Source: Salinimicrobium xinjiangense DSM 19287 (GTDB taxonomy: Bacteria > Bacteroidota > Bacteroidia > Flavobacteriales > Flavobacteriaceae). Taken from it: a DNA stretch of 64,000 nt. The translations under genes were made by a program, and so were the position numbers. The stretch covers positions 92,392 to 156,391 of the forward strand of contig NZ_KE384057.1 in the NCBI RefSeq assembly GCF_000423585.1, written 5' to 3'. The notes below the pieces were generated by a model. That model saw only the letters and a list, made by a program, of their open reading frames with translations. It did no database searches and had not been told where the DNA came from. Of this stretch, positions 1-64,000 are shown piece after piece; position 1 is the stretch's first letter; each line of letters starts with the position of its first letter.

Positions 1-611
1 TGGAAATCCTTACAAATATCGAATATGACATTGATCCCGATGTTATTGGATTGGGAGTAGGAATAGGGACGAAGGAGGAAACGATTGAAGCCATGAAAAA
101 CCTGCTAAAAGGCAATAAAAAACCAATGGTCATTGATGCTGATGGCTTGAATATATTATCCAAAAATGCAGATTTGTTAAATATTTTACCGGAAGGCACA
201 ATACTCACGCCTCATCCAAAAGAACTGGAGCGACTTATAGGAGCCTGGAAAAATGATTTCGAGAAGTTGGAAAAGGTAAAGAGGCTTGCGGCTAAACATG
301 AATTTATTATACTCATAAAAGGAACTTACACCTTTACCGTTACACCAGATGACCTTTTTATCAATACAACAGGCAATCCCGGGATGGCTACTGCCGGTAG
401 TGGCGATGTGCTCACCGGAATTTTAACAGCCCTCATTGGGCAGGGTTATGAACCTTTACGGGCGACCATACTGGGAGTTTATCTTCATGGAAAGGCAGGT
501 GACATTGCAGCTGAAAAATTGAGTTATGAGGGAGTGGTAGCAGGAGATATTGCCCGTCACACAGGAGCTGCAATTTTTGATCTTTTTGAAACACAACTAA
601 ATAATACATGA
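1..611 (+). CDS. nnrD: NAD(P)H-hydrate dehydratase domain (NnrD), 5' partial
   Basis: This is the C-terminal part of the ADP/ATP-dependent (S)-NAD(P)H-hydrate dehydratase, which returns damaged, hydrated NAD(P)H to the active cofactor. The frame is open to the window edge (first full codon at base 3), so the start lies outside. Visible family motifs are VIDADGLN, TPHPKELERL, IKGTYT and GNPGMATAGSGDVLTGI, the ribokinase-like substrate and nucleotide site. In bacteria this domain is usually fused behind the NnrE epimerase domain in a protein of about 500 residues; only about 200 residues are visible, so the fusion cannot be confirmed. The stop overlaps the hutH start by 4 bases (ATGA), which suggests translational coupling. 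Confidence 0.93.
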   Translation, partial: EILTNIEYDIDPDVIGLGVGIGTKEETIEAMKNLLKGNKKPMVIDADGLNILSKNADLLNILPEGTILTPHPKELERLIGAWKNDFEKLEKVKRLAAKHEFIILIKGTYTFTVTPDDLFINTTGNPGMATAGSGDVLTGILTALIGQGYEPLRATILGVYLHGKAGDIAAEKLSYEGVVAGDIARHTGAAIFDLFETQLNNT

Positions 612-2113
612 GAGACCATCATTATATAAGTTCTTCTGTCCTTGACCTGGAAGAAATAAGGGAGATCGTTGAAGATAAAAAACTTCTTGCTTTAAGTGAG
701 GAAGCTATTTATAATATTGAAAAGTCCAGAAAATATCTGAATGCTAAAATGAAGGAGAACAAAACCCCAATTTATGGGATCAATACCGGTTTTGGTTCTC
801 TTTGTAACGTAAAAATTTCTTCAGATAATCTCACCCGGCTTCAGGAGAACCTCGTGATGTCCCATGCCTGTGGTACAGGGGAGATGGTATCAGAATCTAT
901 AGTAAAGCTAATGCTTCTCCTTAAGATTCAATCCTTAAGCTACGGGCATTCCGGAGTGTCTTTAGATACTGTAACAAGACTTATAGACTTCTATAATAAT
1001 GATATCCTGCCGGTAATTTATTCTCAGGGTTCTCTGGGCGCATCGGGAGATTTGGCTCCCCTGGCTCATTTAGCTCTTCCATTAATTGGTAAGGGAGAGG
1101 TAATGCTGGAGGGGAAGATCACTGCTTCTGAAGAAATGCTGAAGAAATTCGGCTGGAAACCACTTAACCTGCAATCTAAAGAAGGACTGGCATTGCTCAA
1201 TGGAACCCAATTCATGAGTGCTCATGCTGTGGAAGCTACTTTACGATCAATTAGACTTTCCATGTGGGCCGATGTGATTGGAGCCCTGTCTGTTGATGCT
1301 TACGACTGTAATATTTCTCCTTTTAATGAGCTGGTACAGCTGGTTCGGCCTCACAGAGGGCAGATAAAAACGGCAGAAAGGATTAGAAAGATACTGGCAG
1401 GAAGTGAAATTGCCGGACAAGTAAAGCATAATGTGCAGGATCCATATTCCTTCAGGTGTATTCCGCAGGTACATGGAGCCAGTAAAGATACGTTGGAATT
1501 TGTCTACAAGTGCTTCAAGACCGAAATCAATTCAGTCACAGATAATCCAAATATCTTTGTTGATGCTGATAAGATTATATCCGGAGGGAATTTTCACGGA
1601 CAACCTCTCGCTCTTGCCCTGGATTATTTAGCCATTGCGATGGCCGAATTGGGTAACATTTCAGAAAGAAGGGTCTACCAGCTGGTTTCTGGTTTGAGAG
1701 GCCCTGCCTTTCTAGTGGATGCGCCCGGGCTCAACAGCGGATTCATGATTCCGCAGTACACCGCAGCCAGCATAGTAAGCCAGAACAAACAGTTATGCAG
1801 TCCCGCGAGTGTGGATTCTATCGTATCATCTAATGGGCAGGAGGACCATGTTAGCATGGGTGCCAATGCAGCCACAAAAGCAATTAAAGTTGTAGAGAAT
1901 GTTTCGACTATTCTTGCTATCGAATTGTTCAACGCTTCCCAGGCGCTGTCCTATAGAAAACCATATAAAACTTCCCCGATACTGCAGAAACTTATCCAGG
2001 AATTCAGGAAAGAAGTTCCCTTGGTAAAGGAGGATGTGGTTATGGCTCCGTTTATTCAAAAAGCTAAGGTCTTTCTTGAAAATTATCCGCTAAAAGAATT
2101 TTCCTTTGAGTAA
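608..2113 (+). CDS. hutH: Histidine ammonia-lyase
   Basis: The 501-residue protein is an MIO-type aromatic amino acid lyase; the histidine enzyme converts L-histidine to urocanate and ammonia in the cytoplasm. The self-cyclising Ala-Ser-Gly that forms the MIO group is at residues 145-147 in GSLGASGDLAPLAHL. The catalytic-tyrosine motif YGINTGFG starts at residue 56. The Ser-His pair at 85-86 is the selectivity position typical of histidine lyases rather than tyrosine or phenylalanine lyases. Length fits HutH (about 500-510). No hutU, hutI or hutG follows, so the rest of the pathway must lie elsewhere. It overlaps nnrD by 4 bases, and its end overlaps a convergent small gene by 31 bases. Confidence 0.92.
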   Translation: MRDHHYISSSVLDLEEIREIVEDKKLLALSEEAIYNIEKSRKYLNAKMKENKTPIYGINTGFGSLCNVKISSDNLTRLQENLVMSHACGTGEMVSESIVKLMLLLKIQSLSYGHSGVSLDTVTRLIDFYNNDILPVIYSQGSLGASGDLAPLAHLALPLIGKGEVMLEGKITASEEMLKKFGWKPLNLQSKEGLALLNGTQFMSAHAVEATLRSIRLSMWADVIGALSVDAYDCNISPFNELVQLVRPHRGQIKTAERIRKILAGSEIAGQVKHNVQDPYSFRCIPQVHGASKDTLEFVYKCFKTEINSVTDNPNIFVDADKIISGGNFHGQPLALALDYLAIAMAELGNISERRVYQLVSGLRGPAFLVDAPGLNSGFMIPQYTAASIVSQNKQLCSPASVDSIVSSNGQEDHVSMGANAATKAIKVVENVSTILAIELFNASQALSYRKPYKTSPILQKLIQEFRKEVPLVKEDVVMAPFIQKAKVFLENYPLKEFSFE

Positions 2114-2484
2114 GAGCTAAGTACCTCTTTCATCCACAACTGTGCTTCCTCCAGGGAGCTGAAGATCTGGAATGAATTTTTATTGGTATAGAATTGCTGC
2201 TCAAGACGTGCACTTTCGCGGACCATCGGGTTCTGTGATACCACTGCAATGGCTTTAAGTTGAGGATGCTCTGCAGATTCCCGGTAAACCATTGGATTAA
2301 CTGCATAAGAATTAATTCTGTTGGAAATATAGCCAAATATCTCTTTGCCAAAGCTTTCACAACCTATTTGTAAGATCCTTCTATTGGTTTCAACATCAAG
2401 AAGAGCACCTTCATTCATCTCATTCACCAATACTTTATCCTGCACCCAGATTACACCGCAGTCCAGTTCAATTTTCTTATTCAT
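2083..2484 (-). CDS. Small cytoplasmic protein, possibly STAS/SpoIIAA-like
   Basis: A 133-residue soluble protein, read from the ATG at 2484; a longer frame to 2520 adds 12 unlikely residues. It has an acidic beta-rich start (IELDCGVIWVQDKVLV), a central LDVETNRRIL segment and a C-terminal EEAQLWMKEVL helix. This layout resembles the small STAS/SEC14-like (SpoIIAA-like) proteins of Bacteroidota, which usually also end in an EEAxxWL helix. That assignment is from memory and is not secure. There are no catalytic motifs, signal peptide or membrane segments. The last 31 bases overlap the convergent end of hutH. The fumC terminator lies upstream, so it is probably transcribed separately. Confidence 0.6.
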   Translation of the reverse strand: MNKKIELDCGVIWVQDKVLVNEMNEGALLDVETNRRILQIGCESFGKEIFGYISNRINSYAVNPMVYRESAEHPQLKAIAVVSQNPMVRESARLEQQFYTNKNSFQIFSSLEEAQLWMKEVLSSYSKENSFSG

Positions 2485-2561
2485 TATTGTAGGGAAATAT
2501 TGAGTGTGAAAATAGTTCATTTTTTCGGATTTAAAGTAGCTTTCCTTTTAGTTCGCATCAA

Positions 2562-2606
2562 AAAAAATACCCTTTCAAAAATGTCATTTTTGAAAGGGTA
2601 TTTTTT
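2562..2606. terminator. Bidirectional intrinsic terminator (fumC)
   Basis: A perfect 21-bp inverted repeat with a 3-base loop (gtc, 2583-2585) has an A-run on its left arm and a T-run on its right arm, so it can terminate on either strand. It lies 17 bases beyond the fumC stop and separates fumC from the small gene downstream. Confidence 0.9.
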
Positions 2607-2622
2607 ATTACTAAAGGATCAC

Positions 2623-4020
2623 CTATTTAAGTCCGCCTACCATATCTTTTGGTTGCACCCACTGGTCAAAATCTTCGGCTGTCACATACCCCAAATTTAC
2701 GGCTTCTTCCTTTAAGGTAGTCCCGTTCTTATGGGCGGTATTGGCTATTTCGGCTGCTTTGTAATATCCGATCTTTGGATTAAGTGCGGTTACAAGCATC
2801 AGGGAATTATTCAGTAATTCCTGAATTCTCTCATAGTTTGGTTCAATTCCTATCGCACAATGTTCATCAAAGGAGGTACATGCATCTCCTAACAACTGCG
2901 CACTCTGCAGAATGTTGGCAGCCATTACCGGTTTGAAAACATTAAGTTCAAAATGCCCCTGCATTCCACCAACATTAATGGTCACATCATTTCCTATTAC
3001 CTGGGAACAAACCATGGTTAAGGCTTCCACCTGAGTTGGATTTACCTTACCGGGCATGATGGATGATCCGGGTTCATTTGCAGGGATAAGGATCTCACCA
3101 ATTCCGCTACGTGGCCCTGAAGCAAGCATCCTAATGTCATTGGCGATCTTGTTAAGAGAAACAGCCAGGGTCTTTAATGCTCCGCTTGTTTCCACAAAAG
3201 CATCATGTGCAGCAAGTGATTCGAATTTGTTGGGAGCCGAAATAAAAGGCAATTCGGTGAATTTCGCAATGAACTCGGCAACCCTTTTTGAATAGCCCTT
3301 AGGTGTATTTAACCCGGTTCCTACTGCGGTTCCTCCCAATGCCAGCTCAGAAAGGTGAGGCAGTGTATTTTCTAAAGCAGCCAGACCATGGTCCAGTTGA
3401 GAAACATATCCGCTGAATTCCTGACCCAGGGTGAGGGGAGTGGCATCCATGAAATGGGTGCGTCCAATTTTCACAACATCCTTAAATTCTTCCGATTTTT
3501 TCTTAAGCGTATTTCTTAGTCTTTTAACTCCCGGAATAGTCACCTTAACGATCTTGTTATAAACCGCGATGTGCATCCCTGTGGGGAAGGTGTCATTGGA
3601 AGACTGAGATTTATTTACATCATCATTGGGAGACAATACTTTTTCACCTTCTCCAATAGTTTTTCCCGCAAGTTGCTGTGCGCGGTTTGCAATGACCTCA
3701 TTCACGTTCATGTTACTTTGAGTGCCGCTTCCTGTTTGCCAGATTACCAGGGGAAATTCTTCGTCGTGCTTGCCCTCAAGGATTTCATCACAGACCTTCG
3801 CAATTAGATCTCTCTTATCTACTGATAGTACTCCCAGTTCACAGTTGGTAAAAGCTGCTGCTTTTTTAAGGTAGGCAAAGCCATAGATTATTTCCAGAGG
3901 CATGCTGCCCGGGGCACCTATTTTAAAGTTGTTTCTGGATCGCTCGGTCTGCGCTCCCCATAACTTATCTGAAGGGACTTTTACTTCCCCCATTGTATCT
4001 TTTTCTATTCTGTAGTCCAT
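2623..4020 (-). CDS. fumC: Class II fumarate hydratase
   Basis: The iron-independent fumarase of the TCA cycle, catalysing fumarate + water = L-malate. With the ATG at 4020 ([13 protein letters not shown]) it is 465 residues, matching the E. coli FumC length; the frame stays open to 4041, but those seven residues lack family similarity. The fumarase/aspartase signature [11 protein letters not shown] is near residue 317, with the flexible catalytic-serine loop, and [16 protein letters not shown] is the second conserved block. The signature belongs to the superfamily; FumC is preferred over AspA or ArgH because of the N-terminal [15 protein letters not shown] motif. It is monocistronic and ends at a strong terminator. 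Confidence 0.96.
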
Positions 4021-4156
4021 AATGGGATTGATTTGATACAAATTTACATTATACCAAAAATTTTAGGGCTTAAATTCTGACAAAATTCGGAAGAATCGAT
4101 AAATTTTTCTATTGAGGAAATGTCTTTTGTTCTTCAGAAAAATAAAATAAAAACTT

Positions 4157-4187
4157 TTGCGATAAGATAAGAGAGTTAGTATCTTTG
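4157..4187 (+). promoter_or_regulatory. Bacteroidota-type promoter of the 57-residue membrane protein gene
   Basis: A TTG at 4157-4159 is followed after 20 bases by TATCTTTG at 4180-4187. This matches the Bacteroidota primary-sigma consensus (TTG about 20 bases before TAnnTTTG) and lies 25 bases before the ATG at 4213. Confidence 0.7.
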
Positions 4188-4212
4188 GCACAGATTCAAT
4201 AAAATAGGAGAC

Positions 4213-4386
4213 ATGTTTGAATTTGATCAATATCTTGGCTTTTTAGCTTTCATCATTATATTACTTATCGGATTCTGGGTAATGCTATTTCTTACTGCAA
4301 TCATTCCTTACTGGATTGGAGGAGCAGTTAAGGAAATGCTGGATGAAAGAAAAGAAAAGAAACGCCAGGAGAGAGAAAAAGCATAA
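4213..4386 (+). CDS. 57-residue single-span membrane protein
   Basis: A small gene framed by a good promoter, a purine-rich AGGAG before the ATG and a terminator directly after the stop. The product begins MFEFDQYLGF, has a hydrophobic stretch from about residue 8 to 35 (LAFIIILLIGFWVMLFLTAI) and ends in a highly charged tail (DERKEKKRQEREKA) expected to face the cytoplasm. I do not recognise a named family. The promoter-ORF-terminator arrangement and the amphipathic layout argue that it is a real gene rather than a chance frame. Confidence 0.75.
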   Translation: MFEFDQYLGFLAFIIILLIGFWVMLFLTAIIPYWIGGAVKEMLDERKEKKRQEREKA

Positions 4387-4413
4387 AGGACTTCTAAAGT
4401 CCTTTTTTTTTTT
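4385..4413 (+). terminator. Intrinsic terminator of the small membrane protein gene
   Basis: A 9-bp stem (aaaggactt / aagtccttt) with a 3-base loop runs into a long T-tract. It overlaps the stop codon of the 57-residue gene. Confidence 0.85.
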
Positions 4414-4436
4414 GTCCCTCATATTGGGATAATAAT

Positions 4437-4466
4437 AAAAGAAGCCGTCATTCGACGGCTTCTTTT
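4437..4466 (-). terminator. Intrinsic terminator of the TonB-dependent receptor gene
   Basis: A perfect 13-bp stem (aaaagaagccgtc / gacggcttctttt) with loop attc lies 25 bases beyond the receptor stop. The flanking A and T runs make it bidirectional for the two convergent genes. Confidence 0.85.
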
Positions 4467-4490
4467 GTGATGTGAAATTTTTACCGGTGT

Positions 4491-7022
4491 CTAAAACTCT
4501 CCTTCTTCTTCCATTTCACCATTGTTTTCACCTCTTCTTTGTCTTTCCTGGTCACGACGTTGTTGATTGAACCTGTAGGTGAATGAGAGTGTAATACTTC
4601 TTTGTCTCCATTGAAACTCGCTTTCCCGCTCAAAAAATTCTGTAGTAGTGAATGATTCTCTTTTTCTGGAATTAAGAAGATCCCTCACATTCAAAGTCAG
4701 AGAAGCTTTTTCATTAAAGAGTTCCTTGCTCACCGCCATATCTACGGAAAGCAGACCTTCAGTCTGAGTCTGGGCGCCTTCAGAAGCTCCTCTGTAGAAG
4801 GCATTGGTTTGCCAGTCGATTTTCCATGGCAGAGTGACCTTGGAACTAAATCTTCCAAAATAGCTGGTGTTTTTTGCACTATAGTCTACCCCGTTATAAT
4901 CACCTTCTGTGTCAAACTGGAAGAAGTTGAAACTTCCGTTAAGACGCAGCCAGCGTGCAGGATTGTAAAGTAAACCTGCTTCGGCACCAATTCGTGTATT
5001 AGTGGCAAGGTTGATTGGAATTGTTCTTATCACCTGTGTGCCATCTGCAGCAGTGGTTCCCTGCTCAACTCTTTCAAAGGAATCGGTTTCATGCTGGTAA
5101 TAAACTGAGGAGGTAAGTGTAAGTTTATCCCATCTTTTTAAATATCCCAGATCAAAGGCGTTGGAAAAAGCCGGCTCCAGGTTAGGATTTCCCTGAAAAA
5201 TATTGGTACGACTTGAGCGTGAAGGAAAAGGATTTATGAACCAGCCACGAGGTCTGTTGATCCTTCTGTTATATCCCAAAGTGATATTTTCCATCTCTCC
5301 CAATTCATAAATAAGGTTTACAGTTGGAAAAAGACCAAGGTAATTGTTGTCAAAACTTGTCTCGATAGGAATACCAAATTCCTCTTCCAGTTCTGCGTCT
5401 GTAAGGTCTGATTCAATTTCCCCCTTTAGCTGAGTATTTTCAAGTCTTAACCCAAGAAGAAATGAGAACTCGCCAAACCTGTTTCCATATTGGGAATAGA
5501 TAGAGTTGACATTTTCAATATACGTGAACTCATTTGAAAGTGGTGATTGCAGCATGTTTTGGGAATTTCTTTCTTGCAGGAACAACTGATAGTCTGTCAC
5601 CTGTTCTTCAAAATTTCCACGGTATCCTGCTTCAAACTGAGCATCTTCGCCTATTGGTCGAACATAATCTACCTGTGCCAGATATTCTGTCTGATTTTCT
5701 TCAGTAAAGGTTCGTTCCCTCGGAAAAAACGGATTTTCTCCGGCAAGATCTACTTCAATAGTTTCGTTGATATTTCCGTTCTGAGTTTCAAAATCTCTTT
5801 CGTACTGCAGGTCGGCCGTTAACTGATGTCCGCTGTTGTCGAATTTGTTGATATAATTAAGAGAGAGTTGATAGCTGTTGTCTTCTTCCGTTTCTTTCTC
5901 CCGGCGGACACTTTCTAAAGTTGAAATTCCATCAGAAAACATCCTGCTGTTGTTGGTCGTAAGGTCTTCATCCTCCCCATACCTGTAGAATCCTGTTGCC
6001 GTTATTGAAGACATGTCGGTGATGAAGTATTCGAAACCAAGGCTGGTGTTGAAGTTTCGGTTAAGACGGTTTATATTACGTTCTTCAATAATTCTGTCAT
6101 ATAATGGATCAACAAGTTCACCGGTATCTTCATCTATAAAATCAAAATAGCGGGTATCAGAAAATGAATTTCCCGGGGCATCGAAGTAGCGAAAGCCTGT
6201 AGTATTAAAAATATTGAATTTATCTGTCCGGAGGTTAACATTTGCAGAAAGCCCAAGTTGATCGGGGTGACCCGCCCTGGCTGAGACTGACCCGTTAAAG
6301 CCAAGGGTCTTTTCTTTTCTAAGGATGATGTTCAAAATACCTGCAGTACCTTCTGCATCATACCTTGCAGAAGGAGAGGTGATCACTTCAACTCTCTCGA
6401 TCGCATCTGCCGGAAGTTGAGAAAGAACATCGGTATTACCAAAACCTGCCATAGCAGATGGTTTTCCATTAATAAGGATACGAACGTTCTCATTTCCTCT
6501 AAGGCTAATTCCGCCTTCAATATCCACAGAAACTGATGGAACATTGTTCAAGGCATCGGCCACAGTACCTCCGGCAGTGGTAAGATCCTTTCCTATATTA
6601 TAAATCTTTTTATCAAGCCTTACTTCTACCTGGGTTGTTTCGGCAGTTACCACTACTTCTTCCAGTTCTCCCGCGGCCATTCCAAGGGTAATGGTTCCCA
6701 TGCTGAGGTCTCCGTTTATCTGGCGGTTAGGAAAGTTTTTTGGTTCAAAACTTATGAACTCTACAGTTATATTGTACGTTCCCTGAGGTACCTCAATTGA
6801 AAAATTTCCCTGCGGGTTAGTAATTCCACCGGTGATGTTCTGGGGGTCTGTAGTACTTTGGAAAGATATGGTCGCATATTCGAGAGGAGTTCCCTGCTCA
6901 TCGGTCACTTTACCCGATACTAAATGCTGGTTCCTTTGTGCAAAGGCTGAAAAGGTGTTTACTAAAAGAAAAGAAATAATTAAGACACTGCTCCATAAGT
7001 GCCGGCTCATATTTGTGGTCAT
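4491..7022 (-). CDS. TonB-dependent outer-membrane receptor with carboxypeptidase-regulatory-like N-domain
   Basis: An 843-residue outer-membrane beta-barrel protein. A signal peptide ends near residue 28 (SAFAQ). A carboxypeptidase-D regulatory-like domain follows (about 33-115, VSGKVTDEQGTPLEYATISFQS), then a TonB plug (about 145-240, with VADALNNVPSVSVDIEGGISLRG and SARYDAEGTAGILNIILRK), then a long barrel rich in alternating aromatic residues. The layout fits the outer-membrane beta-barrel family common in Bacteroidota rather than a SusC protein: no SusD partner lies next to it and the length is well below about 1000. The substrate cannot be read from sequence. The C-terminal tail (QQRRDQERQRRGENNGEMEEEGEF) is unusually charged and extends past the final barrel strand. 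Confidence 0.9.
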   Translation of the reverse strand: MTTNMSRHLWSSVLIISFLLVNTFSAFAQRNQHLVSGKVTDEQGTPLEYATISFQSTTDPQNITGGITNPQGNFSIEVPQGTYNITVEFISFEPKNFPNRQINGDLSMGTITLGMAAGELEEVVVTAETTQVEVRLDKKIYNIGKDLTTAGGTVADALNNVPSVSVDIEGGISLRGNENVRILINGKPSAMAGFGNTDVLSQLPADAIERVEVITSPSARYDAEGTAGILNIILRKEKTLGFNGSVSARAGHPDQLGLSANVNLRTDKFNIFNTTGFRYFDAPGNSFSDTRYFDFIDEDTGELVDPLYDRIIEERNINRLNRNFNTSLGFEYFITDMSSITATGFYRYGEDEDLTTNNSRMFSDGISTLESVRREKETEEDNSYQLSLNYINKFDNSGHQLTADLQYERDFETQNGNINETIEVDLAGENPFFPRERTFTEENQTEYLAQVDYVRPIGEDAQFEAGYRGNFEEQVTDYQLFLQERNSQNMLQSPLSNEFTYIENVNSIYSQYGNRFGEFSFLLGLRLENTQLKGEIESDLTDAELEEEFGIPIETSFDNNYLGLFPTVNLIYELGEMENITLGYNRRINRPRGWFINPFPSRSSRTNIFQGNPNLEPAFSNAFDLGYLKRWDKLTLTSSVYYQHETDSFERVEQGTTAADGTQVIRTIPINLATNTRIGAEAGLLYNPARWLRLNGSFNFFQFDTEGDYNGVDYSAKNTSYFGRFSSKVTLPWKIDWQTNAFYRGASEGAQTQTEGLLSVDMAVSKELFNEKASLTLNVRDLLNSRKRESFTTTEFFERESEFQWRQRSITLSFTYRFNQQRRDQERQRRGENNGEMEEEGEF

Positions 7023-7115
7023 ACCTGATTTTTATAGTAGGACCTTCAATTCCCGAAAAGGTTTAAAGAATGAGAAAAAATTTTAAACAAAAAATGGACA
7101 CCTTTTGTCACCCTG

Positions 7116-7520
7116 TTATTTATCGGATTTCCGCGAAGCCTTTTTCTTCTCTTGTTTGGCCTGTCTTTTCTGTAATCTCAGATACCTGTCGTATTGAGGT
7201 TTGGTAAGTATGTCTCGCATGTCTTTATTCTCCAGCACCTTTAATTCAATTAATTTCCGGGTTTTCACCTCTTCGCGCATCTTTGATTGTAAGATACGGT
7301 TGCGCTTAATAGCGAATTCGATGAACTTGTCTTCCATGAGGCTCATCTGCTTTGCGGTAAGAGATAATTCCTCTTCCCACATTTCAGTAGTCTCCCGGGC
7401 AGTTTTTTCTAGTTCACGGGAAGGTTCCGGCTGAATTGGATTTTGAGATAAAGCCGTTGCCGAAGTAAGTATGGCGAAGCCGAAAATGACGAGATGTTTG
7501 TATACGTTCCTGATCTTCAT
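7116..7520 (-). CDS. Periplasmic Spy/CpxP-like protein
   Basis: A 134-residue exported protein with a signal peptide (cleavage after LTSATALSQ, about residue 26) and a long, charged all-alpha mature region. It contains an LTxxQ-like motif (LSLTAKQMSLMEDKF) and a second one near the end (LTKPQYDRYLRLQKRQ), the pattern of Spy/CpxP-type chaperone or metal-stress proteins. The extreme C-terminus is lysine-rich (QAKQEKKKASRKSDK). It lies upstream of the TonB receptor on the same strand, 93 bases away, so the two may be co-transcribed. The family call rests on motif layout only. Confidence 0.65.
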   Translation of the reverse strand: MKIRNVYKHLVIFGFAILTSATALSQNPIQPEPSRELEKTARETTEMWEEELSLTAKQMSLMEDKFIEFAIKRNRILQSKMREEVKTRKLIELKVLENKDMRDILTKPQYDRYLRLQKRQAKQEKKKASRKSDK

Positions 7521-7616
7521 AATTTACAATTTTTATATGGTTGTAAAAATACTGAAGATCAGGTGTTTTGTGGGTTAAGTGAGGGTTAAATCCTACAGTG
7601 ACCTTGTGAAAACCTG

Positions 7617-7961
7617 TTAATTTAGAAGCTTTTCAATATTTTCTGCAGGCCTTCCCACGACTGCTGAGTTAGCTTTTTCTACTATTGGTCTCTGGATGAG
7701 TTTTGGATTTTCCACCATTACCCTCACCAGCTCCTCATCCTTGAGATCCCTGTCCCGATATTCCTCTTTCCAGATCTTCTCCTCGGTGCGTATTAGTTCT
7801 ATAGGTGCAAAATTCAGTTTTTTAAGAAGTGAGGAAAGCTCATTTTCTGTTAAAGGCTCTTTTAAATACTCTCTAACCTCAAATTCTTCTCCGGATGCTT
7901 CCAAAGTTTTTAATCCTTCCCTGGATTTCTTACAACGTGAATTGTGGTAGATGGTGATCAT
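7617..7961 (-). CDS. arsC: ArsC-family reductase (glutaredoxin-type arsenate reductase)
   Basis: A 114-residue thioredoxin-fold protein of the ArsC/Spx superfamily. The catalytic cysteine is C10 in YHNSRCKKSR, and the conserved EYLKEPLTENELSSLLKKL and ENPKLIQRPIV blocks are present, the latter containing the arginine that binds the oxyanion in ArsC. In the true enzyme it reduces arsenate to arsenite using glutathione and glutaredoxin. There is no arsR, arsB or acr3 nearby, so it may be a housekeeping ArsC/YffB-like paralogue rather than part of an arsenic-resistance operon. Confidence 0.85.
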   Translation of the reverse strand: MITIYHNSRCKKSREGLKTLEASGEEFEVREYLKEPLTENELSSLLKKLNFAPIELIRTEEKIWKEEYRDRDLKDEELVRVMVENPKLIQRPIVEKANSAVVGRPAENIEKLLN

Positions 7962-7967
7962 TTTTTT

Positions 7968-8067
7968 GAGTTATTAGTTATGAGTAAATGTTGTTTGTTG
8001 CGAGGTGTCAGTTGTCGGTTCTCGGTTCTCGGTTATGAGTTGTCCTTAGACCTTGAACCTTGAACCC
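7968..8067. repeat. Degenerate heptanucleotide repeat element
   Basis: The spacer between prfB and the ArsC gene is built of 7-base words. GAGTTAT-TAGTTAT-GAGTAAA is at 7968-7988. CAGTTGT followed by CGGTTCT twice, CGGTTAT and GAGTTGT is at 8009-8043. TAGACCT-TGAACCT-TGAACCC is at 8047-8067. The words keep period 7 but change content. It resembles the larger heptamer array at 12755-12952. Confidence 0.7.
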
Positions 8068-8068
8068 T

Positions 8069-9167
8069 TTAGTCTTCTACCTTTTGCCCCATCATCATCA
8101 GAAAGGCCTTCAGGAATTGATCAATGTCTCCATCCATTACAGCGTCTACATTTCCTGTTTCTTGCCCTGTCCGAACATCCTTGACCAATTTATAGGGATG
8201 CATCACATAATTTCTTATCTGGGATCCCCATTCGATCTTCATTTTGGAATCTTCGATCTCCCTGCGCTGGGCCTGTTGCTTCTGAAGTTCGATCTCGTAC
8301 AGCTGACTTTTAAGTAGCTGCATAGCCTTTGTCTTGTTCTCGAGCTGAGAACGTGTTTCAGAGTTTTCCACGACTATTCCCGAAGGAGCATGGCGAAGTC
8401 GTACTGCCGTCTCCACTTTATTCACATTCTGTCCTCCGGCACCCGATGACCTCATGGTCTCCCAGGAGATATCGGCCGGATTTATATCTATCTGTATCGT
8501 TTCGTCGGCAAGTGGATATACATATACACTCGCGAAAGAGGTATGTCTTTTAGCATTGCTGTCAAAAGGAGATATTCTAACCAGCCTGTGTACACCGTTT
8601 TCACCTTTTAGCCAGCCAAAGGCAAAGTCTCCTTCTATTTCAAGAGTGACGGTCTTTACTCCGGCGACTTCTCCTGCCTGATAGTTGAGCTCCCTGACAG
8701 AATATTTCCGGTCTTCTGCCCAACGAAGATACATACGCATCAACATTTCTGCCCAGTCACAACTTTCAGTTCCACCGGCCCCGGCCGTAACCTGAAGTAC
8801 GGCACTAAGACTGTCTCCTTCTTCAGAAAGCATGTTTTTGAATTCCAGATCTTCTATGAGATCTTCCGCTTTTTTATGCCGCTCTTCGACATCTTCGGCT
8901 GTAGCTTCACCTTCCTTATGAAATTCAAAGATGACTTCAAGATCATCCACAAGAGTAACTGCCTCTTCGTAATCATCAACCCATTTCTTTTCAGAATTGA
9001 GCTCCTTTACAAGAAGTTCCGCTTTTTTAGGATCGTTCCAGAAGTCGGGTGCAAGAGTCTTCTCCTGCAGGTTGGAAATTTCTATTTTTTTGGCATCAAC
9101 GTCAAAGATACCTCCTTAACGCAACCAGGCGATCTTTGAGGTCCTTAATAGTATCTGTAGTCAACAT
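8069..9167 (-). CDS. prfB: Peptide chain release factor 2, with programmed +1 frameshift
   Basis: RF2 recognises UGA and UAA stop codons and triggers peptide release. The gene is in two frames: 21 codons from ATG 9167 to an in-frame TGA at 9104-9102, then, after a +1 shift on CTT (skipping T at 9104), 344 codons to the stop at 8069. The joined product is 365 residues, the standard RF2 length. The GGQ loop (SSGAGGQNVNK, about residue 242) and the RF2-specific SPF anticodon-like motif (RISPFDSNAKRHTSF) are both present. The shift site is the classic autoregulatory signal, so this is not a pseudogene or a sequencing error. A caller that ignores recoding gives a truncated 293-residue product starting at 8950. 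Confidence 0.95.
9101..9116 (-). promoter_or_regulatory. prfB: prfB +1 programmed frameshift signal
   Basis: On the minus strand the site reads AGGAGG-TAT-CTT-TGA-C: an internal Shine-Dalgarno-like AGGAGG (9116-9111), 3 bases, the slippery CTT, then the UGA stop read by RF2 itself. When RF2 is scarce the ribosome pauses at UGA and slips forward, making more RF2. Bacteroidia ribosomes are known to sequester the anti-Shine-Dalgarno tail, so retention of a strong AGGAGG here is notable. Confidence 0.95.
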
Positions 9168-9259
9168 ACTTGATTTTTGAACAAAAATAGAATTAAAGCA
9201 GGTTCTCCGAAACTATTTTACGATTATTTTATAGTTTTAGCTTCTCCAAAAATCCGAAT

Positions 9260-11656
9260 ATGATAAGATCTCTTTTATGCTACTTCACTTTAGTCTTTTT
9301 ATCTGCTTCTGCGTCAGCACAATTTCTGGATAAGAAGGAGGACCTGAAGAAATTCGAAGGCTATTTTAATTTCTATTACGATCAAAAGGAAGATAAGATA
9401 TACCTCGAAGTAGACAAGCTTGATGAGGAGTTCCTCTATACCCATTTCCTTACCAGCGGAGTGGGTTCTAATGATATTGGTCTTGATCGCGGACAATTGG
9501 GAGGCGGTGTAATTGTGAAATTTCAGAAGGCAGGTAATAAGTTGTTGCTTGTACAACCTAACCAGAAATTCCGTGCAGTCACTGAGAATGTCCTGGAGAA
9601 ACAGAGTGTAGAGGAGGCTTTTGCAAAATCTGTACTCGCTGGTTTTGAGATCAAGGAAGAAAGTAAATCAGCTTTTATAATAGACCTGACTCCATTTCTA
9701 ATGCAGGATGCTCATGGAGTTGCCGACAGGTTGAAATCAGGAAACCATGGAGATTTTAAAGTAGATCCCTCAAAAAGTGCTCTTGCTCTTGAAAGGACCA
9801 AAGCTTTTCCTGAAAATGTTGACTTTGAAAGCCTATTGACGTTTGCGGGAGAGGCAAAGAGCAGAACATTGAAAAATGTTTTGCCAGATGCACAGAATCT
9901 TACTGTTATACAACATCATTCTTTTGTGAAGCTTCCCGAAGAAGGTTACGAAAAGCGCATTTTTGACCCCCGTACCGGGGCGCAGTATATTTCTTATTAT
10001 GACTATGCATCCCCGGTGTTTGAACCTATTGAAAAGAGATGGGCAAAACGACACCGGCTGCAAAAAAAAGATCCTGATGCCCAACTGAGTGAAGCAGTTG
10101 AACCTATAGTTTATTACCTGGATCCCGGAACTCCCGAACCTGTGAAGTCTGCATTACTTGAAGGTGCATCCTGGTGGGATGAAGCTTTTCAAACATTGGG
10201 CTATAAGAATGCGTTTCAGGTGAAGATGTTACCTGAGGGGGCAGATCCGCTGGATGTGCGCTACAATATGATTCAATGGGTTCACCGGTCTACCTGGGGC
10301 TGGAGCTATGGAGCGAGTGTGGTAGATCCAAGAACAGGAGAGATCATTAAAGGCCATGTGAGTCTGGGAAGTTTGCGGATAAGGCAGGATTTTATGATCG
10401 CCCAGGGTTTGATGAACAGACCTTTTGCCGGGAGTGATGAGAACCATGAAAAGATGCTGGAGCTGGCAATTGCACGAATACGGCAGCTATCGGCGCATGA
10501 GGTGGGTCACACCATAGGTTTTGCTCATAATTTTGCAGCCAGCGTAAACGACAGAGCTTCGGTTATGGATTATCCTCATCCGCAATTCAAAATTACAAAC
10601 GGTGAAATAGATTTTTCTGAAGCCTACGATACAGGCTTAGGAGAATGGGACATATTTACTGTAAAAGCGCTGTACGGAGAGGCTCCAGAAGGGGTTTCAG
10701 AAAGGGCGTTTTTGAATGATCTCATTGCTGAAGCTACTGCGAAGGGACTGCAATTTATTTCAGATAGTGATGCCAGGGCCACAGGAGGAGCACATATAAA
10801 TGCACATCTTTGGGATAATGGTAGAAGTGCTGTGGAGGAATTGGAGCATATCCTTGAGGTGAGAAAAATAGGAATTGAGAACTTTTCTGAAGATAACATC
10901 AGAAAGAATGAGCCCTTCTCTGTACTGGAAGATGTTTTTGTCCCGGTATATTTTCTTCACAGATACCAAACGGAAGCTGCGGTCAAGTTGATTGGTGGCC
11001 TTAATTACAACTATGCCGTAAAGGGCGGTACAGAAGATGTTCAGCAGGTGCTCGACCGGGATTCTCAAAAGGCTGCTTTAAATGCCATTTTAGAGACCTT
11101 ATCTCCTGAAGTGCTTGCAATTCCTCAGGACAAACTGGATCTGTTTCCACCACGGGCATTTGGTTTCTCCCGCCGCCGTGAATCTTTTAAAAGTAATACC
11201 GGCGTAAGCTTTGACGCTCTCGGTGCACCTGGTACCGCAAGTGAAATGACGCTTTCTCTTTTACTTCATCCTCAACGTGCAGCCCGACTGGTGCAACAGA
11301 ATGCTTTAGATCGCAATCAGCTGGGCCTCGGGGAAGTACTTGAAACACTAGCCGAAAAAACGATCAAACAACCAGGGTCAAAAAAGCCATATTTGGAGCA
11401 GGTTCAAAATGTGGTGAATTACAATGTGCTGCAATCCCTGCTTGAGCTTGCTGCTAATGATGATGCTACTCCCGTCGTAAAAGCTGAAGTCTATACTGTG
11501 CTTCAGGATCTTGAGAAATGGCTCGGCTCAAGGAAAGATCCGGCATCTAATTTTATGTTGCAGGATATTAAAAGTTTTTGGAAAGATCCTTCAGAATTTA
11601 AACCTGTAAGAACAGTGCCGCAAATTCCCGATGGTTCTCCTATTGGAAGTTATTAG
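9260..11656 (+). CDS. Secreted zinc-dependent metalloprotease (metzincin, DUF5117/DUF4953 type)
   Basis: A 798-residue exported protein. The signal peptide ends near residue 20 (LSASASAQF). The extended zinc motif HEVGHTIGFAH spans residues 413-423: H413, H417 and H423 are zinc ligands and E414 is the catalytic base, as in metzincins. A VMDYPHPQ segment about 20 residues later matches the Met-turn. The N-terminal part (about 30-380) resembles the DUF5117 region and the C-terminal part the DUF4953 region of the large Bacteroidota zinc-dependent metalloprotease family; those family names are recalled, not searched. There is no type IX sorting domain at the C-terminus. Physiological substrates are unknown. 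Confidence 0.88.
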   Translation: MIRSLLCYFTLVFLSASASAQFLDKKEDLKKFEGYFNFYYDQKEDKIYLEVDKLDEEFLYTHFLTSGVGSNDIGLDRGQLGGGVIVKFQKAGNKLLLVQPNQKFRAVTENVLEKQSVEEAFAKSVLAGFEIKEESKSAFIIDLTPFLMQDAHGVADRLKSGNHGDFKVDPSKSALALERTKAFPENVDFESLLTFAGEAKSRTLKNVLPDAQNLTVIQHHSFVKLPEEGYEKRIFDPRTGAQYISYYDYASPVFEPIEKRWAKRHRLQKKDPDAQLSEAVEPIVYYLDPGTPEPVKSALLEGASWWDEAFQTLGYKNAFQVKMLPEGADPLDVRYNMIQWVHRSTWGWSYGASVVDPRTGEIIKGHVSLGSLRIRQDFMIAQGLMNRPFAGSDENHEKMLELAIARIRQLSAHEVGHTIGFAHNFAASVNDRASVMDYPHPQFKITNGEIDFSEAYDTGLGEWDIFTVKALYGEAPEGVSERAFLNDLIAEATAKGLQFISDSDARATGGAHINAHLWDNGRSAVEELEHILEVRKIGIENFSEDNIRKNEPFSVLEDVFVPVYFLHRYQTEAAVKLIGGLNYNYAVKGGTEDVQQVLDRDSQKAALNAILETLSPEVLAIPQDKLDLFPPRAFGFSRRRESFKSNTGVSFDALGAPGTASEMTLSLLLHPQRAARLVQQNALDRNQLGLGEVLETLAEKTIKQPGSKKPYLEQVQNVVNYNVLQSLLELAANDDATPVVKAEVYTVLQDLEKWLGSRKDPASNFMLQDIKSFWKDPSEFKPVRTVPQIPDGSPIGSY

Positions 11657-11681
11657 AAAATAAAAATTAAGAAGTATACCT

Positions 11682-12710
11682 ATGAAAGAAATAGATCTAA
11701 GAAGTGATACCGTTACCAAGCCTACCAAAGGAATGATGGAGGCGATCATTAATGCCGAAGTAGGGGATGATGTTTATAAGGAAGACCCTACCGTTAACAG
11801 GCTGGAACAAAAACTGGCAGATATGTTTGGGATGGAAGAAGCATTATTCTTCCCCACAGGAAGTATGGCCAATCAGGCTGCCATTAAACTGCACACACAA
11901 CCTGCAGACCAGCTCATCTGCGATAAATGGGCGCATGTTTATAACTATGAAGGCGGCGGAGCATCCTTTAACAGCGGAGTCTCCTGTAAGCTGGTAGATG
12001 GTGACCGAGGGATGATCACAGCAGCGCAGGTGGAGGAAAACATCAATCCGCCCGATTTTTACCACAGTCCGTTAACAACTCTGGTTTGTCTTGAAAACAC
12101 CACAAACAAGGGGGGAGGAGCCTGTTATGACTTTGAGGAGATAAAGAAGATAAGGCAGGTGTGTGATCAGCATGATCTGGCACTTCATCTTGACGGGGCA
12201 AGACTCTTTAATGCTCTGGTAGCCAAAAAAGAAGATCCAAAAGACTACGGAAAAGTTTTCGACACCATTTCGGTTTGCCTTTCGAAAGGTTTGGGTACTC
12301 CGCTGGGAACTGTCCTGATTGGAAATAGCAAGATCATGAAAAATGCAATGCGGGTGAGAAAGGTGCTGGGCGGCGGAATGCGGCAGATAGGATTTATGGC
12401 AGCCGCCGGAATTTATGCACTGGAAAACCATGTGGAGCGGCTGGCCGAGGACCATAAAAGAGCTTCAGCAATAGGGAAGACACTTCGGGAGCAGTCTTAT
12501 GTTGCTGAAGTGGAGCCGGTGGAGACTAACATTGTCATCTTTTACCTGAAAGATCCTGCAAATGAAGCAGCTTTTATGGAAGAACTGAAGAAGGAAAATA
12601 TCAGGATAAGTAATATGGGGCAGGGAAAACTCAGGGTTGTAACGCACCTGGATTATTCCGAAGAAATGCATCAAAAGTTTCTTGAAGTTCTGAAAGGAAT
12701 TAAGCTGTAA
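11682..12710 (+). CDS. ltaE: Low-specificity L-threonine aldolase
   Basis: A 342-residue fold-type I PLP enzyme that cleaves L-threonine or L-allo-threonine to glycine and acetaldehyde. Family hallmarks are the N-terminal DLRSDTVTKPT, FFPTGSMANQ, HLDGARLFNA (the Asp that binds the PLP nitrogen) and the Schiff-base lysine K202 in VCLSKGLGTPLG. Length is typical (330-350). It follows the metalloprotease by 25 bases and may be co-transcribed; a strong terminator follows directly. Stereospecificity (L-allo versus L) cannot be told. Confidence 0.92.
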   Translation: MKEIDLRSDTVTKPTKGMMEAIINAEVGDDVYKEDPTVNRLEQKLADMFGMEEALFFPTGSMANQAAIKLHTQPADQLICDKWAHVYNYEGGGASFNSGVSCKLVDGDRGMITAAQVEENINPPDFYHSPLTTLVCLENTTNKGGGACYDFEEIKKIRQVCDQHDLALHLDGARLFNALVAKKEDPKDYGKVFDTISVCLSKGLGTPLGTVLIGNSKIMKNAMRVRKVLGGGMRQIGFMAAAGIYALENHVERLAEDHKRASAIGKTLREQSYVAEVEPVETNIVIFYLKDPANEAAFMEELKKENIRISNMGQGKLRVVTHLDYSEEMHQKFLEVLKGIKL

Positions 12711-12753
12711 AAATAATCCTCTTCAAAATGTGATTTTTGAAGAGGATTATTTT
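12711..12753 (+). terminator. Intrinsic terminator after the threonine aldolase gene
   Basis: A stem of about 18 bp (aaataatcctcttcaaaa pairing with ttttgaagaggattattt, 12735-12752) with a 6-base loop has A- and T-rich ends. It starts directly at the stop codon. Confidence 0.85.
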
Positions 12754-12754
12754 A

Positions 12755-12952
12755 AAGTTAGAATTACGAAGTTAGAAGTAGGAAGTAAGTATTTAAGAGT
12801 AATCCATTACTCACTACTCACTACTCACTACTCACTACTCACTACTCACTACTCAATACTCACTACTCACTACTCAATACTAACTACTCAATACTAACTA
12901 CTCAATACTAACTACTCAATACTAACTACTCAATACTCAATACCAACTACTT
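12755..12952. repeat. Heptanucleotide tandem repeat array with strand switch
   Basis: From 12806 to 12952 there are exactly 21 consecutive 7-base units, mostly ACTACTC, AATACTC and AATACTA, with a higher-order alternation of AATACTA and ACTACTC toward the right. The left flank (12755-12803) is also built of 7-base words (AAGTTAG, AATTACG, AAGTTAG, AAGTAGG, AAGTAAG, TATTTAA, GAGTAAT). GAGTAAT at 12797-12803 is the exact reverse complement of the first right-hand unit ATTACTC (12806-12812), so the array changes strand around a 2-base centre. The last unit overlaps the ybaB stop codon (12947-12949). Confidence 0.9.
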
Positions 12953-13276
12953 CCCAAGCATTTCATCCATTCCGGGAATATCGGGCATACCTTCTTTTGC
13001 AACGGCGGCAAGTTCTGCTTCGTTCACTTCTGTGGCACGTGCAACGGCCTTATTGATGGTAAGCACCAGGTAATCTTCCAGCTGCTCCTTGTCCTCAAGT
13101 AACTCGTCGGCAATTTCTATGTTTTTGATCTCTCTGCTGGCAGTAATGGTAACCTTTAGCAAACCATCGGCAGATTGTTCATCTAATAGCACCGTTTTCA
13201 GTCTTTCTTTGGTTTCTTCAACTTTCTTCTGGGTTTCCTTGATCTTATTCATCATACCCATCATATCTCCAAACAT
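12947..13276 (-). CDS. ybaB: YbaB/EbfC-family nucleoid-associated protein
   Basis: A 109-residue dimeric DNA-binding protein of the YbaB/EbfC family, found free or on the nucleoid and often near dnaX-recR in other phyla (not here). The methionine-rich start ([21 protein letters not shown]), the central [19 protein letters not shown] and the tail ([14 protein letters not shown]) are typical. The gene is monocistronic. Its stop codon is made by the last unit of the heptamer array, so array expansion or loss could change the C-terminus. Confidence 0.9.
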
Positions 13277-13370
13277 AATTTTTCTTTTTTTTTGTTAGGA
13301 CAAAACTACCTAAAAAGGTCATATTATAGAACTTATGACCACAGTTTTAAGTTTTCTTTATTAGAAAGCT

Positions 13371-13378
13371 TAACTTTG
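13371..13378 (+). promoter_or_regulatory. -7 element of the oligopeptidase gene
   Basis: TAACTTTG fits TAnnTTTG exactly and lies 25 bases before the ATG at 13404. No clear TTG is seen at the -33 distance. Confidence 0.55.
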
Positions 13379-13403
13379 CAGCCGGTAAAATTAAAATGAG
13401 AAA

Positions 13404-15473
13404 ATGAAAGTTGCTGCTAAAGAAATAATTGCCCCCCAGGCCAGGAAAATTCCGGTCCAGTTAGAAAAACACGGTGACATACGTACAGACAATTACTTTT
13501 GGATGCGCGAACGCGAAAATCCCGAAGTTATAGATTATCTGACGCAGGAAAACCGGTATAATGATCAAATGACCGCTCATACAAAAGAGCTGCAGGAAAA
13601 CCTTTTTCAGGAAGTAAAACAAAGAATAAAGGAAGATGATTCTTCGGTTCCCTATAAGCTGAATGGTTACTGGTATATTACCCGCTTTGAGAAAGGAAAG
13701 GATTATCCCATCTACTCCAGAAAAAAAGAAACACTTGATGCCCCCGAAGAAATACTTTTCAATGTAAATGAAATGGCAAAAGGTCATGATTATTACAGGT
13801 TAAGTGGATTAAGCGTGAGCCCAAACAACAAGTTGATTTCCTATGCTGTAGATACGGTAAGCCGAAGGAAATACACTATTTATATCAAGAATCTTGAAAC
13901 AGGAGAAGTATATTCAGAAAAAATAAAAAATACTACAGGGGGAGCCACCTGGGCCAGTGATAATAAAACCTTGTTCTACGCACGTAAGGACGAAGAAACG
14001 CTAAGGAGTAATAAGATCTATAAGCACAGACTTGGTACTAAGGCTAAAGAAGATGAGCTGATCTTTGTAGAGGAGGATGAGACTTTTCATACTTATGTCT
14101 ACAAATCCAAATCTCAACGTTTTATTATTATAGGTTCTGACAGTACCCTTACTTCAGAATACAGATTCCTTTCGGCAGATGATCCTGACGGGGAATTTAA
14201 AATTGTACAGCCACGTATAAGGGGAGTAGAGTACAGCATAGCCCATTACAGGGATTGTTTTTATATACTTACCAATAAGGACGGGGCCACAAATTTTAAA
14301 CTTATGAAGGCTTCTGTTCACGATCCCGGAATAGAAAACTGGAAAGAGGTAATTCCACACAGAGAAGATGTTTTGCTTGAGGATATTGATCTTTTCAGAG
14401 ATTACCTGGTGGTGAGTGAAAGGAGTGAGGGGTTGAATAAGATCCATATTCGCAGGTGGGATGGAACAGATGCTTATTTTCTGCCGTTCGACAATGAGAC
14501 CTATACCGCTTTTACAGGAACCAATCCTGACTTTGATACAGAAATTCTGAGATATACATATAATTCTCTCATTACACCTACACAGGTGGTGGATTTTAAT
14601 ATGAGAACCAAAGAAAAGATTGTCAGGAAGGAACTGGAGGTTTTAGGAGGAAAATTCAAAAAAGAGAATTACGTTTCTGAGCGTATATGGGCCACAGCAC
14701 AGGACGGAACTCTTATTCCCGTTACTATGGTGCACCGCAGGGAGCTAAAAAGAGATGGTTCCAATCCGGTACTTTTATATGCTTATGGTTCTTATGGTTC
14801 AACAATAGACCCCTACTTCTCAAATGTAAGACTTAGTTTGCTCGATCGCGGTTTCATCTTTGCTATCGCTCATGTGAGAGGTGGAGAATACCTGGGAAGA
14901 CCGTGGTATGAAGATGGCAAACTTCTGAAAAAGAAAAATACATTTACAGATTTCATTGATTGTACCCTCCATCTTATCAAAGAGAAATACACATCTCCCG
15001 AACATATGTACGCTAGTGGAGGTTCTGCGGGAGGATTGTTAATGGGTGTAGTAGCCAATATGGCTCCGCATTTATACAAGGGAATAATAGCATCGGTACC
15101 TTTTGTGGATGTTGTAACTACGATGTTGGATGATACCATTCCTTTAACAACCGGAGAGTATGATGAATGGGGTAATCCAAATATTCCGGAATACTATTTC
15201 TATATGAAAGCCTATTCTCCTTATGATAATGTGATGGCGCAGGATTATCCCAACATGTTGGTTACAACCGGTTTACATGATTCCCAGGTGCAGTACTGGG
15301 AGCCTGCAAAATGGGTGGCCAAATTGAGAGAATTAAAAACAGATAATAATATTTTACTTTTTCACACCAATATGGAGGCCGGACATGGAGGAGCATCAGG
15401 ACGCTTTGAAGCATTAAGGGAGGTTGCCGAGGAATATGCTTTTCTATTGGATTTAGAGGGAATCACTGAATAA
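13404..15473 (+). CDS. ptrB: Oligopeptidase B-like S9 serine peptidase
   Basis: A 689-residue prolyl-oligopeptidase-family (S9A) enzyme with an N-terminal beta-propeller (about 70-400) and a C-terminal alpha/beta hydrolase domain. The nucleophile is S541 in GGSAGG, and the catalytic His is probably in EAGHGGASGR near the C-terminus. The N-terminal YFWMRERENPEVIDYL and the C-terminal DSQVQYWEPAKW motifs are characteristic of oligopeptidase B, which cuts short peptides after Arg or Lys. No signal peptide is visible, so it is probably cytoplasmic. Monocistronic, with its own -7 element. Confidence 0.88.
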   Translation: MKVAAKEIIAPQARKIPVQLEKHGDIRTDNYFWMRERENPEVIDYLTQENRYNDQMTAHTKELQENLFQEVKQRIKEDDSSVPYKLNGYWYITRFEKGKDYPIYSRKKETLDAPEEILFNVNEMAKGHDYYRLSGLSVSPNNKLISYAVDTVSRRKYTIYIKNLETGEVYSEKIKNTTGGATWASDNKTLFYARKDEETLRSNKIYKHRLGTKAKEDELIFVEEDETFHTYVYKSKSQRFIIIGSDSTLTSEYRFLSADDPDGEFKIVQPRIRGVEYSIAHYRDCFYILTNKDGATNFKLMKASVHDPGIENWKEVIPHREDVLLEDIDLFRDYLVVSERSEGLNKIHIRRWDGTDAYFLPFDNETYTAFTGTNPDFDTEILRYTYNSLITPTQVVDFNMRTKEKIVRKELEVLGGKFKKENYVSERIWATAQDGTLIPVTMVHRRELKRDGSNPVLLYAYGSYGSTIDPYFSNVRLSLLDRGFIFAIAHVRGGEYLGRPWYEDGKLLKKKNTFTDFIDCTLHLIKEKYTSPEHMYASGGSAGGLLMGVVANMAPHLYKGIIASVPFVDVVTTMLDDTIPLTTGEYDEWGNPNIPEYYFYMKAYSPYDNVMAQDYPNMLVTTGLHDSQVQYWEPAKWVAKLRELKTDNNILLFHTNMEAGHGGASGRFEALREVAEEYAFLLDLEGITE

Positions 15474-15487
15474 TTAAATTATTTGAC

Positions 15488-15495
15488 TAAATTTG
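15488..15495 (+). promoter_or_regulatory. -7 element before the cysteine-synthase-like gene
   Basis: TAAATTTG fits TAnnTTTG exactly, 61 bases before the ATG at 15557. It suggests a separate transcript for the PLP gene. Confidence 0.45.
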
Positions 15496-15556
15496 CTTGG
15501 TTTGTGATCGTGTTTCAGATCTTAAGAAATGCGGTTGCTGTAAATAACTTCAATTT

Positions 15557-16597
15557 ATGAGAGAAGATTTACAGGTTTTTGATAACGTATTACAACTGAT
15601 AGGTAATACGCCCCTTATCCACTTAAACCGTATCACCCAGGAATTAAAAGGAGATTTTTTTGCTAAGGTAGAAGCTTTTAATCCGGGACATTCAACAAAG
15701 GATAGAATAGCCTTATACATTATAGAAGAAGCCGAGAGAAAGGGTATTCTTAAACCCGGCGATACTATTATTGAAACCACTTCGGGGAATACAGGGTTTA
15801 GTATTGCCATGGTGAGTGTAATAAAAGGTTATGAATGTATCCTTGCCGTTAGTTCCAAGTCTTCAAAAGATAAGATCGACATGTTGCGTTCTATGGGTGC
15901 AAAGGTTTACGTATGTCCTGCTAATGTTACAGCAGATGATCCCCGATCATATTATCAGGTTGCTAAAAGGATGCATGACGAGATCAAAGGTTCGGTTTAT
16001 ATCAATCAGTATTTCAATGAACTCAATATCGAGGCTCATTACCGTACAACCGGTCCCGAAATATGGAAACAGACAGAAGGGAAGATCACACACCTGGTAG
16101 CCTGCAGCGGAACAGGAGGGACTATTTCGGGTACGGCCAGATTTTTAAAAGAACAAAATCCTGCTATTCGTATCCTTGGAGTTGACGCTTATGGGTCTGT
16201 ACTTAAAAAATACCATGAGACAAAAGAATTCGACTCTTCAGAAATTTATCCTTATCGAATAGAAGGCTTAGGAAAGAACCTGATCCCTACTGCAACCGAT
16301 TTCGACAGCATTGACAAATTTGTTAAAGTGAGTGATGAGGATAGTGCCCATGCCGCGCGGCAGCTTGCAGTTACCGAAGGACTCTTCGTAGGGTACACCA
16401 GTGGAGCCGCCTTGCAGGGAGTAAGGCAACTGGCCGAAGAGGGAGAGTTCGATAAAAACAGTAAGGTAATTATCATTTTCCCCGATCATGGATCCCGTTA
16501 CATGAGTAAAGTCTTTAGTGATGAATGGATGAACGAGCAGGGCTTCTTTGATATAAAAAACGAAAAAACACCGAAACAAATAGAGTTCATCAAATAA
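15557..16597 (+). CDS. PLP-dependent cysteine-synthase-family enzyme, candidate cysteate synthase (CapA)
   Basis: A 346-residue fold-type II PLP enzyme. The Schiff-base lysine is K48 in NPGHSTKDR, the phosphate/amino-acid loop is TSGNTGFS, and SGTGGTISG holds the PLP phosphate. The active-site loop ([12 protein letters not shown]) differs from the canonical EPxxSVKDR of O-acetylserine sulfhydrylase and is closer to cystathionine beta-synthase, but there are no CBS domains. The next gene is an alpha-oxoamine synthase. In gliding Bacteroidota the pathway to the sulfonolipid capnine starts with a cysteate synthase (O-phosphoserine + sulfite) of this superfamily followed by a cysteate fatty-acyl transferase, so CapA is the best contextual call. 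Cysteine or cystathionine synthase remains possible. Confidence 0.65.
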
Positions 16598-16747
16598 ACC
16601 GGGACTTTTCTCAGTTCTTCTTATAAAATTATTTAATCATTTCAGCGTTAAAATACAAGGTTTTATTTAACCGCTACTGATTAACGCGATCAAGTGAAGA
16701 GTTTAGAGTGCAGGCTGTTAAGAGTTCAGCAGTTACTATTTATTTAC

Positions 16748-16755
16748 TACTTTTG
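16748..16755 (+). promoter_or_regulatory. -7 element before the alpha-oxoamine synthase gene
   Basis: TACTTTTG fits TAnnTTTG, 22 bases before the ATG at 16778. It indicates that this gene can be transcribed without the upstream PLP gene. Confidence 0.55.
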
Positions 16756-16777
16756 CGGAAGTTAAAAAACATATAAA

Positions 16778-18037
16778 ATGGCAGATTTATTTGATAAAAT
16801 ATACAGGGATAAAGGACCATTGGGAAAATGGTCTGAAGTGGCAGAGGGATATTTTGTTTTTCCAAAGCTGGAAGGCCCTATTTCTAATCGTATGAAATTC
16901 CGGGGACAGGATGTGATCACCTGGAGCATCAATGATTATCTGGGTCTTGCCAATCATCCTGAGGTGAGAAAAGTCGATGCCGAAGCTGCAGCACAGTGGG
17001 GATCTGCATATCCCATGGGAGCAAGAATGATGAGTGGACATACAGATCTTCATGAAAAATTACAGGAGGAACTGGCGTCTTTTGTTTCAAAAGAAGCTGC
17101 TTATCTTCTCAATTTTGGGTATCAGGGGATGGTTTCCACTATTGATGCTCTGGTATCGAAGAAAGATGTTATAGTATATGATGTAGATGCTCACGCCTGT
17201 ATTATTGACGGGGTTCGCCTGCACCTTGGGCAGCGTTTTACCTATAAGCACAATGATTTGGAGAGCCTCGAAAAAAATCTCCAACGTGCCGAGAAGATCG
17301 CAGAACAAACAGGAGGGGGAATTCTTGTTATTTCTGAAGGAGTTTTTGGTATGAGAGGAGAGCAGGGAAAACTGAAAGAAATAGTTGACCTTAAGGAAAA
17401 ATATAATTTCAGGTTTCTTGTAGATGACGCTCATGGCTTTGGTACACTTGGAGCTACAGGTGCCGGGGCAGGAGAGGAGCAGGGTGTACAGGATGGTATA
17501 GATGTTTATTTTGCAACTTTCGCGAAATCCCTTGCCAGTACAGGTGCTTTTATCGCTGCAGATAAAGAGATCATCGATTACCTGAAATATAACCTGCGTT
17601 CGCAGATGTTCGCCAAATCCCTTCAAATGCAACTCGTAATTGGTGCCCTTAAGCGTCTGGAAATGCTGAGAACAATGCCGGAGTTAAAAGAGAAGCTTTG
17701 GGAGAATGTGAATGCACTTCAGAATGGCCTGAAAGACAGCGGATTTGATATTGGTACTACAGAGAGTTGTGTGACCCCGGTGTACCTGCAGGGAAGCATA
17801 CCTGAAGCTATGGCTTTAGTGAATGATCTTAGGGAGAATTATGGGATTTTTTGTTCCATTGTAGTTTATCCTGTGATTCCTAAGGGCTTGATCCTGTTAA
17901 GACTTATTCCAACAGCAACACATACACTTGAAGATGTGGAAGAAACCCTTTCTGCTTTCTCTGATATTAGAGAAAGGCTTGAAAATGGAACTTACCGCCG
18001 ATTATCTGCCGGAGTTGCTGCAGCAATGGAGAAATGA
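16778..18037 (+). CDS. Alpha-oxoamine synthase, probable cysteate-C-fatty acyltransferase (CapB) or serine palmitoyltransferase
   Basis: A 419-residue PLP-dependent Claisen condensing enzyme of the KBL/BioF/SPT family, joining an amino acid to an acyl thioester with loss of CO2. The Schiff-base lysine is K250 in TFAKSLASTGAF; VDDAHGFGTLG carries the Asp and His that hold PLP. It is longer at the N-terminus than BioF (about 385), and no bio genes are nearby. The preceding gene is a cysteine-synthase-like enzyme, so the pair fits capnine sulfonolipid synthesis (cysteate + acyl thioester to dehydrocapnine), described for Capnocytophaga and Flavobacterium. Serine palmitoyltransferase for sphingolipids is the main alternative. 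It ends at a strong terminator. Confidence 0.75.
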   Translation: MADLFDKIYRDKGPLGKWSEVAEGYFVFPKLEGPISNRMKFRGQDVITWSINDYLGLANHPEVRKVDAEAAAQWGSAYPMGARMMSGHTDLHEKLQEELASFVSKEAAYLLNFGYQGMVSTIDALVSKKDVIVYDVDAHACIIDGVRLHLGQRFTYKHNDLESLEKNLQRAEKIAEQTGGGILVISEGVFGMRGEQGKLKEIVDLKEKYNFRFLVDDAHGFGTLGATGAGAGEEQGVQDGIDVYFATFAKSLASTGAFIAADKEIIDYLKYNLRSQMFAKSLQMQLVIGALKRLEMLRTMPELKEKLWENVNALQNGLKDSGFDIGTTESCVTPVYLQGSIPEAMALVNDLRENYGIFCSIVVYPVIPKGLILLRLIPTATHTLEDVEETLSAFSDIRERLENGTYRRLSAGVAAAMEK

Positions 18038-18061
18038 TGTTTCCAAAAATATAGAGATTCT

Positions 18062-18089
18062 AAAATCCCCTTTTTGAGGGGATTTTTTT
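18062..18089 (+). terminator. Intrinsic terminator after the alpha-oxoamine synthase gene
   Basis: A 9-bp stem AAAATCCCC/GGGGATTTT with a 7-base loop is followed by a T-run to 18089. Confidence 0.88.
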
Positions 18090-18195
18090 GTGCTCTTACT
18101 TTCCGTAGAAAAGAACTTTACAAAATGTTTAATAGAAATTAAAATTCAGATGATTATTTTATTGGAAAAGAAGTTTAATCTAAAATTAAATAGGT

Positions 18196-18804
18196 ATGGA
18201 AAATTTGAAAGTAGCTGTAATATATTACAGTTCAACCGGAACGAATTATCAACTTGCGAAGTGGGCCGAGGCTGCTGCGAAGGAACATGGGGCTGAAGTG
18301 CGACTGAGGAAAGTAAAAGAACTGGCACCCGATGAAGCTATTGCAGCAAATGAGGACTGGAAGAAACATATTGAAAATACAAAGGATGTTCAGGAAGCAA
18401 GTATGGATGATCTTGAATGGGCCGATTCTTTTATATTTAGTGCTCCAACCAGATATGGAAACCTGCCATCACAGTTCAAACAATTTTTAGATACCACGGG
18501 CGGACTCTGGTTTAGCGGGAAATTAGCAAACAAAGTGGTAAGTGGTATGACCAGTGCGAGTAATGTGCATGGAGGACAGGAGTCGACTTTGCTGTCTCTC
18601 TATAAAACAATGTTTCATTGGGGAGCTATAGTAGCGGCGCCGGGATATACAGATGAAGCCATCTTTAATGCAGGAGGAAATCCATATGGAGTTAGTGTTA
18701 CTGCGGGAAAAGATGAGTTAGGCGAAAAAGTTCAAAAAGCAGTAGCTCACCAGGTGAAAAGAACCCTGGGACTTGCAGAATGGGTAAAAAAAGGCAGCGA
18801 ATAA
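18196..18804 (+). CDS. wrbA: WrbA-type NAD(P)H:quinone oxidoreductase (flavodoxin fold)
   Basis: A 202-residue FMN flavoprotein that reduces quinones by two electrons, protecting against redox stress. The FMN phosphate loop is YYSSTGTNYQLA at the N-terminus. PTRYGNLPSQFKQFLDTTGGLW is the strongly conserved WrbA signature, and MTSASNVHGGQESTLLSLY follows. Length matches WrbA (198-204). It lies directly before a MarR regulator on the same strand, but that gene has its own promoter. Confidence 0.92.
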   Translation: MENLKVAVIYYSSTGTNYQLAKWAEAAAKEHGAEVRLRKVKELAPDEAIAANEDWKKHIENTKDVQEASMDDLEWADSFIFSAPTRYGNLPSQFKQFLDTTGGLWFSGKLANKVVSGMTSASNVHGGQESTLLSLYKTMFHWGAIVAAPGYTDEAIFNAGGNPYGVSVTAGKDELGEKVQKAVAHQVKRTLGLAEWVKKGSE

Positions 18805-18822
18805 AATTTTAAGTCAATAACC

Positions 18823-18853
18823 TTTGGTAATTGAAAAATCTCTCTTATATTTG
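18823..18853 (+). promoter_or_regulatory. Promoter of the MarR gene
   Basis: TTTG at 18823-18826, a 19-base spacer, then TATATTTG at 18846-18853: a full match to the Bacteroidota consensus. The -7 element overlaps the palindromic operator at 18849-18864. Confidence 0.8.
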
Positions 18854-18864
18854 TACATACAAAT
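18849..18864 (+). promoter_or_regulatory. MarR operator 1 (autoregulatory)
   Basis: A perfect palindrome, ATTTGTA-CA-TACAAAT, overlaps the -7 element of the marR promoter. A near-identical copy (15 of 16 bases in the opposite orientation) lies before yceI at 19343-19358. The position is ideal for repression by occlusion. Confidence 0.8.
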
Positions 18865-18870
18865 GTTGTA

Positions 18871-19323
18871 GTGGAAAACGTGAAAGTTAAACAGGAAGAT
18901 AATATCAAAGTAGTCAACAGGGCAGCAGTAATTGACCTTATTCTCACCGGGAATTGGGTACAGGATAAGTTAGCAGAAGCTCTGAAGCCTTACAGTATGT
19001 CTGTTGCACAGTTTAATGTTCTGCGGATCCTGAGAGGACAAAAAGGAAAGCCGGCTTCGCTTGCCTGTGTTAATGAAAAGATGATCCATAAAATGAGTAA
19101 CACTACCAGGCTCATTGATAAACTCCTGGATAAAAAATTGGTTGAAAGGATCATCTGTCCTGAGAACAGAAGAAAGATAGAATTAACGATAACCCACCAG
19201 GGCCTGGAATTACTTAAGGATCTGGATAAAGTTATAGAGGAGGCCGAAGCCAGAGCCATGGAAAATTTGGATAAGGAGGAGATCACCCGGCTGAAAGAGC
19301 TCCTTGAGAAAATAAAAGATTGA
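18871..19323 (+). CDS. MarR-family transcriptional regulator
   Basis: A 150-residue winged-helix repressor. The start is taken as GTG 18871; the upstream ATG at 18863 hits a stop after two codons. The wHTH core runs from about 40 to 105 (MSVAQFNVLRILRG, NEKMIHKMSNTTRLIDKLLDKKLVERI, the wing around PENRRKIELTITHQG), with C-terminal helices for dimerisation. There are three cysteines, at about positions 66, 96 and none in the DNA wing, so redox sensing is open. It is followed by yceI, and both promoters carry the same palindrome, so it very probably represses itself and yceI. Confidence 0.88.
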   Translation: MENVKVKQEDNIKVVNRAAVIDLILTGNWVQDKLAEALKPYSMSVAQFNVLRILRGQKGKPASLACVNEKMIHKMSNTTRLIDKLLDKKLVERIICPENRRKIELTITHQGLELLKDLDKVIEEAEARAMENLDKEEITRLKELLEKIKD

Positions 19324-19342
19324 TATATTTTTTTACCTAAAC

Positions 19343-19358
19343 ACTTGTATGTACAAAT
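19343..19358 (+). promoter_or_regulatory. MarR operator 2 (yceI)
   Basis: ACTTGTATGTACAAAT matches the reverse complement of operator 1 (ATTTGTATGTACAAAT) at 15 of 16 positions. It lies 39-54 bases before the yceI ATG, in the expected promoter zone. Confidence 0.75.
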
Positions 19359-19396
19359 AATGTGATAACAACTATGAATAATTTAAATCAAACAAA

Positions 19397-19972
19397 ATGA
19401 AGAAAAAAGCAATTTTTACAGCAGCAGCTCCGGTATTGGTATTTACCACAGTAGCATTCACCACAATCAAGAAAAACGTTGATGTGGAGGCCAGTACCGT
19501 TGAATGGACAGGAAAAAAGATCACCGGAAGTTCTCATCATGGAACCATTGACCTAAAGCAGGCTTACCTGAATCTTACTGAAGATGGTAAACTTACCGGA
19601 GGAGAATTTGTAATAGACATGAATACCATTGAAGTTACAGATCTAACAGGTGACAATAAAGAAAAGCTTGAAGGACACCTTAATTCCGACGACTTTTTTG
19701 GAGTCAGTAATCATGATACCTCCAGGATGGTAATTACCAAAGCAGTTCCAAAAACCGGAAATACTTATACCGTAAATGGGGATCTTACCATTAAAGGTAA
19801 AACTGAGCCGGTTACTTTTGACATGGTCGTGAATGAAAACACTGCTACAGCCAAGGTCGCTATTGACAGGACAAAATTTGGAATAAGATATGGTTCCGGT
19901 AGTTTCTTTGACAATTTAGGAGATAACACCATAAACAATAACTTTACTCTTGATGTTAACTTGAAGTTCTAA
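19397..19972 (+). CDS. yceI: YceI-family periplasmic lipocalin-like protein
   Basis: A 191-residue exported protein of the YceI family, beta-barrels that bind isoprenoid-type lipids or quinones. The N-terminus (MKKKAIFTAAAPVLVFTTVAFTT) is a signal peptide. Family signatures follow: STVEWTGKKITGSSHHGTID, GGEFVIDMNTIEVTD, LKFDDFF-type HLNSDDFFGV, and the C-terminal DRTKFGIRYGSGSFFDNLGDNTI. It is preceded by a palindrome also found before the adjacent marR, so expression is probably induced when the MarR ligand is present. It ends at a strong terminator. Confidence 0.92.
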   Translation: MKKKAIFTAAAPVLVFTTVAFTTIKKNVDVEASTVEWTGKKITGSSHHGTIDLKQAYLNLTEDGKLTGGEFVIDMNTIEVTDLTGDNKEKLEGHLNSDDFFGVSNHDTSRMVITKAVPKTGNTYTVNGDLTIKGKTEPVTFDMVVNENTATAKVAIDRTKFGIRYGSGSFFDNLGDNTINNNFTLDVNLKF

Positions 19973-19988
19973 TGAACTTCGGAATTTT

Positions 19989-20018
19989 AAAAAGGCTGCC
20001 CCCGAGGCAGCCTTTTTT
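19989..20018. terminator. Bidirectional terminator between yceI and the DUF3037 gene
   Basis: A 12-bp stem AAAAAGGCTGCC/GGCAGCCTTTTT with loop cccga, with A and T runs on either side. It overlaps the stop codon of the convergent DUF3037 gene. Confidence 0.88.
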
Positions 20019-20400
20019 ATAATACCAATTCTGCAAAGAGTCGGTTAAGTGTTTGATCCAAATCATCACTAAAGCCGGGATGAGGTCTGGAAGTTTGTAT
20101 GACAGAACTTCTAACGGCTGTTAGCCATCTAAACCGGGAGGGGACATCCATTTGAGCAATAGGACCACCGTCTTTTGCCGCATGGCAGATCTTCTGAAAA
20201 GATTGCAGGTTCTTTTCCAGTTGTTCCAAATCAAGCCCGTTAGAAAAAATTTGTAGTTTTTGAGAATCCAGTTTGTACTTTACCTGCAGATAATTCTCTT
20301 TCTTGCAAAACACTACTACTCCCACATTGAGAAATTCTTCCCGGTCAATTCGCGGTACCACCCTTATAACCGAATATTCATATAAGTGCTTTTCTTGCAT
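20017..20400 (-). CDS. DUF3037 family protein
   Basis: A 127-residue protein starting MQEKHLYEYSVIRVVPRIDREEFLNVGVVVFC, the typical DUF3037 opening (YSVIRVVPRxxREEFxNVGV). DUF3037 proteins are commonly encoded next to HipA-like kinases, as here; the gene overlaps the upstream HipA-like gene by 23 bases in another frame. Function is unknown. Membership is recognised from the opening motif and the neighbour. Confidence 0.8.
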   Translation of the reverse strand: MQEKHLYEYSVIRVVPRIDREEFLNVGVVVFCKKENYLQVKYKLDSQKLQIFSNGLDLEQLEKNLQSFQKICHAAKDGGPIAQMDVPSRFRWLTAVRSSVIQTSRPHPGFSDDLDQTLNRLFAELVL

Positions 20401-21172
20401 TTTGTGCTTCTTTTAAAAATATACCGGAATTTTCGAGCCGTATGTTTAAAAATTTAAAATATGCGTTTCTAATCTCCTCAGGAGTTTCTTCTGTTTCGGG
20501 CCACTGCAGCCATTCTTCGGGTAATCCATCTAGAATTTCCCTCAGCTTTTCGGGAGTGAGTAACTTCTTTAGAAATTCATCTGCTTCTCCAAGTTTATCG
20601 GCCTGTGGTAGTAATACATGATCCTTGATTAAACTAAAAGGACTTTGAGCATACTTTTCCAGATTCGTCCAGGAATGGTGAAAATAAAATGAAGCTCCGT
20701 GGTCAATAAGCCATAGTTCTTTGTGCCACATTAGCATATTGGTATTTCTAAAGCTGCGATCCACATTTGTAATATAAGCGTCGAGCCATACGACTTTTGA
20801 AGCAGTGTCGGGATCTACAACAGTGACCGCAGGATCAAAGTTTATGGCTCCCGAGAGGAAGTGAAGAGCGAGATTTAAACCCTTGCTACCCTGCAAAAGA
20901 TCCTGTATTTCTTCGTCTCCTTCGGTTTTTCCAAAGGCCTCGTCCAGATAGGCAAAAACCAGTTCCGGAACCTTGAGGCCCAGAGCACGGGCAATTTCTC
21001 CACCAAGGTATTCAGCAATAAGAGCTTTCACTCCATGACCGGCACCTTTGAACTTGAGAACATATTTAAAGTCATCATCGGCCTCTGCCAAAGCAGGAAG
21101 GGAACCTCCTTCTCTCAGGGGAGCAATGTAACGACATACAGTAACAGTTCTAATGTCTTCAATATATCCCAT
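20378..21172 (-). CDS. HipA-like kinase fold protein
   Basis: A 264-residue protein related to the HipA Ser/Thr kinase fold but shorter than HipA (about 440) and without a HipB antitoxin nearby. Visible elements are YVLKFKGAGHGVKALIAEYLGGEIARALGL (nucleotide-binding N-lobe with its lysine), LDAYITNVDRSFRNTNML (catalytic-loop-like Asp with Asn) and LWLIDHGASFYFHH (metal-binding DxG-like Asp). Enzymatic residues therefore look intact. It is probably co-expressed with the overlapping DUF3037 gene. Whether it is a toxin is unknown; the lack of a HipB-like DNA-binding partner argues against a classical HipBA system. Confidence 0.8.
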   Translation of the reverse strand: MGYIEDIRTVTVCRYIAPLREGGSLPALAEADDDFKYVLKFKGAGHGVKALIAEYLGGEIARALGLKVPELVFAYLDEAFGKTEGDEEIQDLLQGSKGLNLALHFLSGAINFDPAVTVVDPDTASKVVWLDAYITNVDRSFRNTNMLMWHKELWLIDHGASFYFHHSWTNLEKYAQSPFSLIKDHVLLPQADKLGEADEFLKKLLTPEKLREILDGLPEEWLQWPETEETPEEIRNAYFKFLNIRLENSGIFLKEAQNARKALI

Positions 21173-21251
21173 ATGTGGGTAGTGAATTTTTCAGAACAAA
21201 TTTACTATTGTTTTCGAGTGTGGCTAAGAATAACTTAAATAATGCATATTC

Positions 21252-21869
21252 TTAGATTTTTTGTGCCCGAAGGGGAAATTCATAGGGAAATGCGAATTGA
21301 TCATGAGAAGCTCCCTCTAACCAGGCCCTACGGTCTTTGGCATTTAGAATTACCGGCATTCTTTGTTTGTTGTTATGGATTTCACTCATTAATTCATTTG
21401 CCTGGGTGGTTATGATACTGTATGAATGCTTTTTTTCTCCGCTTTCAGGATGCTGCCAGTGGGAGTAAATTCCCGCAAAGGCAAAAATTTCTTCTTCTGC
21501 AGAAGTGATCAGGTATTTTTGCTTTTTTCTGCCTTTTTCATCCAGCCATTGCCATTCGTAATAGCCATTGGCAATAACGAGACACCGGTTTTCTATAGCA
21601 TTTCGAAAAGCCGGTTTCTCAGCAAGACTTTCTATGCGGGCATTGAGGGTAGATTTTTTCAGGTTTTCATTTTTTGCCCAAAACGGTATAAGTCCCCAGT
21701 TAAACAAGAGAATTTCTCCCGGTGCATAATCTGTCACTACCGGATTTGAAGAAAAATCGAAGCCATTGATCTCCTCCCGGGGCTCGTATAATTCCGGTTC
21801 AGAGAATTGAGCATCAAAAACTTTTTCTATTTCCCGGATCTTAGAATTTAGTTTGGTTCTAAAACACAT
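21252..21869 (-). CDS. yedK: SRAP (SOS response-associated peptidase), YedK/HMCES family
   Basis: A 205-residue SRAP protein. These proteins crosslink through Cys2 to abasic sites in single-stranded DNA, shielding them from error-prone repair. C2 is present (MCFRTKL, the initiator Met being removed). NARIESLAEKPAF carries the conserved Asn, NGYYEW the Trp-containing loop, and IHNKQRMPVIL the catalytic His. Length fits (200-230). Monocistronic; no LexA-like box was recognised. Confidence 0.92.
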   Translation of the reverse strand: MCFRTKLNSKIREIEKVFDAQFSEPELYEPREEINGFDFSSNPVVTDYAPGEILLFNWGLIPFWAKNENLKKSTLNARIESLAEKPAFRNAIENRCLVIANGYYEWQWLDEKGRKKQKYLITSAEEEIFAFAGIYSHWQHPESGEKKHSYSIITTQANELMSEIHNNKQRMPVILNAKDRRAWLEGASHDQFAFPYEFPLRAQKI

Positions 21870-22213
21870 AATAAAACAATGATTAAAAATATGCTATTTG
21901 TCAGTAAGGATCCTGAACTGAAAAATTACGCCTTCTGAACTTGCTTCAGAATCTCCTTATAATGCAAATCAAGATCAAATGCAGACCCTGAATCATACCG
22001 GTAGCTATCGGAACAGGGTGACGAAAGGATCTTATGACAGGAAACGGAAAAAAATATTAACTTGATTCTGCAAAAAAAAAGATACACCAAAATTGTCATT
22101 TTTGAATAACAGGCGGAAATGAAAATATGAGTTGATAAAATATTGGAAGTTAGAAGCCTGCAGTTTTCAAGTGCAGGCTTCAAAGAAATCCCCATGTGTG
22201 CTATATGGAGGAT
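21870..22213. other. 344-base intergenic region without a supported gene
   Basis: No convincing coding frame: an 89-codon minus-strand frame at 21926-22195 is cysteine/serine-rich with no coding character. A perfect 10-bp hairpin GAAGCCTGCA/TGCAGGCTTC with a 9-base loop sits at 22153-22181, just beyond the stop of the 22214-22666 gene, but lacks a T-run. The region marks the left edge of the stress island. Confidence 0.6.
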
Positions 22214-22666
22214 TTAACTTCCTTTGGGAAGCAGTCTTTTCTGCTTTTGTTGTTTCATGGCTTTGGTTACAGCTTCAAAAATATCTTTCTTTAGTCGTTT
22301 GTACTGTCTTGAAAAATGCACTACATCGTTCAAAATATTTTTATGTTCCTGCCTGTAAACTTTTCCTTCTTTAGGTTCATCTATATCCTCTACCAGGCGC
22401 TGAAGCCTGTTAATATGATCATTTACCCGGGATATCAGTTCGCTTAGATCTTTTCGGGAGAGTTCCAGTTGTTGTATCAGTTCTTTCACTAAAGAGAACA
22501 GTTGCGACTCAATGATCGGCATGGTATATTCCTTAAGCATATCTTCAAAAAACCGGTGTTCGTCTCTTATAAAGTTAAGTTCAGATTTCCACTGCAGTGA
22601 TGAGAAATGCATTTCATCTGGTGTTTTCCATTCAATATACCTGTAATGGTGGGCTTTGTTTTCCAT
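22214..22666 (-). CDS. Small helical protein, paralogue of the next gene upstream
   Basis: A 150-residue soluble, mostly helical protein of unknown function. It shares a recognisable frame with the 143-residue neighbour: WK(S/N)xLxFIxxE(H/I)xFF near the start, a central coiled region, V(N/H)(D/N)H and a late (Y/F)xx(E/D)H. The two look like a tandem duplication. The genes are 22 bases apart on the same strand and share one upstream activator-type palindrome. The C-terminus is strongly basic (KAMKQQKQKRLLPKGS). Confidence 0.7.
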   Translation of the reverse strand: MENKAHHYRYIEWKTPDEMHFSSLQWKSELNFIRDEHRFFEDMLKEYTMPIIESQLFSLVKELIQQLELSRKDLSELISRVNDHINRLQRLVEDIDEPKEGKVYRQEHKNILNDVVHFSRQYKRLKKDIFEAVTKAMKQQKQKRLLPKGS

Positions 22667-22688
22667 AGCACAGTAAATTAGTAATTGA

Positions 22689-23120
22689 TTAATTTTCTTT
22701 ACTTGTTTTTCTAAGATTATTCCCTGTATAGGCCATCATCTCCAATTTAAACTTCTCAAATTTCTCATTGAACATCTTAATTCTTTGTCCGAGTTTAATA
22801 TGTTCATCGTGATAAAAAACTTCGCAGCTTATATCCTCACATTCGCGTATTCCTTCAATGTCGTATCTATGATTGTGCACTTCCCTAACCAGTTCAATAT
22901 TAGTTTTTTTGTACTCCTGCAGGTCATTGTAGAAAATCTGAAGTTTTTCATACAGGTTGAGCACATTCTTGCGGAAAATATCTGCTGTCAGAAATATGGT
23001 AAAGAAAAATATTTCTTCAGAAATAAAAGACAGGCTGTTTTTCCAACTGCTATTTTCCTTTAACAGCCTGTCGATATCCTTTTCATTAGCTGAAAAACTT
23101 TTGGAAGTATTTCGGTTCAT
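22689..23120 (-). CDS. Small helical protein of the stress island
   Basis: A 143-residue soluble helical protein that I do not recognise. It contains WKNSLSFISEEIFFFTIFL, EVHNHRYDIEGI and VFYHDEHIKLGQ; the His-rich turns are shared with the paralogue downstream and could bind a metal or heme, which is speculation. It is the first gene of a two-gene unit led by site CTGACATTTGTCAT, the same palindrome as before usp and hsp20, which places it in the putative island regulon. Confidence 0.7.
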   Translation of the reverse strand: MNRNTSKSFSANEKDIDRLLKENSSWKNSLSFISEEIFFFTIFLTADIFRKNVLNLYEKLQIFYNDLQEYKKTNIELVREVHNHRYDIEGIRECEDISCEVFYHDEHIKLGQRIKMFNEKFEKFKLEMMAYTGNNLRKTSKEN

Positions 23121-23140
23121 AATTTCCTGTATTTAAGATA

Positions 23141-23183
23141 TTAAGGTAAAGAATATTTCCTTTTTATTCATGACAAATGTCAG
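23141..23183 (-). promoter_or_regulatory. Island regulon site A and -7 element (22689 gene)
   Basis: Read toward the gene, the palindrome is CTGACATTTGTCAT (23183-23170). TACCTTAA (23148-23141) starts 29 bases from its centre. It fits the NTGA-N6-TCAN pattern of CRP/FNR-family sites at a class II position. Confidence 0.75.
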
Positions 23184-23274
23184 ATTAAAACGTTTCTGTT
23201 CACTTAAAATCAAAAAGAATTAAGAGTTTTTAGGTTATATTAAAAATTAACTGAAAATAATTTTTTATCATGTG

Positions 23275-23302
23275 TTGAGAATCAAAAAATGATATACATT
23301 TG
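23275..23302 (+). promoter_or_regulatory. Promoter of the acidic lipoprotein gene
   Basis: TTG at 23275-23277, a 17-base spacer, then TACATTTG at 23295-23302. A half-site TATCAT (23266-23271) lies upstream at nearly the island spacing, but the left half is missing. Confidence 0.65.
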
Positions 23303-23332
23303 ATCCCTCAAACAATTAATAATTCATTTAAA

Positions 23333-23557
23333 ATGAAAAAATCTTTTTTGACTTTTGCTGCAATCGCATTAGTATTTAGTTTTACTTCCTGTAAAGAAAC
23401 TACTACTGAAACCACTGAAGAAAGTGCAGTAGAAGTTATCGAGACTCCAGAGACTTCAATTGAAGCTGAGGAAGTTGAGGTTGAAGAAATTGCTGATACT
23501 ACAAGCACCGGTGGTACTGTAGTAGAAGACATTATCGATACTACTTCTGTAGAATAA
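23333..23557 (+). CDS. Small acidic lipoprotein
   Basis: A 74-residue protein from the ATG at 23333; the frame to 23300 precedes the predicted transcription start and is not used. It has a lipoprotein signal with the lipobox FTSC (C20), then a mature region that is almost all Thr, Glu, Val, Ile and Asp (EVEVEEIADTTSTGG). Such low-complexity acidic lipoproteins are common in Flavobacteriaceae; function unknown. It has a good promoter and terminator, so it is a real and probably well expressed gene. Confidence 0.8.
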   Translation: MKKSFLTFAAIALVFSFTSCKETTTETTEESAVEVIETPETSIEAEEVEVEEIADTTSTGGTVVEDIIDTTSVE

Positions 23558-23600
23558 TTTATTGTTCTTAAGAAACGGCATCTCCGGATGCGGAAAGAGG

Positions 23601-23628
23601 ATCCGTGGCTTAGGCCACGGATTTTTTT
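23601..23628 (+). terminator. Intrinsic terminator of the lipoprotein gene
   Basis: A 9-bp GC-rich stem ATCCGTGGC/GCCACGGAT with loop ttag is followed by seven T. It abuts the stop of the convergent beta-CASP gene. Confidence 0.88.
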
Positions 23629-25000
23629 ATATCTCTACGTTAACCACCTGATTGAGGTGAGGGATTTCAGCTCTCCATCCATACCTGTCCCTGATCTTTA
23701 CCCTTAGATAATCTGATGCTCCTTTTTCTCCATGGATGAGAAAGATTCGTTGCGGAGAGTTTTTAATTTCATCAAGCCATTCCAGCAAGCCTTCCTGATC
23801 TGCATGTGCAGAAAGACTATTAATACTTTTAACGGCAGCCTTTAACCGGTAGTACTTCCCAAATATTTTCACCTCACTTAGTCCTTCCTGGATTTGTCTG
23901 CCTCGTGTACCTTCAGCCTGATATCCCGCCAGTAAAATGGTGGTGGAGGGATTTTCAATAAAAAATCTCAAATAGGTCAGAACTCTTCCGCCGGTGACCA
24001 TTCCGCTTCCGGCAATAACTACCTTTGGCTGCGGATCTTCTATTGTTTTCCAGGTGTCTCTGTAATTTGTGATAATCCTGAACCTTTTTTTCATCTCACG
24101 AAATTCTTCATGAGATAATTTATGCCAGGACATGAATCTGCTAAATGTCTTTAGGACCTCATTTCCCATAGGGCTGTCGATATAGACAGGAATGGGAGGG
24201 ATCTTATTTTCTTTATGTAATTTGTAAATTTCATACATAAGGGTCTGCAGCCTCTCTACTGCGAAACTGGGAATGATGAGGATACCCTGTTGCTCCAGAG
24301 TACTTTCAATAGCCTGTTTCAGGATCTTATCTGTTTCCTCCTGGGGATGTAACCTGTCTCCATAGGTGCTTTCAAGAAATAAATAATCAGCTCGTTCTGG
24401 CTTTTGTGGTGGCTTGAGCAGGCTGTCATTCTTCTGGCCAATATCACCTGAAAAAATAAAGTTTTTTTTCCCAATTTTCAATTCAATATATGTAGAACCC
24501 AGGATATGGCCGTTGGGAATCAATCTATATTTTATCTGCTCACTGAAGGTAATCCATTCCAGGGGCTTCACGGTGCTGAAAAGCTTGAGCGTCTTGGCTA
24601 CGTCATCTTCATTGTAAAGGGGAAGTGCAGGATCATGTACAGAAAAATGTTCTGAATTAGCTCTTTCAGCATCTTCCTGCTGGATCTTGGCACTATCGGT
24701 CAAAATGATCCCGGCAATGGCCAAAGTAGGGGAAGTACCTCTTATTTCTCCTTTAAAACCCTCCTTGACGAGGCGGGGCAATGCTCCTGTGTGATCGAGA
24801 TGCCCGTGAGTTAGTAATACAAGATCAATCTTAGCCGGGGGAAATGGAAATTTTTGCCAGTTAAGTTCTCTTAGCTCCTTAAGACCCTGGAACATTCCGC
24901 AGTCTATTAAAATATTCTTTCCAAAAACCTCAAGCAGAAATTTTGAACCCGTAACCGTTCCTGCGGCACCTAAAAAATGAATTTTAGCTTCTTCACTCAT
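23627..25000 (-). CDS. MBL-fold beta-CASP exonuclease (RNA processing type)
   Basis: A 457-residue metallo-beta-lactamase/beta-CASP nuclease similar to the CPSF73/Ysh1-like bacterial RNases. The start is the ATG at 25000 (MSEEAKIHFLGAAGTVTGS); the upstream extension lies inside the neighbouring gene. Metal ligands are in THGHLDH (H65, H67, D69, H70). Later motifs are FSGDIG, the beta-CASP SGMVTGGRVL and the C-terminal SLSAHADQEGL. It overlaps the ATP-cone gene by 8 bases and is the last gene of the usp operon. Homologues recur next to usp genes in low-oxygen gene clusters, to my recollection, suggesting RNA turnover during stress. Confidence 0.9.
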   Translation of the reverse strand: MSEEAKIHFLGAAGTVTGSKFLLEVFGKNILIDCGMFQGLKELRELNWQKFPFPPAKIDLVLLTHGHLDHTGALPRLVKEGFKGEIRGTSPTLAIAGIILTDSAKIQQEDAERANSEHFSVHDPALPLYNEDDVAKTLKLFSTVKPLEWITFSEQIKYRLIPNGHILGSTYIELKIGKKNFIFSGDIGQKNDSLLKPPQKPERADYLFLESTYGDRLHPQEETDKILKQAIESTLEQQGILIIPSFAVERLQTLMYEIYKLHKENKIPPIPVYIDSPMGNEVLKTFSRFMSWHKLSHEEFREMKKRFRIITNYRDTWKTIEDPQPKVVIAGSGMVTGGRVLTYLRFFIENPSTTILLAGYQAEGTRGRQIQEGLSEVKIFGKYYRLKAAVKSINSLSAHADQEGLLEWLDEIKNSPQRIFLIHGEKGASDYLRVKIRDRYGWRAEIPHLNQVVNVEI

Positions 25001-25838
25001 GAGATTTTTTATGAGGATCACATAGCTCCCGCATTTCGAAAAGAATTCGTTTTTTTCGACTTGCTGAAATTTCAAGTTGGTCAAGAAGAAAATTGTCATC
25101 GATCAATTCCCTGCATAATACGATATCCCTGCTTAGCAGGAATTGCTTTTCTCTTTGAGAAAGTAAGCCAGATACTGTGATAGGGTATAGACCCAGATGA
25201 TCAATTCTTTCTTTTAAGCTATTTCCTTTGGGATAATCCCAACTTAAAAGCTTTAAATTCATACAACGACTGTAGGCAAGAGCATCTTCTGTAAACCTTG
25301 TATTGGTCACTACCCATCCTTCATGAAATGTAGTATCATCTCCTCCATTTAACCGGTGATAATTCTTAACATCTTCAAATCGGGAATGAATATATAATGG
25401 AATTTTGACATTACAGTTTCTGCCCTGTTCACTATGGAATTTACATTCCATTAAATTTTTCTTTCCTTCTTTAATAGCCATTACATCTATTTCATGGGTT
25501 ACACATGCTCCATGGACAATTTTGCCCACCTCTACTTCATATCCCATATGTTTCATAATAGCTCCTATAAATTTTTCAAAAGGGAACCCTGTAGGTCCCA
25601 ATTCGAATATTGCCCTTTTTAATTTGTACCTCGAAGCGGTTAGCCCATCCTGTGACTTTAGGAGTTTGTAAGCCCGCTTATAAATTTCTTTAGTGGTCAT
25701 GTTCTCGTGAAGTTCCTTTCCAAGAGTTTTTAAAATATCCTGGATCACTGGCTCTCCTGCTCCTGACCTTCTAAGGGAGTTTGCCACCTTTTCTTTTGAA
25801 AAGATTGACTTCTCTCCCGATGCGGTTATAATTTTCAT
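24993..25838 (-). CDS. ATP-cone protein with PD-(D/E)XK nuclease-like domain
   Basis: A 281-residue protein. Residues 1-85 are an ATP-cone (MKIITASGEKSIFSKEKVANSLRRSGA), the nucleotide-sensing module of NrdR and ribonucleotide reductases. Residues about 86-200 form an Mrr-like restriction-endonuclease fold with D118 in HEIDVMAI and E131-C-K133 in LMECKF, an intact D...ExK active site. The C-terminal 80 residues are unassigned. The combination suggests a nuclease regulated by ATP/dATP level. It is 10 bases from the preceding usp gene and overlaps the beta-CASP gene, so the two nucleases are made together. Confidence 0.85.
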   Translation of the reverse strand: MKIITASGEKSIFSKEKVANSLRRSGAGEPVIQDILKTLGKELHENMTTKEIYKRAYKLLKSQDGLTASRYKLKRAIFELGPTGFPFEKFIGAIMKHMGYEVEVGKIVHGACVTHEIDVMAIKEGKKNLMECKFHSEQGRNCNVKIPLYIHSRFEDVKNYHRLNGGDDTTFHEGWVVTNTRFTEDALAYSRCMNLKLLSWDYPKGNSLKERIDHLGLYPITVSGLLSQREKQFLLSRDIVLCRELIDDNFLLDQLEISASRKKRILFEMRELCDPHKKSHE

Positions 25839-25848
25839 TTTAAAGGTT

Positions 25849-26703
25849 TCAGTTCTTCTTTATCTGAGGATGATGTAAAACTAAAACAGGTACTTTTGAA
25901 AAATGTGCAAGATTCCGGTATAATGGATTCAGCAGCATATTTTCAATCAGTGAATGTTTCTTATTTACAAAAGCAATAATGTCGCTGCCCCGACTTTCAG
26001 AGAAAGAATAGATGCCCATGGGAACACTTAAATATTCCAGATAGTGAAATGAATGTTTTACTTCTGCCAACTTCTCCTGTAGCTGTTTGCGGTTGTAATG
26101 CTGATATTGGTTCAAACCACCTTCTTCAGAGATGTGGAGGATTCTGATTGCTGAACCAAATTTCCTTGCAAGGCCAACTAAAAATTCAAGATCTACACTT
26201 GTGAGTTCTATTTTGAAACTATTAGCCAGTACTATTTCCTTCGGAGGTTTAAAACCGGCATGTGCAGGAATGGCCAGAATAGGACATTTTTCTATTTCCT
26301 CCATTACATTTAAGGTATTACTGCCATACACTACTTCTTTCGCACCGGTACGTCCCTGGGTACCAATAGATATTAAATAAGGCTTTTGCTTTTTTAATTC
26401 TTTTTTTATGGCATCAACAAGTAATAAATTATGAGTAGTTGTTTTGAACTGATGTTCTTTTCCGGCTTCTTCCTGAAGTGATTCTTTCAATTCTTCCAGT
26501 TCATCCTCCACCTCTTTTTTTGCCTTTTCAAGACTTTGCTGGCCCGGTTGTGCTGCTAACATACTTTTTTCATAATATTCAAATACCTTATAAGCATGTA
26601 GGAGTGTAAATTTCACCTTCTCATCCCGAAACATATCGATTGTATAGGAAATCGCATTGAAAGAGTTTTGGGAAAAGTCAGTGGGTAATAGAATATTTTT
26701 CAT
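25849..26703 (-). CDS. Universal stress protein, tandem UspA domains
   Basis: A 284-residue protein with two UspA domains. The first (1-145) begins MKNILLPTDFSQNSFNAI and ends with the ATP-loop-like GTQGRTGAKEVVYGSNTLNVM, close to the G2xG9G(S/T) pattern. The second (about 155-284) is divergent and lacks that loop. Third usp gene of the operon, 1 base after the previous stop. Tandem Usp proteins accumulate in stasis and hypoxia in other bacteria; the target here is unknown. Confidence 0.9.
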   Translation of the reverse strand: MKNILLPTDFSQNSFNAISYTIDMFRDEKVKFTLLHAYKVFEYYEKSMLAAQPGQQSLEKAKKEVEDELEELKESLQEEAGKEHQFKTTTHNLLLVDAIKKELKKQKPYLISIGTQGRTGAKEVVYGSNTLNVMEEIEKCPILAIPAHAGFKPPKEIVLANSFKIELTSVDLEFLVGLARKFGSAIRILHISEEGGLNQYQHYNRKQLQEKLAEVKHSFHYLEYLSVPMGIYSFSESRGSDIIAFVNKKHSLIENMLLNPLYRNLAHFSKVPVLVLHHPQIKKN

Positions 26704-26704
26704 G

Positions 26705-27550
26705 CTACTTCTTTTTGGGTGAAGGCATTACCAGGAATGGAACTTTCACATTAAAGCCTATTTCATTTACTACAGGCATGAATAAAAGGTTTTCAAAGAA
26801 TGATCTTTTATTATTTATCATGGCCAGCATATCCACTTCGTTCTCATCCTGGAAATCGAATATTGCCCGTGTTACACTTTTTTCTGTAATACTGTAAAAG
26901 TGGTGGGCATTATTTTTAAATGCTCTGCCCAATGCTCTTTTCCTGTTAGTTTGTTCGGGAGAGAGGTCTACTCCGAAATAAACGTGCAGGATGTGAATAG
27001 TAGAGGCGTGAAGATCTGCAATTTCCCTCATAACTTTAAGTAATTTGGGAATTTCGGCCTCATAATCTGTAGGGAACAGGATTTGTTTAGGTGCTTTATA
27101 CTCATATTCCGATGGAATAGCCAATAGAGGACAGCGGGTTTTTTTAATGGCATGTACAGTATGGGTTCCAAAGAGGATTTCCTGGGCTCCCGTAGCTCCT
27201 TTTGTGCCCATTACCACCAGGTCAATTTCCTTTTCTGCCACGAGGTCCTTAATTTCATCGGTCAATAAATTAAAAGATGAAATCTTTTTAAAACTATGCT
27301 TCTCATTTTTAAAGTTTCTTTTAATCCGGCGCAGGACCCTCTCAAGACCCTGCATGGATTTATTGCTGTAGATCTCAGTAAGTGTGGGTTGAGATGCACT
27401 ATAAACCAGATACTCGTTATCATATAGAACCGGAGTATAGGTGTTGAGCAGGTAAAACTCACATTCCTCTTTTTCCAATAGCTGTACTGCATATTTTATT
27501 GCGTTATAGGCATTTTCTGAAAAGTCTGTTGGTAAGAGAATTTTTTTCAT
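26705..27550 (-). CDS. Universal stress protein, tandem UspA domains
   Basis: A 281-residue double-Usp protein. Domain 1 opens MKKILLPTDFSENAYNAIKYAVQLL and contains GTKGATGAQEILFGTHTVHAI, an ATP-binding-type loop. Domain 2 (from about 155, PKQILFPTDYEAEIPKLLKV) lacks it. It ends MLAMINNKRSFFENLLFMPVVNEIGF, a tail motif shared with both neighbouring Usp proteins (SxxENLLxxP), evidence that the three arose by duplication. Middle gene of the usp run, 11 bases after the first. Confidence 0.9.
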   Translation of the reverse strand: MKKILLPTDFSENAYNAIKYAVQLLEKEECEFYLLNTYTPVLYDNEYLVYSASQPTLTEIYSNKSMQGLERVLRRIKRNFKNEKHSFKKISSFNLLTDEIKDLVAEKEIDLVVMGTKGATGAQEILFGTHTVHAIKKTRCPLLAIPSEYEYKAPKQILFPTDYEAEIPKLLKVMREIADLHASTIHILHVYFGVDLSPEQTNRKRALGRAFKNNAHHFYSITEKSVTRAIFDFQDENEVDMLAMINNKRSFFENLLFMPVVNEIGFNVKVPFLVMPSPKKK

Positions 27551-27561
27551 GGCAGAAAGTT

Positions 27562-28410
27562 TTATGATCTATGGAAATTTTGAAGCACGAGGAAGGGGAT
27601 TGGTGGATGTAGTCCAATTTTATCAATGGTGGATTTATAAAGGAGGTTTTCAAGGTAACTATGACGGGAATTTACCAGGATGAGCAGGTCTATATCTAAT
27701 TCTGATATCATTTTTTCCATGGCTTCAGTCTTTTCCAGGAGCTCTTCATGATGGAACTCCACTTTAATCTCATATAACTGATCTAAAATGGCATCCTTAT
27801 TATCTTTCTGTCTAAAGGTTTCTTTTGGAGACTTGGAAACATAAAGCATATGGACTTCAGCGCAAAAGGATCGTGCAATTCCTCCAACAAGTTTGAGTTC
27901 ACGTCGTTGATATGGTAATAGGTAATTGGTGGGAAATAAAATGCGGTGTGGATCAGAAAAGTCATAGTTTTCAGGTATACTCAGGACCGGACATTGTACA
28001 TATTTTATGATTTGCAGCGTATTACTTCCAAAGGTGAGCTTCCTATCGTTGGTAAGTCCGCGGGTGGAGGTTACTATGAGATCTGCATTTTCTTTTTCGG
28101 CCAGATCATTTACCTCGTCAATCAGGAGACCAAATGCAGATATTGTATAGTACTTATGTTTTGGATTTGGAAAGAGATCCAGAATGCGGGATTTCAATTT
28201 TTCCAGTTCCCGGTCTGCCTTCTTTTTTACGCTTTCCTTATATTCTTCAAGGAATTCTCTGGTAATGGTTGCTTCAGTATTAAAAACCTCATCGGCATAG
28301 GCATGTAAGATATAAAGCTCACTTTTTTCATACTTAAATAATTCAGAAGCATATTTCAGAGCATTGAATGCATTCTCTGAAAAATCTGTAGGGATAATTA
28401 TTTTTCTCAT
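27562..28410 (-). CDS. Universal stress protein, tandem UspA domains (operon leader)
   Basis: A 282-residue double-Usp protein when started at ATG 28410 (MRKIIIPTDFSENAFNALKYASEL); the frame extends to 28458 but that region holds the promoter and regulatory palindrome, and the shorter start aligns with the two other Usp proteins. Domain 1 has the STRGLTNDRKLTFGSNTLQII loop. First gene of a five-gene operon: three usp genes, the ATP-cone nuclease and the beta-CASP RNase. Confidence 0.9.
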   Translation of the reverse strand: MRKIIIPTDFSENAFNALKYASELFKYEKSELYILHAYADEVFNTEATITREFLEEYKESVKKKADRELEKLKSRILDLFPNPKHKYYTISAFGLLIDEVNDLAEKENADLIVTSTRGLTNDRKLTFGSNTLQIIKYVQCPVLSIPENYDFSDPHRILFPTNYLLPYQRRELKLVGGIARSFCAEVHMLYVSKSPKETFRQKDNKDAILDQLYEIKVEFHHEELLEKTEAMEKMISELDIDLLILVNSRHSYLENLLYKSTIDKIGLHPPIPFLVLQNFHRS

Positions 28411-28427
28411 TACCTGGATTTTACTCT

Positions 28428-28471
28428 TAAATTTAGACGAAAATACCTGAGCAAACAATGATACTTGTCAT
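28428..28471 (-). promoter_or_regulatory. Island regulon site B and -7 element (usp operon)
   Basis: Read toward the gene: ATGACAAGTATCAT (28471-28458). TAAATTTA (28435-28428) starts exactly 30 bases from the centre, giving a predicted start of transcription about 12 bases before the ATG. Confidence 0.8.
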
Positions 28472-28484
28472 TTTCTTAAGAAGG

Positions 28485-28509
28485 AAGAGGGATGAATTTC
28501 ACCCCTCTT
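28485..28509 (-). terminator. Possible terminator of hsp20
   Basis: A 7-bp GC-containing stem AAGAGGG/CCCTCTT with an 11-base loop lies 16 bases past the hsp20 stop. The following sequence on the minus strand (CCTTCTTAAG) is pyrimidine-rich but not a true T-run, so this is weak. Confidence 0.4.
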
Positions 28510-28524
28510 TTCTCACCTTTTTTC

Positions 28525-28992
28525 TTAGGAAACCTGTATTTGTTTAGCCTTTTTAGGTTGCATATTTTCACGCTTTTTCAGCTTTAATTTTAAAACTCCG
28601 TCCTCGTATCTTGCATTTATATCCTTGTCATCATCTACATTTTCGGGTATGCTTATCGATCTGCTAAAGGAGTTGTAGCTGAACTCTTTACTGACATAAC
28701 CTTCTTTTTCTTCTTCTTTTTTATCCTCTTTTTCTGCCGATACAGTGAGGATACCTTCCTCAAGAGTGATTTTAAAGTCTTCTTTATTTAAACCGGGAGC
28801 AGCAAGTTCAACTTCAAACTCTTTATCTTTTTCCTTGATATTCATTGCCGGATTAAGATCGAAATCCCCGTTATTTTCAAATAAATTATTTAGCATTCCC
28901 CTGCGATCAAAGAAATCTCTGAAGAATGGATCATTTTGAAAGGCATTACTCAACCTGGGAGTCCTGCGCCTGTTTGCTTTAATCAATGACAT
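28525..28992 (-). CDS. Hsp20 small heat-shock protein
   Basis: A 155-residue alpha-crystallin-type chaperone that holds unfolding proteins. The alpha-crystallin domain spans about 45-140: MNIKEKDKEFEVELAAPGLNKEDFKITLEEGILTVSAEKE at its start and the C-terminal signature GVLKLKLKKRE. The C-terminal IxV-type tail (KQIQVS) for oligomer contacts is present. It lies next to the usp operon and carries the same activator palindrome (site C), as hspX does next to usp genes in mycobacteria. Confidence 0.95.
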   Translation of the reverse strand: MSLIKANRRRTPRLSNAFQNDPFFRDFFDRRGMLNNLFENNGDFDLNPAMNIKEKDKEFEVELAAPGLNKEDFKITLEEGILTVSAEKEDKKEEEKEGYVSKEFSYNSFSRSISIPENVDDDKDINARYEDGVLKLKLKKRENMQPKKAKQIQVS

Positions 28993-29020
28993 AGCTGTAA
29001 TTTTTTAATTAATTATTGTA

Positions 29021-29064
29021 TTAAATTAAATATCAGCTTTTTATGCTGTCATGATAAATGTCAT
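29021..29064 (-). promoter_or_regulatory. Island regulon site C and -7 element (hsp20)
   Basis: Read toward hsp20: ATGACATTTATCAT (29064-29051). TAATTTAA (29028-29021) starts exactly 30 bases from the centre. Same layout as sites B, D, E, F. Confidence 0.8.
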
Positions 29065-29101
29065 AAAGCATTTAAATTAAGAATAATTTAATACTCGCGC
29101 C

Positions 29102-30142
29102 TCAGTGAATATTATGAAGTTTCTTTGGATCAAGAATTTTTATATTCCGACCTATGATATCGATAATTCCCTGATTCTTAAGAGCGGATAAACTTCTTAT
29201 AAAACTTTCTGTAGAAATCCCTGCAACACTTGCCATATCACTTCGGGATATCTTGAGTACGTGTTGGGCACCGGTGTTTGTCTTTTTTACAAACTCAAGA
29301 AGGGTACTTGCTGTTTTTTTAAGGACTGAGCCATAGGCCATTTCCAGCAGGTGAGTACGAAGAATATCGAGGTGGGTTGAAAGTAACTCTGCATATTCCA
29401 GCATGAGCTCCTGGTTTTGCTCCAGCATATGAACAAATTCTTCATGGGAAATCCTGAAAAGAATACTTCGCTCCAGGGCGGTAGCGTTCTCGGGATAGGT
29501 AGAAGAAGATTTAAAACTATAGAATCCTGAAAAATCCCCTTTTTGACCAATACCTGTTATCAATTCCTTGCCATATTCATCAAGTCTGAAGGTTTTAAGC
29601 AGTCCAAATTCAAGCAGATATATATTCGAAGCATTACGTCCTTCTAAAAAGATCTCTTCATTTTTTTCGGCTTCAAGTTGTTCCCCATAAGTACGAAAAT
29701 GCTCTTTAAGGATTTCAAGTTGGATTTCGCTGTATTGCTTTTTGCGGTCCTTTTTATTCGGTAGAAGTTTATCTCTTTTCTCCAGCCGCTTTTCAATAGC
29801 AAGGATAAGATCTTCTTCATTAAACGGTTTGGTTATATAATCATCTGCTCCCAGGTTCATTCCTTTACGTACATCACCGGGATTGGATTTTGCAGAAAGA
29901 AATATGAAAGGAATGTTACAGGTTTTCCGGTTGTTTTGAAGCCCTTTATAAACATCATATCCATCCAGGTCTGGCATCATAATGTCTGAAACTATAATAT
30001 CCGGGATTTCATGAAAGGCTTTTTTTAATCCACATTTTCCATCGTAAGAGGAAAGAACTCTATACCCGGAGAGTTCTAATAGCTCTTTGGTGTTCTCAGA
30101 AAGTACAAGATCATCTTCGATTAGGAGAACTGTTTTTTCCAT
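29102..30142 (-). CDS. Response regulator fused to CRP/FNR-type regulator
   Basis: A 346-residue transcription factor with three parts: a CheY-like receiver (1-122; acidic pocket EDD, phospho-acceptor D53 in VSDIMMPD, conserved T/S and K in FLSAKSN), a cyclic-nucleotide-binding-like beta-roll (about 155-275) and a CRP-type helix-turn-helix (about 300-332; SVAGISTESFIRSLSALKNQG). The recognition helix keeps the Glu and Arg that read TGA/TCA half-sites in CRP and FNR. There are no clustered cysteines, so an FNR-type Fe-S sensor is absent and signalling probably comes by phosphorylation; no kinase is adjacent. It lies inside the island whose promoters carry NTGA-N6-TCAN sites and is the best candidate to bind them. 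Confidence 0.9.
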   Translation of the reverse strand: MEKTVLLIEDDLVLSENTKELLELSGYRVLSSYDGKCGLKKAFHEIPDIIVSDIMMPDLDGYDVYKGLQNNRKTCNIPFIFLSAKSNPGDVRKGMNLGADDYITKPFNEEDLILAIEKRLEKRDKLLPNKKDRKKQYSEIQLEILKEHFRTYGEQLEAEKNEEIFLEGRNASNIYLLEFGLLKTFRLDEYGKELITGIGQKGDFSGFYSFKSSSTYPENATALERSILFRISHEEFVHMLEQNQELMLEYAELLSTHLDILRTHLLEMAYGSVLKKTASTLLEFVKKTNTGAQHVLKISRSDMASVAGISTESFIRSLSALKNQGIIDIIGRNIKILDPKKLHNIH

Positions 30143-30240
30143 AATACTGAGAATAAGGAGGGTACAACTTAATCAATCAGGAATTTCGTCAAGAAGTCCT
30201 GCCTCATAAAGATACGTTAGAATTTCATTTTTGGGAAATA

Positions 30241-30253
30241 TTTAGGTCCTAAA
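30241..30253 (+). promoter_or_regulatory. Perfect palindrome upstream of the zinc-ribbon gene
   Basis: TTTAGGTCCTAAA is a perfect 13-base palindrome located 28 bases before a TATCTTTA -7-like element (30281-30288). It differs from the island site and may bind another regulator. Confidence 0.4.
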
Positions 30254-30332
30254 GAAGTAGGTTTTTAGTCCTTGGTTGGTTATCTTTAAAAGAGGATTTT
30301 TCCCGGACATAAGCCTCCGGAAATATTTAATT

Positions 30333-30599
30333 ATGAAATCACTTACATGCCAATGTTGCGGACTGCCCTTTTCTCCTAAAATGAGAGGGACCAATAGGGA
30401 TAAAAGCCCAAATTCCGATTATTGTCTGGATTGTTTCAGGGATGGGGAATTTCGGGATCATCATCTTACCATTCAGGATATGGAAAAAAAATTACTCGAT
30501 ATGGCCCGTCACCATGATGAGATAAGCATTGAAGAAGCACACCAGACAATTAAAATCCTGCCTGATCTTAAACGATGGAAGATGACCCATATTTTATAG
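30333..30599 (+). CDS. Small zinc-ribbon protein
   Basis: An 88-residue protein from ATG 30333 (MKSLTCQCCGLPFSP); the frame is open back to 30276 but the promoter-like element lies there. Four zinc ligands are visible: CQCC at 6-9 and YCLDCF at about 32-36, the pattern of the putative zinc-ribbon family (Zn_ribbon_2 type) that often accompanies regulators. The rest is helical with DHHLTIQDMEKKLLDMARHHDE. Function unknown. Confidence 0.75.
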   Translation: MKSLTCQCCGLPFSPKMRGTNRDKSPNSDYCLDCFRDGEFRDHHLTIQDMEKKLLDMARHHDEISIEEAHQTIKILPDLKRWKMTHIL

Positions 30600-30662
30600 T
30601 ATTTTTAACTGCCATCACGTATATCTGCTTTTAACTCCCTTTCCATTCGGATTATTTCTTTT

Positions 30663-30670
30663 TATCTTTG
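30663..30670 (+). promoter_or_regulatory. -7 element of the azurin-like gene
   Basis: TATCTTTG fits TAnnTTTG exactly, 45 bases before the ATG at 30715. No island palindrome is found at the matching upstream position. Confidence 0.55.
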
Positions 30671-30714
30671 AAAGGCTCAAAAAAATGAGCGTTCATTAAC
30701 TAAAACAATTTTAT

Positions 30715-31281
30715 ATGAAAGATCTAACAAAATTTCTTGCAGTTCTGGTGACAATCCTTTTGGTTAGCTGTGGTGACGAGAAAAAAGAACAGGAAACAAT
30801 AACCATAGGGGAAGAGGGCTCCCTGGAGAGAGTCGAAACAAGTGACAATGTTGAGGCTACCGGAAGTAATAACCAAAGCGGAGAAGCAGTGCAACGTTCA
30901 GAAGAAGGTGTGGTTCAGGTGAACCTGACCGGAGACGACATGATGAAATTTAACCTTAACGAAATTCGGGTTAAAGCAGGCGAAACCGTGCGACTAACCT
31001 TGAAGCATGTAGGGCAGCTTCCTGAAAATGCAATGGGTCATAATTTTGTTCTTTTACAGCAGGGGACAGATGTTGCAAATTTTGCCCAGCAGGCAGCTAC
31101 GGCCAGTGGTAATGATTATATTCCTGAGGGAACAAATGAAGTCATTGTACATACAGAGATGATTGGAGGTGGAGAGGAGACCTCTATTGAATTTACAGCT
31201 CCCGAGGCGGGAACTTATGATTTCATTTGTAGTTTTCCCGGACATTACGTTCAAATGCGTGGAAAATTCATTGTTGAATAA
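30715..31281 (+). CDS. Azurin-like blue copper lipoprotein
   Basis: A 188-residue cupredoxin, an electron carrier in the periplasm. The lipoprotein signal ends at LLVSCGD (C19). An acidic linker of about 45 residues precedes the copper domain. Type I copper ligands are visible: His in ENAMGHNFVLL, and Cys, His and Met in CSFPGHYVQM (C-x4-H-x4-M, azurin spacing). Length of the folded part (about 130) fits azurin. Membrane-anchored azurins feed terminal oxidases or denitrification enzymes; none is encoded in the window. A terminator follows. Confidence 0.9.
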   Translation: MKDLTKFLAVLVTILLVSCGDEKKEQETITIGEEGSLERVETSDNVEATGSNNQSGEAVQRSEEGVVQVNLTGDDMMKFNLNEIRVKAGETVRLTLKHVGQLPENAMGHNFVLLQQGTDVANFAQQAATASGNDYIPEGTNEVIVHTEMIGGGEETSIEFTAPEAGTYDFICSFPGHYVQMRGKFIVE

Positions 31282-31301
31282 TATAATCTGATATTTTAGA
31301 A

Positions 31302-31330
31302 GAAGCTGTCTTACGGGCAGCTTTTTCTTT
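31302..31330 (+). terminator. Intrinsic terminator of the azurin-like gene
   Basis: Stem aagctgtc/ggcagctt (one G-T pair) with a 5-base loop, followed by a T-rich tract. Confidence 0.7.
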
Positions 31331-31331
31331 T

Positions 31332-32327
31332 TTAATCCATTTGAGTTTCCTCCCTAGCTTTTATTCTTGCCTGTTTTTTAAAGTAACCTCTCAATAAAAT
31401 ATTGTGCTGCAGGGCTTCCATGTTTTCGTCAAATTTCCTGGTAGCTTCTTCGATGTTCTTTAAAGTCGCATCAAGTTGCTCCACTGCACCGGGATTGTTT
31501 AAAATATAATCAAGCGCTCCTTCACCCTGCCTTATGTCATAGGAAAACTGCTGCAGGTTTGTTGTAACATCACTTATTTGCAAGGCAGAAATTTCCAGAT
31601 TGGATATGATCCCCTCAATTTGTCTGGCAGCAATAGTATCGCTAAGCAGTACCCCTGCAACGCTTTCTTTGTAGCTCACTTCATCTAAAATTACATTAAC
31701 ACGGTTTACCATTCGCGAAATTGTGGAGGTGCTCTGTCGCAGCCCCTCTATACTTTGTTTAAAATTATTGGCCATCTCCTCATCCTTTATTAAAACCCCA
31801 ATGGTGCCTTTTCCCTCATTTATGCTATTGGTGATCTTAAGTAGATCGGCGGTTAAAAGCGCGGCATTTTCATTAGTCGTACTTAAAGTAGTAAGCATAT
31901 CTGCAGTGGCAATTTTACTAATGGAGGCTATAGTATCTCCGGGTTGTAAAGGTTTTGAAGCAAGACTGTCATTTTCTCCGGGCAGTAGATTAACGATCAT
32001 GCTGCCTACCAGCCCATCGGAACTTATGGTAGCGAGGGAATTTTTCCGGACGAGTTTCATAGTGCGGTCATCGATCCTCATACTTACTGCTATGCTCGTG
32101 TCGTTAAGGATCCTGATGTTCTGCACGGTCCCGACATTAACCCCGGCAAAGCGAACATTATTCCCGCGTTGTAAACCATTTACATCTTTAAAAACCGAGG
32201 TAATGACACTGCTGTCCCCGAATAAATTTTGACGGTTTCCTATAAAATATACCGCTGCCACAAAAATGGCTATTCCCAGGATCACAAAGATCCCTAATTT
32301 CAGGTTTTGTGGATTTGAATTTTTCAT
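31332..32327 (-). CDS. mlaD: MlaD-type MCE substrate-binding protein
   Basis: A 331-residue periplasmic protein anchored by one N-terminal membrane segment (about 10-28, LGIFVILGIAIFVAAVYFIG). The MCE domain covers about 38-115 (ITSVFKDVNGLQRGNNVRFAGVNVGTVQNIRI). A long helical C-terminal region follows, longer than E. coli MlaD (183) and typical of Bacteroidota homologues. It binds phospholipids for transport between the two membranes with the ATPase and permease encoded just upstream. Confidence 0.9.
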   Translation of the reverse strand: MKNSNPQNLKLGIFVILGIAIFVAAVYFIGNRQNLFGDSSVITSVFKDVNGLQRGNNVRFAGVNVGTVQNIRILNDTSIAVSMRIDDRTMKLVRKNSLATISSDGLVGSMIVNLLPGENDSLASKPLQPGDTIASISKIATADMLTTLSTTNENAALLTADLLKITNSINEGKGTIGVLIKDEEMANNFKQSIEGLRQSTSTISRMVNRVNVILDEVSYKESVAGVLLSDTIAARQIEGIISNLEISALQISDVTTNLQQFSYDIRQGEGALDYILNNPGAVEQLDATLKNIEEATRKFDENMEALQHNILLRGYFKKQARIKAREETQMD

Positions 32328-32333
32328 CCTATT

Positions 32334-33098
32334 TTATTTAAAGAAGGCCTGTATTTTTGGGTCTTCAGAAGTTGATAGTTCTTTAAAAGTTCCTTCTGCA
32401 TAGTTGGTTCCTTCCAGTAGCAGGATCATCCGGTCTGAGATCACCCGCGCACAGTCTACGTCATGCGTTATGATAAGTGACGAGGTCTTGTATTTCTTCT
32501 GAATGTTCTTCATCAATTGAATGATCTCTTTTGCAGTGATGGGATCCAATCCTGTGGTAGGTTCGTCATACAAGATGATCTTTGGTTTAAGTATGAGTGC
32601 CCTCGCTAAGGCAATTCTGCGCTGCATCCCTCCCGAAAGTTCTTCGGGCATAAGATCGATTGTTTTCGTGAGCCCTACACTTTCTAATGCTTCAAGTACC
32701 AGTTCGTCTGTATTCTCTATGTTCATTCTTTTAGTATGACGGCGCAGGGGAAATTCAAGATTTTCTCTTACCGTCATGGAATCATACAATGCGCTACCCT
32801 GGAAAAGAAAACCAATCTCTGCCCGGAGTTCATCCATTTCGGTGCGTTCAAGTCTGGAAATATCCTTACCTAGTACCTCTATTCTTCCACTATCAGGTTC
32901 CATTAATCCCACAAGACATTTGATCATTACAGATTTTCCCGAACCTGATTTTCCCATTAAAACCAGGTTCTCATTTTCGAACATTTCAAGATTAAAATTG
33001 TTCAACACCACCTCATCTCCAAATTGCTTCTGCAGGTTTTCGATCTTAATTACTGGTTTTCCTTTCTCAAAGGAGGAGTATGTATTTTCATCCTTCAT
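32334..33098 (-). CDS. mlaF: MlaF-type ABC transporter ATPase
   Basis: A 254-residue cytoplasmic ATPase of the Mla/MCE lipid transporter. Walker A GKSGSGKS, signature LSGGMQRR, Walker B IILYDEPTTGLD and the switch His in IITHDVD are all present. LMPEELSGGMQRRIALARAL is typical of the MlaF/MkL subgroup. It follows the permease gene by 1 base and precedes mlaD by 6 bases. Confidence 0.93.
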   Translation of the reverse strand: MKDENTYSSFEKGKPVIKIENLQKQFGDEVVLNNFNLEMFENENLVLMGKSGSGKSVMIKCLVGLMEPDSGRIEVLGKDISRLERTEMDELRAEIGFLFQGSALYDSMTVRENLEFPLRRHTKRMNIENTDELVLEALESVGLTKTIDLMPEELSGGMQRRIALARALILKPKIILYDEPTTGLDPITAKEIIQLMKNIQKKYKTSSLIITHDVDCARVISDRMILLLEGTNYAEGTFKELSTSEDPKIQAFFK

Positions 33099-33099
33099 G

Positions 33100-33879
33100 T
33101 TATCCGTAAATAAGTTCGGTTAAAAAAACAGCTATAAAGTCAATAATGAAAAGTAGCATACTGGTATATACTACAGCCGAATTGGCGGCACGACCTACCC
33201 CGGCAGTTCCTTTACTGCTGTTATAACCCTTAAAGCATCCCACCAGTCCAATAGCAAAACCAAAGAAAAAGGATTTACCTGTGGCCGGCAGTAGATCCCG
33301 AAAGCCAAGGGCATCAAATACCTGATTGAAATACAGAAGGAAAGACACCTGTCCCTTAATATTTTCGACAAGGGCCGAGCCTATGAGAGCAACAAAATCC
33401 CCGAATATAATGAGAAGGGGAAGCATAAGCGTGGCGGCCAGGATACGGGTTACCACGAGGAACTTAAAAGGATTGGTGCCCGAGACTTCCATGGCATCAA
33501 TTTGCTCCGTTACTTTCATGGACCCAAGTTCAGCACCTATGCTGGACCCAATACGTCCTGCACAGATAAGGGCAATGATCACCGGTCCTATTTCTCTTAC
33601 GATAGAAATGCTTATCATAGAAGGTATCCACGAGGAAGCTCCAAATTCTTCTAAAGTAGGTCGGGATTGTAAGGTAAAAACGAGCCCCAGAATGAATCCT
33701 GTAATTCCTACCAGTAAGAGAGATTTATTACCCATTTGATAGCACTGTCGCAAAAACTCTCTGAACTCGAAAGGCCGGCTGAATAACTGTTTAAAAAATC
33801 TTCCGGCGAAGCGTGACAGGGAACCTATTTCCGTAAAAAAGGATTTCACATTGGTGGCCATGGGAAAATTTTCAGCCAT
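33100..33879 (-). CDS. mlaE: MlaE-type ABC permease
   Basis: A 259-residue inner-membrane permease with about five membrane spans and the family block EIGPVIIALICAGRIGSSIGAELGSMKVTEQIDAMEVSG. First gene of mlaEFD, a retrograde or anterograde phospholipid transport system that maintains outer-membrane asymmetry. The island palindrome (site E) lies upstream in a divergent region shared with the flavin-reductase operon. Confidence 0.93.
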   Translation of the reverse strand: MAENFPMATNVKSFFTEIGSLSRFAGRFFKQLFSRPFEFREFLRQCYQMGNKSLLLVGITGFILGLVFTLQSRPTLEEFGASSWIPSMISISIVREIGPVIIALICAGRIGSSIGAELGSMKVTEQIDAMEVSGTNPFKFLVVTRILAATLMLPLLIIFGDFVALIGSALVENIKGQVSFLLYFNQVFDALGFRDLLPATGKSFFFGFAIGLVGCFKGYNSSKGTAGVGRAANSAVVYTSMLLFIIDFIAVFLTELIYG

Positions 33880-33896
33880 ACTTAAAATTTTCTTTT

Positions 33897-33940
33897 TAAA
33901 GCTACTGGAGATGAATGGAATTAACTATGATATCTCTCAG
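33897..33940 (-). promoter_or_regulatory. Island regulon site E and -7 element (mlaEFD)
   Basis: Read toward mlaE: CTGAGAGATATCAT (33940-33927). TAGCTTTA (33904-33897) starts exactly 30 bases from the centre, giving a transcription start about 13 bases before the ATG. Confidence 0.7.
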
Positions 33941-34060
33941 GTTTGTGCCAGAACACACACACACAATCCCGATCCCATACATTGTAGTTCAAATTTATTT
34001 TAAATAAGAGGATAATAGTTATGTAAGTTAAGGATTTTCATATTTGAAAACCACAGGAAA

Positions 34061-34104
34061 GTGACGTATGTCATTAATAACCAATATTTATAGCAGTAAA
34101 TTGA
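34061..34104 (+). promoter_or_regulatory. Island regulon site D and -7 element (34126-44714 operon)
   Basis: GTGACGTATGTCAT (34061-34074). TAAATTGA (34097-34104) starts exactly 30 bases from the centre, giving a transcription start about 17 bases before ATG 34126. Confidence 0.78.
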
Positions 34105-34125
34105 AGGAGATTTAAAAAGTTGTTT

Positions 34126-34737
34126 ATGGAAATTACAGATAGAAGTAATTACTCCTTCCTTGATCTCTCTACTGCTGTATGGGACAGGATATTTATGGTT
34201 GCTCCTCTTGTTGTAGTTGGTACCCGGGAAGGATTACAATACGACATGGCTCCAAAGCATATGGCTTTTCCTGTTGGGTTTGAAAATTATTTCGGTTTTG
34301 TCTGTACTCCCGAACACAGTACCTATCAGAATATCCGAAGAACAGGTGAATTCACTGTAAGTTTTCCACTTCCCGAAGATATAGTACCGGTTTCAATTAG
34401 TGCTACATCACGGGAAGAACTTATTTCCAAATACCGGGATGTGGTAAGTAGTCTTCCTGTGGCACGTGCAGAATCTCTGGATGTTCCCGTGCTTCGTGAT
34501 GCCTATCTCATTTTTGAATGTTCGCTTTTTAAAATAATTGACGGGTTTGGTGAGAACAGCATCATTACCGGAGAGATCACAGCGGCGTATGTAAAAAAAG
34601 AATACCGACGGGTTTCAGATAGTGATGCCCAGGAACAGTTGAATGAATATAACCTTCTTGCCTTTATTGCTCCAGACAGGTTTGCGAGAGTAAGTAATAC
34701 CCACAGGTTTCCTTTTCCTGAAGACTTTAGAAAATGA
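34126..34737 (+). CDS. Flavin-reductase-like FMN-binding protein
   Basis: A 203-residue protein of the flavin reductase-like split-barrel family, from ATG 34126 (a TTG two codons earlier is less likely). VAPLVVVGTREG, NYFGFVCTPEHSTYQNIRRTGEFTVSFP and GENSIITGEI are the flavin-binding barrel segments. Such proteins bind FMN and may reduce it or act on small organic substrates; the partner is unknown. Leader of a seven-gene operon; overlaps the next gene by 4 bases (ATGA). Confidence 0.82.
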   Translation: MEITDRSNYSFLDLSTAVWDRIFMVAPLVVVGTREGLQYDMAPKHMAFPVGFENYFGFVCTPEHSTYQNIRRTGEFTVSFPLPEDIVPVSISATSREELISKYRDVVSSLPVARAESLDVPVLRDAYLIFECSLFKIIDGFGENSIITGEITAAYVKKEYRRVSDSDAQEQLNEYNLLAFIAPDRFARVSNTHRFPFPEDFRK

Positions 34738-35903
34738 CACTTTCCACACATATGGCCAAAGAGATGCGGAAACAGGTGGAGTCGCAAACAGGACAAATGA
34801 AGGAATTTCTCCGGGAGCTGGTCATGATGGAATCTCCCTCCCAAGACCTGCAGGCCCTGGATGGAATAATGAATTTCCTTGAATCAGAATTTAAAAAGCT
34901 CAACTATTACACGTTACGGGTACCGGGAAAAGAGACAGGGGGATATTTGTACGCACGGCCGCAAAACCGAAAAAAGAATATTCCCTTACAATTATTAATA
35001 GGGCATTGCGATACCGTATGGGAAATTAATAGTATTGAGAGAATGCCCCTTCATGAAGAAAAGGAAAAATTTATGGGACCGGGGATATATGACATGAAAG
35101 CCGGGCTTACTCAGATATTTTTTTCTCTGCGGTGTCTGGAAAACATGGAACTTCGCCCGGAGGTGCTGCCGGTGGTATTGATCAATACAGATGAGGAAAT
35201 AGGGAGCCGGGAATCCACACCTGCTATAGCCCGGTTAGCCGCAATTGCAAATCGGGCCTTTATTCTGGAACCTCCGCTTGGACTGGAGGGGAGATTAAAA
35301 ACGGCAAGAAAAGGAATTGGTAAATTTACTTTAAAGGTGCAGGGACGGGCGGCTCATGCCGGTCTTGACCCCGAAAAAGGTGTTAATGCCATAGTAGAGT
35401 TGTCAAATCAGGTTCAAAAACTTTTTGAAATGAACGATCCCGAAAAGGGAATAACAATTAACGTCGGAAAGATCTCAGGAGGAACTTCAGCCAATGTAGT
35501 AGCTTCTGAAAGCAGTGCTGTTGTTGATGTGCGGGTATACAATAAGAAAGATGCTGATTATATTTCTCAAAAAATATTTTCTCTGAAGCCTTTACATAAG
35601 GAGGTGAACATGAAAATTGAAGGAGGAATAAGCCGAATTCCCATGGAAAAAACTAAAAGAAATCAGGAACTATGGAGGCGGGCAAAAGCCGGAGGTAAAC
35701 TGCTCGACCTGGACCTACAGGAGGCTACTGCCGGTGGGGGATCTGATGGTAATACCACCAGCCTCTATACAGCAACTCTTGATGGATTGGGAACAACCGG
35801 GGATGGTGCCCATGCACATCACGAATTCATATTCACAGAAAGTCTTGCTGAACGAACATCGCTGCTCACACTACTCCTGATGGAGAAGCCTTTAAATATC
35901 TAA
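34734..35903 (+). CDS. M20-family zinc peptidase (carboxypeptidase G2-like)
   Basis: A 389-residue cytoplasmic M20 metallopeptidase. Zinc ligands and catalytic residues are visible: GHCDTVWE (His and Asp), GPGIYDMKAG (bridging Asp), TDEEIGS (catalytic Glu and ligand Glu), and a late HAHHEF (final His). The dimerisation domain is in the middle (RAAHAGLDPEKGVNAI). It most resembles glutamate carboxypeptidase/CPG2-type enzymes or acyl-amino-acid deacylases. The next gene is DUF1611, whose characterised member acetylates D-glutamate, so a glutamate-derivative substrate is an inference. Confidence 0.88.
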   Translation: MTLSTHMAKEMRKQVESQTGQMKEFLRELVMMESPSQDLQALDGIMNFLESEFKKLNYYTLRVPGKETGGYLYARPQNRKKNIPLQLLIGHCDTVWEINSIERMPLHEEKEKFMGPGIYDMKAGLTQIFFSLRCLENMELRPEVLPVVLINTDEEIGSRESTPAIARLAAIANRAFILEPPLGLEGRLKTARKGIGKFTLKVQGRAAHAGLDPEKGVNAIVELSNQVQKLFEMNDPEKGITINVGKISGGTSANVVASESSAVVDVRVYNKKDADYISQKIFSLKPLHKEVNMKIEGGISRIPMEKTKRNQELWRRAKAGGKLLDLDLQEATAGGGSDGNTTSLYTATLDGLGTTGDGAHAHHEFIFTESLAERTSLLTLLLMEKPLNI

Positions 35904-35913
35904 ACCTGAAGCC

Positions 35914-36933
35914 ATGGATCACAGATACATTTTTACCGCACTAACAAGGACTTCCGATCTTGCAGAGAAGGAATTCCAGATCAAAAAACTGCAAAAGGAG
36001 AAGTGGGCTACGGGAGATTATGTTGTCTGCAAAATAATCGATGTGGGTACAAATGAAGCCAAACTTGAGCTGACAAATGGAAGATTGCGTGGAGTGATGG
36101 ATGGTGATACCCTGGTAGGGGTTCTGGGAATACGTCATGCTACTTTGGAGGCAACAGGTACCTGGAAAGAGGTGGAAGAGGATGGAATGTTACATGTGTT
36201 GAGCTGGGGAGGCTTGTTAGGAAAACTTACCTCAAAATCTGTTTTTCTTCCAAAATTCATGGAGATCAAGTACCTGGGTCATGCCTGCAGGGACGGGAAA
36301 AAGCTTACGATGGATGACTTTATTAAACCTGTAGCACATACCAAATTTGAAACTCCTGTAATATTGTTTATAGGCACTTCCATGTCTTCAGGTAAAACCA
36401 CCAGTGCCCGTATAGTGACCAGCATTCTTAAAGCCGCAGGATTTAAAGTTATGGGAGGAAAAATCACCGGCACGGGCAGGCTCAAGGATATTCTGGCAGT
36501 AAAGGATGTAGGGGCCGATGCTGTTATTGATTTTGTAGATGCAGGCCTGCCATCTTCAATTTGTCCTCCCGAAGAATATACAGAAAAACTTGAGTATATA
36601 TTAGACAGAATAAGTGCCGAAGCTCCAGATGTGGCGGTGATTGAAATTGGGGCCTCTCCGTTAGAACCTTATAACGGAGAGATAGCTTATCTGGGAATAA
36701 AAGATCAGGTGAAATGTGTGATCCTAAATGCGTCAGATCCTTATGCAGTAATGGGAATTATGGATGCCTTTAATGTAAAGCCGGATATAGTTACCGGGAT
36801 CTCATCCAATACACTTGGCGGAAGGGAACTGGTAGAAAAACTTTGTGGCGTTCCCGCTTTGAACCTTCTGGATGTAGAAAGCATACCGAGGGTAAAGAGT
36901 ATTCTTAGACAACGATTAGGAAAAGACATTTAA
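35914..36933 (+). CDS. DUF1611 P-loop protein (DgcN-like)
   Basis: A 339-residue protein with an N-terminal domain and a C-terminal P-loop domain; the Walker A is GTSMSSGKTT at residues 154-163. Signature segments KVMGGKITGTGRLKD and VIEIGASPLEPYNG match DUF1611. A characterised DUF1611 protein, DgcN, is a D-glutamate N-acetyltransferase in D-amino-acid catabolism; its usual partner, the DgcA enolase-fold enzyme, is missing here and an M20 peptidase takes the adjacent place. The function in this operon is therefore open. Third gene of the operon, 10 bases downstream of the peptidase. Confidence 0.8.
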   Translation: MDHRYIFTALTRTSDLAEKEFQIKKLQKEKWATGDYVVCKIIDVGTNEAKLELTNGRLRGVMDGDTLVGVLGIRHATLEATGTWKEVEEDGMLHVLSWGGLLGKLTSKSVFLPKFMEIKYLGHACRDGKKLTMDDFIKPVAHTKFETPVILFIGTSMSSGKTTSARIVTSILKAAGFKVMGGKITGTGRLKDILAVKDVGADAVIDFVDAGLPSSICPPEEYTEKLEYILDRISAEAPDVAVIEIGASPLEPYNGEIAYLGIKDQVKCVILNASDPYAVMGIMDAFNVKPDIVTGISSNTLGGRELVEKLCGVPALNLLDVESIPRVKSILRQRLGKDI

Positions 36934-37017
36934 GCAAATTTTACGGTACCGGTTGAGCCTATTGGAAAACTAATCTGTAAATTAGAGAGAACGTCACATT
37001 AAACTAATATACCAGCA

Positions 37018-37965
37018 ATGATCATTACTCTTACAGCCAATCCGGCCATTGACATATATTCAAAAACAGAAAAGTTGGAGCCTAATGAAAAGCTCAGGTG
37101 TGAGAAACCACTCATTGACCCCGGTGGTGGTGGAGTTAATGTTTCCCGAGTGATCAAGAGGTTGGGTGGTGAATCTACAGCAGTGTATACCAAAGGAGGA
37201 CATACAGGCAAATTATTTTCTGACCTGCTAAAGAAAGAAGGAGTAAAAGAGGATCCTGTAAAGGTTGCGAATGACCTGCGACAGAACTTTGCCATAACCG
37301 AAATCTCTACCGGGAATCTTTACCGCTTTGGATTTCCTGGAGTTGAACTTCAGGAAGGGGACTATGAATCTTTGCTGGAAAAAGTAGATGAATGTGAAAA
37401 AGGTTCCTTTCTCGTCGCCAGCGGAAGCCTTCCACCCGACGCTCCGGCCGATTTCTATGCGCAGGCAGCGGCAAGAGCCAACAAGTGCGGCCTCAAATTT
37501 ATTCTCGATACCTCCGGAAAATCATATAAAGGAGTGCTGGAAGAAGGTGCTTACCTTTTAAAACCCAATAAAAATGAACTTAAGGATATTACCGGGGAAT
37601 CAGCAGAAACAAGGGAACAACAAAAAAGTGTACTGCTGAATATCCTGGACAAGTATCCTGTTGAAATTATTGTCCTCTCTTTAGGAGGGGAAGGTGCTTT
37701 GCTGGCTACAAAAGGAAAGGTGTTGCATTATCCTGCGCCACAGGTGGAGCATGTGAGTTCTATAGGTGCAGGGGATAGCATGGTTGCAGGGATGGTGTAC
37801 AGCCTTTCAAAGGGTGAGCCTGTCGAAAAAGCCATTTTATTCGGGCTGGCATGTGGTAGCGCTACTATTAAATCTCCCGGAACAGAATTGCTCCAAAAGA
37901 AGGATGTTGAGATGCTTTATCAACAGCTGCTTGAGCAAACCTCGGGAGAGGGAAAAATGATCTGA
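37018..37965 (+). CDS. pfkB: PfkB-family sugar-phosphate kinase (1-phosphofructokinase/Pfk-2 type)
   Basis: A 315-residue ribokinase-fold kinase of the FruK/PfkB/LacC subgroup. The N-terminal ITLTANPAIDIYSK and GGGGVNVSRVIKRLGG bind the sugar phosphate. The catalytic base is D253 in GAGDSMVAG, the anion hole. It probably phosphorylates fructose-6-phosphate or fructose-1-phosphate; no PTS or fru genes are nearby, which favours the Pfk-2 type. It lies 84 bases after DUF1611 and 49 before the ATPase. A pfkB is also in the mycobacterial DosR set. Confidence 0.87.
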   Translation: MIITLTANPAIDIYSKTEKLEPNEKLRCEKPLIDPGGGGVNVSRVIKRLGGESTAVYTKGGHTGKLFSDLLKKEGVKEDPVKVANDLRQNFAITEISTGNLYRFGFPGVELQEGDYESLLEKVDECEKGSFLVASGSLPPDAPADFYAQAAARANKCGLKFILDTSGKSYKGVLEEGAYLLKPNKNELKDITGESAETREQQKSVLLNILDKYPVEIIVLSLGGEGALLATKGKVLHYPAPQVEHVSSIGAGDSMVAGMVYSLSKGEPVEKAILFGLACGSATIKSPGTELLQKKDVEMLYQQLLEQTSGEGKMI

Positions 37966-38014
37966 AACCTAATCTGGTGGAATCCTGAGGTAAACCGTAT
38001 CTAAATCAGCAACT

Positions 38015-40756
38015 ATGAGCAAAGGCGAAGAGCAGGAGCTTAAAAGCACAGAAGCTTACCGGAAGGAGGTAGAAGAGGTTGCCCATGATCTGAATTCAAG
38101 TTTAAAAGACGGCCTTACCAACGAGGAAGCAGATGAAAGATTAAAGCAGTACGGAAGAAATAAATTAAAAGAGTCTGAAGAAAGAAGTATCTGGGATCTT
38201 ATCCTGTCTCAGGTCAACAATCCCGTGATTTACCTGCTCTTCGCTGCTGCTGCTTTGGCGTTGATTTTTGGTGACATTCCTGAAGGTGTTGCTATTTTCA
38301 TTGTACTGCTGGTCAACACTGGTATTGGGTTCTGGATGGAGTTCCAGGCCCAAAAATCCATGCAGGCCCTTAAGAAACTGGATAAGATAAGAGCTACTGT
38401 GATCAGGAATGCTGAAGAAAAGGAGATCGATGCCGAAGAAATCGTTCCCGGAGACCTCATTAGCATTGAAGCAGGGGACCTTATTCCGGCAGATTCCCGT
38501 ATAGTGGAGGCTGTCGAACTCACGGTCGATGAATCCCCATTGACAGGCGAATCTGTTCCGGTAGAGAAGACGTCGGAAGTCATAAAGGAGGAATTGCAGG
38601 TTGCCGATCGCACAAACACCTTATACAAAGGTACTGCTGTAACGGCAGGTACTGCAACCGCTCTGGTCTTTGCCACCGGAATGGATACGCAGGTGGGAAA
38701 TATTTCTTCCCTGGTTGAGGAACAGGAGCAGGAAGAAACTCCGCTTAACCAAAAACTCAACAGACTCACCAGGAAACTTATTTACGTGATCCTTGCAATG
38801 GCGGCCGCCTTTTTCTTCTTTGGCTGGCTCGCAGGTAAAGAAGTTTATCAACTGGTTCAAACCTCCATTGCCTGGGCCATTGCTGCCATTCCCGAAGGTT
38901 TACCCATTGTTGCCAGTATCGCCCTGGCCCGCGGAATGGTACGTTTAGCAAAAAAGAATGTCCTCATCAAAAGCCTCAGTGCTGTAGAAACTTTAGGAGA
39001 GACCACAGTGATCTTTACAGATAAGACAGGAACCCTCACCAAAAATGAACTCACCGTGCACAGTTTCTTTTTTCCGCACGATCAGCTACTAAAAGTTGAC
39101 TGGCATGACAATAAGCCCCAACTGGAAGAGGAACTGCAGCAGACTACTGAAAATAATTTTAAGGAGTTAATAAAAATTGCTGTACTGGCTAATGATGCTT
39201 CTCTGGAAGAACCGGAGACGGCCATTTCCGGAGATAATGGTAAAGCCAAAGACCCAAAAGGAAAGGCAAAAGGAGACCCTTTGGAAATTGCGCTGTTGGA
39301 TTTTGTTAGCAGGTACGATAGGAAATTATTTGATCAACTACAGGAGTTACAGCGGGAACTACACGATCCTTTTGATTCTGAATCTATGGTGATGGGTACC
39401 ATTTACCGGGAAAATGGGGGTCTCTATGTAGCGGGGAAAGGATCTACAAATGCCATTTTAGAGCGCTCAGAAAAGATCCTTAAAGATGGGGAACCGGTAA
39501 AACTAACTCAGGAGGAAAAAGAAAAGTGGAAGAAGAGGAATAATAAAATGGCAGAGGACGGGCTGCGAGTGTTGGGCTTTGCTTACAAAACAACAAAGGA
39601 TCTGCCAACGGGAGAAGAGGCTGAAGATTTTCTCCATGAGATGATCTTTGTAGGGCTGTTGGGATTTCTTGATCCGCCCCGTAAAGAGGTGAGTGAAGCG
39701 ATTGAGACCTGTAAAGCTGCAGGTATCAAGGTGGTGATGGTGACCGGTGACCATCCCGGAACTGCCAAAAATGTAGGACGGGAAGTAAATATTCTATCAG
39801 AGGAAGACCATGAGGTGCCGGCTCTACACGGCAAAGATCTCAATGAGGAACTCGAGAAAGAGAACAAGGAAAGAGTAACTGATATTTCCATTTTTTCACG
39901 TGTAGATCCCGGGCAAAAGCTTAGTCTGATAAAGCATTTTCAGGACCTCGGTGAAATAGTGGGCATGACCGGCGACGGGGTGAATGATGCCCCGGCTCTC
40001 AAGAAGGCGAATATCGGAATTGCCATGGGAAAACGGGGCACCCAGGTAGCCCAGGAAGTTGCAGATGTGGTGCTTAAGGATGACTCCTTCGAGTCTATTG
40101 TTAAAGCTGTGGAACAGGGACGCATCATTTTCGGAAATATCAGACGCTTTGTGCTTTACCAGCTTTCCTATCACCTTGCAGAAATTATCCTGATCGCACT
40201 GATTAGTTTTTCGCTGTTCATTTTGCCGATTCTGCCGCTGCAGCTACTTTTTCTCAATCTGCTTTCCGACGTGTTCCCGGCCCTGGCACTTGGAATAGGA
40301 GAAGGAACTCCTAATGTGATGAAGATGCCACCTAAAGATCCTAAAGAGCCTATCATAAGCCGAAGGAACTGGATGCAGATAGTGATATATGGCATTATCA
40401 TAGCCGCAAGTGTGACAGGAGCCTATTTCTTTTCTCATTTCCATTGGGAGGAAACGGAAGGAATTAATAATAATATCGCCTTTTTAAGCCTTGCCTTTGC
40501 CCAGTTTCTGCACGTGTTTAATATGAGAAGTGGAAACGAACCGCTTATAAACAACCAGGTAACCAGAAATAAATATGTGTGGATGGCGATAGCTTTTTGT
40601 ACCGCAGCTGTATTTGCCGCCTATTTTATTCCCGTAGTAGCCGAAGTTCTCAATCTCCAGCCTTTGCAACCAAGGCACTGGTTTTTGATTGGAGTAGCCG
40701 CCATTTTGCCAACCTTTATCATTCAGACTATCAAATTGTTTAAAAAAGATTTTTAA
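38015..40756 (+). CDS. P-type cation-transporting ATPase (SERCA/PMCA-like)
   Basis: A 913-residue P2-type ATPase. The phosphorylated aspartate is D336 in FTDKTGTLTKNE. TGES (actuator), MTGDGVNDAPALKKANIG (hinge) and KGDPLEIAL (nucleotide domain) are present. The M4 ion-site motif AIPEGLP is that of Ca2+/Na+-type pumps. An N-terminal cation-ATPase domain begins AEVAHDLNSSLKDGLTNEEADERLKQYGRNKL-like. The exact ion (Ca2+, Mn2+ or Na+/K+) cannot be fixed. It parallels CtpF (Rv1997) of the mycobacterial hypoxia regulon. Fifth gene of the operon. Confidence 0.92.
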   Translation: MSKGEEQELKSTEAYRKEVEEVAHDLNSSLKDGLTNEEADERLKQYGRNKLKESEERSIWDLILSQVNNPVIYLLFAAAALALIFGDIPEGVAIFIVLLVNTGIGFWMEFQAQKSMQALKKLDKIRATVIRNAEEKEIDAEEIVPGDLISIEAGDLIPADSRIVEAVELTVDESPLTGESVPVEKTSEVIKEELQVADRTNTLYKGTAVTAGTATALVFATGMDTQVGNISSLVEEQEQEETPLNQKLNRLTRKLIYVILAMAAAFFFFGWLAGKEVYQLVQTSIAWAIAAIPEGLPIVASIALARGMVRLAKKNVLIKSLSAVETLGETTVIFTDKTGTLTKNELTVHSFFFPHDQLLKVDWHDNKPQLEEELQQTTENNFKELIKIAVLANDASLEEPETAISGDNGKAKDPKGKAKGDPLEIALLDFVSRYDRKLFDQLQELQRELHDPFDSESMVMGTIYRENGGLYVAGKGSTNAILERSEKILKDGEPVKLTQEEKEKWKKRNNKMAEDGLRVLGFAYKTTKDLPTGEEAEDFLHEMIFVGLLGFLDPPRKEVSEAIETCKAAGIKVVMVTGDHPGTAKNVGREVNILSEEDHEVPALHGKDLNEELEKENKERVTDISIFSRVDPGQKLSLIKHFQDLGEIVGMTGDGVNDAPALKKANIGIAMGKRGTQVAQEVADVVLKDDSFESIVKAVEQGRIIFGNIRRFVLYQLSYHLAEIILIALISFSLFILPILPLQLLFLNLLSDVFPALALGIGEGTPNVMKMPPKDPKEPIISRRNWMQIVIYGIIIAASVTGAYFFSHFHWEETEGINNNIAFLSLAFAQFLHVFNMRSGNEPLINNQVTRNKYVWMAIAFCTAAVFAAYFIPVVAEVLNLQPLQPRHWFLIGVAAILPTFIIQTIKLFKKDF

Positions 40757-40765
40757 ATAGAGAAT

Positions 40766-42298
40766 ATGAAATATCTAATTAAAGCAGCAATAACAGACCT
40801 TGACGGGGTGATCACGCAAACAGCCGGGCAGCATAAAAAGGCCTGGAAAAAGACCTTTGATGGTTACAACGAGCGCCGAAAGAAGGAGGGGAAAGAGTCC
40901 TTTTTACCTTTTACAGATGAAGATTATGCCCGTCATATTGATGGAATTCCGCGATATGATGGGGTGAAGAACTTTTTGGCTTCCCGGGGACTGGATCTTC
41001 CTTTTGGCAGTCCCAAAGATCAACCCGACAGAGAATCGGTATGCGGAATTGGAAATCTAAAGAACCTGGTGTTTGGAAAAGTTGTAGCCGAAGAAGGAGT
41101 ACAGGTAAATCAAAAGAATGTTGAACAATTAAGGGCCTGGAAGGAACAGGGGATAAGGATCGGGCTCATATCCTCCAGCAGGAACTGCAGGAAGATCCTG
41201 AGAATAGCAGGGCTTGAAAATGGCCTTTTTGACACTGTAGTTGACGGCAATACTTCAGCGGAAAGAAATTTTCCCGGAAAGCCGGCACCGGATATATTTT
41301 TAGAAGCTGCCAAAGAACTACAGGTGAAACCAAAAGAGGCATTGATCATTGAAGATGCCCTGGCGGGAGTGGAAGCTGGAAAAAACGGAAATTTCCGGCT
41401 GGTTATAGGAATAGAAAATGCTTCTTCAAAAGAAGAACTTTTGGAACATGGGGCTCAATTTGCCGTGAAAAACCTTCAGGAACTGGAAATAGAATTTAAA
41501 AGAGGCCGGGAAGCCGCAGAACTTCCGTCGGCTCTCGAACATTTTTCAGAAATAAGTAAAAAACATCTTCAGAAAAAACCCTTGCTGTTCCTGGACTTCG
41601 ACGGAACTCTGGCGCCAATAGTAGAACATCATGCAGACGCGGCAATTTCCGAAGAAATGAGGGAGCTGGTAAAGCGTTTAGCAGAGATTTATCCGGTGGC
41701 AGTGATAAGCGGTCGGGGAATGGCCGATGTGAAAAAGAGACTTAAGTTACCGGGAATATATTACGCCGGTAGCCATGGGTACGAGATTTCGGGTCCTAAT
41801 GGCTTTTTCAGGGAAAATGAGGAAGCTCAAAAGGTGCTTCCGTTTTTTAATGAAATCGAACCTTTGATGCGAGAAAAGCTGAAGGAGATCGAAGGGGTAG
41901 ATTTCGAGAGAAAGAAATTTACACTTGCCATTCACTACCGGCAGGTGAAACCTGAGCAGGAGCAGGAAGTTCGTAAGACCGTAAGTAATGTATTAAAAGA
42001 TTATTCGGAATTAGCCGGAGCAGGAGGGAAAAAGGTTATTGAGATACGCCCCAATATCGACTGGCATAAAGGTAAAGCAGTGGAATTTCTTAAAAGTGTG
42101 ATTTCTGAAGAAGAAGAACCTTTTTCCATTTACGTGGGAGATGACGTGACAGATGAAGATGCCTTTCGGGAAGTAGAGCACGGACTTGGAATTCTCGTGG
42201 GAGAACATAGTCAGAACACTTATGCAGATTATTCCCTGCAGGACCTTGAAGATGTAAAAATCTTTTTCCGAAAGTTAATAAGTAGAGAAGGCACCTAA
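40766..42298 (+). CDS. Fused HAD beta-phosphoglucomutase-like domain and trehalose-6-phosphate phosphatase
   Basis: A 510-residue two-domain protein. Residues 1-245 are a beta-phosphoglucomutase-like HAD domain (ITDLDGVITQT with D11 and D13; LISSSRNC; GKPAPDIFLEAAKEL; IIEDALAGVEAG). Residues about 265-510 are an OtsB-type trehalose-phosphatase (FLDFDGTLAPIVEHH with D277 and D279; VISGRGMADVKKRL; GSHGYEI; GDDVTDEDAF). The same two domains followed by a GH65 domain make up the single mycobacterial protein Rv2006 (OtsB1); here GH65 is the next gene, 1 base away. It could link beta-glucose-1-phosphate to glucose-6-phosphate and remove phosphate from trehalose-6-phosphate. Confidence 0.9.
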   Translation: MKYLIKAAITDLDGVITQTAGQHKKAWKKTFDGYNERRKKEGKESFLPFTDEDYARHIDGIPRYDGVKNFLASRGLDLPFGSPKDQPDRESVCGIGNLKNLVFGKVVAEEGVQVNQKNVEQLRAWKEQGIRIGLISSSRNCRKILRIAGLENGLFDTVVDGNTSAERNFPGKPAPDIFLEAAKELQVKPKEALIIEDALAGVEAGKNGNFRLVIGIENASSKEELLEHGAQFAVKNLQELEIEFKRGREAAELPSALEHFSEISKKHLQKKPLLFLDFDGTLAPIVEHHADAAISEEMRELVKRLAEIYPVAVISGRGMADVKKRLKLPGIYYAGSHGYEISGPNGFFRENEEAQKVLPFFNEIEPLMREKLKEIEGVDFERKKFTLAIHYRQVKPEQEQEVRKTVSNVLKDYSELAGAGGKKVIEIRPNIDWHKGKAVEFLKSVISEEEEPFSIYVGDDVTDEDAFREVEHGLGILVGEHSQNTYADYSLQDLEDVKIFFRKLISREGT

Positions 42299-42299
42299 A

Positions 42300-44714
42300 A
42301 TGGATGACTGGAAAATTAAATATTTAGAATATTCTCCTCAGGAAGAGTCTCTTAGAGAATCACTTTGTACTGTTGGTAACGGATATTTCGCCACCAGGGC
42401 TGCTGCAGAAAGCGCATTGCCGGGCAATATTCATTATCCGGGAACTTATCTCGCCGGAGGTTATAACCGGCTTGAAACTACTATTGCCGGACGTGTCATT
42501 GAAAATGAAGACCTGGTGAACTGGCCCGACTGGACTTTGTTGAGGTTTAAAGTGGAGGATGGAGACTGGTTTGATATTGATGCTGTTGAAATTCTGGAAT
42601 TTCAGCAATCCCTAAACCTGAAAGAGGGAATATTAGAGCGAGAAGTGATATTCAGGGATAAGATGGGTTATGAATCCCGACTTATTAGTCGCAGGATAGC
42701 GAGTATGGCAGAAATGCATATTGCAGGCATAAAATGGGAGCTGCAGCCCCTCAACTGGTCAGGTCGTTTAACTATTCATTCCGCTTTAAATGCAAAGATA
42801 ACCAACTCCGGTGTTGACCGTTACAGGGCTCTCAATGGTCAACACCTTATTTCCCTCGAAACAGGAAGTTTTGAAGAAGACGGAATTTTTCTTAAAGTGA
42901 GAAGCAGCCAGTCTGAAATTGTTATGGCACAGGCCTGCAGGACTCTGCTGCATTTTGAATTATATGAGCCTGCCTTAGAAAGGAAAAATGTTATAGAACA
43001 GGATTATGTCGCCCAGGAACTCATTTTTGAAGCCCGGGAAAATAAGATCATCAGTGTTGAAAAAATTGTAGCGATCTATATCTCCAGGGACATGGCCATG
43101 GCCGATCCTTTATATGAGGCAAAGAAGCTGGTAACCAGGAGCTCTGGATTTGATGAAATTTTCCGGTTTCATAAAATGGCCTGGGAGGAGCTATGGGGAC
43201 AGAGCGATATTACCTTAAAGGCTGACGGGGATAATGATCAACTATTACTAAGGCTGCATATTTTTCACCTTTTTCAGACCTTTAGCCTCAAGACCATTGA
43301 TGAAGATGTAGGAATCCCGGCCAGGGGATGGCATGGGGAAGCTTATCGCGGACATATCTTCTGGGATGAGCTATTCATCTTTCCTTTCTATAATATCACA
43401 ATTCCCGAATTAACCCGTGCATTACTTTTGTACCGCTACAGAAGGCTGCGGGAAGCGCGATTTGCAGCCACCAAAGAAGGCCTGAAAGGCGCTATGTTTC
43501 CATGGCAAAGCGGAAGCAACGGGCGCGAAGAAACACAGGTATTACACCTTAATCCTGAATCTGGAAACTGGTTGCCAGATAATACACATTTACAACGACA
43601 TGTAAATGCGGCTATAGCTTATAATGTGTGGCAGTATTTCCAGGTGACAGGAGATCTTCAGTTCCTTTCTTTTTACGGTGCAGAATTACTGCTGGAAATT
43701 GCAAAATTTTGGGAGAGCAAGGTAATTTTTAACGACAAAAGAGAGAAGTATGAGATTCATGAGGTCGTTGGTCCGGACGAATATCACACCTCTTATCCCA
43801 ATTCTTCCGAAGCTGGTCTTCGCAATAACGCATATACCAATATTATGGTAGTTTGGACGCTGAGACATGCTTTATATGCACTCGAGAAACTTAATGATAG
43901 AAGAGCCAGGGATCTTCTCAAATTATTGGAGATAAATGAAGAAGAGCTTTCCCGCTGGAAGAATATTTGTAAGAAAATGTTTGTTCCCTTTTTAAAAGAC
44001 GGTGAAATTATAGAACAATTTGAAGGATTTAGTGATTTAAAGGACCTTGACTGGAACAGGTACCATTCATTATATGGGGAGTCCATGCGACTGGATCGTA
44101 TTTTAGAGAAGGAAGGAGATGATGTAAAAAATTATAAGGCAGTAAAGCAACCAGATGTATTGATGCTTTTTTATCTATTCTCTTCTGAAGAGCTTGTCGA
44201 ATTATTTGCACTTATGGGATATGCTTTTGAGCCAAAGGAACAAATTCCTCTAAATATTGATTATTACCGGAAAATAACATCCCATGGTTCAACTCTTAGC
44301 AAAGTAGTTTATTCCTGGGTTTATGCCAGGTCGCACAGAGAGGAGTCCTGGAAAGACTTTAAGGAAGCCCTCATTAGTGATTTTTTCGATATTCAGCGAG
44401 GTACAACTGCAGAGGGAATACACCTTGGAGCAATGGCCGGAACAGTAGATCTTATTCATCGCTGTTACACCGGTATGGAATTTAAAAAAGAACGGCTGTA
44501 TTTTAACCCCGGGCTACCTCCCAATGTTCAGGAAATAAATTTTAGATGCAGGTATCGTCGACACTGGCTTGAAATAAAACTCACACAAGACCTGCTTTTC
44601 CTTAAAAGTCATGGAGGGTGGCAGGACATTATAAGGATTGTAGTTAATGAAGAAGAATTTACAATGAGGAAAGGGGAGGAGAGAAGTTTTACCTATCGGA
44701 AAAAAGAGGTTTAG
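42300..44714 (+). CDS. GH65-family disaccharide phosphorylase or hydrolase (trehalose/kojibiose type)
   Basis: An 804-residue GH65 protein: N-terminal beta-sandwich (1-270), linker, (alpha/alpha)6 barrel (about 320-680) and small C-terminal beta domain. The general acid is E494 in VVGPDEYHTS; GWHGEAYRGHIFWDELFIFPF is the classic barrel signature. GH65 enzymes phosphorolyse trehalose, kojibiose or maltose to beta-glucose-1-phosphate, the substrate of the HAD domain encoded just upstream. No otsA or treS is present in the window. The intact acid and the phosphate-loop-like GSTLSK (about 660) favour a phosphorylase. Last gene of the operon. Confidence 0.88.
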   Translation: MDDWKIKYLEYSPQEESLRESLCTVGNGYFATRAAAESALPGNIHYPGTYLAGGYNRLETTIAGRVIENEDLVNWPDWTLLRFKVEDGDWFDIDAVEILEFQQSLNLKEGILEREVIFRDKMGYESRLISRRIASMAEMHIAGIKWELQPLNWSGRLTIHSALNAKITNSGVDRYRALNGQHLISLETGSFEEDGIFLKVRSSQSEIVMAQACRTLLHFELYEPALERKNVIEQDYVAQELIFEARENKIISVEKIVAIYISRDMAMADPLYEAKKLVTRSSGFDEIFRFHKMAWEELWGQSDITLKADGDNDQLLLRLHIFHLFQTFSLKTIDEDVGIPARGWHGEAYRGHIFWDELFIFPFYNITIPELTRALLLYRYRRLREARFAATKEGLKGAMFPWQSGSNGREETQVLHLNPESGNWLPDNTHLQRHVNAAIAYNVWQYFQVTGDLQFLSFYGAELLLEIAKFWESKVIFNDKREKYEIHEVVGPDEYHTSYPNSSEAGLRNNAYTNIMVVWTLRHALYALEKLNDRRARDLLKLLEINEEELSRWKNICKKMFVPFLKDGEIIEQFEGFSDLKDLDWNRYHSLYGESMRLDRILEKEGDDVKNYKAVKQPDVLMLFYLFSSEELVELFALMGYAFEPKEQIPLNIDYYRKITSHGSTLSKVVYSWVYARSHREESWKDFKEALISDFFDIQRGTTAEGIHLGAMAGTVDLIHRCYTGMEFKKERLYFNPGLPPNVQEINFRCRYRRHWLEIKLTQDLLFLKSHGGWQDIIRIVVNEEEFTMRKGEERSFTYRKKEV

Positions 44715-44740
44715 AGAACTTTTACCCGCCTGTGTCTTAC

Positions 44741-44784
44741 CTGATGAATATCATCGCTGATTATCATGCTTTGGACTAAATTTA
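44741..44784 (+). promoter_or_regulatory. Island regulon site F and -7 element (exporter operon)
   Basis: CTGATGAATATCAT (44741-44754). TAAATTTA (44777-44784), identical to the usp-operon -7, starts exactly 30 bases from the centre. Confidence 0.7.
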
Positions 44785-44797
44785 TCAAAAGCAAATT

Positions 44798-45883
44798 ATG
44801 AACAGGAGTTGGTTTTTAGCAGTAACCTTAGTCTTCCTTATTTCCTGTAAGCAACAGCAGGAAAAGATCTATCCCATAGAAACCAGTATCACAGAGTCTG
44901 TCTATGCTTCAGTGATTGTGCAGCCCGATAGTCTTTACCAGGCCTTTACCGTGGTAAACGGTATTTTGGATGAGAATCTCGTGGAGGAGGGTGACCTGGT
45001 CAATAAAGGTGATGTATTGGTGCAGATCATAAAGACCAATCCCGAAATAGCATCCAAAAATGCCCTTTTAGACCTGCAACTGGCCCGGGAGAACCTGGAA
45101 GGTGGCGCAGCGGTTCTTTCCAGTCTTGAGGAGGAAATAAAAGCCGCTAAACTTCAGTATCTCAATGATTCAGTGAATTTCAAAAGGCAGGAGCGGCTCT
45201 GGGAGCAGCAAATCGGTTCCCGAACCAATCTTGAAAGCAAAAAACTGGCTTATGATAAATCAAAAACAGCTCTGGAAAGGCTTCAGAATGAATATAATCG
45301 AACCAAAAAAGAGTTGGAGACCCGTTATAAACAGGCGCAGAATGCATACAGGGCATCCCAGGTGAATACTACCGACTATTCTGTCACCAGTAAAATAGAT
45401 GGAAAAGTTTATGCTCTACATAAAAATCCGGGGGAGATTGTAAGTCCGACTCAGCCGTTGGTTACTTTAGGGAGTGCAAACAAATTTGTTATAGAGATGC
45501 TGGTAGATGAAGAGGACATTGTAAGGCTGAGAGAAGGGCAGCCTGTTTATCTTAGGCTGGATGCCTATCCGGAGATCATTTTTACTGCTGTAGTTCACAA
45601 GATATATCCAAAGAAGGATGAACGGAATCAGACTTTCCTGGTAGAAGCACTTTTTGAGGAGGCGCCCGAAGTTTTATTGCCGGGATTGTCCGGGGAAGCC
45701 AATATAGTGGTGGCAAAAAGGGAAAACGCGCTCGTGATTCCGCGCAGTTTTCTAATTGGGAAAAACCGGGTAAGGACAGAGAATGGAATCGTTGAGGTTA
45801 TTACCGGCCTTCAAAGTATAGATTCCATAGAGATAAAAAACGGAATTACCGCAAAGACAGAATTATTACCACCTGAGGAGTGA
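44798..45883 (+). CDS. HlyD/MacA-like periplasmic adaptor lipoprotein
   Basis: A 361-residue membrane-fusion protein with a lipoprotein signal (LVFLISC, C17). A lipoyl half-motif near residue 60 (ENLVEEGDLVNKGDVLVQI), a helical hairpin of about 110-200 (LARENLEGGAAVLSSLEEEIKAAKLQ), the second lipoyl half (SKIDGKVYALHKNPGEIVSPTQPLVTLG) and the beta-barrel (IVRLREGQPVYLRLDAYP) follow in order. It bridges an inner-membrane ABC exporter to the outer membrane. First of three genes (adaptor, permease, ATPase). No TolC gene is in the window. Confidence 0.9.
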   Translation: MNRSWFLAVTLVFLISCKQQQEKIYPIETSITESVYASVIVQPDSLYQAFTVVNGILDENLVEEGDLVNKGDVLVQIIKTNPEIASKNALLDLQLARENLEGGAAVLSSLEEEIKAAKLQYLNDSVNFKRQERLWEQQIGSRTNLESKKLAYDKSKTALERLQNEYNRTKKELETRYKQAQNAYRASQVNTTDYSVTSKIDGKVYALHKNPGEIVSPTQPLVTLGSANKFVIEMLVDEEDIVRLREGQPVYLRLDAYPEIIFTAVVHKIYPKKDERNQTFLVEALFEEAPEVLLPGLSGEANIVVAKRENALVIPRSFLIGKNRVRTENGIVEVITGLQSIDSIEIKNGITAKTELLPPEE

Positions 45884-47142
45884 AAAAGTACAGAGTAATA
45901 TTGAGCATTGCCAAAACGCACCTCGTGAGTAAACTGCGGCAAACGCTTATTGCTGCTCTGGGCGTCACCTTTGGTATAGGTTCCTATATTACTCTTGTGA
46001 GTTTCATGACCGGTCTTAACCAGATGCTGGACGATCTTATCCTGAATCAAACGCCTCATGTTCATATCTTCAATGAGATCAAGCCGACAGAGGAGCAGCC
46101 GGTAACTTTGACCGATGGTGTGGCCGGATCTTTTAACGTAGTTTATTCAGTCAGGCCAAAGCTGTCCCAAAAGAAGATCCATAATGCCAAACCTCTCATG
46201 GAATATCTCAATAGAGATGAAAGGGTAAAAGGTGCTATTCCGCAGGTGAAGACACAGGTGTTTTATGTGGCAGGCTCCATTGAATTGGGTGGGAATCTTT
46301 CGGGGGTTGAAATTCTAAAAGAGGAAGAGCTTTTCAACCTTGGAGATTATATTGTAAAAGGCAGCGCCAGGGATCTACACAACACATCTAACGGGATCAT
46401 TCTTGGTGCAGGGGTGGCAGAGAAATTAAGTCTGGAAGTAGGGGATAGGGTTCAGGTAACGACCGTTAAAGGCGATATTTTTCCACTTAAGATCGTTGGG
46501 ATCTATCAAAGCGGAATTGTTGAAATCGATAATGTGCAAAGTTATACCAACCTTGGTACGGTTCAGCGAATTCTTGGGGAACCGGAAAGTTATATAACTG
46601 ATATTAATCTAAAATTATTTGATATAGAAGAAGCAATTCCTATTGCTGAAGCTGTGGAGAAGCAGTTTGGATTAACGGCAATCGATGTTCAAACGGCCAA
46701 TGCCCAGTTTGAAACCGGAACGACAGTTCGAAACCTCATCACTTATGCGGTTTCCATAACCTTACTCGTAGTGGCCGGTTTTGGAATTTATAATATCCTG
46801 AATATGTTGATATATGAGAAGATGAACGATATTGCCATTTTAAAAGCTACAGGCTTTTCAGGAAAAGATGTGCAGTTGATCTTTATGAGTCAGGCGCTAA
46901 TTATAGGCTTTTTGGGAGGTGTTATCGGGCTGCTTCTGGGTTATGGTCTTTCCGTATTAATTAGTAATACTCCCTTTGATACAGAGGCATTGCCAACAGT
47001 GGAGACTTATCCGGTGAATTTTGATATGGCCTTCTATGTTATCGGGATCAGCTTTGCTATGCTTTCGACATTTTTTGCCGGATACTTTCCATCGCGGAAG
47101 GCCCGAAAGATCGATCCTGTGAGGATCATAACCGGAATTTGA
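45880..47142 (+). CDS. MacB/FtsX-type ABC permease
   Basis: A 420-residue permease beginning at GTG 45880, overlapping the adaptor stop by 4 bases. One N-terminal span (TLIAALGVTFGIGSYITLVSF), a large periplasmic domain (about 45-285) and three C-terminal spans with the FtsX signature (YEKMNDIAILKATGFSGKDVQLIFMSQALIIGFLGG and PSRKARKIDPVRIITG) are seen. MacB/LolCE-like; with a lipoprotein adaptor next to it, a mechanotransmitting exporter is more likely than LolCE. Substrate unknown. Confidence 0.9.
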   Translation: MKKYRVILSIAKTHLVSKLRQTLIAALGVTFGIGSYITLVSFMTGLNQMLDDLILNQTPHVHIFNEIKPTEEQPVTLTDGVAGSFNVVYSVRPKLSQKKIHNAKPLMEYLNRDERVKGAIPQVKTQVFYVAGSIELGGNLSGVEILKEEELFNLGDYIVKGSARDLHNTSNGIILGAGVAEKLSLEVGDRVQVTTVKGDIFPLKIVGIYQSGIVEIDNVQSYTNLGTVQRILGEPESYITDINLKLFDIEEAIPIAEAVEKQFGLTAIDVQTANAQFETGTTVRNLITYAVSITLLVVAGFGIYNILNMLIYEKMNDIAILKATGFSGKDVQLIFMSQALIIGFLGGVIGLLLGYGLSVLISNTPFDTEALPTVETYPVNFDMAFYVIGISFAMLSTFFAGYFPSRKARKIDPVRIITGI

Positions 47143-47144
47143 TT

Positions 47145-47828
47145 ATGAAGGCAATTCTTGAGGCTAAATATATTGATAAGCATTTTAGAAAACCCGTGGA
47201 TTTCCATGTTCTGAAGGATATCAATTTTAAGGTGAATCAGGGAGAGTTTGTATCTGTTATGGGGAAATCCGGTTGCGGAAAATCAACTCTCCTGTACATT
47301 TTGTCCACTATGGATACCGACTATGAAGGAGAATTGTACTTAAATGATGAGCTGCTCACTGGCAAGCATCCGGATTATCTGGCTTATGTGAGAAACAAGC
47401 ATATAGGCTTTGTATTCCAGTTTCATTACCTGCTCCCCGAGTTTACAGTACTGGAGAATATTATGCTTCCGGCTCGTAAGCTGGGAGAAAAATCAAATGA
47501 AGAAATAAGGACCGATGCCCTTCACAAACTTGAAATTCTGCAGATAGCCGAACTGGCACAGAAAAAAGCATCCCGTATTTCGGGCGGAGAAAAGCAACGG
47601 GTGGCTATTGCCAGGGCGCTAATAAATGATCCCGCTATAATTATGGGAGACGAACCAACGGGAAATCTTGACAGCCATAATTCCGAAAATGTCCTTAGAA
47701 TATTCAGGCAGTTGAGTGATGAGCAGGGTCTTTCGTTGTTGATCGTTACACACGACCATGATTTCGCCCAAAGTACAGACAGGATCATTTCAATGGAAGA
47801 TGGCAGGATAATTAGTGAGGGCCGGTAA
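47145..47828 (+). CDS. MacB/LolD-type ABC ATPase
   Basis: A 227-residue ATPase from the ATG at 47145; a TTG at 47139 is possible. Walker A GKSGCGKST, signature RISGGEKQRVAIARAL, Walker B IIMGDEPTGNLD and switch H in VTHDHDF are all intact. The GEPTGNLDSxxxxxVLxI block is typical of the LolD/MacB subfamily. Third gene of the exporter set. Confidence 0.93.
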   Translation: MKAILEAKYIDKHFRKPVDFHVLKDINFKVNQGEFVSVMGKSGCGKSTLLYILSTMDTDYEGELYLNDELLTGKHPDYLAYVRNKHIGFVFQFHYLLPEFTVLENIMLPARKLGEKSNEEIRTDALHKLEILQIAELAQKKASRISGGEKQRVAIARALINDPAIIMGDEPTGNLDSHNSENVLRIFRQLSDEQGLSLLIVTHDHDFAQSTDRIISMEDGRIISEGR

Positions 47829-47959
47829 TAAAAAAAATCTGATATTCTGGTCATCTAAGTTCCTGGACTTCCGGATATTTCAACTTCAGCAGCAGAATTA
47901 AGAAAACCTGAACATATTTCCGGAAGAATAATTTCTATTTTGTATCAAAATTCAGAACA

Positions 47960-48799
47960 ATGAAATGGAAAGGCAGGAGAAAAAGTTCAAATGTTGAAGA
48001 CCGCAGGGGAAGTTCTAAAGGGAAGATTGCGGCAGGAGGAGGAATAATTGCGCTTATCTTTATCGCCATCCAGTTGTTCACAGGGGGGGATGCCACCGAG
48101 ATACTTAACCAATTTCAGGAGCAGGCTCCGGCAGGGGAAACAAGAGAACTTACCGCTGAAGAAAAAGAGGTAGGAGAATTCACTAAAGTAGTTCTGGCAG
48201 ATACAGAAGACGTTTGGCACCAGCTTTTTCAACAAAGCGGAGCCAGATATGAGGAGCCCGGAATGGTGCTCTTCAGTGATGCAGTAAATACTGCCTGTGG
48301 AGGTGCTTCTGCTGCAGCGGGACCTTTTTATTGTCCGGCCGATCAGACGATTTACATGGACCTTCGCTTTTTTGAAGAACTCCGCACCCGTTTTGGTGCC
48401 GAAGGTGGAGATTTCGCCATAGCTTATGTTATAGCTCATGAGGTAGGTCATCACATCCAGACTATTCTTGGTACTTCAGGAAAAGTCCGGCAACTTCAGC
48501 AAAATCTAAATCAGCGGGAGTCAAATGAACTTTCTGTGGCCCTGGAATTGCAGGCAGATTTCTATGCAGGGATCTGGGCGCATTATAACAGGGAATATCT
48601 TGAAGGAGGGGATATACAGGAGGCTTTAAGTGCCGCCAGTGCAGTGGGGGATGATGCCATCCAAAGAAGAACATCGGGGAAAGTAGTGCCTGACGCTTTC
48701 ACCCACGGAACTTCCGAACAGAGAATGGAGTGGTTTATGAAAGGTTATCGCAGCGGAGATCTTTCCCGGGGTGACACTTTTAAACAGCTCGCAAATTAA
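47960..48799 (+). CDS. ypfJ: YpfJ-family neutral zinc metallopeptidase
   Basis: A 279-residue membrane-anchored protein: a basic N-terminus (MKWKGRRKSSNVEDRRG), one membrane span (about 28-45, IAAGGGIIALIFIAIQLF), then the peptidase domain. Zinc motif HEVGHH at H160-H164; VNTACGGASAAAGPFYCPADQTIYMDLRFFEEL precedes it and LELQADFYAGIWAH follows, the classic family layout. Substrates unknown. The last 4 bases overlap the convergent membrane-protein gene. Confidence 0.92.
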   Translation: MKWKGRRKSSNVEDRRGSSKGKIAAGGGIIALIFIAIQLFTGGDATEILNQFQEQAPAGETRELTAEEKEVGEFTKVVLADTEDVWHQLFQQSGARYEEPGMVLFSDAVNTACGGASAAAGPFYCPADQTIYMDLRFFEELRTRFGAEGGDFAIAYVIAHEVGHHIQTILGTSGKVRQLQQNLNQRESNELSVALELQADFYAGIWAHYNREYLEGGDIQEALSAASAVGDDAIQRRTSGKVVPDAFTHGTSEQRMEWFMKGYRSGDLSRGDTFKQLAN

Positions 48800-49116
48800 A
48801 CAAGGGCAGGGAAACTTACCGCCAGTATCACGATGTTGATTACAGATCCGTACTTTGCATCTTCCCAATTCAGGGTAATTAAGAATTGTGAAAGGAGCGC
48901 TCCAATAATGGCCAGGACCGGCCAGTACCCCGATCCCATCAGGAAATACAAATCTGCTATAAAAAGCAGTATAGCACAAAGCAGCCATAAAATACCTTCA
49001 GGTTTTCCGATCTTTCGGGATAGCGCCGGTAAAAAGTCATCATAAAATGATTTTACCAGTCCCATTAGATGTAAGATGGCGTGCAATAGCAACAGGAGGG
49101 AGATGAATATTTTCAT
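48796..49116 (-). CDS. Small hydrophobic membrane protein
   Basis: A 106-residue protein with about four hydrophobic segments (1-22, 40-60, 66-84, 90-106). No motif identifies a family, though the HAILHLMGLVKSF start resembles small ABC-transporter-independent membrane proteins of Flavobacteria. It overlaps the upstream usp gene by 4 bases (ATGA type), so it is translationally coupled to it, and by 4 bases the convergent ypfJ. Confidence 0.72.
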   Translation of the reverse strand: MKIFISLLLLLHAILHLMGLVKSFYDDFLPALSRKIGKPEGILWLLCAILLFIADLYFLMGSGYWPVLAIIGALLSQFLITLNWEDAKYGSVINIVILAVSFPALV

Positions 49117-49970
49117 GTGGAAAGGAAAGTCGTCTTTCGGTTTTTACGGGAACGATTATAATTTACAGGATAATTCTTTTCAAATCCCGGTATTATTAGA
49201 AGTGGTACCTCAAGTCCCGAAAGACTTTTTAGATAACTGTCATCACTTAATTTTCTTTCCATATTATAATTGCTCACGGGAAGTAATTCCACATCAAACT
49301 TTTGCTGCCTTTCTGCCTCTTTGTTTCTTTGATATTCATTGAAGCTGAAAAACTTAACTACAGGACGATATGAGTCGAAAATTCCGAAAAGCTTATCCGC
49401 CATCCTTTTTGAAATCTCATCCTTTAGATCTCCTGCTGAAATTTTATGGATTTCAAGAGAAAAGTTATGATTCCCATAGAATCTCTTTAAAGGATTTAAT
49501 ATAGCAGGATTTGCCTCAATATTGGGAGCCAGGAGAAGCAGTACTTTTTTTGGCGGGATAAATAAACCTTTAGGTGGAATTAACAATAAAGGAGCATCAA
49601 GCTTTGGGAGTGATTTGTTCAGTCCTACAGTGTCAAAATTATTTACATTATTACTGACAATGATCAGGGAAAGCTGCTTCTCAACCAGGGACACATCTGC
49701 ATAAGAATTCAAGGCATAGAAGTGAAATTTTTCCTCCGGGAAGAATTTTTTGACTTTTTTTTCCAGGTCTTTTGCTTCATGTTTGGTGGCAAAAATTATA
49801 CATTCCTCCTTTTCCGGATTAGGTGACAAGCTGCTATCTGCAGAATTCAAACATGAACCTATGCCTTTCAAATAAAAATTGCAATCCCGCCCTTTCATCA
49901 AATGAAGGCCGTACAGCACCGCATTACGGGATGATGCCGAAAAATCTGAGGGGATCAGAATATTTTTCAT
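49113..49970 (-). CDS. Universal stress protein, fourth of the island
   Basis: A 285-residue tandem-Usp protein, strongly diverged. The start MKNILIPSDFSASSRNAVLYGLHLM fits a Usp domain; the second half begins PPKKVLLLLAPNIEANPAILNPLKRFYG. The ATP-type glycine loop is not recognisable in either half, so nucleotide binding is doubtful. It shares the late Leu-rich tail (SLSGLEVPLLIIPG) with the others. A degenerate island site (G) lies upstream. Confidence 0.8.
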   Translation of the reverse strand: MKNILIPSDFSASSRNAVLYGLHLMKGRDCNFYLKGIGSCLNSADSSLSPNPEKEECIIFATKHEAKDLEKKVKKFFPEEKFHFYALNSYADVSLVEKQLSLIIVSNNVNNFDTVGLNKSLPKLDAPLLLIPPKGLFIPPKKVLLLLAPNIEANPAILNPLKRFYGNHNFSLEIHKISAGDLKDEISKRMADKLFGIFDSYRPVVKFFSFNEYQRNKEAERQQKFDVELLPVSNYNMERKLSDDSYLKSLSGLEVPLLIIPGFEKNYPVNYNRSRKNRKTTFLST

Positions 49971-49990
49971 AGCCGGGGAAAATTTGTTCT

Positions 49991-50034
49991 ATAATTTACG
50001 AAAAAGAACTTTTAGTAAAAAGGATTTTTATCAG
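49991..50034 (-). promoter_or_regulatory. Degenerate island site G and -7 element (49113 usp)
   Basis: Read toward the gene: CTGATAAAAATCCT (50034-50021), with TCC in place of TCA. TAAATTAT (49998-49991) starts 30 bases from the centre, the same spacing as in the strong sites. Confidence 0.45.
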
Positions 50035-50039
50035 CTTCT

Positions 50040-50612
50040 TCAGTATTTAAAATTTGGTACCTCCCGGACTTCTCCCGGGGTCATATCTTCCAGTTTTTCA
50101 TTTCCCACCCGTACCCGTACCAATCGTAATGTAGGAAATCCAACAGCAGCTGTCATTTTTCTGACTTGTCGGAATTTTCCTTCGGTTAAAGTGACCGATA
50201 TCCAGCTTGTTGGTCCGTGACGGGAATCCCGAATAGGTTTTGAACGGGGAGGGAAAACAGGAGCAGGATCAAGAATAAAAGCCCGGCACGGCTTTGTTTT
50301 ATAATTTTTTCCGTTGATGCTAATGCTAACGCCTTCTTTTAATTCCTGGATTTCATTTGTGCCAATAATGCCATCAACCTGTACATAGTATTCCTTTTGA
50401 ACCTTACTCCCGGTGATCTCCGCACTCACTTTGCCATCGGTGGTAAGTAAAAGAAGGCCTTCAGAGTCTTCGTCCAACCTGCCGATGGCCATAGTTTCGG
50501 CTGGAAAATTTCCTAATTCGCCGAGCATCTTTTTGTTGCGCCTGGTTCTTTGGCTGGATCTAAACTGACTCAAAAATCCGTATGGCTTAAAAATTTTAAA
50601 ATGTTTGTGCAT
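50040..50612 (-). CDS. rluE: RluE-like 23S rRNA pseudouridine synthase (RsuA family)
   Basis: A 190-residue protein started at ATG 50612 (MHKHFKIFKPYGFLSQF); an extension to 50630 adds six residues. The catalytic aspartate lies in IGRLDEDSEGLLLLTTDG. RPGSDG-like RSKPIRDSRHGPTSWISVTLTEGKFRQVRKMTAAVGFPTLRLVRVRVG is the conserved C-terminal block. There is no N-terminal S4 domain, as in RluE (pseudouridine 2457 of 23S rRNA); RluF or RsuA would be longer. Confidence 0.9.
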   Translation of the reverse strand: MHKHFKIFKPYGFLSQFRSSQRTRRNKKMLGELGNFPAETMAIGRLDEDSEGLLLLTTDGKVSAEITGSKVQKEYYVQVDGIIGTNEIQELKEGVSISINGKNYKTKPCRAFILDPAPVFPPRSKPIRDSRHGPTSWISVTLTEGKFRQVRKMTAAVGFPTLRLVRVRVGNEKLEDMTPGEVREVPNFKY

Positions 50613-50710
50613 GAGAGATTTATTTACCAACTGTCGGTAGAAGTATCCCTTTCAACCGAAATTTTAACATAAAAACCCTAATTTTATACTAAAATCACCA
50701 AAAGTGGGTA

Positions 50711-50741
50711 TTGTAAGAAGTAGAGGCTTCCTTTATTTTTA
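50711..50741 (+). promoter_or_regulatory. Possible plus-strand promoter of a short transcript
   Basis: TTG at 50711-50713, 20 bases, then TATTTTTA at 50734-50741 (7 of 8 to TAnnTTTG). The first downstream signal is the hairpin terminator at 50793-50828, so the RNA would be about 85 nt. Confidence 0.35.
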
Positions 50742-50792
50742 CACCATGAAGTTGAAACATTATTATTCAGAAATGAATAGTTTCAATGAAGT

Positions 50793-50828
50793 AAAAAATC
50801 GGGGGTGTAGGGGCCCCGATTTTTTTTT
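50793..50828. terminator. Bidirectional terminator after the 50833 LuxR gene
   Basis: A 12-bp stem AAAAAATCGGGG/CCCCGATTTTTT with a 9-base loop; A-run on the left, T-run on the right. It serves the minus-strand gene ending at 50833 and could end a plus-strand transcript. Confidence 0.85.
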
Positions 50829-50832
50829 GTCT

Positions 50833-51495
50833 CTATATGAGGTCAAATGCCTGAGCATATTCGGTAAAATCGTATGTAGTTGAGATACCTAGCTTCTTTT
50901 TCAGGTTTTTGCGATGGGTATTGACAGTTTCAACAGAGATGTTCAATTCCTGAGCTATATCTCCAGAACTTTTTCCAAGGGCAACCAACCTTAAAACTTC
51001 TTTAGACCGTTTACCCAATGATAGGAACTTGTTTAAATTTTGTCTGAAGAACTCATTTTCGGCAAGCAAACGTTCCGCTTTATGAGGGATGTGTTTCATT
51101 TGATCAATGGGAAAGGCAACGGTAACCAGGTGCGTTGGATTTCCATCCTCATCCTGATGAAATATTCTTATAGAACCCATATGCCATACCCATTCTTCCC
51201 TAGCTTTAAACTTTACCTGCTGAAAAAATGTAAAGGTTTCATCGGGATCTTTATTCTGTAAAAGCTTGTGCAACTTTTCCATGAAGTCTTCCATGTCTTC
51301 ATTATTGAAGAAACGTTCATGGTATTTATCATTCATTTCTCCTAATTCCTGCAAACTAACTCCAAGCTGGTCCAGCCCTCTTTGACTCATGTACATTGTT
51401 TTGAAATTATCTTCAAGTAGTTCATGAACCACAACTACCCCCGGCATTTTTTCTGCACAAGGGGCGAAATCCTTTAATTTTTCTTCAAACTTCAA
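50833..51495 (-). CDS. LuxR-type regulator with N-terminal PAS-like sensor domain
   Basis: A 220-residue regulator. Residues about 15-140 form a PAS-like domain (VVVHELLEDNFKTMYMSQRGLDQLGVSLQEL ... WVWHMGSIRIFHQDEDGNPTHLVTVAFPID). Residues about 150-215 are a LuxR/GerE helix-turn-helix (LSLGKRSKEVLRLVALGKSSGDIAQELNISVETVNTHRKNLKKKLGI). No receiver domain or signal peptide. The next gene is a clear paralogue. Ligand unknown. Confidence 0.87.
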   Translation of the reverse strand: MKFEEKLKDFAPCAEKMPGVVVVHELLEDNFKTMYMSQRGLDQLGVSLQELGEMNDKYHERFFNNEDMEDFMEKLHKLLQNKDPDETFTFFQQVKFKAREEWVWHMGSIRIFHQDEDGNPTHLVTVAFPIDQMKHIPHKAERLLAENEFFRQNLNKFLSLGKRSKEVLRLVALGKSSGDIAQELNISVETVNTHRKNLKKKLGISTTYDFTEYAQAFDLI

Positions 51496-51618
51496 TCCTA
51501 ATAAATTTAAACTGTATGAATGTTTTACGGAATTAAAACTAAGAATTTAAAATCATTTCTTCAAGGTGCTGTGGAACTATGGCAAAAATGCCAAAGGAAC
51601 TTTTTAATAAAAGAATTT

Positions 51619-52272
51619 TTAAACCAAATCAAAGGCATGAGCATAAAGCGATATGTCATAGAAGGAGGATATCTTTAATTTCTGCTTTATAGCTTTTTTA
51701 TGTGAATTAACAGTATCAATTGAAATATTAAGGAGATCTGAAATGTCCCGGGGAGTTTTTCCCTCTGCGATTAATTTCAGCACTTCTTTTTCCCTGGCGC
51801 TAAGCTTCATAAACTGGTTAAAATGCTGTCTTGCGAATTTGGTTTCAGCTAAAAGTTTCTCTGCCTTATCTGGAATTCTTTCCACATCGTCTATAGGAAA
51901 GCTAATGCTAAGAGTATGAGTGGGAACTCCGTCTACAGAATGAAAAATTCGTACAGAAGCTACAAACCATTCACACTTATCTTTATTGGGGAAAAAAACC
52001 TGATGAAAAAGAGTGAAAGTTTCATCCTTATTTTCCTCTTTTAAAAGCGGTATTAGCTTTTCAAAAAATTCCGCAGTGAAATCCTGATTAAAAAATTCTT
52101 CAAAGTAATTTTCCCCAATGGCTACCAGCTCTTCCAGGCTAAGGCCAAATAATTCAAGGCCATTTTTAGTCATGAAAATAGGGTGGTAATTCTCAATTTG
52201 ATGAATTACCGCAATTCCCGGCATCCTTTCCAGTTGAGGCTTAAATAATGCTATTTTTTCTTCCAAAGACAT
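51619..52272 (-). CDS. LuxR-type regulator with PAS-like sensor domain, paralogue
   Basis: A 217-residue protein with the same domain order as its neighbour: a PAS-like region (MPGIAVIHQIENYHPIFMTKNGLELFGLSLEEL, about 15-140) and a LuxR HTH (LSAREKEVLKLIAEGKTPRDISDLLNISIDTVNSHKKAIKQKLKI). The two align along their full length. The upstream region carries a 10-bp inverted repeat that overlaps a TATCTTTA -7 element. Confidence 0.87.
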   Translation of the reverse strand: MSLEEKIALFKPQLERMPGIAVIHQIENYHPIFMTKNGLELFGLSLEELVAIGENYFEEFFNQDFTAEFFEKLIPLLKEENKDETFTLFHQVFFPNKDKCEWFVASVRIFHSVDGVPTHTLSISFPIDDVERIPDKAEKLLAETKFARQHFNQFMKLSAREKEVLKLIAEGKTPRDISDLLNISIDTVNSHKKAIKQKLKISSFYDISLYAHAFDLV

Positions 52273-52275
52273 TAC

Positions 52276-52326
52276 TCCTGTAAAGATAAGGTTTTCCGCT
52301 CTTTTTGGACCAGCTTCTTTACAGGA
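52276..52326 (-). promoter_or_regulatory. Inverted repeat upstream of the 51619 LuxR gene
   Basis: TCCTGTAAAG (52276-52285) and CTTTACAGGA (52317-52326) are exact reverse complements 31 bases apart. The gene-proximal arm overlaps the predicted -7 element TATCTTTA. It could be a pair of half-operators or a leader hairpin. Confidence 0.55.
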
Positions 52327-52349
52327 ATCCGGAAGTAAAATGTGAATGT

Positions 52350-53030
52350 TTACTCCAATAACTTAATAAGTTCTTTTGCAGCTTTTTCTGCCGATGCAGG
52401 ATTCTGGCCGGTGACCAGCTTACCTGAAACTTTTACTTTTGATGTGAACGGTAAGGCCGCACTGCTGTATTTCGCACCTAAAGTTTTAAGGCGGTCTTCA
52501 AGACTAAAAGGGATGTTGTCTCTTAACCCAACCATTTTTTCTTCGGTATTTGAAAAGCCTGTGACCTCCCGGCCCTGTAAAAGTTCAGGTTCTTCTATTG
52601 CCGCTGTCAGTAAAGCTGCAGGACCGTGACATATGGCAGCAATGGGTTTATCTTCTTTAAAGAACTCAACAACCAGGCGCGCAGTTTCCTCATCTGTAGC
52701 CAGATCACCCATAGGACCGTGTCCCCCGGGGAAGAAAACGGCATCAAAATCATTTGTCTTAACGTCTGAAAGTTTTAGTGTAAATTCAAAATCCTTTTGT
52801 GCCTTTTCATCTTTTTTAAAGCGCCGGTTGGAGGAGGTGAGGTTCTCTGTTAGCTGACTTCGGGGATCGATCGGTGGCTTACCTCCTTTAGGACTCGCCA
52901 GTGTCACCGTATATCCCTTATCAATAAATTCATAGTATGGATCTGTAAATTCCCCGAGCCATACACCGGTTTTTGAATCTGTATTCACCAGTTCACTATG
53001 AGAAGTAAGAATCATCAGGATCTTTTTCAT
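52350..53030 (-). CDS. DJ-1/PfpI superfamily protein, Hsp31-like
   Basis: A 226-residue class I glutamine-amidotransferase-fold protein. The nucleophile is C134 in AAICHGPAALL; the glutamate/Gly motif is in AVFFPGGHGPMGDLATDEET. ILTSHSELVNTDSKTGVWLGEFTDPYYEFIDKGYTVTLASPKGGKPPIDPRS matches Hsp31/YDR533c-type members, which act as glyoxalase III or holding chaperones. Stress-related role fits the neighbourhood, but it lacks the island palindrome. Confidence 0.88.
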   Translation of the reverse strand: MKKILMILTSHSELVNTDSKTGVWLGEFTDPYYEFIDKGYTVTLASPKGGKPPIDPRSQLTENLTSSNRRFKKDEKAQKDFEFTLKLSDVKTNDFDAVFFPGGHGPMGDLATDEETARLVVEFFKEDKPIAAICHGPAALLTAAIEEPELLQGREVTGFSNTEEKMVGLRDNIPFSLEDRLKTLGAKYSSAALPFTSKVKVSGKLVTGQNPASAEKAAKELIKLLE

Positions 53031-53119
53031 ATCGCAGTTGTTTATTATAAAGATCCTTAAAACCCTTTGTATAAGCCAAAATTTTATCTTTTAATTAATA
53101 CATAAAGCCAATGAAATCT

Positions 53120-56100
53120 CTAACCAAAAACCTCCAGCGAACTATATCCCTGTCCGTTTCTCGTAAGCCTAATTTGTGTGGCTATTTGCTCTTTTAAAGA
53201 GTCCACATGGCTTATCACTCCAATAGTCTTGGAAGATTCTGCCTGTAATTTTTCGAGCGTGTCCAAAGTTTGATCAAGCGTTTCAGGGTCAAGCGTTCCA
53301 AATCCTTCATCTATGAAAAGGGAATTAATTTCCACATTTTTGGAAGCGAGATCGCTCAGGGCTAAAGCCATTGATAAACTTAGTATAAAAGTTTCACCGC
53401 CAGAGAGCGTTTTGACCGAGCGGCGTTGCCCGCCCATATGCTCATCTATGGCTACCAGGCTATCATCTTCCTCATCTAAAGGTTTGTCTATTCTGTAGCG
53501 GTCGCTAAGATCTTTAAGTCTCCTGTTGGCCAGGATGAGCAACTGTGACAAACTCAGGTCCTGTGCAAAGTCATTAAATTTTTTCCCTTTTGAATCCCCA
53601 ATCAATTCATCCAGTAATTTCCACCGCCGAACAGCCTTTTTGGCACCTGCCAGTTTCTTTTCAATCTCCTCTATTTTGTTTAAACGTTCAATATTATTCC
53701 GTTGTTTTCTTCTCAGCTCTTCACTTTCCCCGCGCATTGCCTCAAGTTGCTTTCGAATCGAAGCCATATTTTGCGTTAAAGCTTCTGCAGTTTCTTCCAC
53801 ATCCCTGTGTTTAAGGGCTGTCAACTGCTCCTTCAGCGTTTTTAAGGAGGCTTCAATTTGCCCTTTTTGAGAGGTGATATTTTCCCGCTCTTTCCGAAGT
53901 TTTAAATACTCTGTTTCCGGCAGCAGCCTTTGCAGTGCCTCCTTGATTTCATTACAGTCTATGGCCAGAGTTTTCGGTTTTAGTACCTCTTCTGCCGCCT
54001 TAAGTTCAGCCGATCTTTTTTGAAGCTTGAAATTAAGTTCTTCCGCAAGTTTGGTTAGACTTTGCTTTTGGTGTTGCAGCCCCGACCATGATCTTTGAAG
54101 ATCAAGGCAGTCGGTATCAATATTATTGCCGGTGTAAAGGTCATCAAGTTCGGCTTTGATCTGTTTCCCCTGGGCCAGGACTTCCTTTATTTGAGGAATA
54201 ATTTCAATTCCGCCCGCAATGGCTTTCAATTTTCTTTTCTCCAGCTCAAAACCATCCAGTAACTGCAGCTTTTCTTCCCTGCTGCTGCAAAATTCTTCCC
54301 AGTTTTCTCCGGACGGATTCAGTCCCGAAAATTGTTTCTGAAAACCCCCTTTTTGAGCCTCCAGTTCCTGCTGCTTTTCTCTAAGATCTTTTTGAAGTTG
54401 AGTCAGTCTTTTTTGATAATGCGCAAGGCTGGTTTCCAAACTCGAATTTTGTCTTTCCAGCTGTTCCAGTTCGTTCTGTGCTGCTGAAATTTCCTCCTGA
54501 AGGCTGTCATTTTTGGGAGGAAGCTGCATGGCATAAGGATGTTCCTCTGCCCCGCATAATGGACAGGGTTCCCCGTCGCGCAAGTTGTGACGATGCTGCT
54601 CCAAACTTGCTTTCAGAATCTCATTTTCCCGTTGCAGCTGAAGATTTTTAAGCCGCTCCCGTATAGTAGCCGACTCTGCGCCGGCCAGTTTGATTTGCTT
54701 CGGAAGCTCTTCAACTTCCGGAAGTATGGTTTTTTCCTCCTGCTTTAATTTTTCTAATACTTCAGAAAGATTTGCTATGCCCGAAGCTTTTTGCTGTGCT
54801 CTCCTCCCTGCCTGAAGGTCCTGCCTAAGCCGGATCTTTTCAGTTTCCAAATTGTCCAGGTCCAGATCTTTCAGCTTTACCCTGATTTCTTCCAGGCTGC
54901 TTTCTCCTGCAGCCTTCATCTCCTTCAGCTTAAGCTCTTCACTTTCCAGGTCCCCATTGAGCCTGAAAGGCACTTCCCGTACTTCGGTATGAAATCGATC
55001 TTTTAAGTTGTCATACCTGCTAAGCTTTTCTGCTCTTTCCTGTTGCAGCTTTCTCACTTTTCCCGAGAATTCCTGAAGACTGGATTCAACAGATGCCGTT
55101 TCAGGCTCTGTTTTGAGAAAGCTTTTGATCTTCTCCAGGCAGGAGTTGATCCCCTGCAGATTCTCCTTTTCCTGCCTGGCCTGCACTGTAAGCTCCTGCT
55201 TTAGTTCCTCGCAGTTTTTGTCCAGATTTTGCCAGGCTCTCAACTCTTCAGCAAAAACCTGTACCTGCTCATGTTTCCGGATCTTCGCAAGATGTTGATC
55301 TTCAAACTCCTTAAGATGTGCAGCAACCTCAATCTGTTGCTTTTCTTTTTCCTGAATTTGCTCTGTCTGCTCTCTTATATTTTTCTTAAGCTGCAGTTGC
55401 CGATCCAGCTGTTCCATTTTTTTTTCCAGAGGAGCACAGGCAGCCGATTTTTCTTCTAATTCTTTATTTAGCTGCTCAACCACTTCTTCCTCTAAAAGGT
55501 CTTTTTGAAGCACATTTATTTCCCGCTGCCGGTCCTCAATTTCCGTATTTACGCTTCTGAATTTCTGAAAAGCCCGAACACCAATTTGTCTGTAGATCCC
55601 TGTGCCCGTGATCTTTTCCAGAAGTTCCCCACGTTCCTCTTTTCTGGCTTTCAGGAACTGAGCGAAATCCCCCTGTGCGAGTAAAACAGATTTGATGAAC
55701 TGGTTGTAATTAAGTCCGATTAATTCCTCATTTTTGGAAGGAATATCAGACTTTTTGTAGTCCAGAGGTTTTCCGGAGGCAAGGTCGTAGAGATACATCT
55801 CGTAATCGCGCAAATTGTTATTGCGGTTGGTAGAGATGCTCCATTCGGAGGCAAAGATACCCGTTTTGGCTTCATAAGTTACCCTGGCAAAGGCTTCTTT
55901 CTGATTGCGGGTTAGAAGTGCGCCTTTATTTATGATATCGTTCCTGCTTATTTTTCCCAGCCTTGGGACCATGTTGAAAAGAGCCAGGGAAATTACATCC
56001 AGGATGGTGCTCTTTCCGCTGCCGGTGGGGCCGGTAATGGCGAAAAGTGAGCTTACCGTAAAAGGCGCTTTTGAAAAATCTATTTTGTGAGTTCCCTTGA

Positions 56101-56140
56101 GGGAATTTATATTCTGAAATTCAATTTTTAAGATCTTCAT
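53120..56140 (-). CDS. sbcC: SbcC/Rad50-type SMC-like ATPase
   Basis: A 1006-residue exonuclease subunit that, with SbcD, cuts hairpins and DNA ends. Walker A GPTGSGKST (about residue 37) at the N-terminus, Walker B SLFIDEGFGTLDPETLD and the signature VKTLSGGETFILSLSMAL at the C-terminus. Between are two long coiled coils around the zinc hook CPLCG near residue 524. It overlaps sbcD by 4 bases. Confidence 0.95.
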   Translation of the reverse strand: MKILKIEFQNINSLKGTHKIDFSKAPFTVSSLFAITGPTGSGKSTILDVISLALFNMVPRLGKISRNDIINKGALLTRNQKEAFARVTYEAKTGIFASEWSISTNRNNNLRDYEMYLYDLASGKPLDYKKSDIPSKNEELIGLNYNQFIKSVLLAQGDFAQFLKARKEERGELLEKITGTGIYRQIGVRAFQKFRSVNTEIEDRQREINVLQKDLLEEEVVEQLNKELEEKSAACAPLEKKMEQLDRQLQLKKNIREQTEQIQEKEKQQIEVAAHLKEFEDQHLAKIRKHEQVQVFAEELRAWQNLDKNCEELKQELTVQARQEKENLQGINSCLEKIKSFLKTEPETASVESSLQEFSGKVRKLQQERAEKLSRYDNLKDRFHTEVREVPFRLNGDLESEELKLKEMKAAGESSLEEIRVKLKDLDLDNLETEKIRLRQDLQAGRRAQQKASGIANLSEVLEKLKQEEKTILPEVEELPKQIKLAGAESATIRERLKNLQLQRENEILKASLEQHRHNLRDGEPCPLCGAEEHPYAMQLPPKNDSLQEEISAAQNELEQLERQNSSLETSLAHYQKRLTQLQKDLREKQQELEAQKGGFQKQFSGLNPSGENWEEFCSSREEKLQLLDGFELEKRKLKAIAGGIEIIPQIKEVLAQGKQIKAELDDLYTGNNIDTDCLDLQRSWSGLQHQKQSLTKLAEELNFKLQKRSAELKAAEEVLKPKTLAIDCNEIKEALQRLLPETEYLKLRKERENITSQKGQIEASLKTLKEQLTALKHRDVEETAEALTQNMASIRKQLEAMRGESEELRRKQRNNIERLNKIEEIEKKLAGAKKAVRRWKLLDELIGDSKGKKFNDFAQDLSLSQLLILANRRLKDLSDRYRIDKPLDEEDDSLVAIDEHMGGQRRSVKTLSGGETFILSLSMALALSDLASKNVEINSLFIDEGFGTLDPETLDQTLDTLEKLQAESSKTIGVISHVDSLKEQIATQIRLTRNGQGYSSLEVFG

Positions 56141-57360
56141 ATTCCCGTATTTTCATCCTGCTGTATTTCTTCCAGGAGTTCGTCAAATGCTGCTAAAATT
56201 TCTCCCCGGGTTTCTTCGTCATATTCATGCCGGCCTATGAGCTCAAGAAATACCTCTTTAGGTTTGAGATCCTGAAGTTGCTGTTCAGCTGCAAAAACCT
56301 GTCCCGCTCCCTTGAGTTGATTTTCAAAATGAGCCCGGTGTTTTACGATCCTGTAGCCTTCTTTTTGAAAATTGGATACCAGTTCATCAAGAGCATATAA
56401 TTTCATGGCATCATACTGCTCTTCTTTCAGTTCCACTTCTATAAGACTTTCCAGTTGTTTCTGTTCCTGAAGCGTCTCCAGTTTAAAGGTCAATTCTTCA
56501 AGATTACCGGTGACTTTAAGGAGAGATCTAAAATGGGGTACAGGAATAGATTCCGGTTCCCAGTTCTTTTCTGTGTCAATGAGGAGCACTCTCTTTTCAT
56601 CTTTTCTCTCGCTAAAGGACAGGGGCAGGGGAGAGCCGCTGTAAAAGGTTGGAACCCCTGCCGCAACTCTTTGCGGTTTATGAATATGTCCCAGGGCTAT
56701 ATAGCTGAAAGAGTTCCCAAATCTCGATGCTTCAAAGGCAGCCAGATTTCCTATCTGAATTTCCCTTTCGCTTTCTGAAGTCTCGATCCCGGCTGTAAAA
56801 AGATGGCCCATGGCAACAGCAGGAAGATCGGGGTATTTCGAAGCGCAAATTTCTGAGGCTTCAAAAAAGGTATTTTCGATCCCTCTTTTCAGGGCTTCCA
56901 CGCGATCTTCATAAGTATTGTCGTCATCGGCTTTCCGCAAATCTGCATCCCTGAGGAATGGGAGAGCGGCTATAACCGCCTGCGGTTTTCCGTTCTTACC
57001 TTTGACGGGAATAATCAGCTCTTCCAAATCCTCGGGTAAGCCTCCAATAATATCAATGTCAAGCTCCTTCAGAATTTCTTTTGGCGCATTAAGCATGGCA
57101 GGAGAATCGTGATTTCCGCCGGTTAGGATGATCTTGCAGTCGAAGCGGTTCAATTTTACCAAAGCCCTGTAGTATTGTTTCCGGGCCTCTGATGAAGGAT
57201 TGGCCAGATCAAAAACATCTCCCGATACTAATAACAGGTCTACTTTTTCTGCTTCAATAATTTTGCAAAGCCAGTCTGTGAAGAGGTCAAAATCTTCAGC
57301 GAGCTCTGTTTTATGCAGCTTCTTTCCTATATGCCAGTCGGCCGTATGCAGGATCTTCAT
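56137..57360 (-). CDS. sbcD: SbcD/Mre11-type nuclease
   Basis: A 407-residue metallophosphoesterase. Phosphoesterase motifs are in order: TADWHIGKKL, VSGDVFDLANP, LTGGNHDSP, and later GHLF and ALGHIHKP. It is the nuclease partner of SbcC. First gene of the sbcDC operon; the upstream 234 bases show no island palindrome. Confidence 0.95.
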   Translation of the reverse strand: MKILHTADWHIGKKLHKTELAEDFDLFTDWLCKIIEAEKVDLLLVSGDVFDLANPSSEARKQYYRALVKLNRFDCKIILTGGNHDSPAMLNAPKEILKELDIDIIGGLPEDLEELIIPVKGKNGKPQAVIAALPFLRDADLRKADDDNTYEDRVEALKRGIENTFFEASEICASKYPDLPAVAMGHLFTAGIETSESEREIQIGNLAAFEASRFGNSFSYIALGHIHKPQRVAAGVPTFYSGSPLPLSFSERKDEKRVLLIDTEKNWEPESIPVPHFRSLLKVTGNLEELTFKLETLQEQKQLESLIEVELKEEQYDAMKLYALDELVSNFQKEGYRIVKHRAHFENQLKGAGQVFAAEQQLQDLKPKEVFLELIGRHEYDEETRGEILAAFDELLEEIQQDENTGI

Positions 57361-57594
57361 GGGGATGGATTTTTGAATTCCGAAGGTAATGGAAACTCAA
57401 TTTCCTGCAAAGTTAAAAGAGGCTGCGACATAATGTGACGTTAGGGATTAATTTTTAAAATTTCCTCCGGTGCAGATAATCCCGGGAATCGGAATCATTT
57501 CCGAAAGCTCAAATTTTCCCGATAGAAATCCTGCAGATCCCTTGTCAAAACTGAAATTATCTGTAATTTTTCCTTTTCAAATCAAATACCTTTA

Positions 57595-59046
57595 ATGGAC
57601 GATCTAATCACCCGCATCAGGGTACTGGAGAAAGAATCGGAGGCCCTGGAACCTTCAGAAGAGCAACGGAATGACCTGCTGGGACAGGTACGTGAATACA
57701 CGAATAATTTCATAAACAGCCTTCCTTCGGCTGAATCCTACTCTGCGGAAAAGGCCAAAAAAGAAGCTTTTTTAATAGATGGAAAAAAGATGTCCCTTGA
57801 GAAGGTACTGGAAGTTTTTTCTGAAGAGGTCGCTTCCAAAGGAATTAGGGCAGCTTCCGGAGGGCATCTGGGATATATACCGGGAGGGGGAATCTACACT
57901 TCAGCCTTGGCCGATTACCTGGCGGCGGTCACTAATGAATATTCGGGAATTAGTTTTGCTTCCCCCGGTGCAGTTGCCATGGAACATGAGCTGCTCAATT
58001 GGATGAAAGGCCTGTTCGGATTTCCGGAATCGGCTGTAGGTAATCTCACCTCCGGCGGATCTATTGCCAATATGATAGCACTTACGGCAGCACGTGACCG
58101 GCATGGCATCAAAGGTGCAAAAATTGAAAAAAGCGTGGTTTATCTCAGTCCGCAGCTACATCACTGTAATCTAAAGGCCCTGCGGATCATTGGGCTGGAA
58201 GATGTGATCATACGCCACCTGGAACTGGACGAAGAGTCAAAGATTATCGCAGCAGATCTTTCAGAAAAGATAAATGAGGATAAAAGATCGGGGTATGAGC
58301 CCTTCCTGGTGATTGCTTCAGCCGGAACTACAGATACAGGCGCAATAGACCCCCTGAAGGAGATAGGAGAAATATGCCAGAAAAACGAGCTGTGGTTTCA
58401 TATTGATGCTGCCTATGGAGGCTTCTTTATACTCACTGAAGAATGCAAACAGCTCTTTGGCGGAATAAGCCTGGCCGATTCCCTGGCCGTAGATCCACAC
58501 AAGGGGTTGTTCCTGCCTTACGGACTGGGCTCGGTGCTGGTCAAAAACAGGGAGGCGGTGTTACATTCCCACCACTACACTGCTAATTATATGCAGGATG
58601 CCATTGATGGTACCGGCGGAGAAGACCCCGCAGATGTCTCCCCCGAACTCACCAAACACTTCAGGGCCCTGCGGCTGTGGCTGCCTTTGCAGTTACACGG
58701 AATTGAGCCTTTCAAAATCTGCCTGGAGGAAAAACTTCTCCTTACCCGCTACTTTAGGCATAAAATAAAGGAACTGGGATTTGAGCTGGGACCGGAACCG
58801 GATCTAACTGTAACCTACTTTTGGTGGCCTGTACCCGATGGAGATGAGGATGGATTCAACAGAAGACTTCTAAAAGAGATACATAAGGACGGAACTGTAT
58901 TTCTTAGTTCCACCAACATAAAAGGAAGATTTGTAATTCGGCTGGCAGTGCTTTCTTTCCGAACGAAGTTGGAAACCATTGATAAAACTTTAGAGATGTT
59001 AATTAGGTTAAAGAACAAGGTTGCAGCGGAGATGAATTTTGAATAA
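57595..59046 (+). CDS. PLP-dependent decarboxylase-family protein (group II)
   Basis: A 483-residue fold-type I PLP enzyme. SGGHLGYIPGGG, FPESAVGNLTSGGSIANM, WFHIDAAYGGFF and the Schiff-base K303 in VDPHKGLFLPYGLG match the aromatic-L-amino-acid/glutamate decarboxylase family. The usual NPHKW is VDPHKGL here. Its substrate is unknown; aspartate, tyrosine, tryptophan and cysteine-sulfinate-type enzymes are all possible. Confidence 0.85.
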   Translation: MDDLITRIRVLEKESEALEPSEEQRNDLLGQVREYTNNFINSLPSAESYSAEKAKKEAFLIDGKKMSLEKVLEVFSEEVASKGIRAASGGHLGYIPGGGIYTSALADYLAAVTNEYSGISFASPGAVAMEHELLNWMKGLFGFPESAVGNLTSGGSIANMIALTAARDRHGIKGAKIEKSVVYLSPQLHHCNLKALRIIGLEDVIIRHLELDEESKIIAADLSEKINEDKRSGYEPFLVIASAGTTDTGAIDPLKEIGEICQKNELWFHIDAAYGGFFILTEECKQLFGGISLADSLAVDPHKGLFLPYGLGSVLVKNREAVLHSHHYTANYMQDAIDGTGGEDPADVSPELTKHFRALRLWLPLQLHGIEPFKICLEEKLLLTRYFRHKIKELGFELGPEPDLTVTYFWWPVPDGDEDGFNRRLLKEIHKDGTVFLSSTNIKGRFVIRLAVLSFRTKLETIDKTLEMLIRLKNKVAAEMNFE

Positions 59047-59137
59047 CAGGTCAAAAAATTTCCCAATCAATTAACTGCAGGTATTTCATCGGTAAAGTTG
59101 TCTCCTTGAACAGAAAAAGATTTTTCTTATTTTAAAA

Positions 59138-59163
59138 ATCAGTATATTCAACTGATTATCAGT
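59138..59163 (+). promoter_or_regulatory. Triple hexamer ahead of the sensor-kinase gene
   Basis: ATCAGT (59138-59143), ACTGAT (59151-59156) and ATCAGT (59158-59163). The last two form the perfect 13-base palindrome ACTGATTATCAGT, 31 bases before the ATG. Confidence 0.45.
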
Positions 59164-59194
59164 AAGAAAGTAGCCCTACTGCTTCTTATAAGCT

Positions 59195-62100
59195 ATGTCT
59201 ATGGGCCTAAAATTACTCTTTGTAATCTTCTTCTTTTTCTCCCGGACCTTTGCCCAGGATGCTGATATTGTGTTCAAAAATATCACAATCGATGATGGCT
59301 TATCTCAAAACAGTGTTGTAGACATTGCTCAGGATGACATGGGATTCATCTGGTTTGCCACACAGGATGGTTTGAACCGGTATGACGGTAAAGCTTTCAA
59401 AATTTTTCCTGAGATCTTTGATGACATCACTTCTCCGAATTATTCCCGGTTAGGAAAATTATTTACCTCAAAAAACAGACTCTGGTTTGTGTCTAAAGGA
59501 GGTCAGTTAAAAGTGATGGATCTCTGTACCGAGGATATTTTTCCCATAGAACGCTTGGAGAGTGGATTAAATTTACCGCCGGTTTCCACTGTACTTGAGG
59601 ATATTGAGGGGAATCTTTGGATTGGAACCCTTGAAGAAGGGGTATTTAAATGGGATGTAGACAGGATCTCTTACCAGCAGTTTTCAGTTAAACAGAATGA
59701 TCTCTTCACAGTCGCGGGCAGTGAAGTGAGGTCGATCTTTGAAGATAATTCAAGGGATCTTTGGATACTTACTGAGAATGGAGTGACAAATATAAGACCT
59801 GAACAAAATAAGAATTACCTCAAGGGAATTAATACAAATGTTATAAGTGAGGACCTTGAAGGCAGGTTGTGGATTGGAACATTTGGGGAGGGATTATTTA
59901 TTAGAGATCCCGGTGCCCGGGATTTTAAACTGCTGCTTCAGTATGGCGAGGACGATCTACCTGCAGATCTTGTGATAGAAGCTATACACGCTGACCGGGA
60001 AGGGAATGTCTGGATAGGGACTTATGGGAACGGGTTGTACCTTCTTCACAAAAATCTTCAGAGAATATTTCATTTTATGCCGGAGAGGAGAAATCCTTTT
60101 TCCATAGGTTTTCAGGATATCTTATCAATTAAAGAAGATAAAGAAGGCGCTATATGGATAGGGACTGATGGAGGTGGGATAAGTTATTATAACTCACATT
60201 TTCATAATTTCAAGCGCCTTACCGGACGTGATGTTTCCGAAGAAATTTCTATAAGGCAGATAAGGGCTATAGCCACAGACAGGGATGAAAATATTTGGCT
60301 GGGAACATCGGGTAAAGGTTTAACGTATCTTTCGGCAGATCTAAGCATTAAAAAGACATTTCATCTTAAGCCTTACCAACCGGGAATCGCAAATTATGAT
60401 CGTATTGTTTCCTTATACGTGGACCCGGAGGGTGATCTTTGGATTGGAACGCAGGGTAATGGTTTATTGATTAGGGATGTGAAAACAGGGGACGTAAAAA
60501 AATGGTTTTTTTCCACGACCAAAACCTCCCCTGAATATATTGCTGATAATACCATCTGGTCTATAATGGAGGCCGGTCCCCAACGTGTTTTTGCCGCGAC
60601 GAGAAATGCGGGAGTGTTGCTTATCGATAAAAAGGAAGGTTTAATAAAGACTTTCCCTTCTTATAGTAAAGCCCGTCAATCACCTGAGAAGATGAATATT
60701 AGAAGTATTACCAGGGTCAATGATTCCATATTGGCCCTTGGAGCCGAAGAAGGTGCCATACATTTACTGAACACCTGCAAAGGGGAATTTCAAAAGCTTA
60801 ATAACCCTGTTATAGAAGAAAGTCTGGACGATAATTATGGGATCAAAAGCCTGTATTATAAAGATGGTTTGCTATGGGTGGGCACAGCAGGTAGAGGTCT
60901 GTTAGTCACGCACCTGAAATCCGGAAAAACAACCTCTTTAACAACCAAACATGGCCTGCCTAATGGAATGATCTACGGAATAATACCTGAAGGAAATAAC
61001 TCCCTTTGGATGAGTTCAAACAGGGGCGTCTTCCGTCTCAGTTATGAACTGGTGGATAATACAATTAAGGTAGTTCAAATAAAGTCATTCACAGTTGGTG
61101 ACGGTCTTCAAAGCAATGAATTCAACACCGGAGCATATCATCAATCGGAGGATGGAACCAACTATTTTGGCGGCATTAACGGGTTGAATTTCTTCGATCC
61201 CGGGGAAGTAATGTATGCCCGGGAGCAAAGTAAGGTTGTATTGACCGGAGCTATGGTTCATAATAGTCCACTCCAAACAGATTCCTTAATAACCTATAAA
61301 ACGGGAATAAAGTTGCCTTACAGACAAAACTCGGTTTCTTTTAATTATACGGTTTTAGATTTCCTATCTCCCGAGACCATGAATTATGAGTATAAACTGG
61401 AAGGTTATGATGAGCAATGGATCAATGCCGGGAACAGACAATATACGGCCTATACGAATCTACCTCCCGGGGATTATACTTTTATGGTCAAGCCTGCAGA
61501 GAATATAGATTCCGAAGCAGCCCCAGCTACTTTAGGGATTTCCATTTCTGCTCCATTCTGGTTGAAATGGTGGTTTTTTATTCTATTCTTTGCGTTGATT
61601 TCCGGTGCTCTGTATATCTTCTACAGGTATAGGATCAACCAGCTTCTGGAAGTACAAAGGGTAAAAAACAATATCTCGGCAGATCTACATGATGATATAG
61701 GTTCGCGCCTTACCAGTATTCAATTTTTGTCGGCACTTTCCAGGAAGAAATGGATGAATAAAGAAGACACTTCAGATTGTTTAATGGGAATTGATGAAGA
61801 GGTACAGGCTTCGGCAGAGGCACTCAACGAAATAGTATGGAATATCAAAATGGATGATGAAAGCCTGGAAGATATAGTTGCAAAAATGAGGCGATACGCC
61901 GGGGAGGCGCTTGATCCCTGTGAAATTCTTTACCGGGTCAAGATCGATACAGATTTTTCCAGGAAAAAGATGAAGATGCAAAAGCGCAGGGAGATTTTCC
62001 TCATTTATAAAGAGTTACTGAACAATGTACGGAAACATGCCCGGGCCAGTAAGGTGAAAATAAAAATATCCATAATGGAAAACATGTTTTTTCTCTCCGT

Positions 62101-62305
62101 TCGGGACGACGGACAAGGTTTTGATCCTTCAATGGACACCTCCAGGAACGGGCTCAAAAATGTAGGGGAGAGAGTAATGAAATGGAATGGGAAAATCAGG
62201 ATTTCATCTGCGCAGGGGCAAGGCAGTGTCGTAAAGATCTGGTTGCCCTTTGACAGGTTAACTTTTTTGAGAAAGGTTTTTGGCACCTTGAAAAAGAGAG
62301 CCTGA
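59195..62305 (+). CDS. Membrane sensor histidine kinase with Reg_prop propeller and Y_Y_Y domain
   Basis: A 1036-residue protein. Signal peptide to about residue 20 (SRTFAQ). A periplasmic beta-propeller of about 14 Reg_prop repeats (LWIGTxxxGL, with GNLWIGTLEEGVF, GRLWIGTFGEGLF, GNVWIGTYGNGLY, GAIWIGTDGGGIS) covers about 30-690. A Y_Y_Y domain follows (about 715-780). One span (about 788-808, WWFFILFFALISGALYIFYRY). The kinase is of the HisKA_3 type: phospho-His in DLHDDIGSRLTS, then HATPase with ELLNNVRKHARA and DDGQGFDP. It lacks the receiver and AraC domains of the usual hybrid systems and instead pairs with the NarL-type regulator 53 bases downstream. Confidence 0.92.
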   Translation: MSMGLKLLFVIFFFFSRTFAQDADIVFKNITIDDGLSQNSVVDIAQDDMGFIWFATQDGLNRYDGKAFKIFPEIFDDITSPNYSRLGKLFTSKNRLWFVSKGGQLKVMDLCTEDIFPIERLESGLNLPPVSTVLEDIEGNLWIGTLEEGVFKWDVDRISYQQFSVKQNDLFTVAGSEVRSIFEDNSRDLWILTENGVTNIRPEQNKNYLKGINTNVISEDLEGRLWIGTFGEGLFIRDPGARDFKLLLQYGEDDLPADLVIEAIHADREGNVWIGTYGNGLYLLHKNLQRIFHFMPERRNPFSIGFQDILSIKEDKEGAIWIGTDGGGISYYNSHFHNFKRLTGRDVSEEISIRQIRAIATDRDENIWLGTSGKGLTYLSADLSIKKTFHLKPYQPGIANYDRIVSLYVDPEGDLWIGTQGNGLLIRDVKTGDVKKWFFSTTKTSPEYIADNTIWSIMEAGPQRVFAATRNAGVLLIDKKEGLIKTFPSYSKARQSPEKMNIRSITRVNDSILALGAEEGAIHLLNTCKGEFQKLNNPVIEESLDDNYGIKSLYYKDGLLWVGTAGRGLLVTHLKSGKTTSLTTKHGLPNGMIYGIIPEGNNSLWMSSNRGVFRLSYELVDNTIKVVQIKSFTVGDGLQSNEFNTGAYHQSEDGTNYFGGINGLNFFDPGEVMYAREQSKVVLTGAMVHNSPLQTDSLITYKTGIKLPYRQNSVSFNYTVLDFLSPETMNYEYKLEGYDEQWINAGNRQYTAYTNLPPGDYTFMVKPAENIDSEAAPATLGISISAPFWLKWWFFILFFALISGALYIFYRYRINQLLEVQRVKNNISADLHDDIGSRLTSIQFLSALSRKKWMNKEDTSDCLMGIDEEVQASAEALNEIVWNIKMDDESLEDIVAKMRRYAGEALDPCEILYRVKIDTDFSRKKMKMQKRREIFLIYKELLNNVRKHARASKVKIKISIMENMFFLSVRDDGQGFDPSMDTSRNGLKNVGERVMKWNGKIRISSAQGQGSVVKIWLPFDRLTFLRKVFGTLKKRA

Positions 62306-62358
62306 GTCTCATCCTAAAAGATGATTGTACAGCAGATCACTTAGTACTAAATTTACCT

Positions 62359-62997
62359 ATGGCCACACGTATTGTTATTTTTGAAGATAATGAGAAAGTA
62401 AGGAGCTCACTTGTTACACTATTAGGTAATGAAAGTGCTTATGTGGTTACAGGAGCTCATCCCGACGCTTCTGATGTGGGCAGGAGGATTCGGCAGGAAA
62501 CACCACATGTGGTAATCCTTGACATAGACATGCCCGGGATGAATGGCATAAGTGCGATTCCCCTAATCAAGGAAGTAGATCCGGAAATATCCATCGTAAT
62601 GTATACACAATTCGAGGATGATGAAAAATTATTCAAAAGCCTCTGCGCAGGTGCCGACGGCTATGTTCTGAAAAAGACTTCTCCCGGAAATCTTTTGGCA
62701 GCCATTGAAGAAGTGAGGGCAGGAGGAGCACCTTTATCTCCCGCTGTGGCACGCAAGGTTCTTTTTTCCTTCAGAGACCAAAGGCAGAGCAGTCACGCCA
62801 AGTACGAATTAACCGATAGAGAAATTGAAGTTCTTCAGTTGCTCATAAAAGGATACAGCGTAAAACTCATTGCAGCCGAACTCCATATTGCATACGACAC
62901 CTGTCGTTCTCACCTTAGAAACATCTACCGCAAACTACATGTTAATTGTGGTAAGGAAGCCATTGCGAAGGTCCTGGCAGAGAAGATCGTTCTCTAA
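62359..62997 (+). CDS. NarL/LuxR-type response regulator
   Basis: A 212-residue regulator: receiver (1-120; acidic pair EDN at 9-11, phospho-acceptor D54 in VVILDIDMPGMNG, conserved Lys in VLKKTSPG) and LuxR HTH (about 148-205; LTDREIEVLQLLIKGYSVKLIAAELHIAYDTCRSHLRNIYRKL). Cognate to the upstream HisKA_3 kinase. It is followed by a terminator. Confidence 0.93.
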   Translation: MATRIVIFEDNEKVRSSLVTLLGNESAYVVTGAHPDASDVGRRIRQETPHVVILDIDMPGMNGISAIPLIKEVDPEISIVMYTQFEDDEKLFKSLCAGADGYVLKKTSPGNLLAAIEEVRAGGAPLSPAVARKVLFSFRDQRQSSHAKYELTDREIEVLQLLIKGYSVKLIAAELHIAYDTCRSHLRNIYRKLHVNCGKEAIAKVLAEKIVL

Positions 62998-63021
62998 TGC
63001 TTCCGGTAATTAGAATGGTTG

Positions 63022-63051
63022 AAAAAGCATCTTTTTGAAGATGCTTTTTTT
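63022..63051 (+). terminator. Intrinsic terminator after the two-component system
   Basis: A 12-bp stem AAAAAGCATCTT/AAGATGCTTTTT with loop tttg and a T-run. Confidence 0.88.
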
Positions 63052-63171
63052 ATACCTGCACATATCACCCTAAAAGGGGATTGTGGAGCATCTTCTTTCA
63101 AAATATCTTTATCCATACCCTACAGTACAATTTCAAGCCGTCCATCTTACTAACTATTAAATTTTCATGGT

Positions 63172-64000
63172 ATGAAAAATTTCTATGCTTTTTCTGTAGG
63201 TCATTTTTGGATTTTATTTTTGGCCGTTTTTTTCCAGGTTTCTGCATTAGCTCAGGCACCCACCACACCATCAAGTAATTTTTCTGTGAGCAATATTGAT
63301 GGAGATCGTTTCTATATTAACTATACAAAAGGAGATGGGGCACGTCGTATTATTATAGCCAGTACGAATCCTGTTACAGCTGTGCCACAGGATGGAGCTG
63401 ATTATGTTGCAAACTCCACCTATGGTTTAGGTAATGAGCTAAAGCCTGGGGAATTCGTAATTTTTAATGGCTCCTCTTTTTATTCAAATACAGGCATGTG
63501 GGTGTATGGATTAAATCATTCTACTACTTATTATTTCCGGATCTATGAATTCAATGGGACAGATTACAATACTGAATATCTAACGACAGAATTTCTGGAG
63601 GGTAGTGGCACTACCTTATCAGGTCCCACTGTGCAGGCGAGTGGTCTCACCTTTTCAAATATAACCGGGACCAGTATGACAATAAGCTGGACTAATGGAG
63701 ACGGTTCTGCGCGGTTTCTTGTGGGAAGGGCAGGTAGTGCTGTAGAAGCAGAGCCACAGGACCTTACCAACTATAGTGCTTGGAATTATGCATTTGCTTA
63801 TCCCACTAGTAGTAGTTATAGCATAGGTACATATGATCAAAAAGTATTGTATCAAGGAACAAATTCCTCTGTAACTATTTACAATCTAAATCCTAATGAA
63901 ACTTATCATTTTGCTTTATTTGAATACAATGGAAATTCCGGCAAGATTTACTTGAGACCCGGAGCAAAGGCAGATGAAATGACAAGTGCATATCCAACAA
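63172..64000 (+). CDS. Secreted protein with fibronectin-like repeats, 3' partial
   Basis: The first 276 codons of a gene that leaves the window. Signal peptide MKNFYAFSVGHFWILFLAVF-type, cleaved near ALAQ. Two repeats of about 115 residues follow (about 33-150 and 152-270), each with W/Y-TNGDG or YTKGDG, an NPxxTYHF or STTYYFRIYEFNG motif and a (A/V)(E/P)PQD segment, a fibronectin-III-like layout typical of large Bacteroidota surface proteins, many secreted by the type IX system. The C-terminal sorting domain, if any, lies outside. No neighbour identifies it. Confidence 0.8.
   Translation, partial: MKNFYAFSVGHFWILFLAVFFQVSALAQAPTTPSSNFSVSNIDGDRFYINYTKGDGARRIIIASTNPVTAVPQDGADYVANSTYGLGNELKPGEFVIFNGSSFYSNTGMWVYGLNHSTTYYFRIYEFNGTDYNTEYLTTEFLEGSGTTLSGPTVQASGLTFSNITGTSMTISWTNGDGSARFLVGRAGSAVEAEPQDLTNYSAWNYAFAYPTSSSYSIGTYDQKVLYQGTNSSVTIYNLNPNETYHFALFEYNGNSGKIYLRPGAKADEMTSAYPT

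What the first reader, a model, noticed from the sequence alone, without database searches (positions are those of the whole stretch)
22689..50034. A shared 14-bp CRP/FNR-geometry palindrome with fixed -7 spacing defines an undescribed stress regulon
Reading each toward its gene: A CTGACATTTGTCAT (before 23120), B ATGACAAGTATCAT (usp operon), C ATGACATTTATCAT (hsp20), D GTGACGTATGTCAT (34126 operon), E CTGAGAGATATCAT (mlaEFD), F CTGATGAATATCAT (exporter), and degenerate G CTGATAAAAATCCT (fourth usp). All strong sites fit NTGA-N6-TCAN with the promoter-proximal half TRTCAT. In each, a TAnnTT element (TACCTTAA, TAAATTTA, TAATTTAA, TAAATTGA, TAGCTTTA, TAAATTTA, TAAATTAT) starts 30 bases from the palindrome centre (29 for A). 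That puts the centre near -41.5, the class II activator position, and suggests that the activator replaces the -33 contact. A+T-rich DNA makes isolated matches likely, but the constant spacing and restriction to one functional island are hard to explain by chance.
Basis: partly seen in the sequence, partly recalled or inferred. Interest (0 to 1): 0.95.

Follow-up and report, generated by a model that had tools for sequence, protein, structure and literature searches.

The report
Flavobacterial low-oxygen survival regulon switch
In this bacterium and in dozens of related genera, clusters of stress-survival genes carry the same DNA switch at one fixed distance from their promoter element, likely thrown by a fused two-component/CRP-type activator that is predicted to answer an oxygen-sensing kinase, which would make it a counterpart of the low-oxygen dormancy programme of mycobacteria.

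Summary
Sites A-G are present verbatim, with TAnnTT 30 bases from the centre (29 for A). Five NTGAN4TRTCAT sites at exactly 30 occur in the window; 400 shuffles average 0.0025. The spacing persists in related Salinimicrobium islands and in 40 islands from 40 other genera, chosen by another gene: 215 sites at offset 30, at most 9 at any other offset from 20 to 40. With the published -7 position the centre lies at -41.5, the class II position. Restriction to one island is wrong: 9 of 14 genome-wide sites at 30 lie outside the window.

The likely activator is encoded in the island: receiver + cNMP-binding + HTH_Crp (29102-30142). A paralogue follows a kinase whose PAS domain matches FixL and DosP, heme-ligand histidine conserved; 25 of 26 regulator-bearing islands of other genera have this kinase next to the regulator.

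Against exclusivity: genomes without this regulator also use the box, so stand-alone CRP/FNR proteins probably share it. Binding, phosphorylation, heme and transcription starts are untested.

The parts
23170..23183 (-). Site A CTGACATTTGTCAT before the 22689-23120 gene; TAnnTT at offset 29 (23148-23143)
   Evidence: orthologous gene has a site at 29-31 in 9 of 10 genomes, own included
28458..28471 (-). Site B ATGACAAGTATCAT before the usp operon; TAnnTT at offset 30 (28435-28430)
   Evidence: site at 30 in 9 of 11 orthologous positions, own included
29051..29064 (-). Site C ATGACATTTATCAT before hsp20; TAnnTT at offset 30 (29028-29023)
   Evidence: 8 of 9, own included; the ninth, a truncated hsp20, has ATGACATTTCTCAT with TAnnTT at 30 upstream (counted by eye on the sequence)
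33927..33940 (-). Site E CTGAGAGATATCAT before mlaE-mlaF-mlaD; TAnnTT at offset 30 (33904-33899)
   Evidence: 9 of 9, own included
34061..34074 (+). Site D GTGACGTATGTCAT before the flavin reductase operon; TAnnTT at offset 30 (34097-34102)
   Evidence: 3 of 3, own included
44741..44754 (+). Site F CTGATGAATATCAT before HlyD-FtsX-ABC; TAnnTT at offset 30 (44777-44782)
   Evidence: 5 of 5, own included
50021..50034 (-). Site G CTGATAAAAATCCT before the fourth usp-like gene; degenerate; TAnnTT at offset 30 (49998-49993)
   Evidence: three orthologues carry full sites at 29-30
29102..30142 (-). RR-Crp1: receiver + cNMP_binding + HTH_Crp_2 (346 aa), predicted activator of the sites
   Evidence: tree; recognition helix GISTESFIRSL; model
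28525..28992 (-). hsp20 small heat shock protein, proposed target of C
   Evidence: Pfam HSP20
27562..28458 (-). usp1, first gene behind site B; the conserved start is inside at about 28410
   Evidence: Pfam Usp; start
26705..27550 (-). usp2
   Evidence: Pfam Usp
25849..26703 (-). usp3
   Evidence: Pfam Usp
24993..25838 (-). Mrr_cat/ATP-cone-like protein, island marker gene (the ATP-cone match is below Pfam's cut-off)
   Evidence: found in 107 of 249 family genomes
23627..25099 (-). metallo-beta-lactamase/beta-CASP protein
22689..23120 (-). 143-aa protein of unknown family behind site A
   Evidence: no Pfam or NCBIfam hit
31332..33879 (-). mlaD, mlaF, mlaE lipid-transport genes behind site E
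34120..36933 (+). flavin reductase, M20 peptidase, DUF1611-like protein behind site D
   Evidence: DUF1611 match is below Pfam's cut-off
37018..44714 (+). pfkB kinase, P-type cation ATPase, trehalose phosphatase/HAD, GH65: possibly read through from D, without a site of their own
   Evidence: 0 of 10 pfkB upstream regions have a site at 29-31
44798..47828 (+). HlyD, FtsX-like permease, ABC ATPase behind site F
49113..49970 (-). fourth usp-like gene behind site G
   Evidence: no Pfam hit; weak tblastn similarity to usp genes of the relatives' islands

Best explanation
Sites A-F belong to a family-wide set of NTGA-N6-TCAN boxes that lie at one fixed distance (30 bases, 29 in A) from a flavobacterial -7-like element, where a CRP/FNR-type activator, most likely the island-encoded receiver-CRP fusion RR-Crp, is predicted to bind at -41.5 and recruit RNA polymerase. 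Shown: sites, spacing, conservation, gene content, domain make-up and the kinase-regulator gene pair. Inferred: a kinase with a predicted FixL-type heme PAS domain would phosphorylate RR-Crp when oxygen falls. RR-Crp would then bind as a dimer, each recognition helix (E-x-x-x-R) reading one TGA half, and would take over the role of the -33 contact. Survival genes (universal stress proteins, Hsp20, lipid transport, exporter, flavin enzymes) would be switched on. In Salinimicrobium the kinase sits with the paralogue RR-Crp2 at a usp-ric-norB locus; RR-Crp1 stands on the island without a kinase found beside it and would share that kinase or use another. Stand-alone CRP/FNR proteins probably read some of the same boxes.
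For: Spacing: in 29 loci around full-length RR-Crp genes, 141 NTGAN6TCAN sites have TAnnTT at offset 30, mean 6.7 at other offsets; gap lengths N5, N7 and N8 give 2, 0 and 2 there; 51 control loci (831 kb) give 0 for N6. In 40 islands chosen by mrr, offset 30 has 174 sites in the 26 stretches holding RR-Crp and 41 in the 14 without; the highest other offset from 20 to 40 has 6 and 4. Position: -7 box at -12..-5 in F. psychrophilum (PMC9723704, passages). Logo of 151 sites: TGA(T/C)A..T(A/G)TCAT, T-rich -34..-30, no enriched TTG -33 element. Regulator; helix E-S/T-x-I-R in 31 of 31 RR-Crp rows. Synteny: 25 of 26 RR-Crp stretches carry HK2 next to it, three of them cut by the stretch end; the kinase ends -3 to 16 nt from the regulator match in 35 of 40. 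Sensor: the PAS domain alone matches 14 PDB sequences, 12 named FixL, DosP or heme PAS, one yddU (recalled to be DosP) and one multi-sensor kinase; His conserved in 26 of 26 kinases under 470 residues and in 10 of 12 first PAS domains of longer ones. Targets: of 215 offset-30 sites, 196 have an ORF within 260 nt, 83 of them usp and 20 hsp20; genome-wide also usp-ric-norB, nrfH-like, hemerythrin, ferredoxin.
Against: Genomes without full-length RR-Crp also use the box: 9 of 30 TGACANNTATCAT sites read (82 matches in 18 genomes) have TAnnTT at 30, before hemN-, ccoN-, TonB-like and usp genes. G018, without RR-Crp, has 3 offset-30 sites in its mrr stretch, one before usp1. Stretches without RR-Crp also hold fewer island genes, so their lower site number is not a clean test. 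No kinase was found among the 30 ORFs scanned at 20378-51495. RR-Crp's own promoter has no site at 29-31 (0 of 11). pfkB, ATPase, TPP and GH65 have no site of their own. The distal Arg of the heme pocket is kept in 22 of 26 and 6 of 12. A third own protein, C7:168638-169228, has the same helix signature. No binding, expression or start-site data exist for this organism here.
Confidence: 0.7

Rival explanations
1. The boxes are ordinary FNR-type sites read mainly by a stand-alone CRP/FNR protein (in this genome most likely C7:168638-169228); the receiver-CRP fusion is a neighbour with a smaller or different role.
For: The box with spacing 30 occurs in genomes without RR-Crp, before anaerobic-type genes hemN and ccoN, and in the mrr stretch of RR-Crp-less G018. 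The palindrome TGAYANNTRTCA outnumbers its backward control in 12 of 18 genomes without RR-Crp too. The C7 protein has the E-x-x-x-R helix and close relatives, 77-93%, in six of six same-genus genomes searched.
Against: Sites crowd around RR-Crp: 6.7 per 19-kb stretch with it, 2.9 without, 0-2 in 9 of 14 without (confounded by fewer island genes there). The palindrome outnumbers its control in 18 of 19 genomes with RR-Crp. Among RR-Crp-less genomes outside the genus only G036 has a C7 relative as high as 48%; the rest have weak hits or none. TGACANNTATCAT sites with TAnnTT at 30: 17 of 30 read in RR-Crp genomes, 9 of 30 in those without.
Confidence: 0.22
2. The island answers a nitrosative or redox signal rather than oxygen: the kinase PAS domain senses NO or redox state, and activates the same boxes.
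For: HK2-RR-Crp2 in Salinimicrobium sits beside usp-ric-norB with a site before that operon; nrfH-like and hemerythrin genes are also behind sites. The regulator half aligns best with the DNR protein in the PDB.
Against: The PAS domain matches FixL and DosP by sequence; in the other genera the pair sits with usp-hsp20 islands and tblastn with norB found nothing in those stretches.
Confidence: 0.2
3. Chance matches in A+T-rich DNA.
For: The bare palindrome is not clearly enriched in the window.
Against: Five sites against a shuffle mean of 0.0025, a sharp peak at offset 30 in other genomes and none at N5, N7 or N8 gaps in the RR-Crp loci, and conserved positions before orthologous genes.
Confidence: 0.01

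Closest known systems
FixL-FixJ-FixK cascade (rhizobia; also Burkholderia)
   Same: Predicted heme-PAS kinase, receiver domain, CRP/FNR-type activator, FNR-like box, low-oxygen role (PMC6127331 and PMC9104464, passages; the box recalled)
   Different: Here receiver and CRP-type DNA-binding output are one protein, so one transcriptional step of the cascade would be missing; sequence identity is low; no function tested
DosR/DevR dormancy regulon of Mycobacterium and OsdR of Streptomyces
   Same: Two-component control of usp and heat shock genes, with many sites around the regulator in the OsdR case (PMC5069765, passages)
   Different: DosR has a LuxR-type output (recalled); here the output is HTH_Crp_2; box and promoter type differ
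lxa low-oxygen-activated locus of Burkholderia cenocepacia
   Same: Six usp genes, a heat shock protein, phosphofructokinase and a metallo-beta-lactamase superfamily protein in one low-oxygen locus, with an Anr/FixK-like protein as candidate regulator (PMC6127331, PMC9104464, passages)
   Different: No receiver-CRP fusion in the passages read; different phylum and promoter
FNR of E. coli and class II FNR promoters
   Same: TGA-N6-TCA geometry, centre at -41.5, E-x-x-x-R recognition helix (FNR details recalled)
   Different: The RR-Crp1 CRP half has no cysteine for an Fe-S cluster (sequence); outer base of the box is free; flavobacterial -7-like element

Membership tests
CRP/FNR superfamily (RR-Crp1) | cNMP-binding domain plus Crp-type helix-turn-helix | tested here: met
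   Pfam cNMP_binding and HTH_Crp_2 above cut-off; CRP, FixK2 and FNR chains among the 50 listed fold matches
CRP/FNR superfamily (RR-Crp1) | Recognition helix with E-x-x-x-R for a TGA half-site | tested here: met
   E and R present in 31 of 31 rows, E312 and R316 invariant in 23; role of the residues recalled
Oxygen-sensing FNR proper | Cysteines for an oxygen-labile Fe-S cluster | tested here: not met
   No cysteine in the 199-residue CRP half (sequence)
Two-component response regulator | Receiver domain with phospho-acceptor Asp | tested here: met
   Response_reg; D53 invariant in 23 aligned rows; L185, left out of that alignment, lacks it
Two-component system | Cognate histidine kinase | tested here: inconclusive
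   Kinase next to RR-Crp in 25 of 26 stretches and to RR-Crp2 in this genome; none found near RR-Crp1 among the ORFs scanned at 20378-51495
FixL-type heme PAS kinase (HK2) | Heme-ligand histidine in the PAS domain | tested here: met
   Aligned with FixL and DosP His; 26 of 26 and 10 of 12
FixL-type heme PAS kinase (HK2) | Heme binding and O2-controlled autophosphorylation | not testable with these tools
   needs purified protein
Class II activator-dependent promoter | Activator centre at -41.5 | tested here: inconclusive
   Spacing to the -7 box gives -41.5 if this box lies at -12..-5 as in F. psychrophilum; starts not mapped here
DosR/DevR regulon | Regulator with LuxR/NarL-type output (recalled) | tested here: not met
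   Output is HTH_Crp_2

The most novel reading that the evidence does not exclude
A FixL-like heme kinase and a receiver-CRP fusion collapse the FixL-FixJ-FixK cascade into two proteins that run a DosR-like oxygen-survival regulon across the Flavobacteriaceae, through one rigid -41.5 promoter design; in Salinimicrobium the regulator gene is present twice, one copy on the stress island and one with the kinase at the nitric-oxide reductase locus.
Probability: 0.5. Interest if true: 0.75.

Novelty: new variant of a known kind. Interest (0 to 1): 0.63.

Why it matters
Flavobacteria are abundant in seas, sediments and soils, yet I found little on their oxygen-limitation control. A single promoter rule (box centre 30 bases before TAnnTT) would let the regulon be listed in other genomes of the family, names a testable activator and sensor kinase, and gives a natural candidate for a CRP-type output driven by phosphorylation. 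It would also be another lineage, beside mycobacteria and Burkholderia, in which usp and small heat shock genes are gathered under one low-oxygen-type switch.

Tried and rejected
Rejected: chance. Rejected: a private, single-island regulon. Rejected: RR-Crp as the only reader of the box. Rejected: a minor peak of TAnnTT at offset 7 as a repressor class; the first T is already fixed by TCAT, so composition explains it (inference). No Rfam family in 20000-52000; no tRNA in the window.

Limits: the 29 loci include several Salinimicrobium copies, and several of the 40 islands are the same loci as (for example L308/L164, L323/L169, L337/L167). The control loci were not matched for composition; in them N5 and N8 gaps have 8 and 9 at offset 30 against means of 4.2 and 3.1, while N6 has 0. 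The kinase rows include own and near copies. Only 30 of 82 and 30 of 61 pattern matches were read, and some of the 18 genomes counted as lacking RR-Crp are incomplete (80-93%). Four of 109 genome-wide sites were not read. In one search some upstream regions rest on partial or cross matches (TPP in three genomes, usp2 in G009, usp4 in four). The AlphaFold model has pTM 0.42, so domain placement is not informative. Rows left out of alignment A1 (23 of 31): L160, L171, L173, L174, L177, L178, L185 and RR-Crp2 of this genome. The remainder of the window (1-20 kb, 52-64 kb) was not scanned for kinases.
Full report
Observation. The window is from a Flavobacteriaceae genome; the best named matches of its regulator are in Salinimicrobium species. 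Sites A-G were found exactly as written, with TAnnTT at offset 30 from the palindrome centre, 29 for A. The palindrome alone is not clearly unusual in the window (31 against 23.5 +/- 4.9). With the promoter-proximal half TRTCAT and the spacing, it is: 5 sites at exactly 30 against a shuffle mean of 0.0025, maximum 1 in 400.

TGANNNNTRTCAT occurs 109 times in the genome (pattern read backwards: 47). For the 105 that could be read with flanks, TAnnTT sits at offset 30 in 14 and at no other offset in more than 5; the binomial chance of 14 from the background rate is about 2e-15. Nine of the 14 are outside the window. With a second pattern (30 of 38 places read) and the paralogue's locus, the genes behind outside sites include three usp genes, usp-ric-norB, a hemerythrin, an NrfH-like cytochrome, a cytochrome c lipoprotein, formate-THF ligase, a ferredoxin, an OsmC-like protein, NhaA and an SDR (names read by eye from translations, except the usp-ric-norB genes, which have Pfam hits). 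This refutes restriction to one island and extends the regulon to anaerobic and nitrosative functions. One outside site, C16:68265, has no start codon within 300 nt; C10:58258 lies 204 nt from a TonB-like gene whose relatives in G007 and G018 also have such a site.

Conservation in the genus. Ten islands of relatives were read; G009 and G003 only in part, G004 rearranged. Counting the window, a site at 29-31 precedes the orthologue of the A gene in 9 of 10, usp1 in 9 of 11, hsp20 in 8 of 9, mlaE in 9 of 9, flavin reductase in 3 of 3 and HlyD in 5 of 5. Genes inside operons or outside the proposed regulon have none at 29-31: bCASP 0 of 8, usp2 0 of 11, cupredoxin 0 of 11, RR-Crp 0 of 11, ATPase 0 of 7, TPP 0 of 8, GH65 0 of 6, Zn peptidase 0 of 5, pfkB 0 of 10, luxR1 0 of 9, p22214 0 of 10. 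usp3 has one only in G004 (1 of 11), where it no longer follows usp1 and usp2. In G011 the usp1 site is degenerate (5 of 6 core bases). G009 shows no site before usp1 or the A gene.

Conservation across genera. Around 29 full-length RR-Crp genes (Salinimicrobium, Salegentibacter, Gillisia, Lutibacter, Confluentibacter, Christiangramia, Flagellimonas and unnamed Flavobacteriaceae), offset 30 has 141 sites, the mean of the others is 6.7, and palindromes with N5, N7 or N8 gaps show no peak there; 51 loci fetched only for a receiver-domain match show 0 at offset 30. To avoid choosing by the regulator, 40 islands in 40 other genera were taken by the mrr-like island gene (found in 107 of 249 family genomes). 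Offset 30 has 215 sites and no other offset from 20 to 40 more than 9. Of these 215, 196 have an ORF within 260 nt, at a median of 55 nt: 83 usp, 20 hsp20, 8 and 7 of the two unknown small island proteins, 3 mlaE, 2 HlyD, 2 mrr, one each of three others, and 68 unclassified, among them 20 of one unknown family (representative 145 aa), 10 of a family whose representative has WG repeats, 7 of one with a ribosome-hibernation (S30AE) domain and 6 of one with a pyridoxamine-oxidase-like domain.

Promoter geometry. In the mapped transcriptome of Flavobacterium psychrophilum the sigma-A -7 box TAnnTTTG lies at -12 to -5 (PMC9723704, passages read). Offset 30 then puts the palindrome centre at -41.5. 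The logo of 151 deduplicated sites reads TGA(T/C)A..T(A/G)TCAT, then a T-rich stretch at -34..-30, and TA..TT(T)(A/G) at -12..-5; TTG stands at -35..-33 in 14 of 151 and at no other place from -34 to -16 in more than 6. The missing -33 TTG fits an activator standing in for that contact (inference).

Regulator. The gene between hsp20 and the cupredoxin gene encodes a receiver, a cNMP-binding and a Crp-type HTH domain. Two clades exist (each 100/100): RR-Crp1 (the island copy in Salinimicrobium, with Gillisia, Salegentibacter and Christiangramia) and RR-Crp2 (the other rows, and a second copy in Salinimicrobium). Both carry E-x-x-x-R in the recognition helix (31 of 31), the FNR/CRP signature for a TGA half-site (recalled). 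By sequence the second half matches DNR, CRP and FixK2; by fold CRP, FixK2 and FNR (model pTM 0.42). Its CRP half has no cysteine, so it is not an Fe-S FNR.

Kinase. RR-Crp2 in this genome directly follows a PAS-HisKA-HATPase kinase, and the same pair sits in or heads the usp-mrr-bCASP-hsp20 island in many of the other genera, with sites before most transcription units there; the kinase gene ends -3 to 16 nt from the regulator match in 35 of 40 loci. The PAS domain alone matches 14 PDB sequences: 12 named FixL, DosP or heme PAS sensor, one yddU (recalled to be DosP) and one multi-sensor kinase; its histidine aligns with the heme ligand. It is kept in 26 of 26 kinases under 470 residues and in 10 of 12 first PAS domains of longer kinases; the distal arginine in 22 of 26 and 6 of 12 (near copies included). 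Heme binding is therefore predicted, not shown. PAS domains with this motif that bind other ligands cannot be excluded.

Who reads the boxes. Site density is higher with RR-Crp in the stretch (6.7 against 2.9; 0-2 in 9 of 14 without, though L309 and L336 have 9 and 10), but stretches without it also hold fewer island genes, and whether RR-Crp lies elsewhere in those genomes could not be asked. The symmetric palindrome outnumbers its backward control in 18 of 19 family genomes with RR-Crp and 12 of 18 without. RR-Crp is not the only reader. In 18 genomes without full-length RR-Crp, 9 of 30 sites read have TAnnTT at 30, against 17 of 30 in 13 genomes with it; the genes there look like hemN, ccoN and usp among others (by eye). 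The mrr stretch of RR-Crp-less G018 has 3 sites at offset 30, one before usp1, and that of G022 none. The box is best seen as a family-wide FNR-type box shared by RR-Crp and stand-alone CRP/FNR proteins.

Comparison. It would work like the FixL-FixJ-FixK cascade with FixJ's receiver and FixK's output fused, and resembles the DosR and lxa programmes in gene content (PMC5069765, PMC6127331, PMC9104464, passages). It is not a DosR member (wrong output domain) and not an FNR proper (no cysteines). None of the 25 best NCBIfam models shown for RR-Crp1, RR-Crp2 or the kinase reaches its cut-off. A paper on CRP/FNR proteins in an anammox microbiome treats a Flavobacteriales homologue as MalR-like, and the term 'universal stress' does not occur in it (PMC8510549, passages). 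In 10 library searches (listings, with passages of the papers named here) I saw no description of this regulon.

Verdict. A real, family-wide class II-type regulon with a likely receiver-CRP activator and a predicted oxygen-sensing kinase: a new variant of a known kind, with binding, signal and starts untested.

Noticed in passing
L185, RR-Crp of Gillisia marina (10001-11008): The receiver domain has lost the phospho-acceptor aspartate motif (VMIYNKSNP where others have DIMMP), on a long branch; it may act without phosphorylation.
   Followed up: no
G005 island (L046), between RR-Crp and usp1: tblastn finds only residues 94-155 of hsp20 in this genome, yet a box and -7-like element are still present upstream.
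   Followed up: partly
L308-L347: An unknown protein family (representative 145 aa, no Pfam match) stands behind 20 of 215 boxes, as often as hsp20.
   Followed up: partly
L308-L347, for example L343: Small proteins of a family with an S30AE domain (ribosome hibernation type) stand behind seven boxes, which would fit a dormancy role.
   Followed up: no
window 24993-25838: Mrr_cat-like protein next to a beta-CASP protein; found in 107 of 249 family genomes, the two genes adjacent in 38 of 40 stretches read.
   Followed up: partly
G006:C11:553749 (L277): A gene that looks like a stand-alone CRP/FNR protein itself has a box with TAnnTT at 30 before it, hinting at a cascade between CRP/FNR proteins.
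   Followed up: no
window 50833-52272: Two adjacent LuxR-type genes (the first with a weak PAS_3 match; the second not scanned) stand at the island's edge in this genome; a luxR1 relative was found in 8 of 10 relatives' stretches without a box at 29-31.
   Followed up: no
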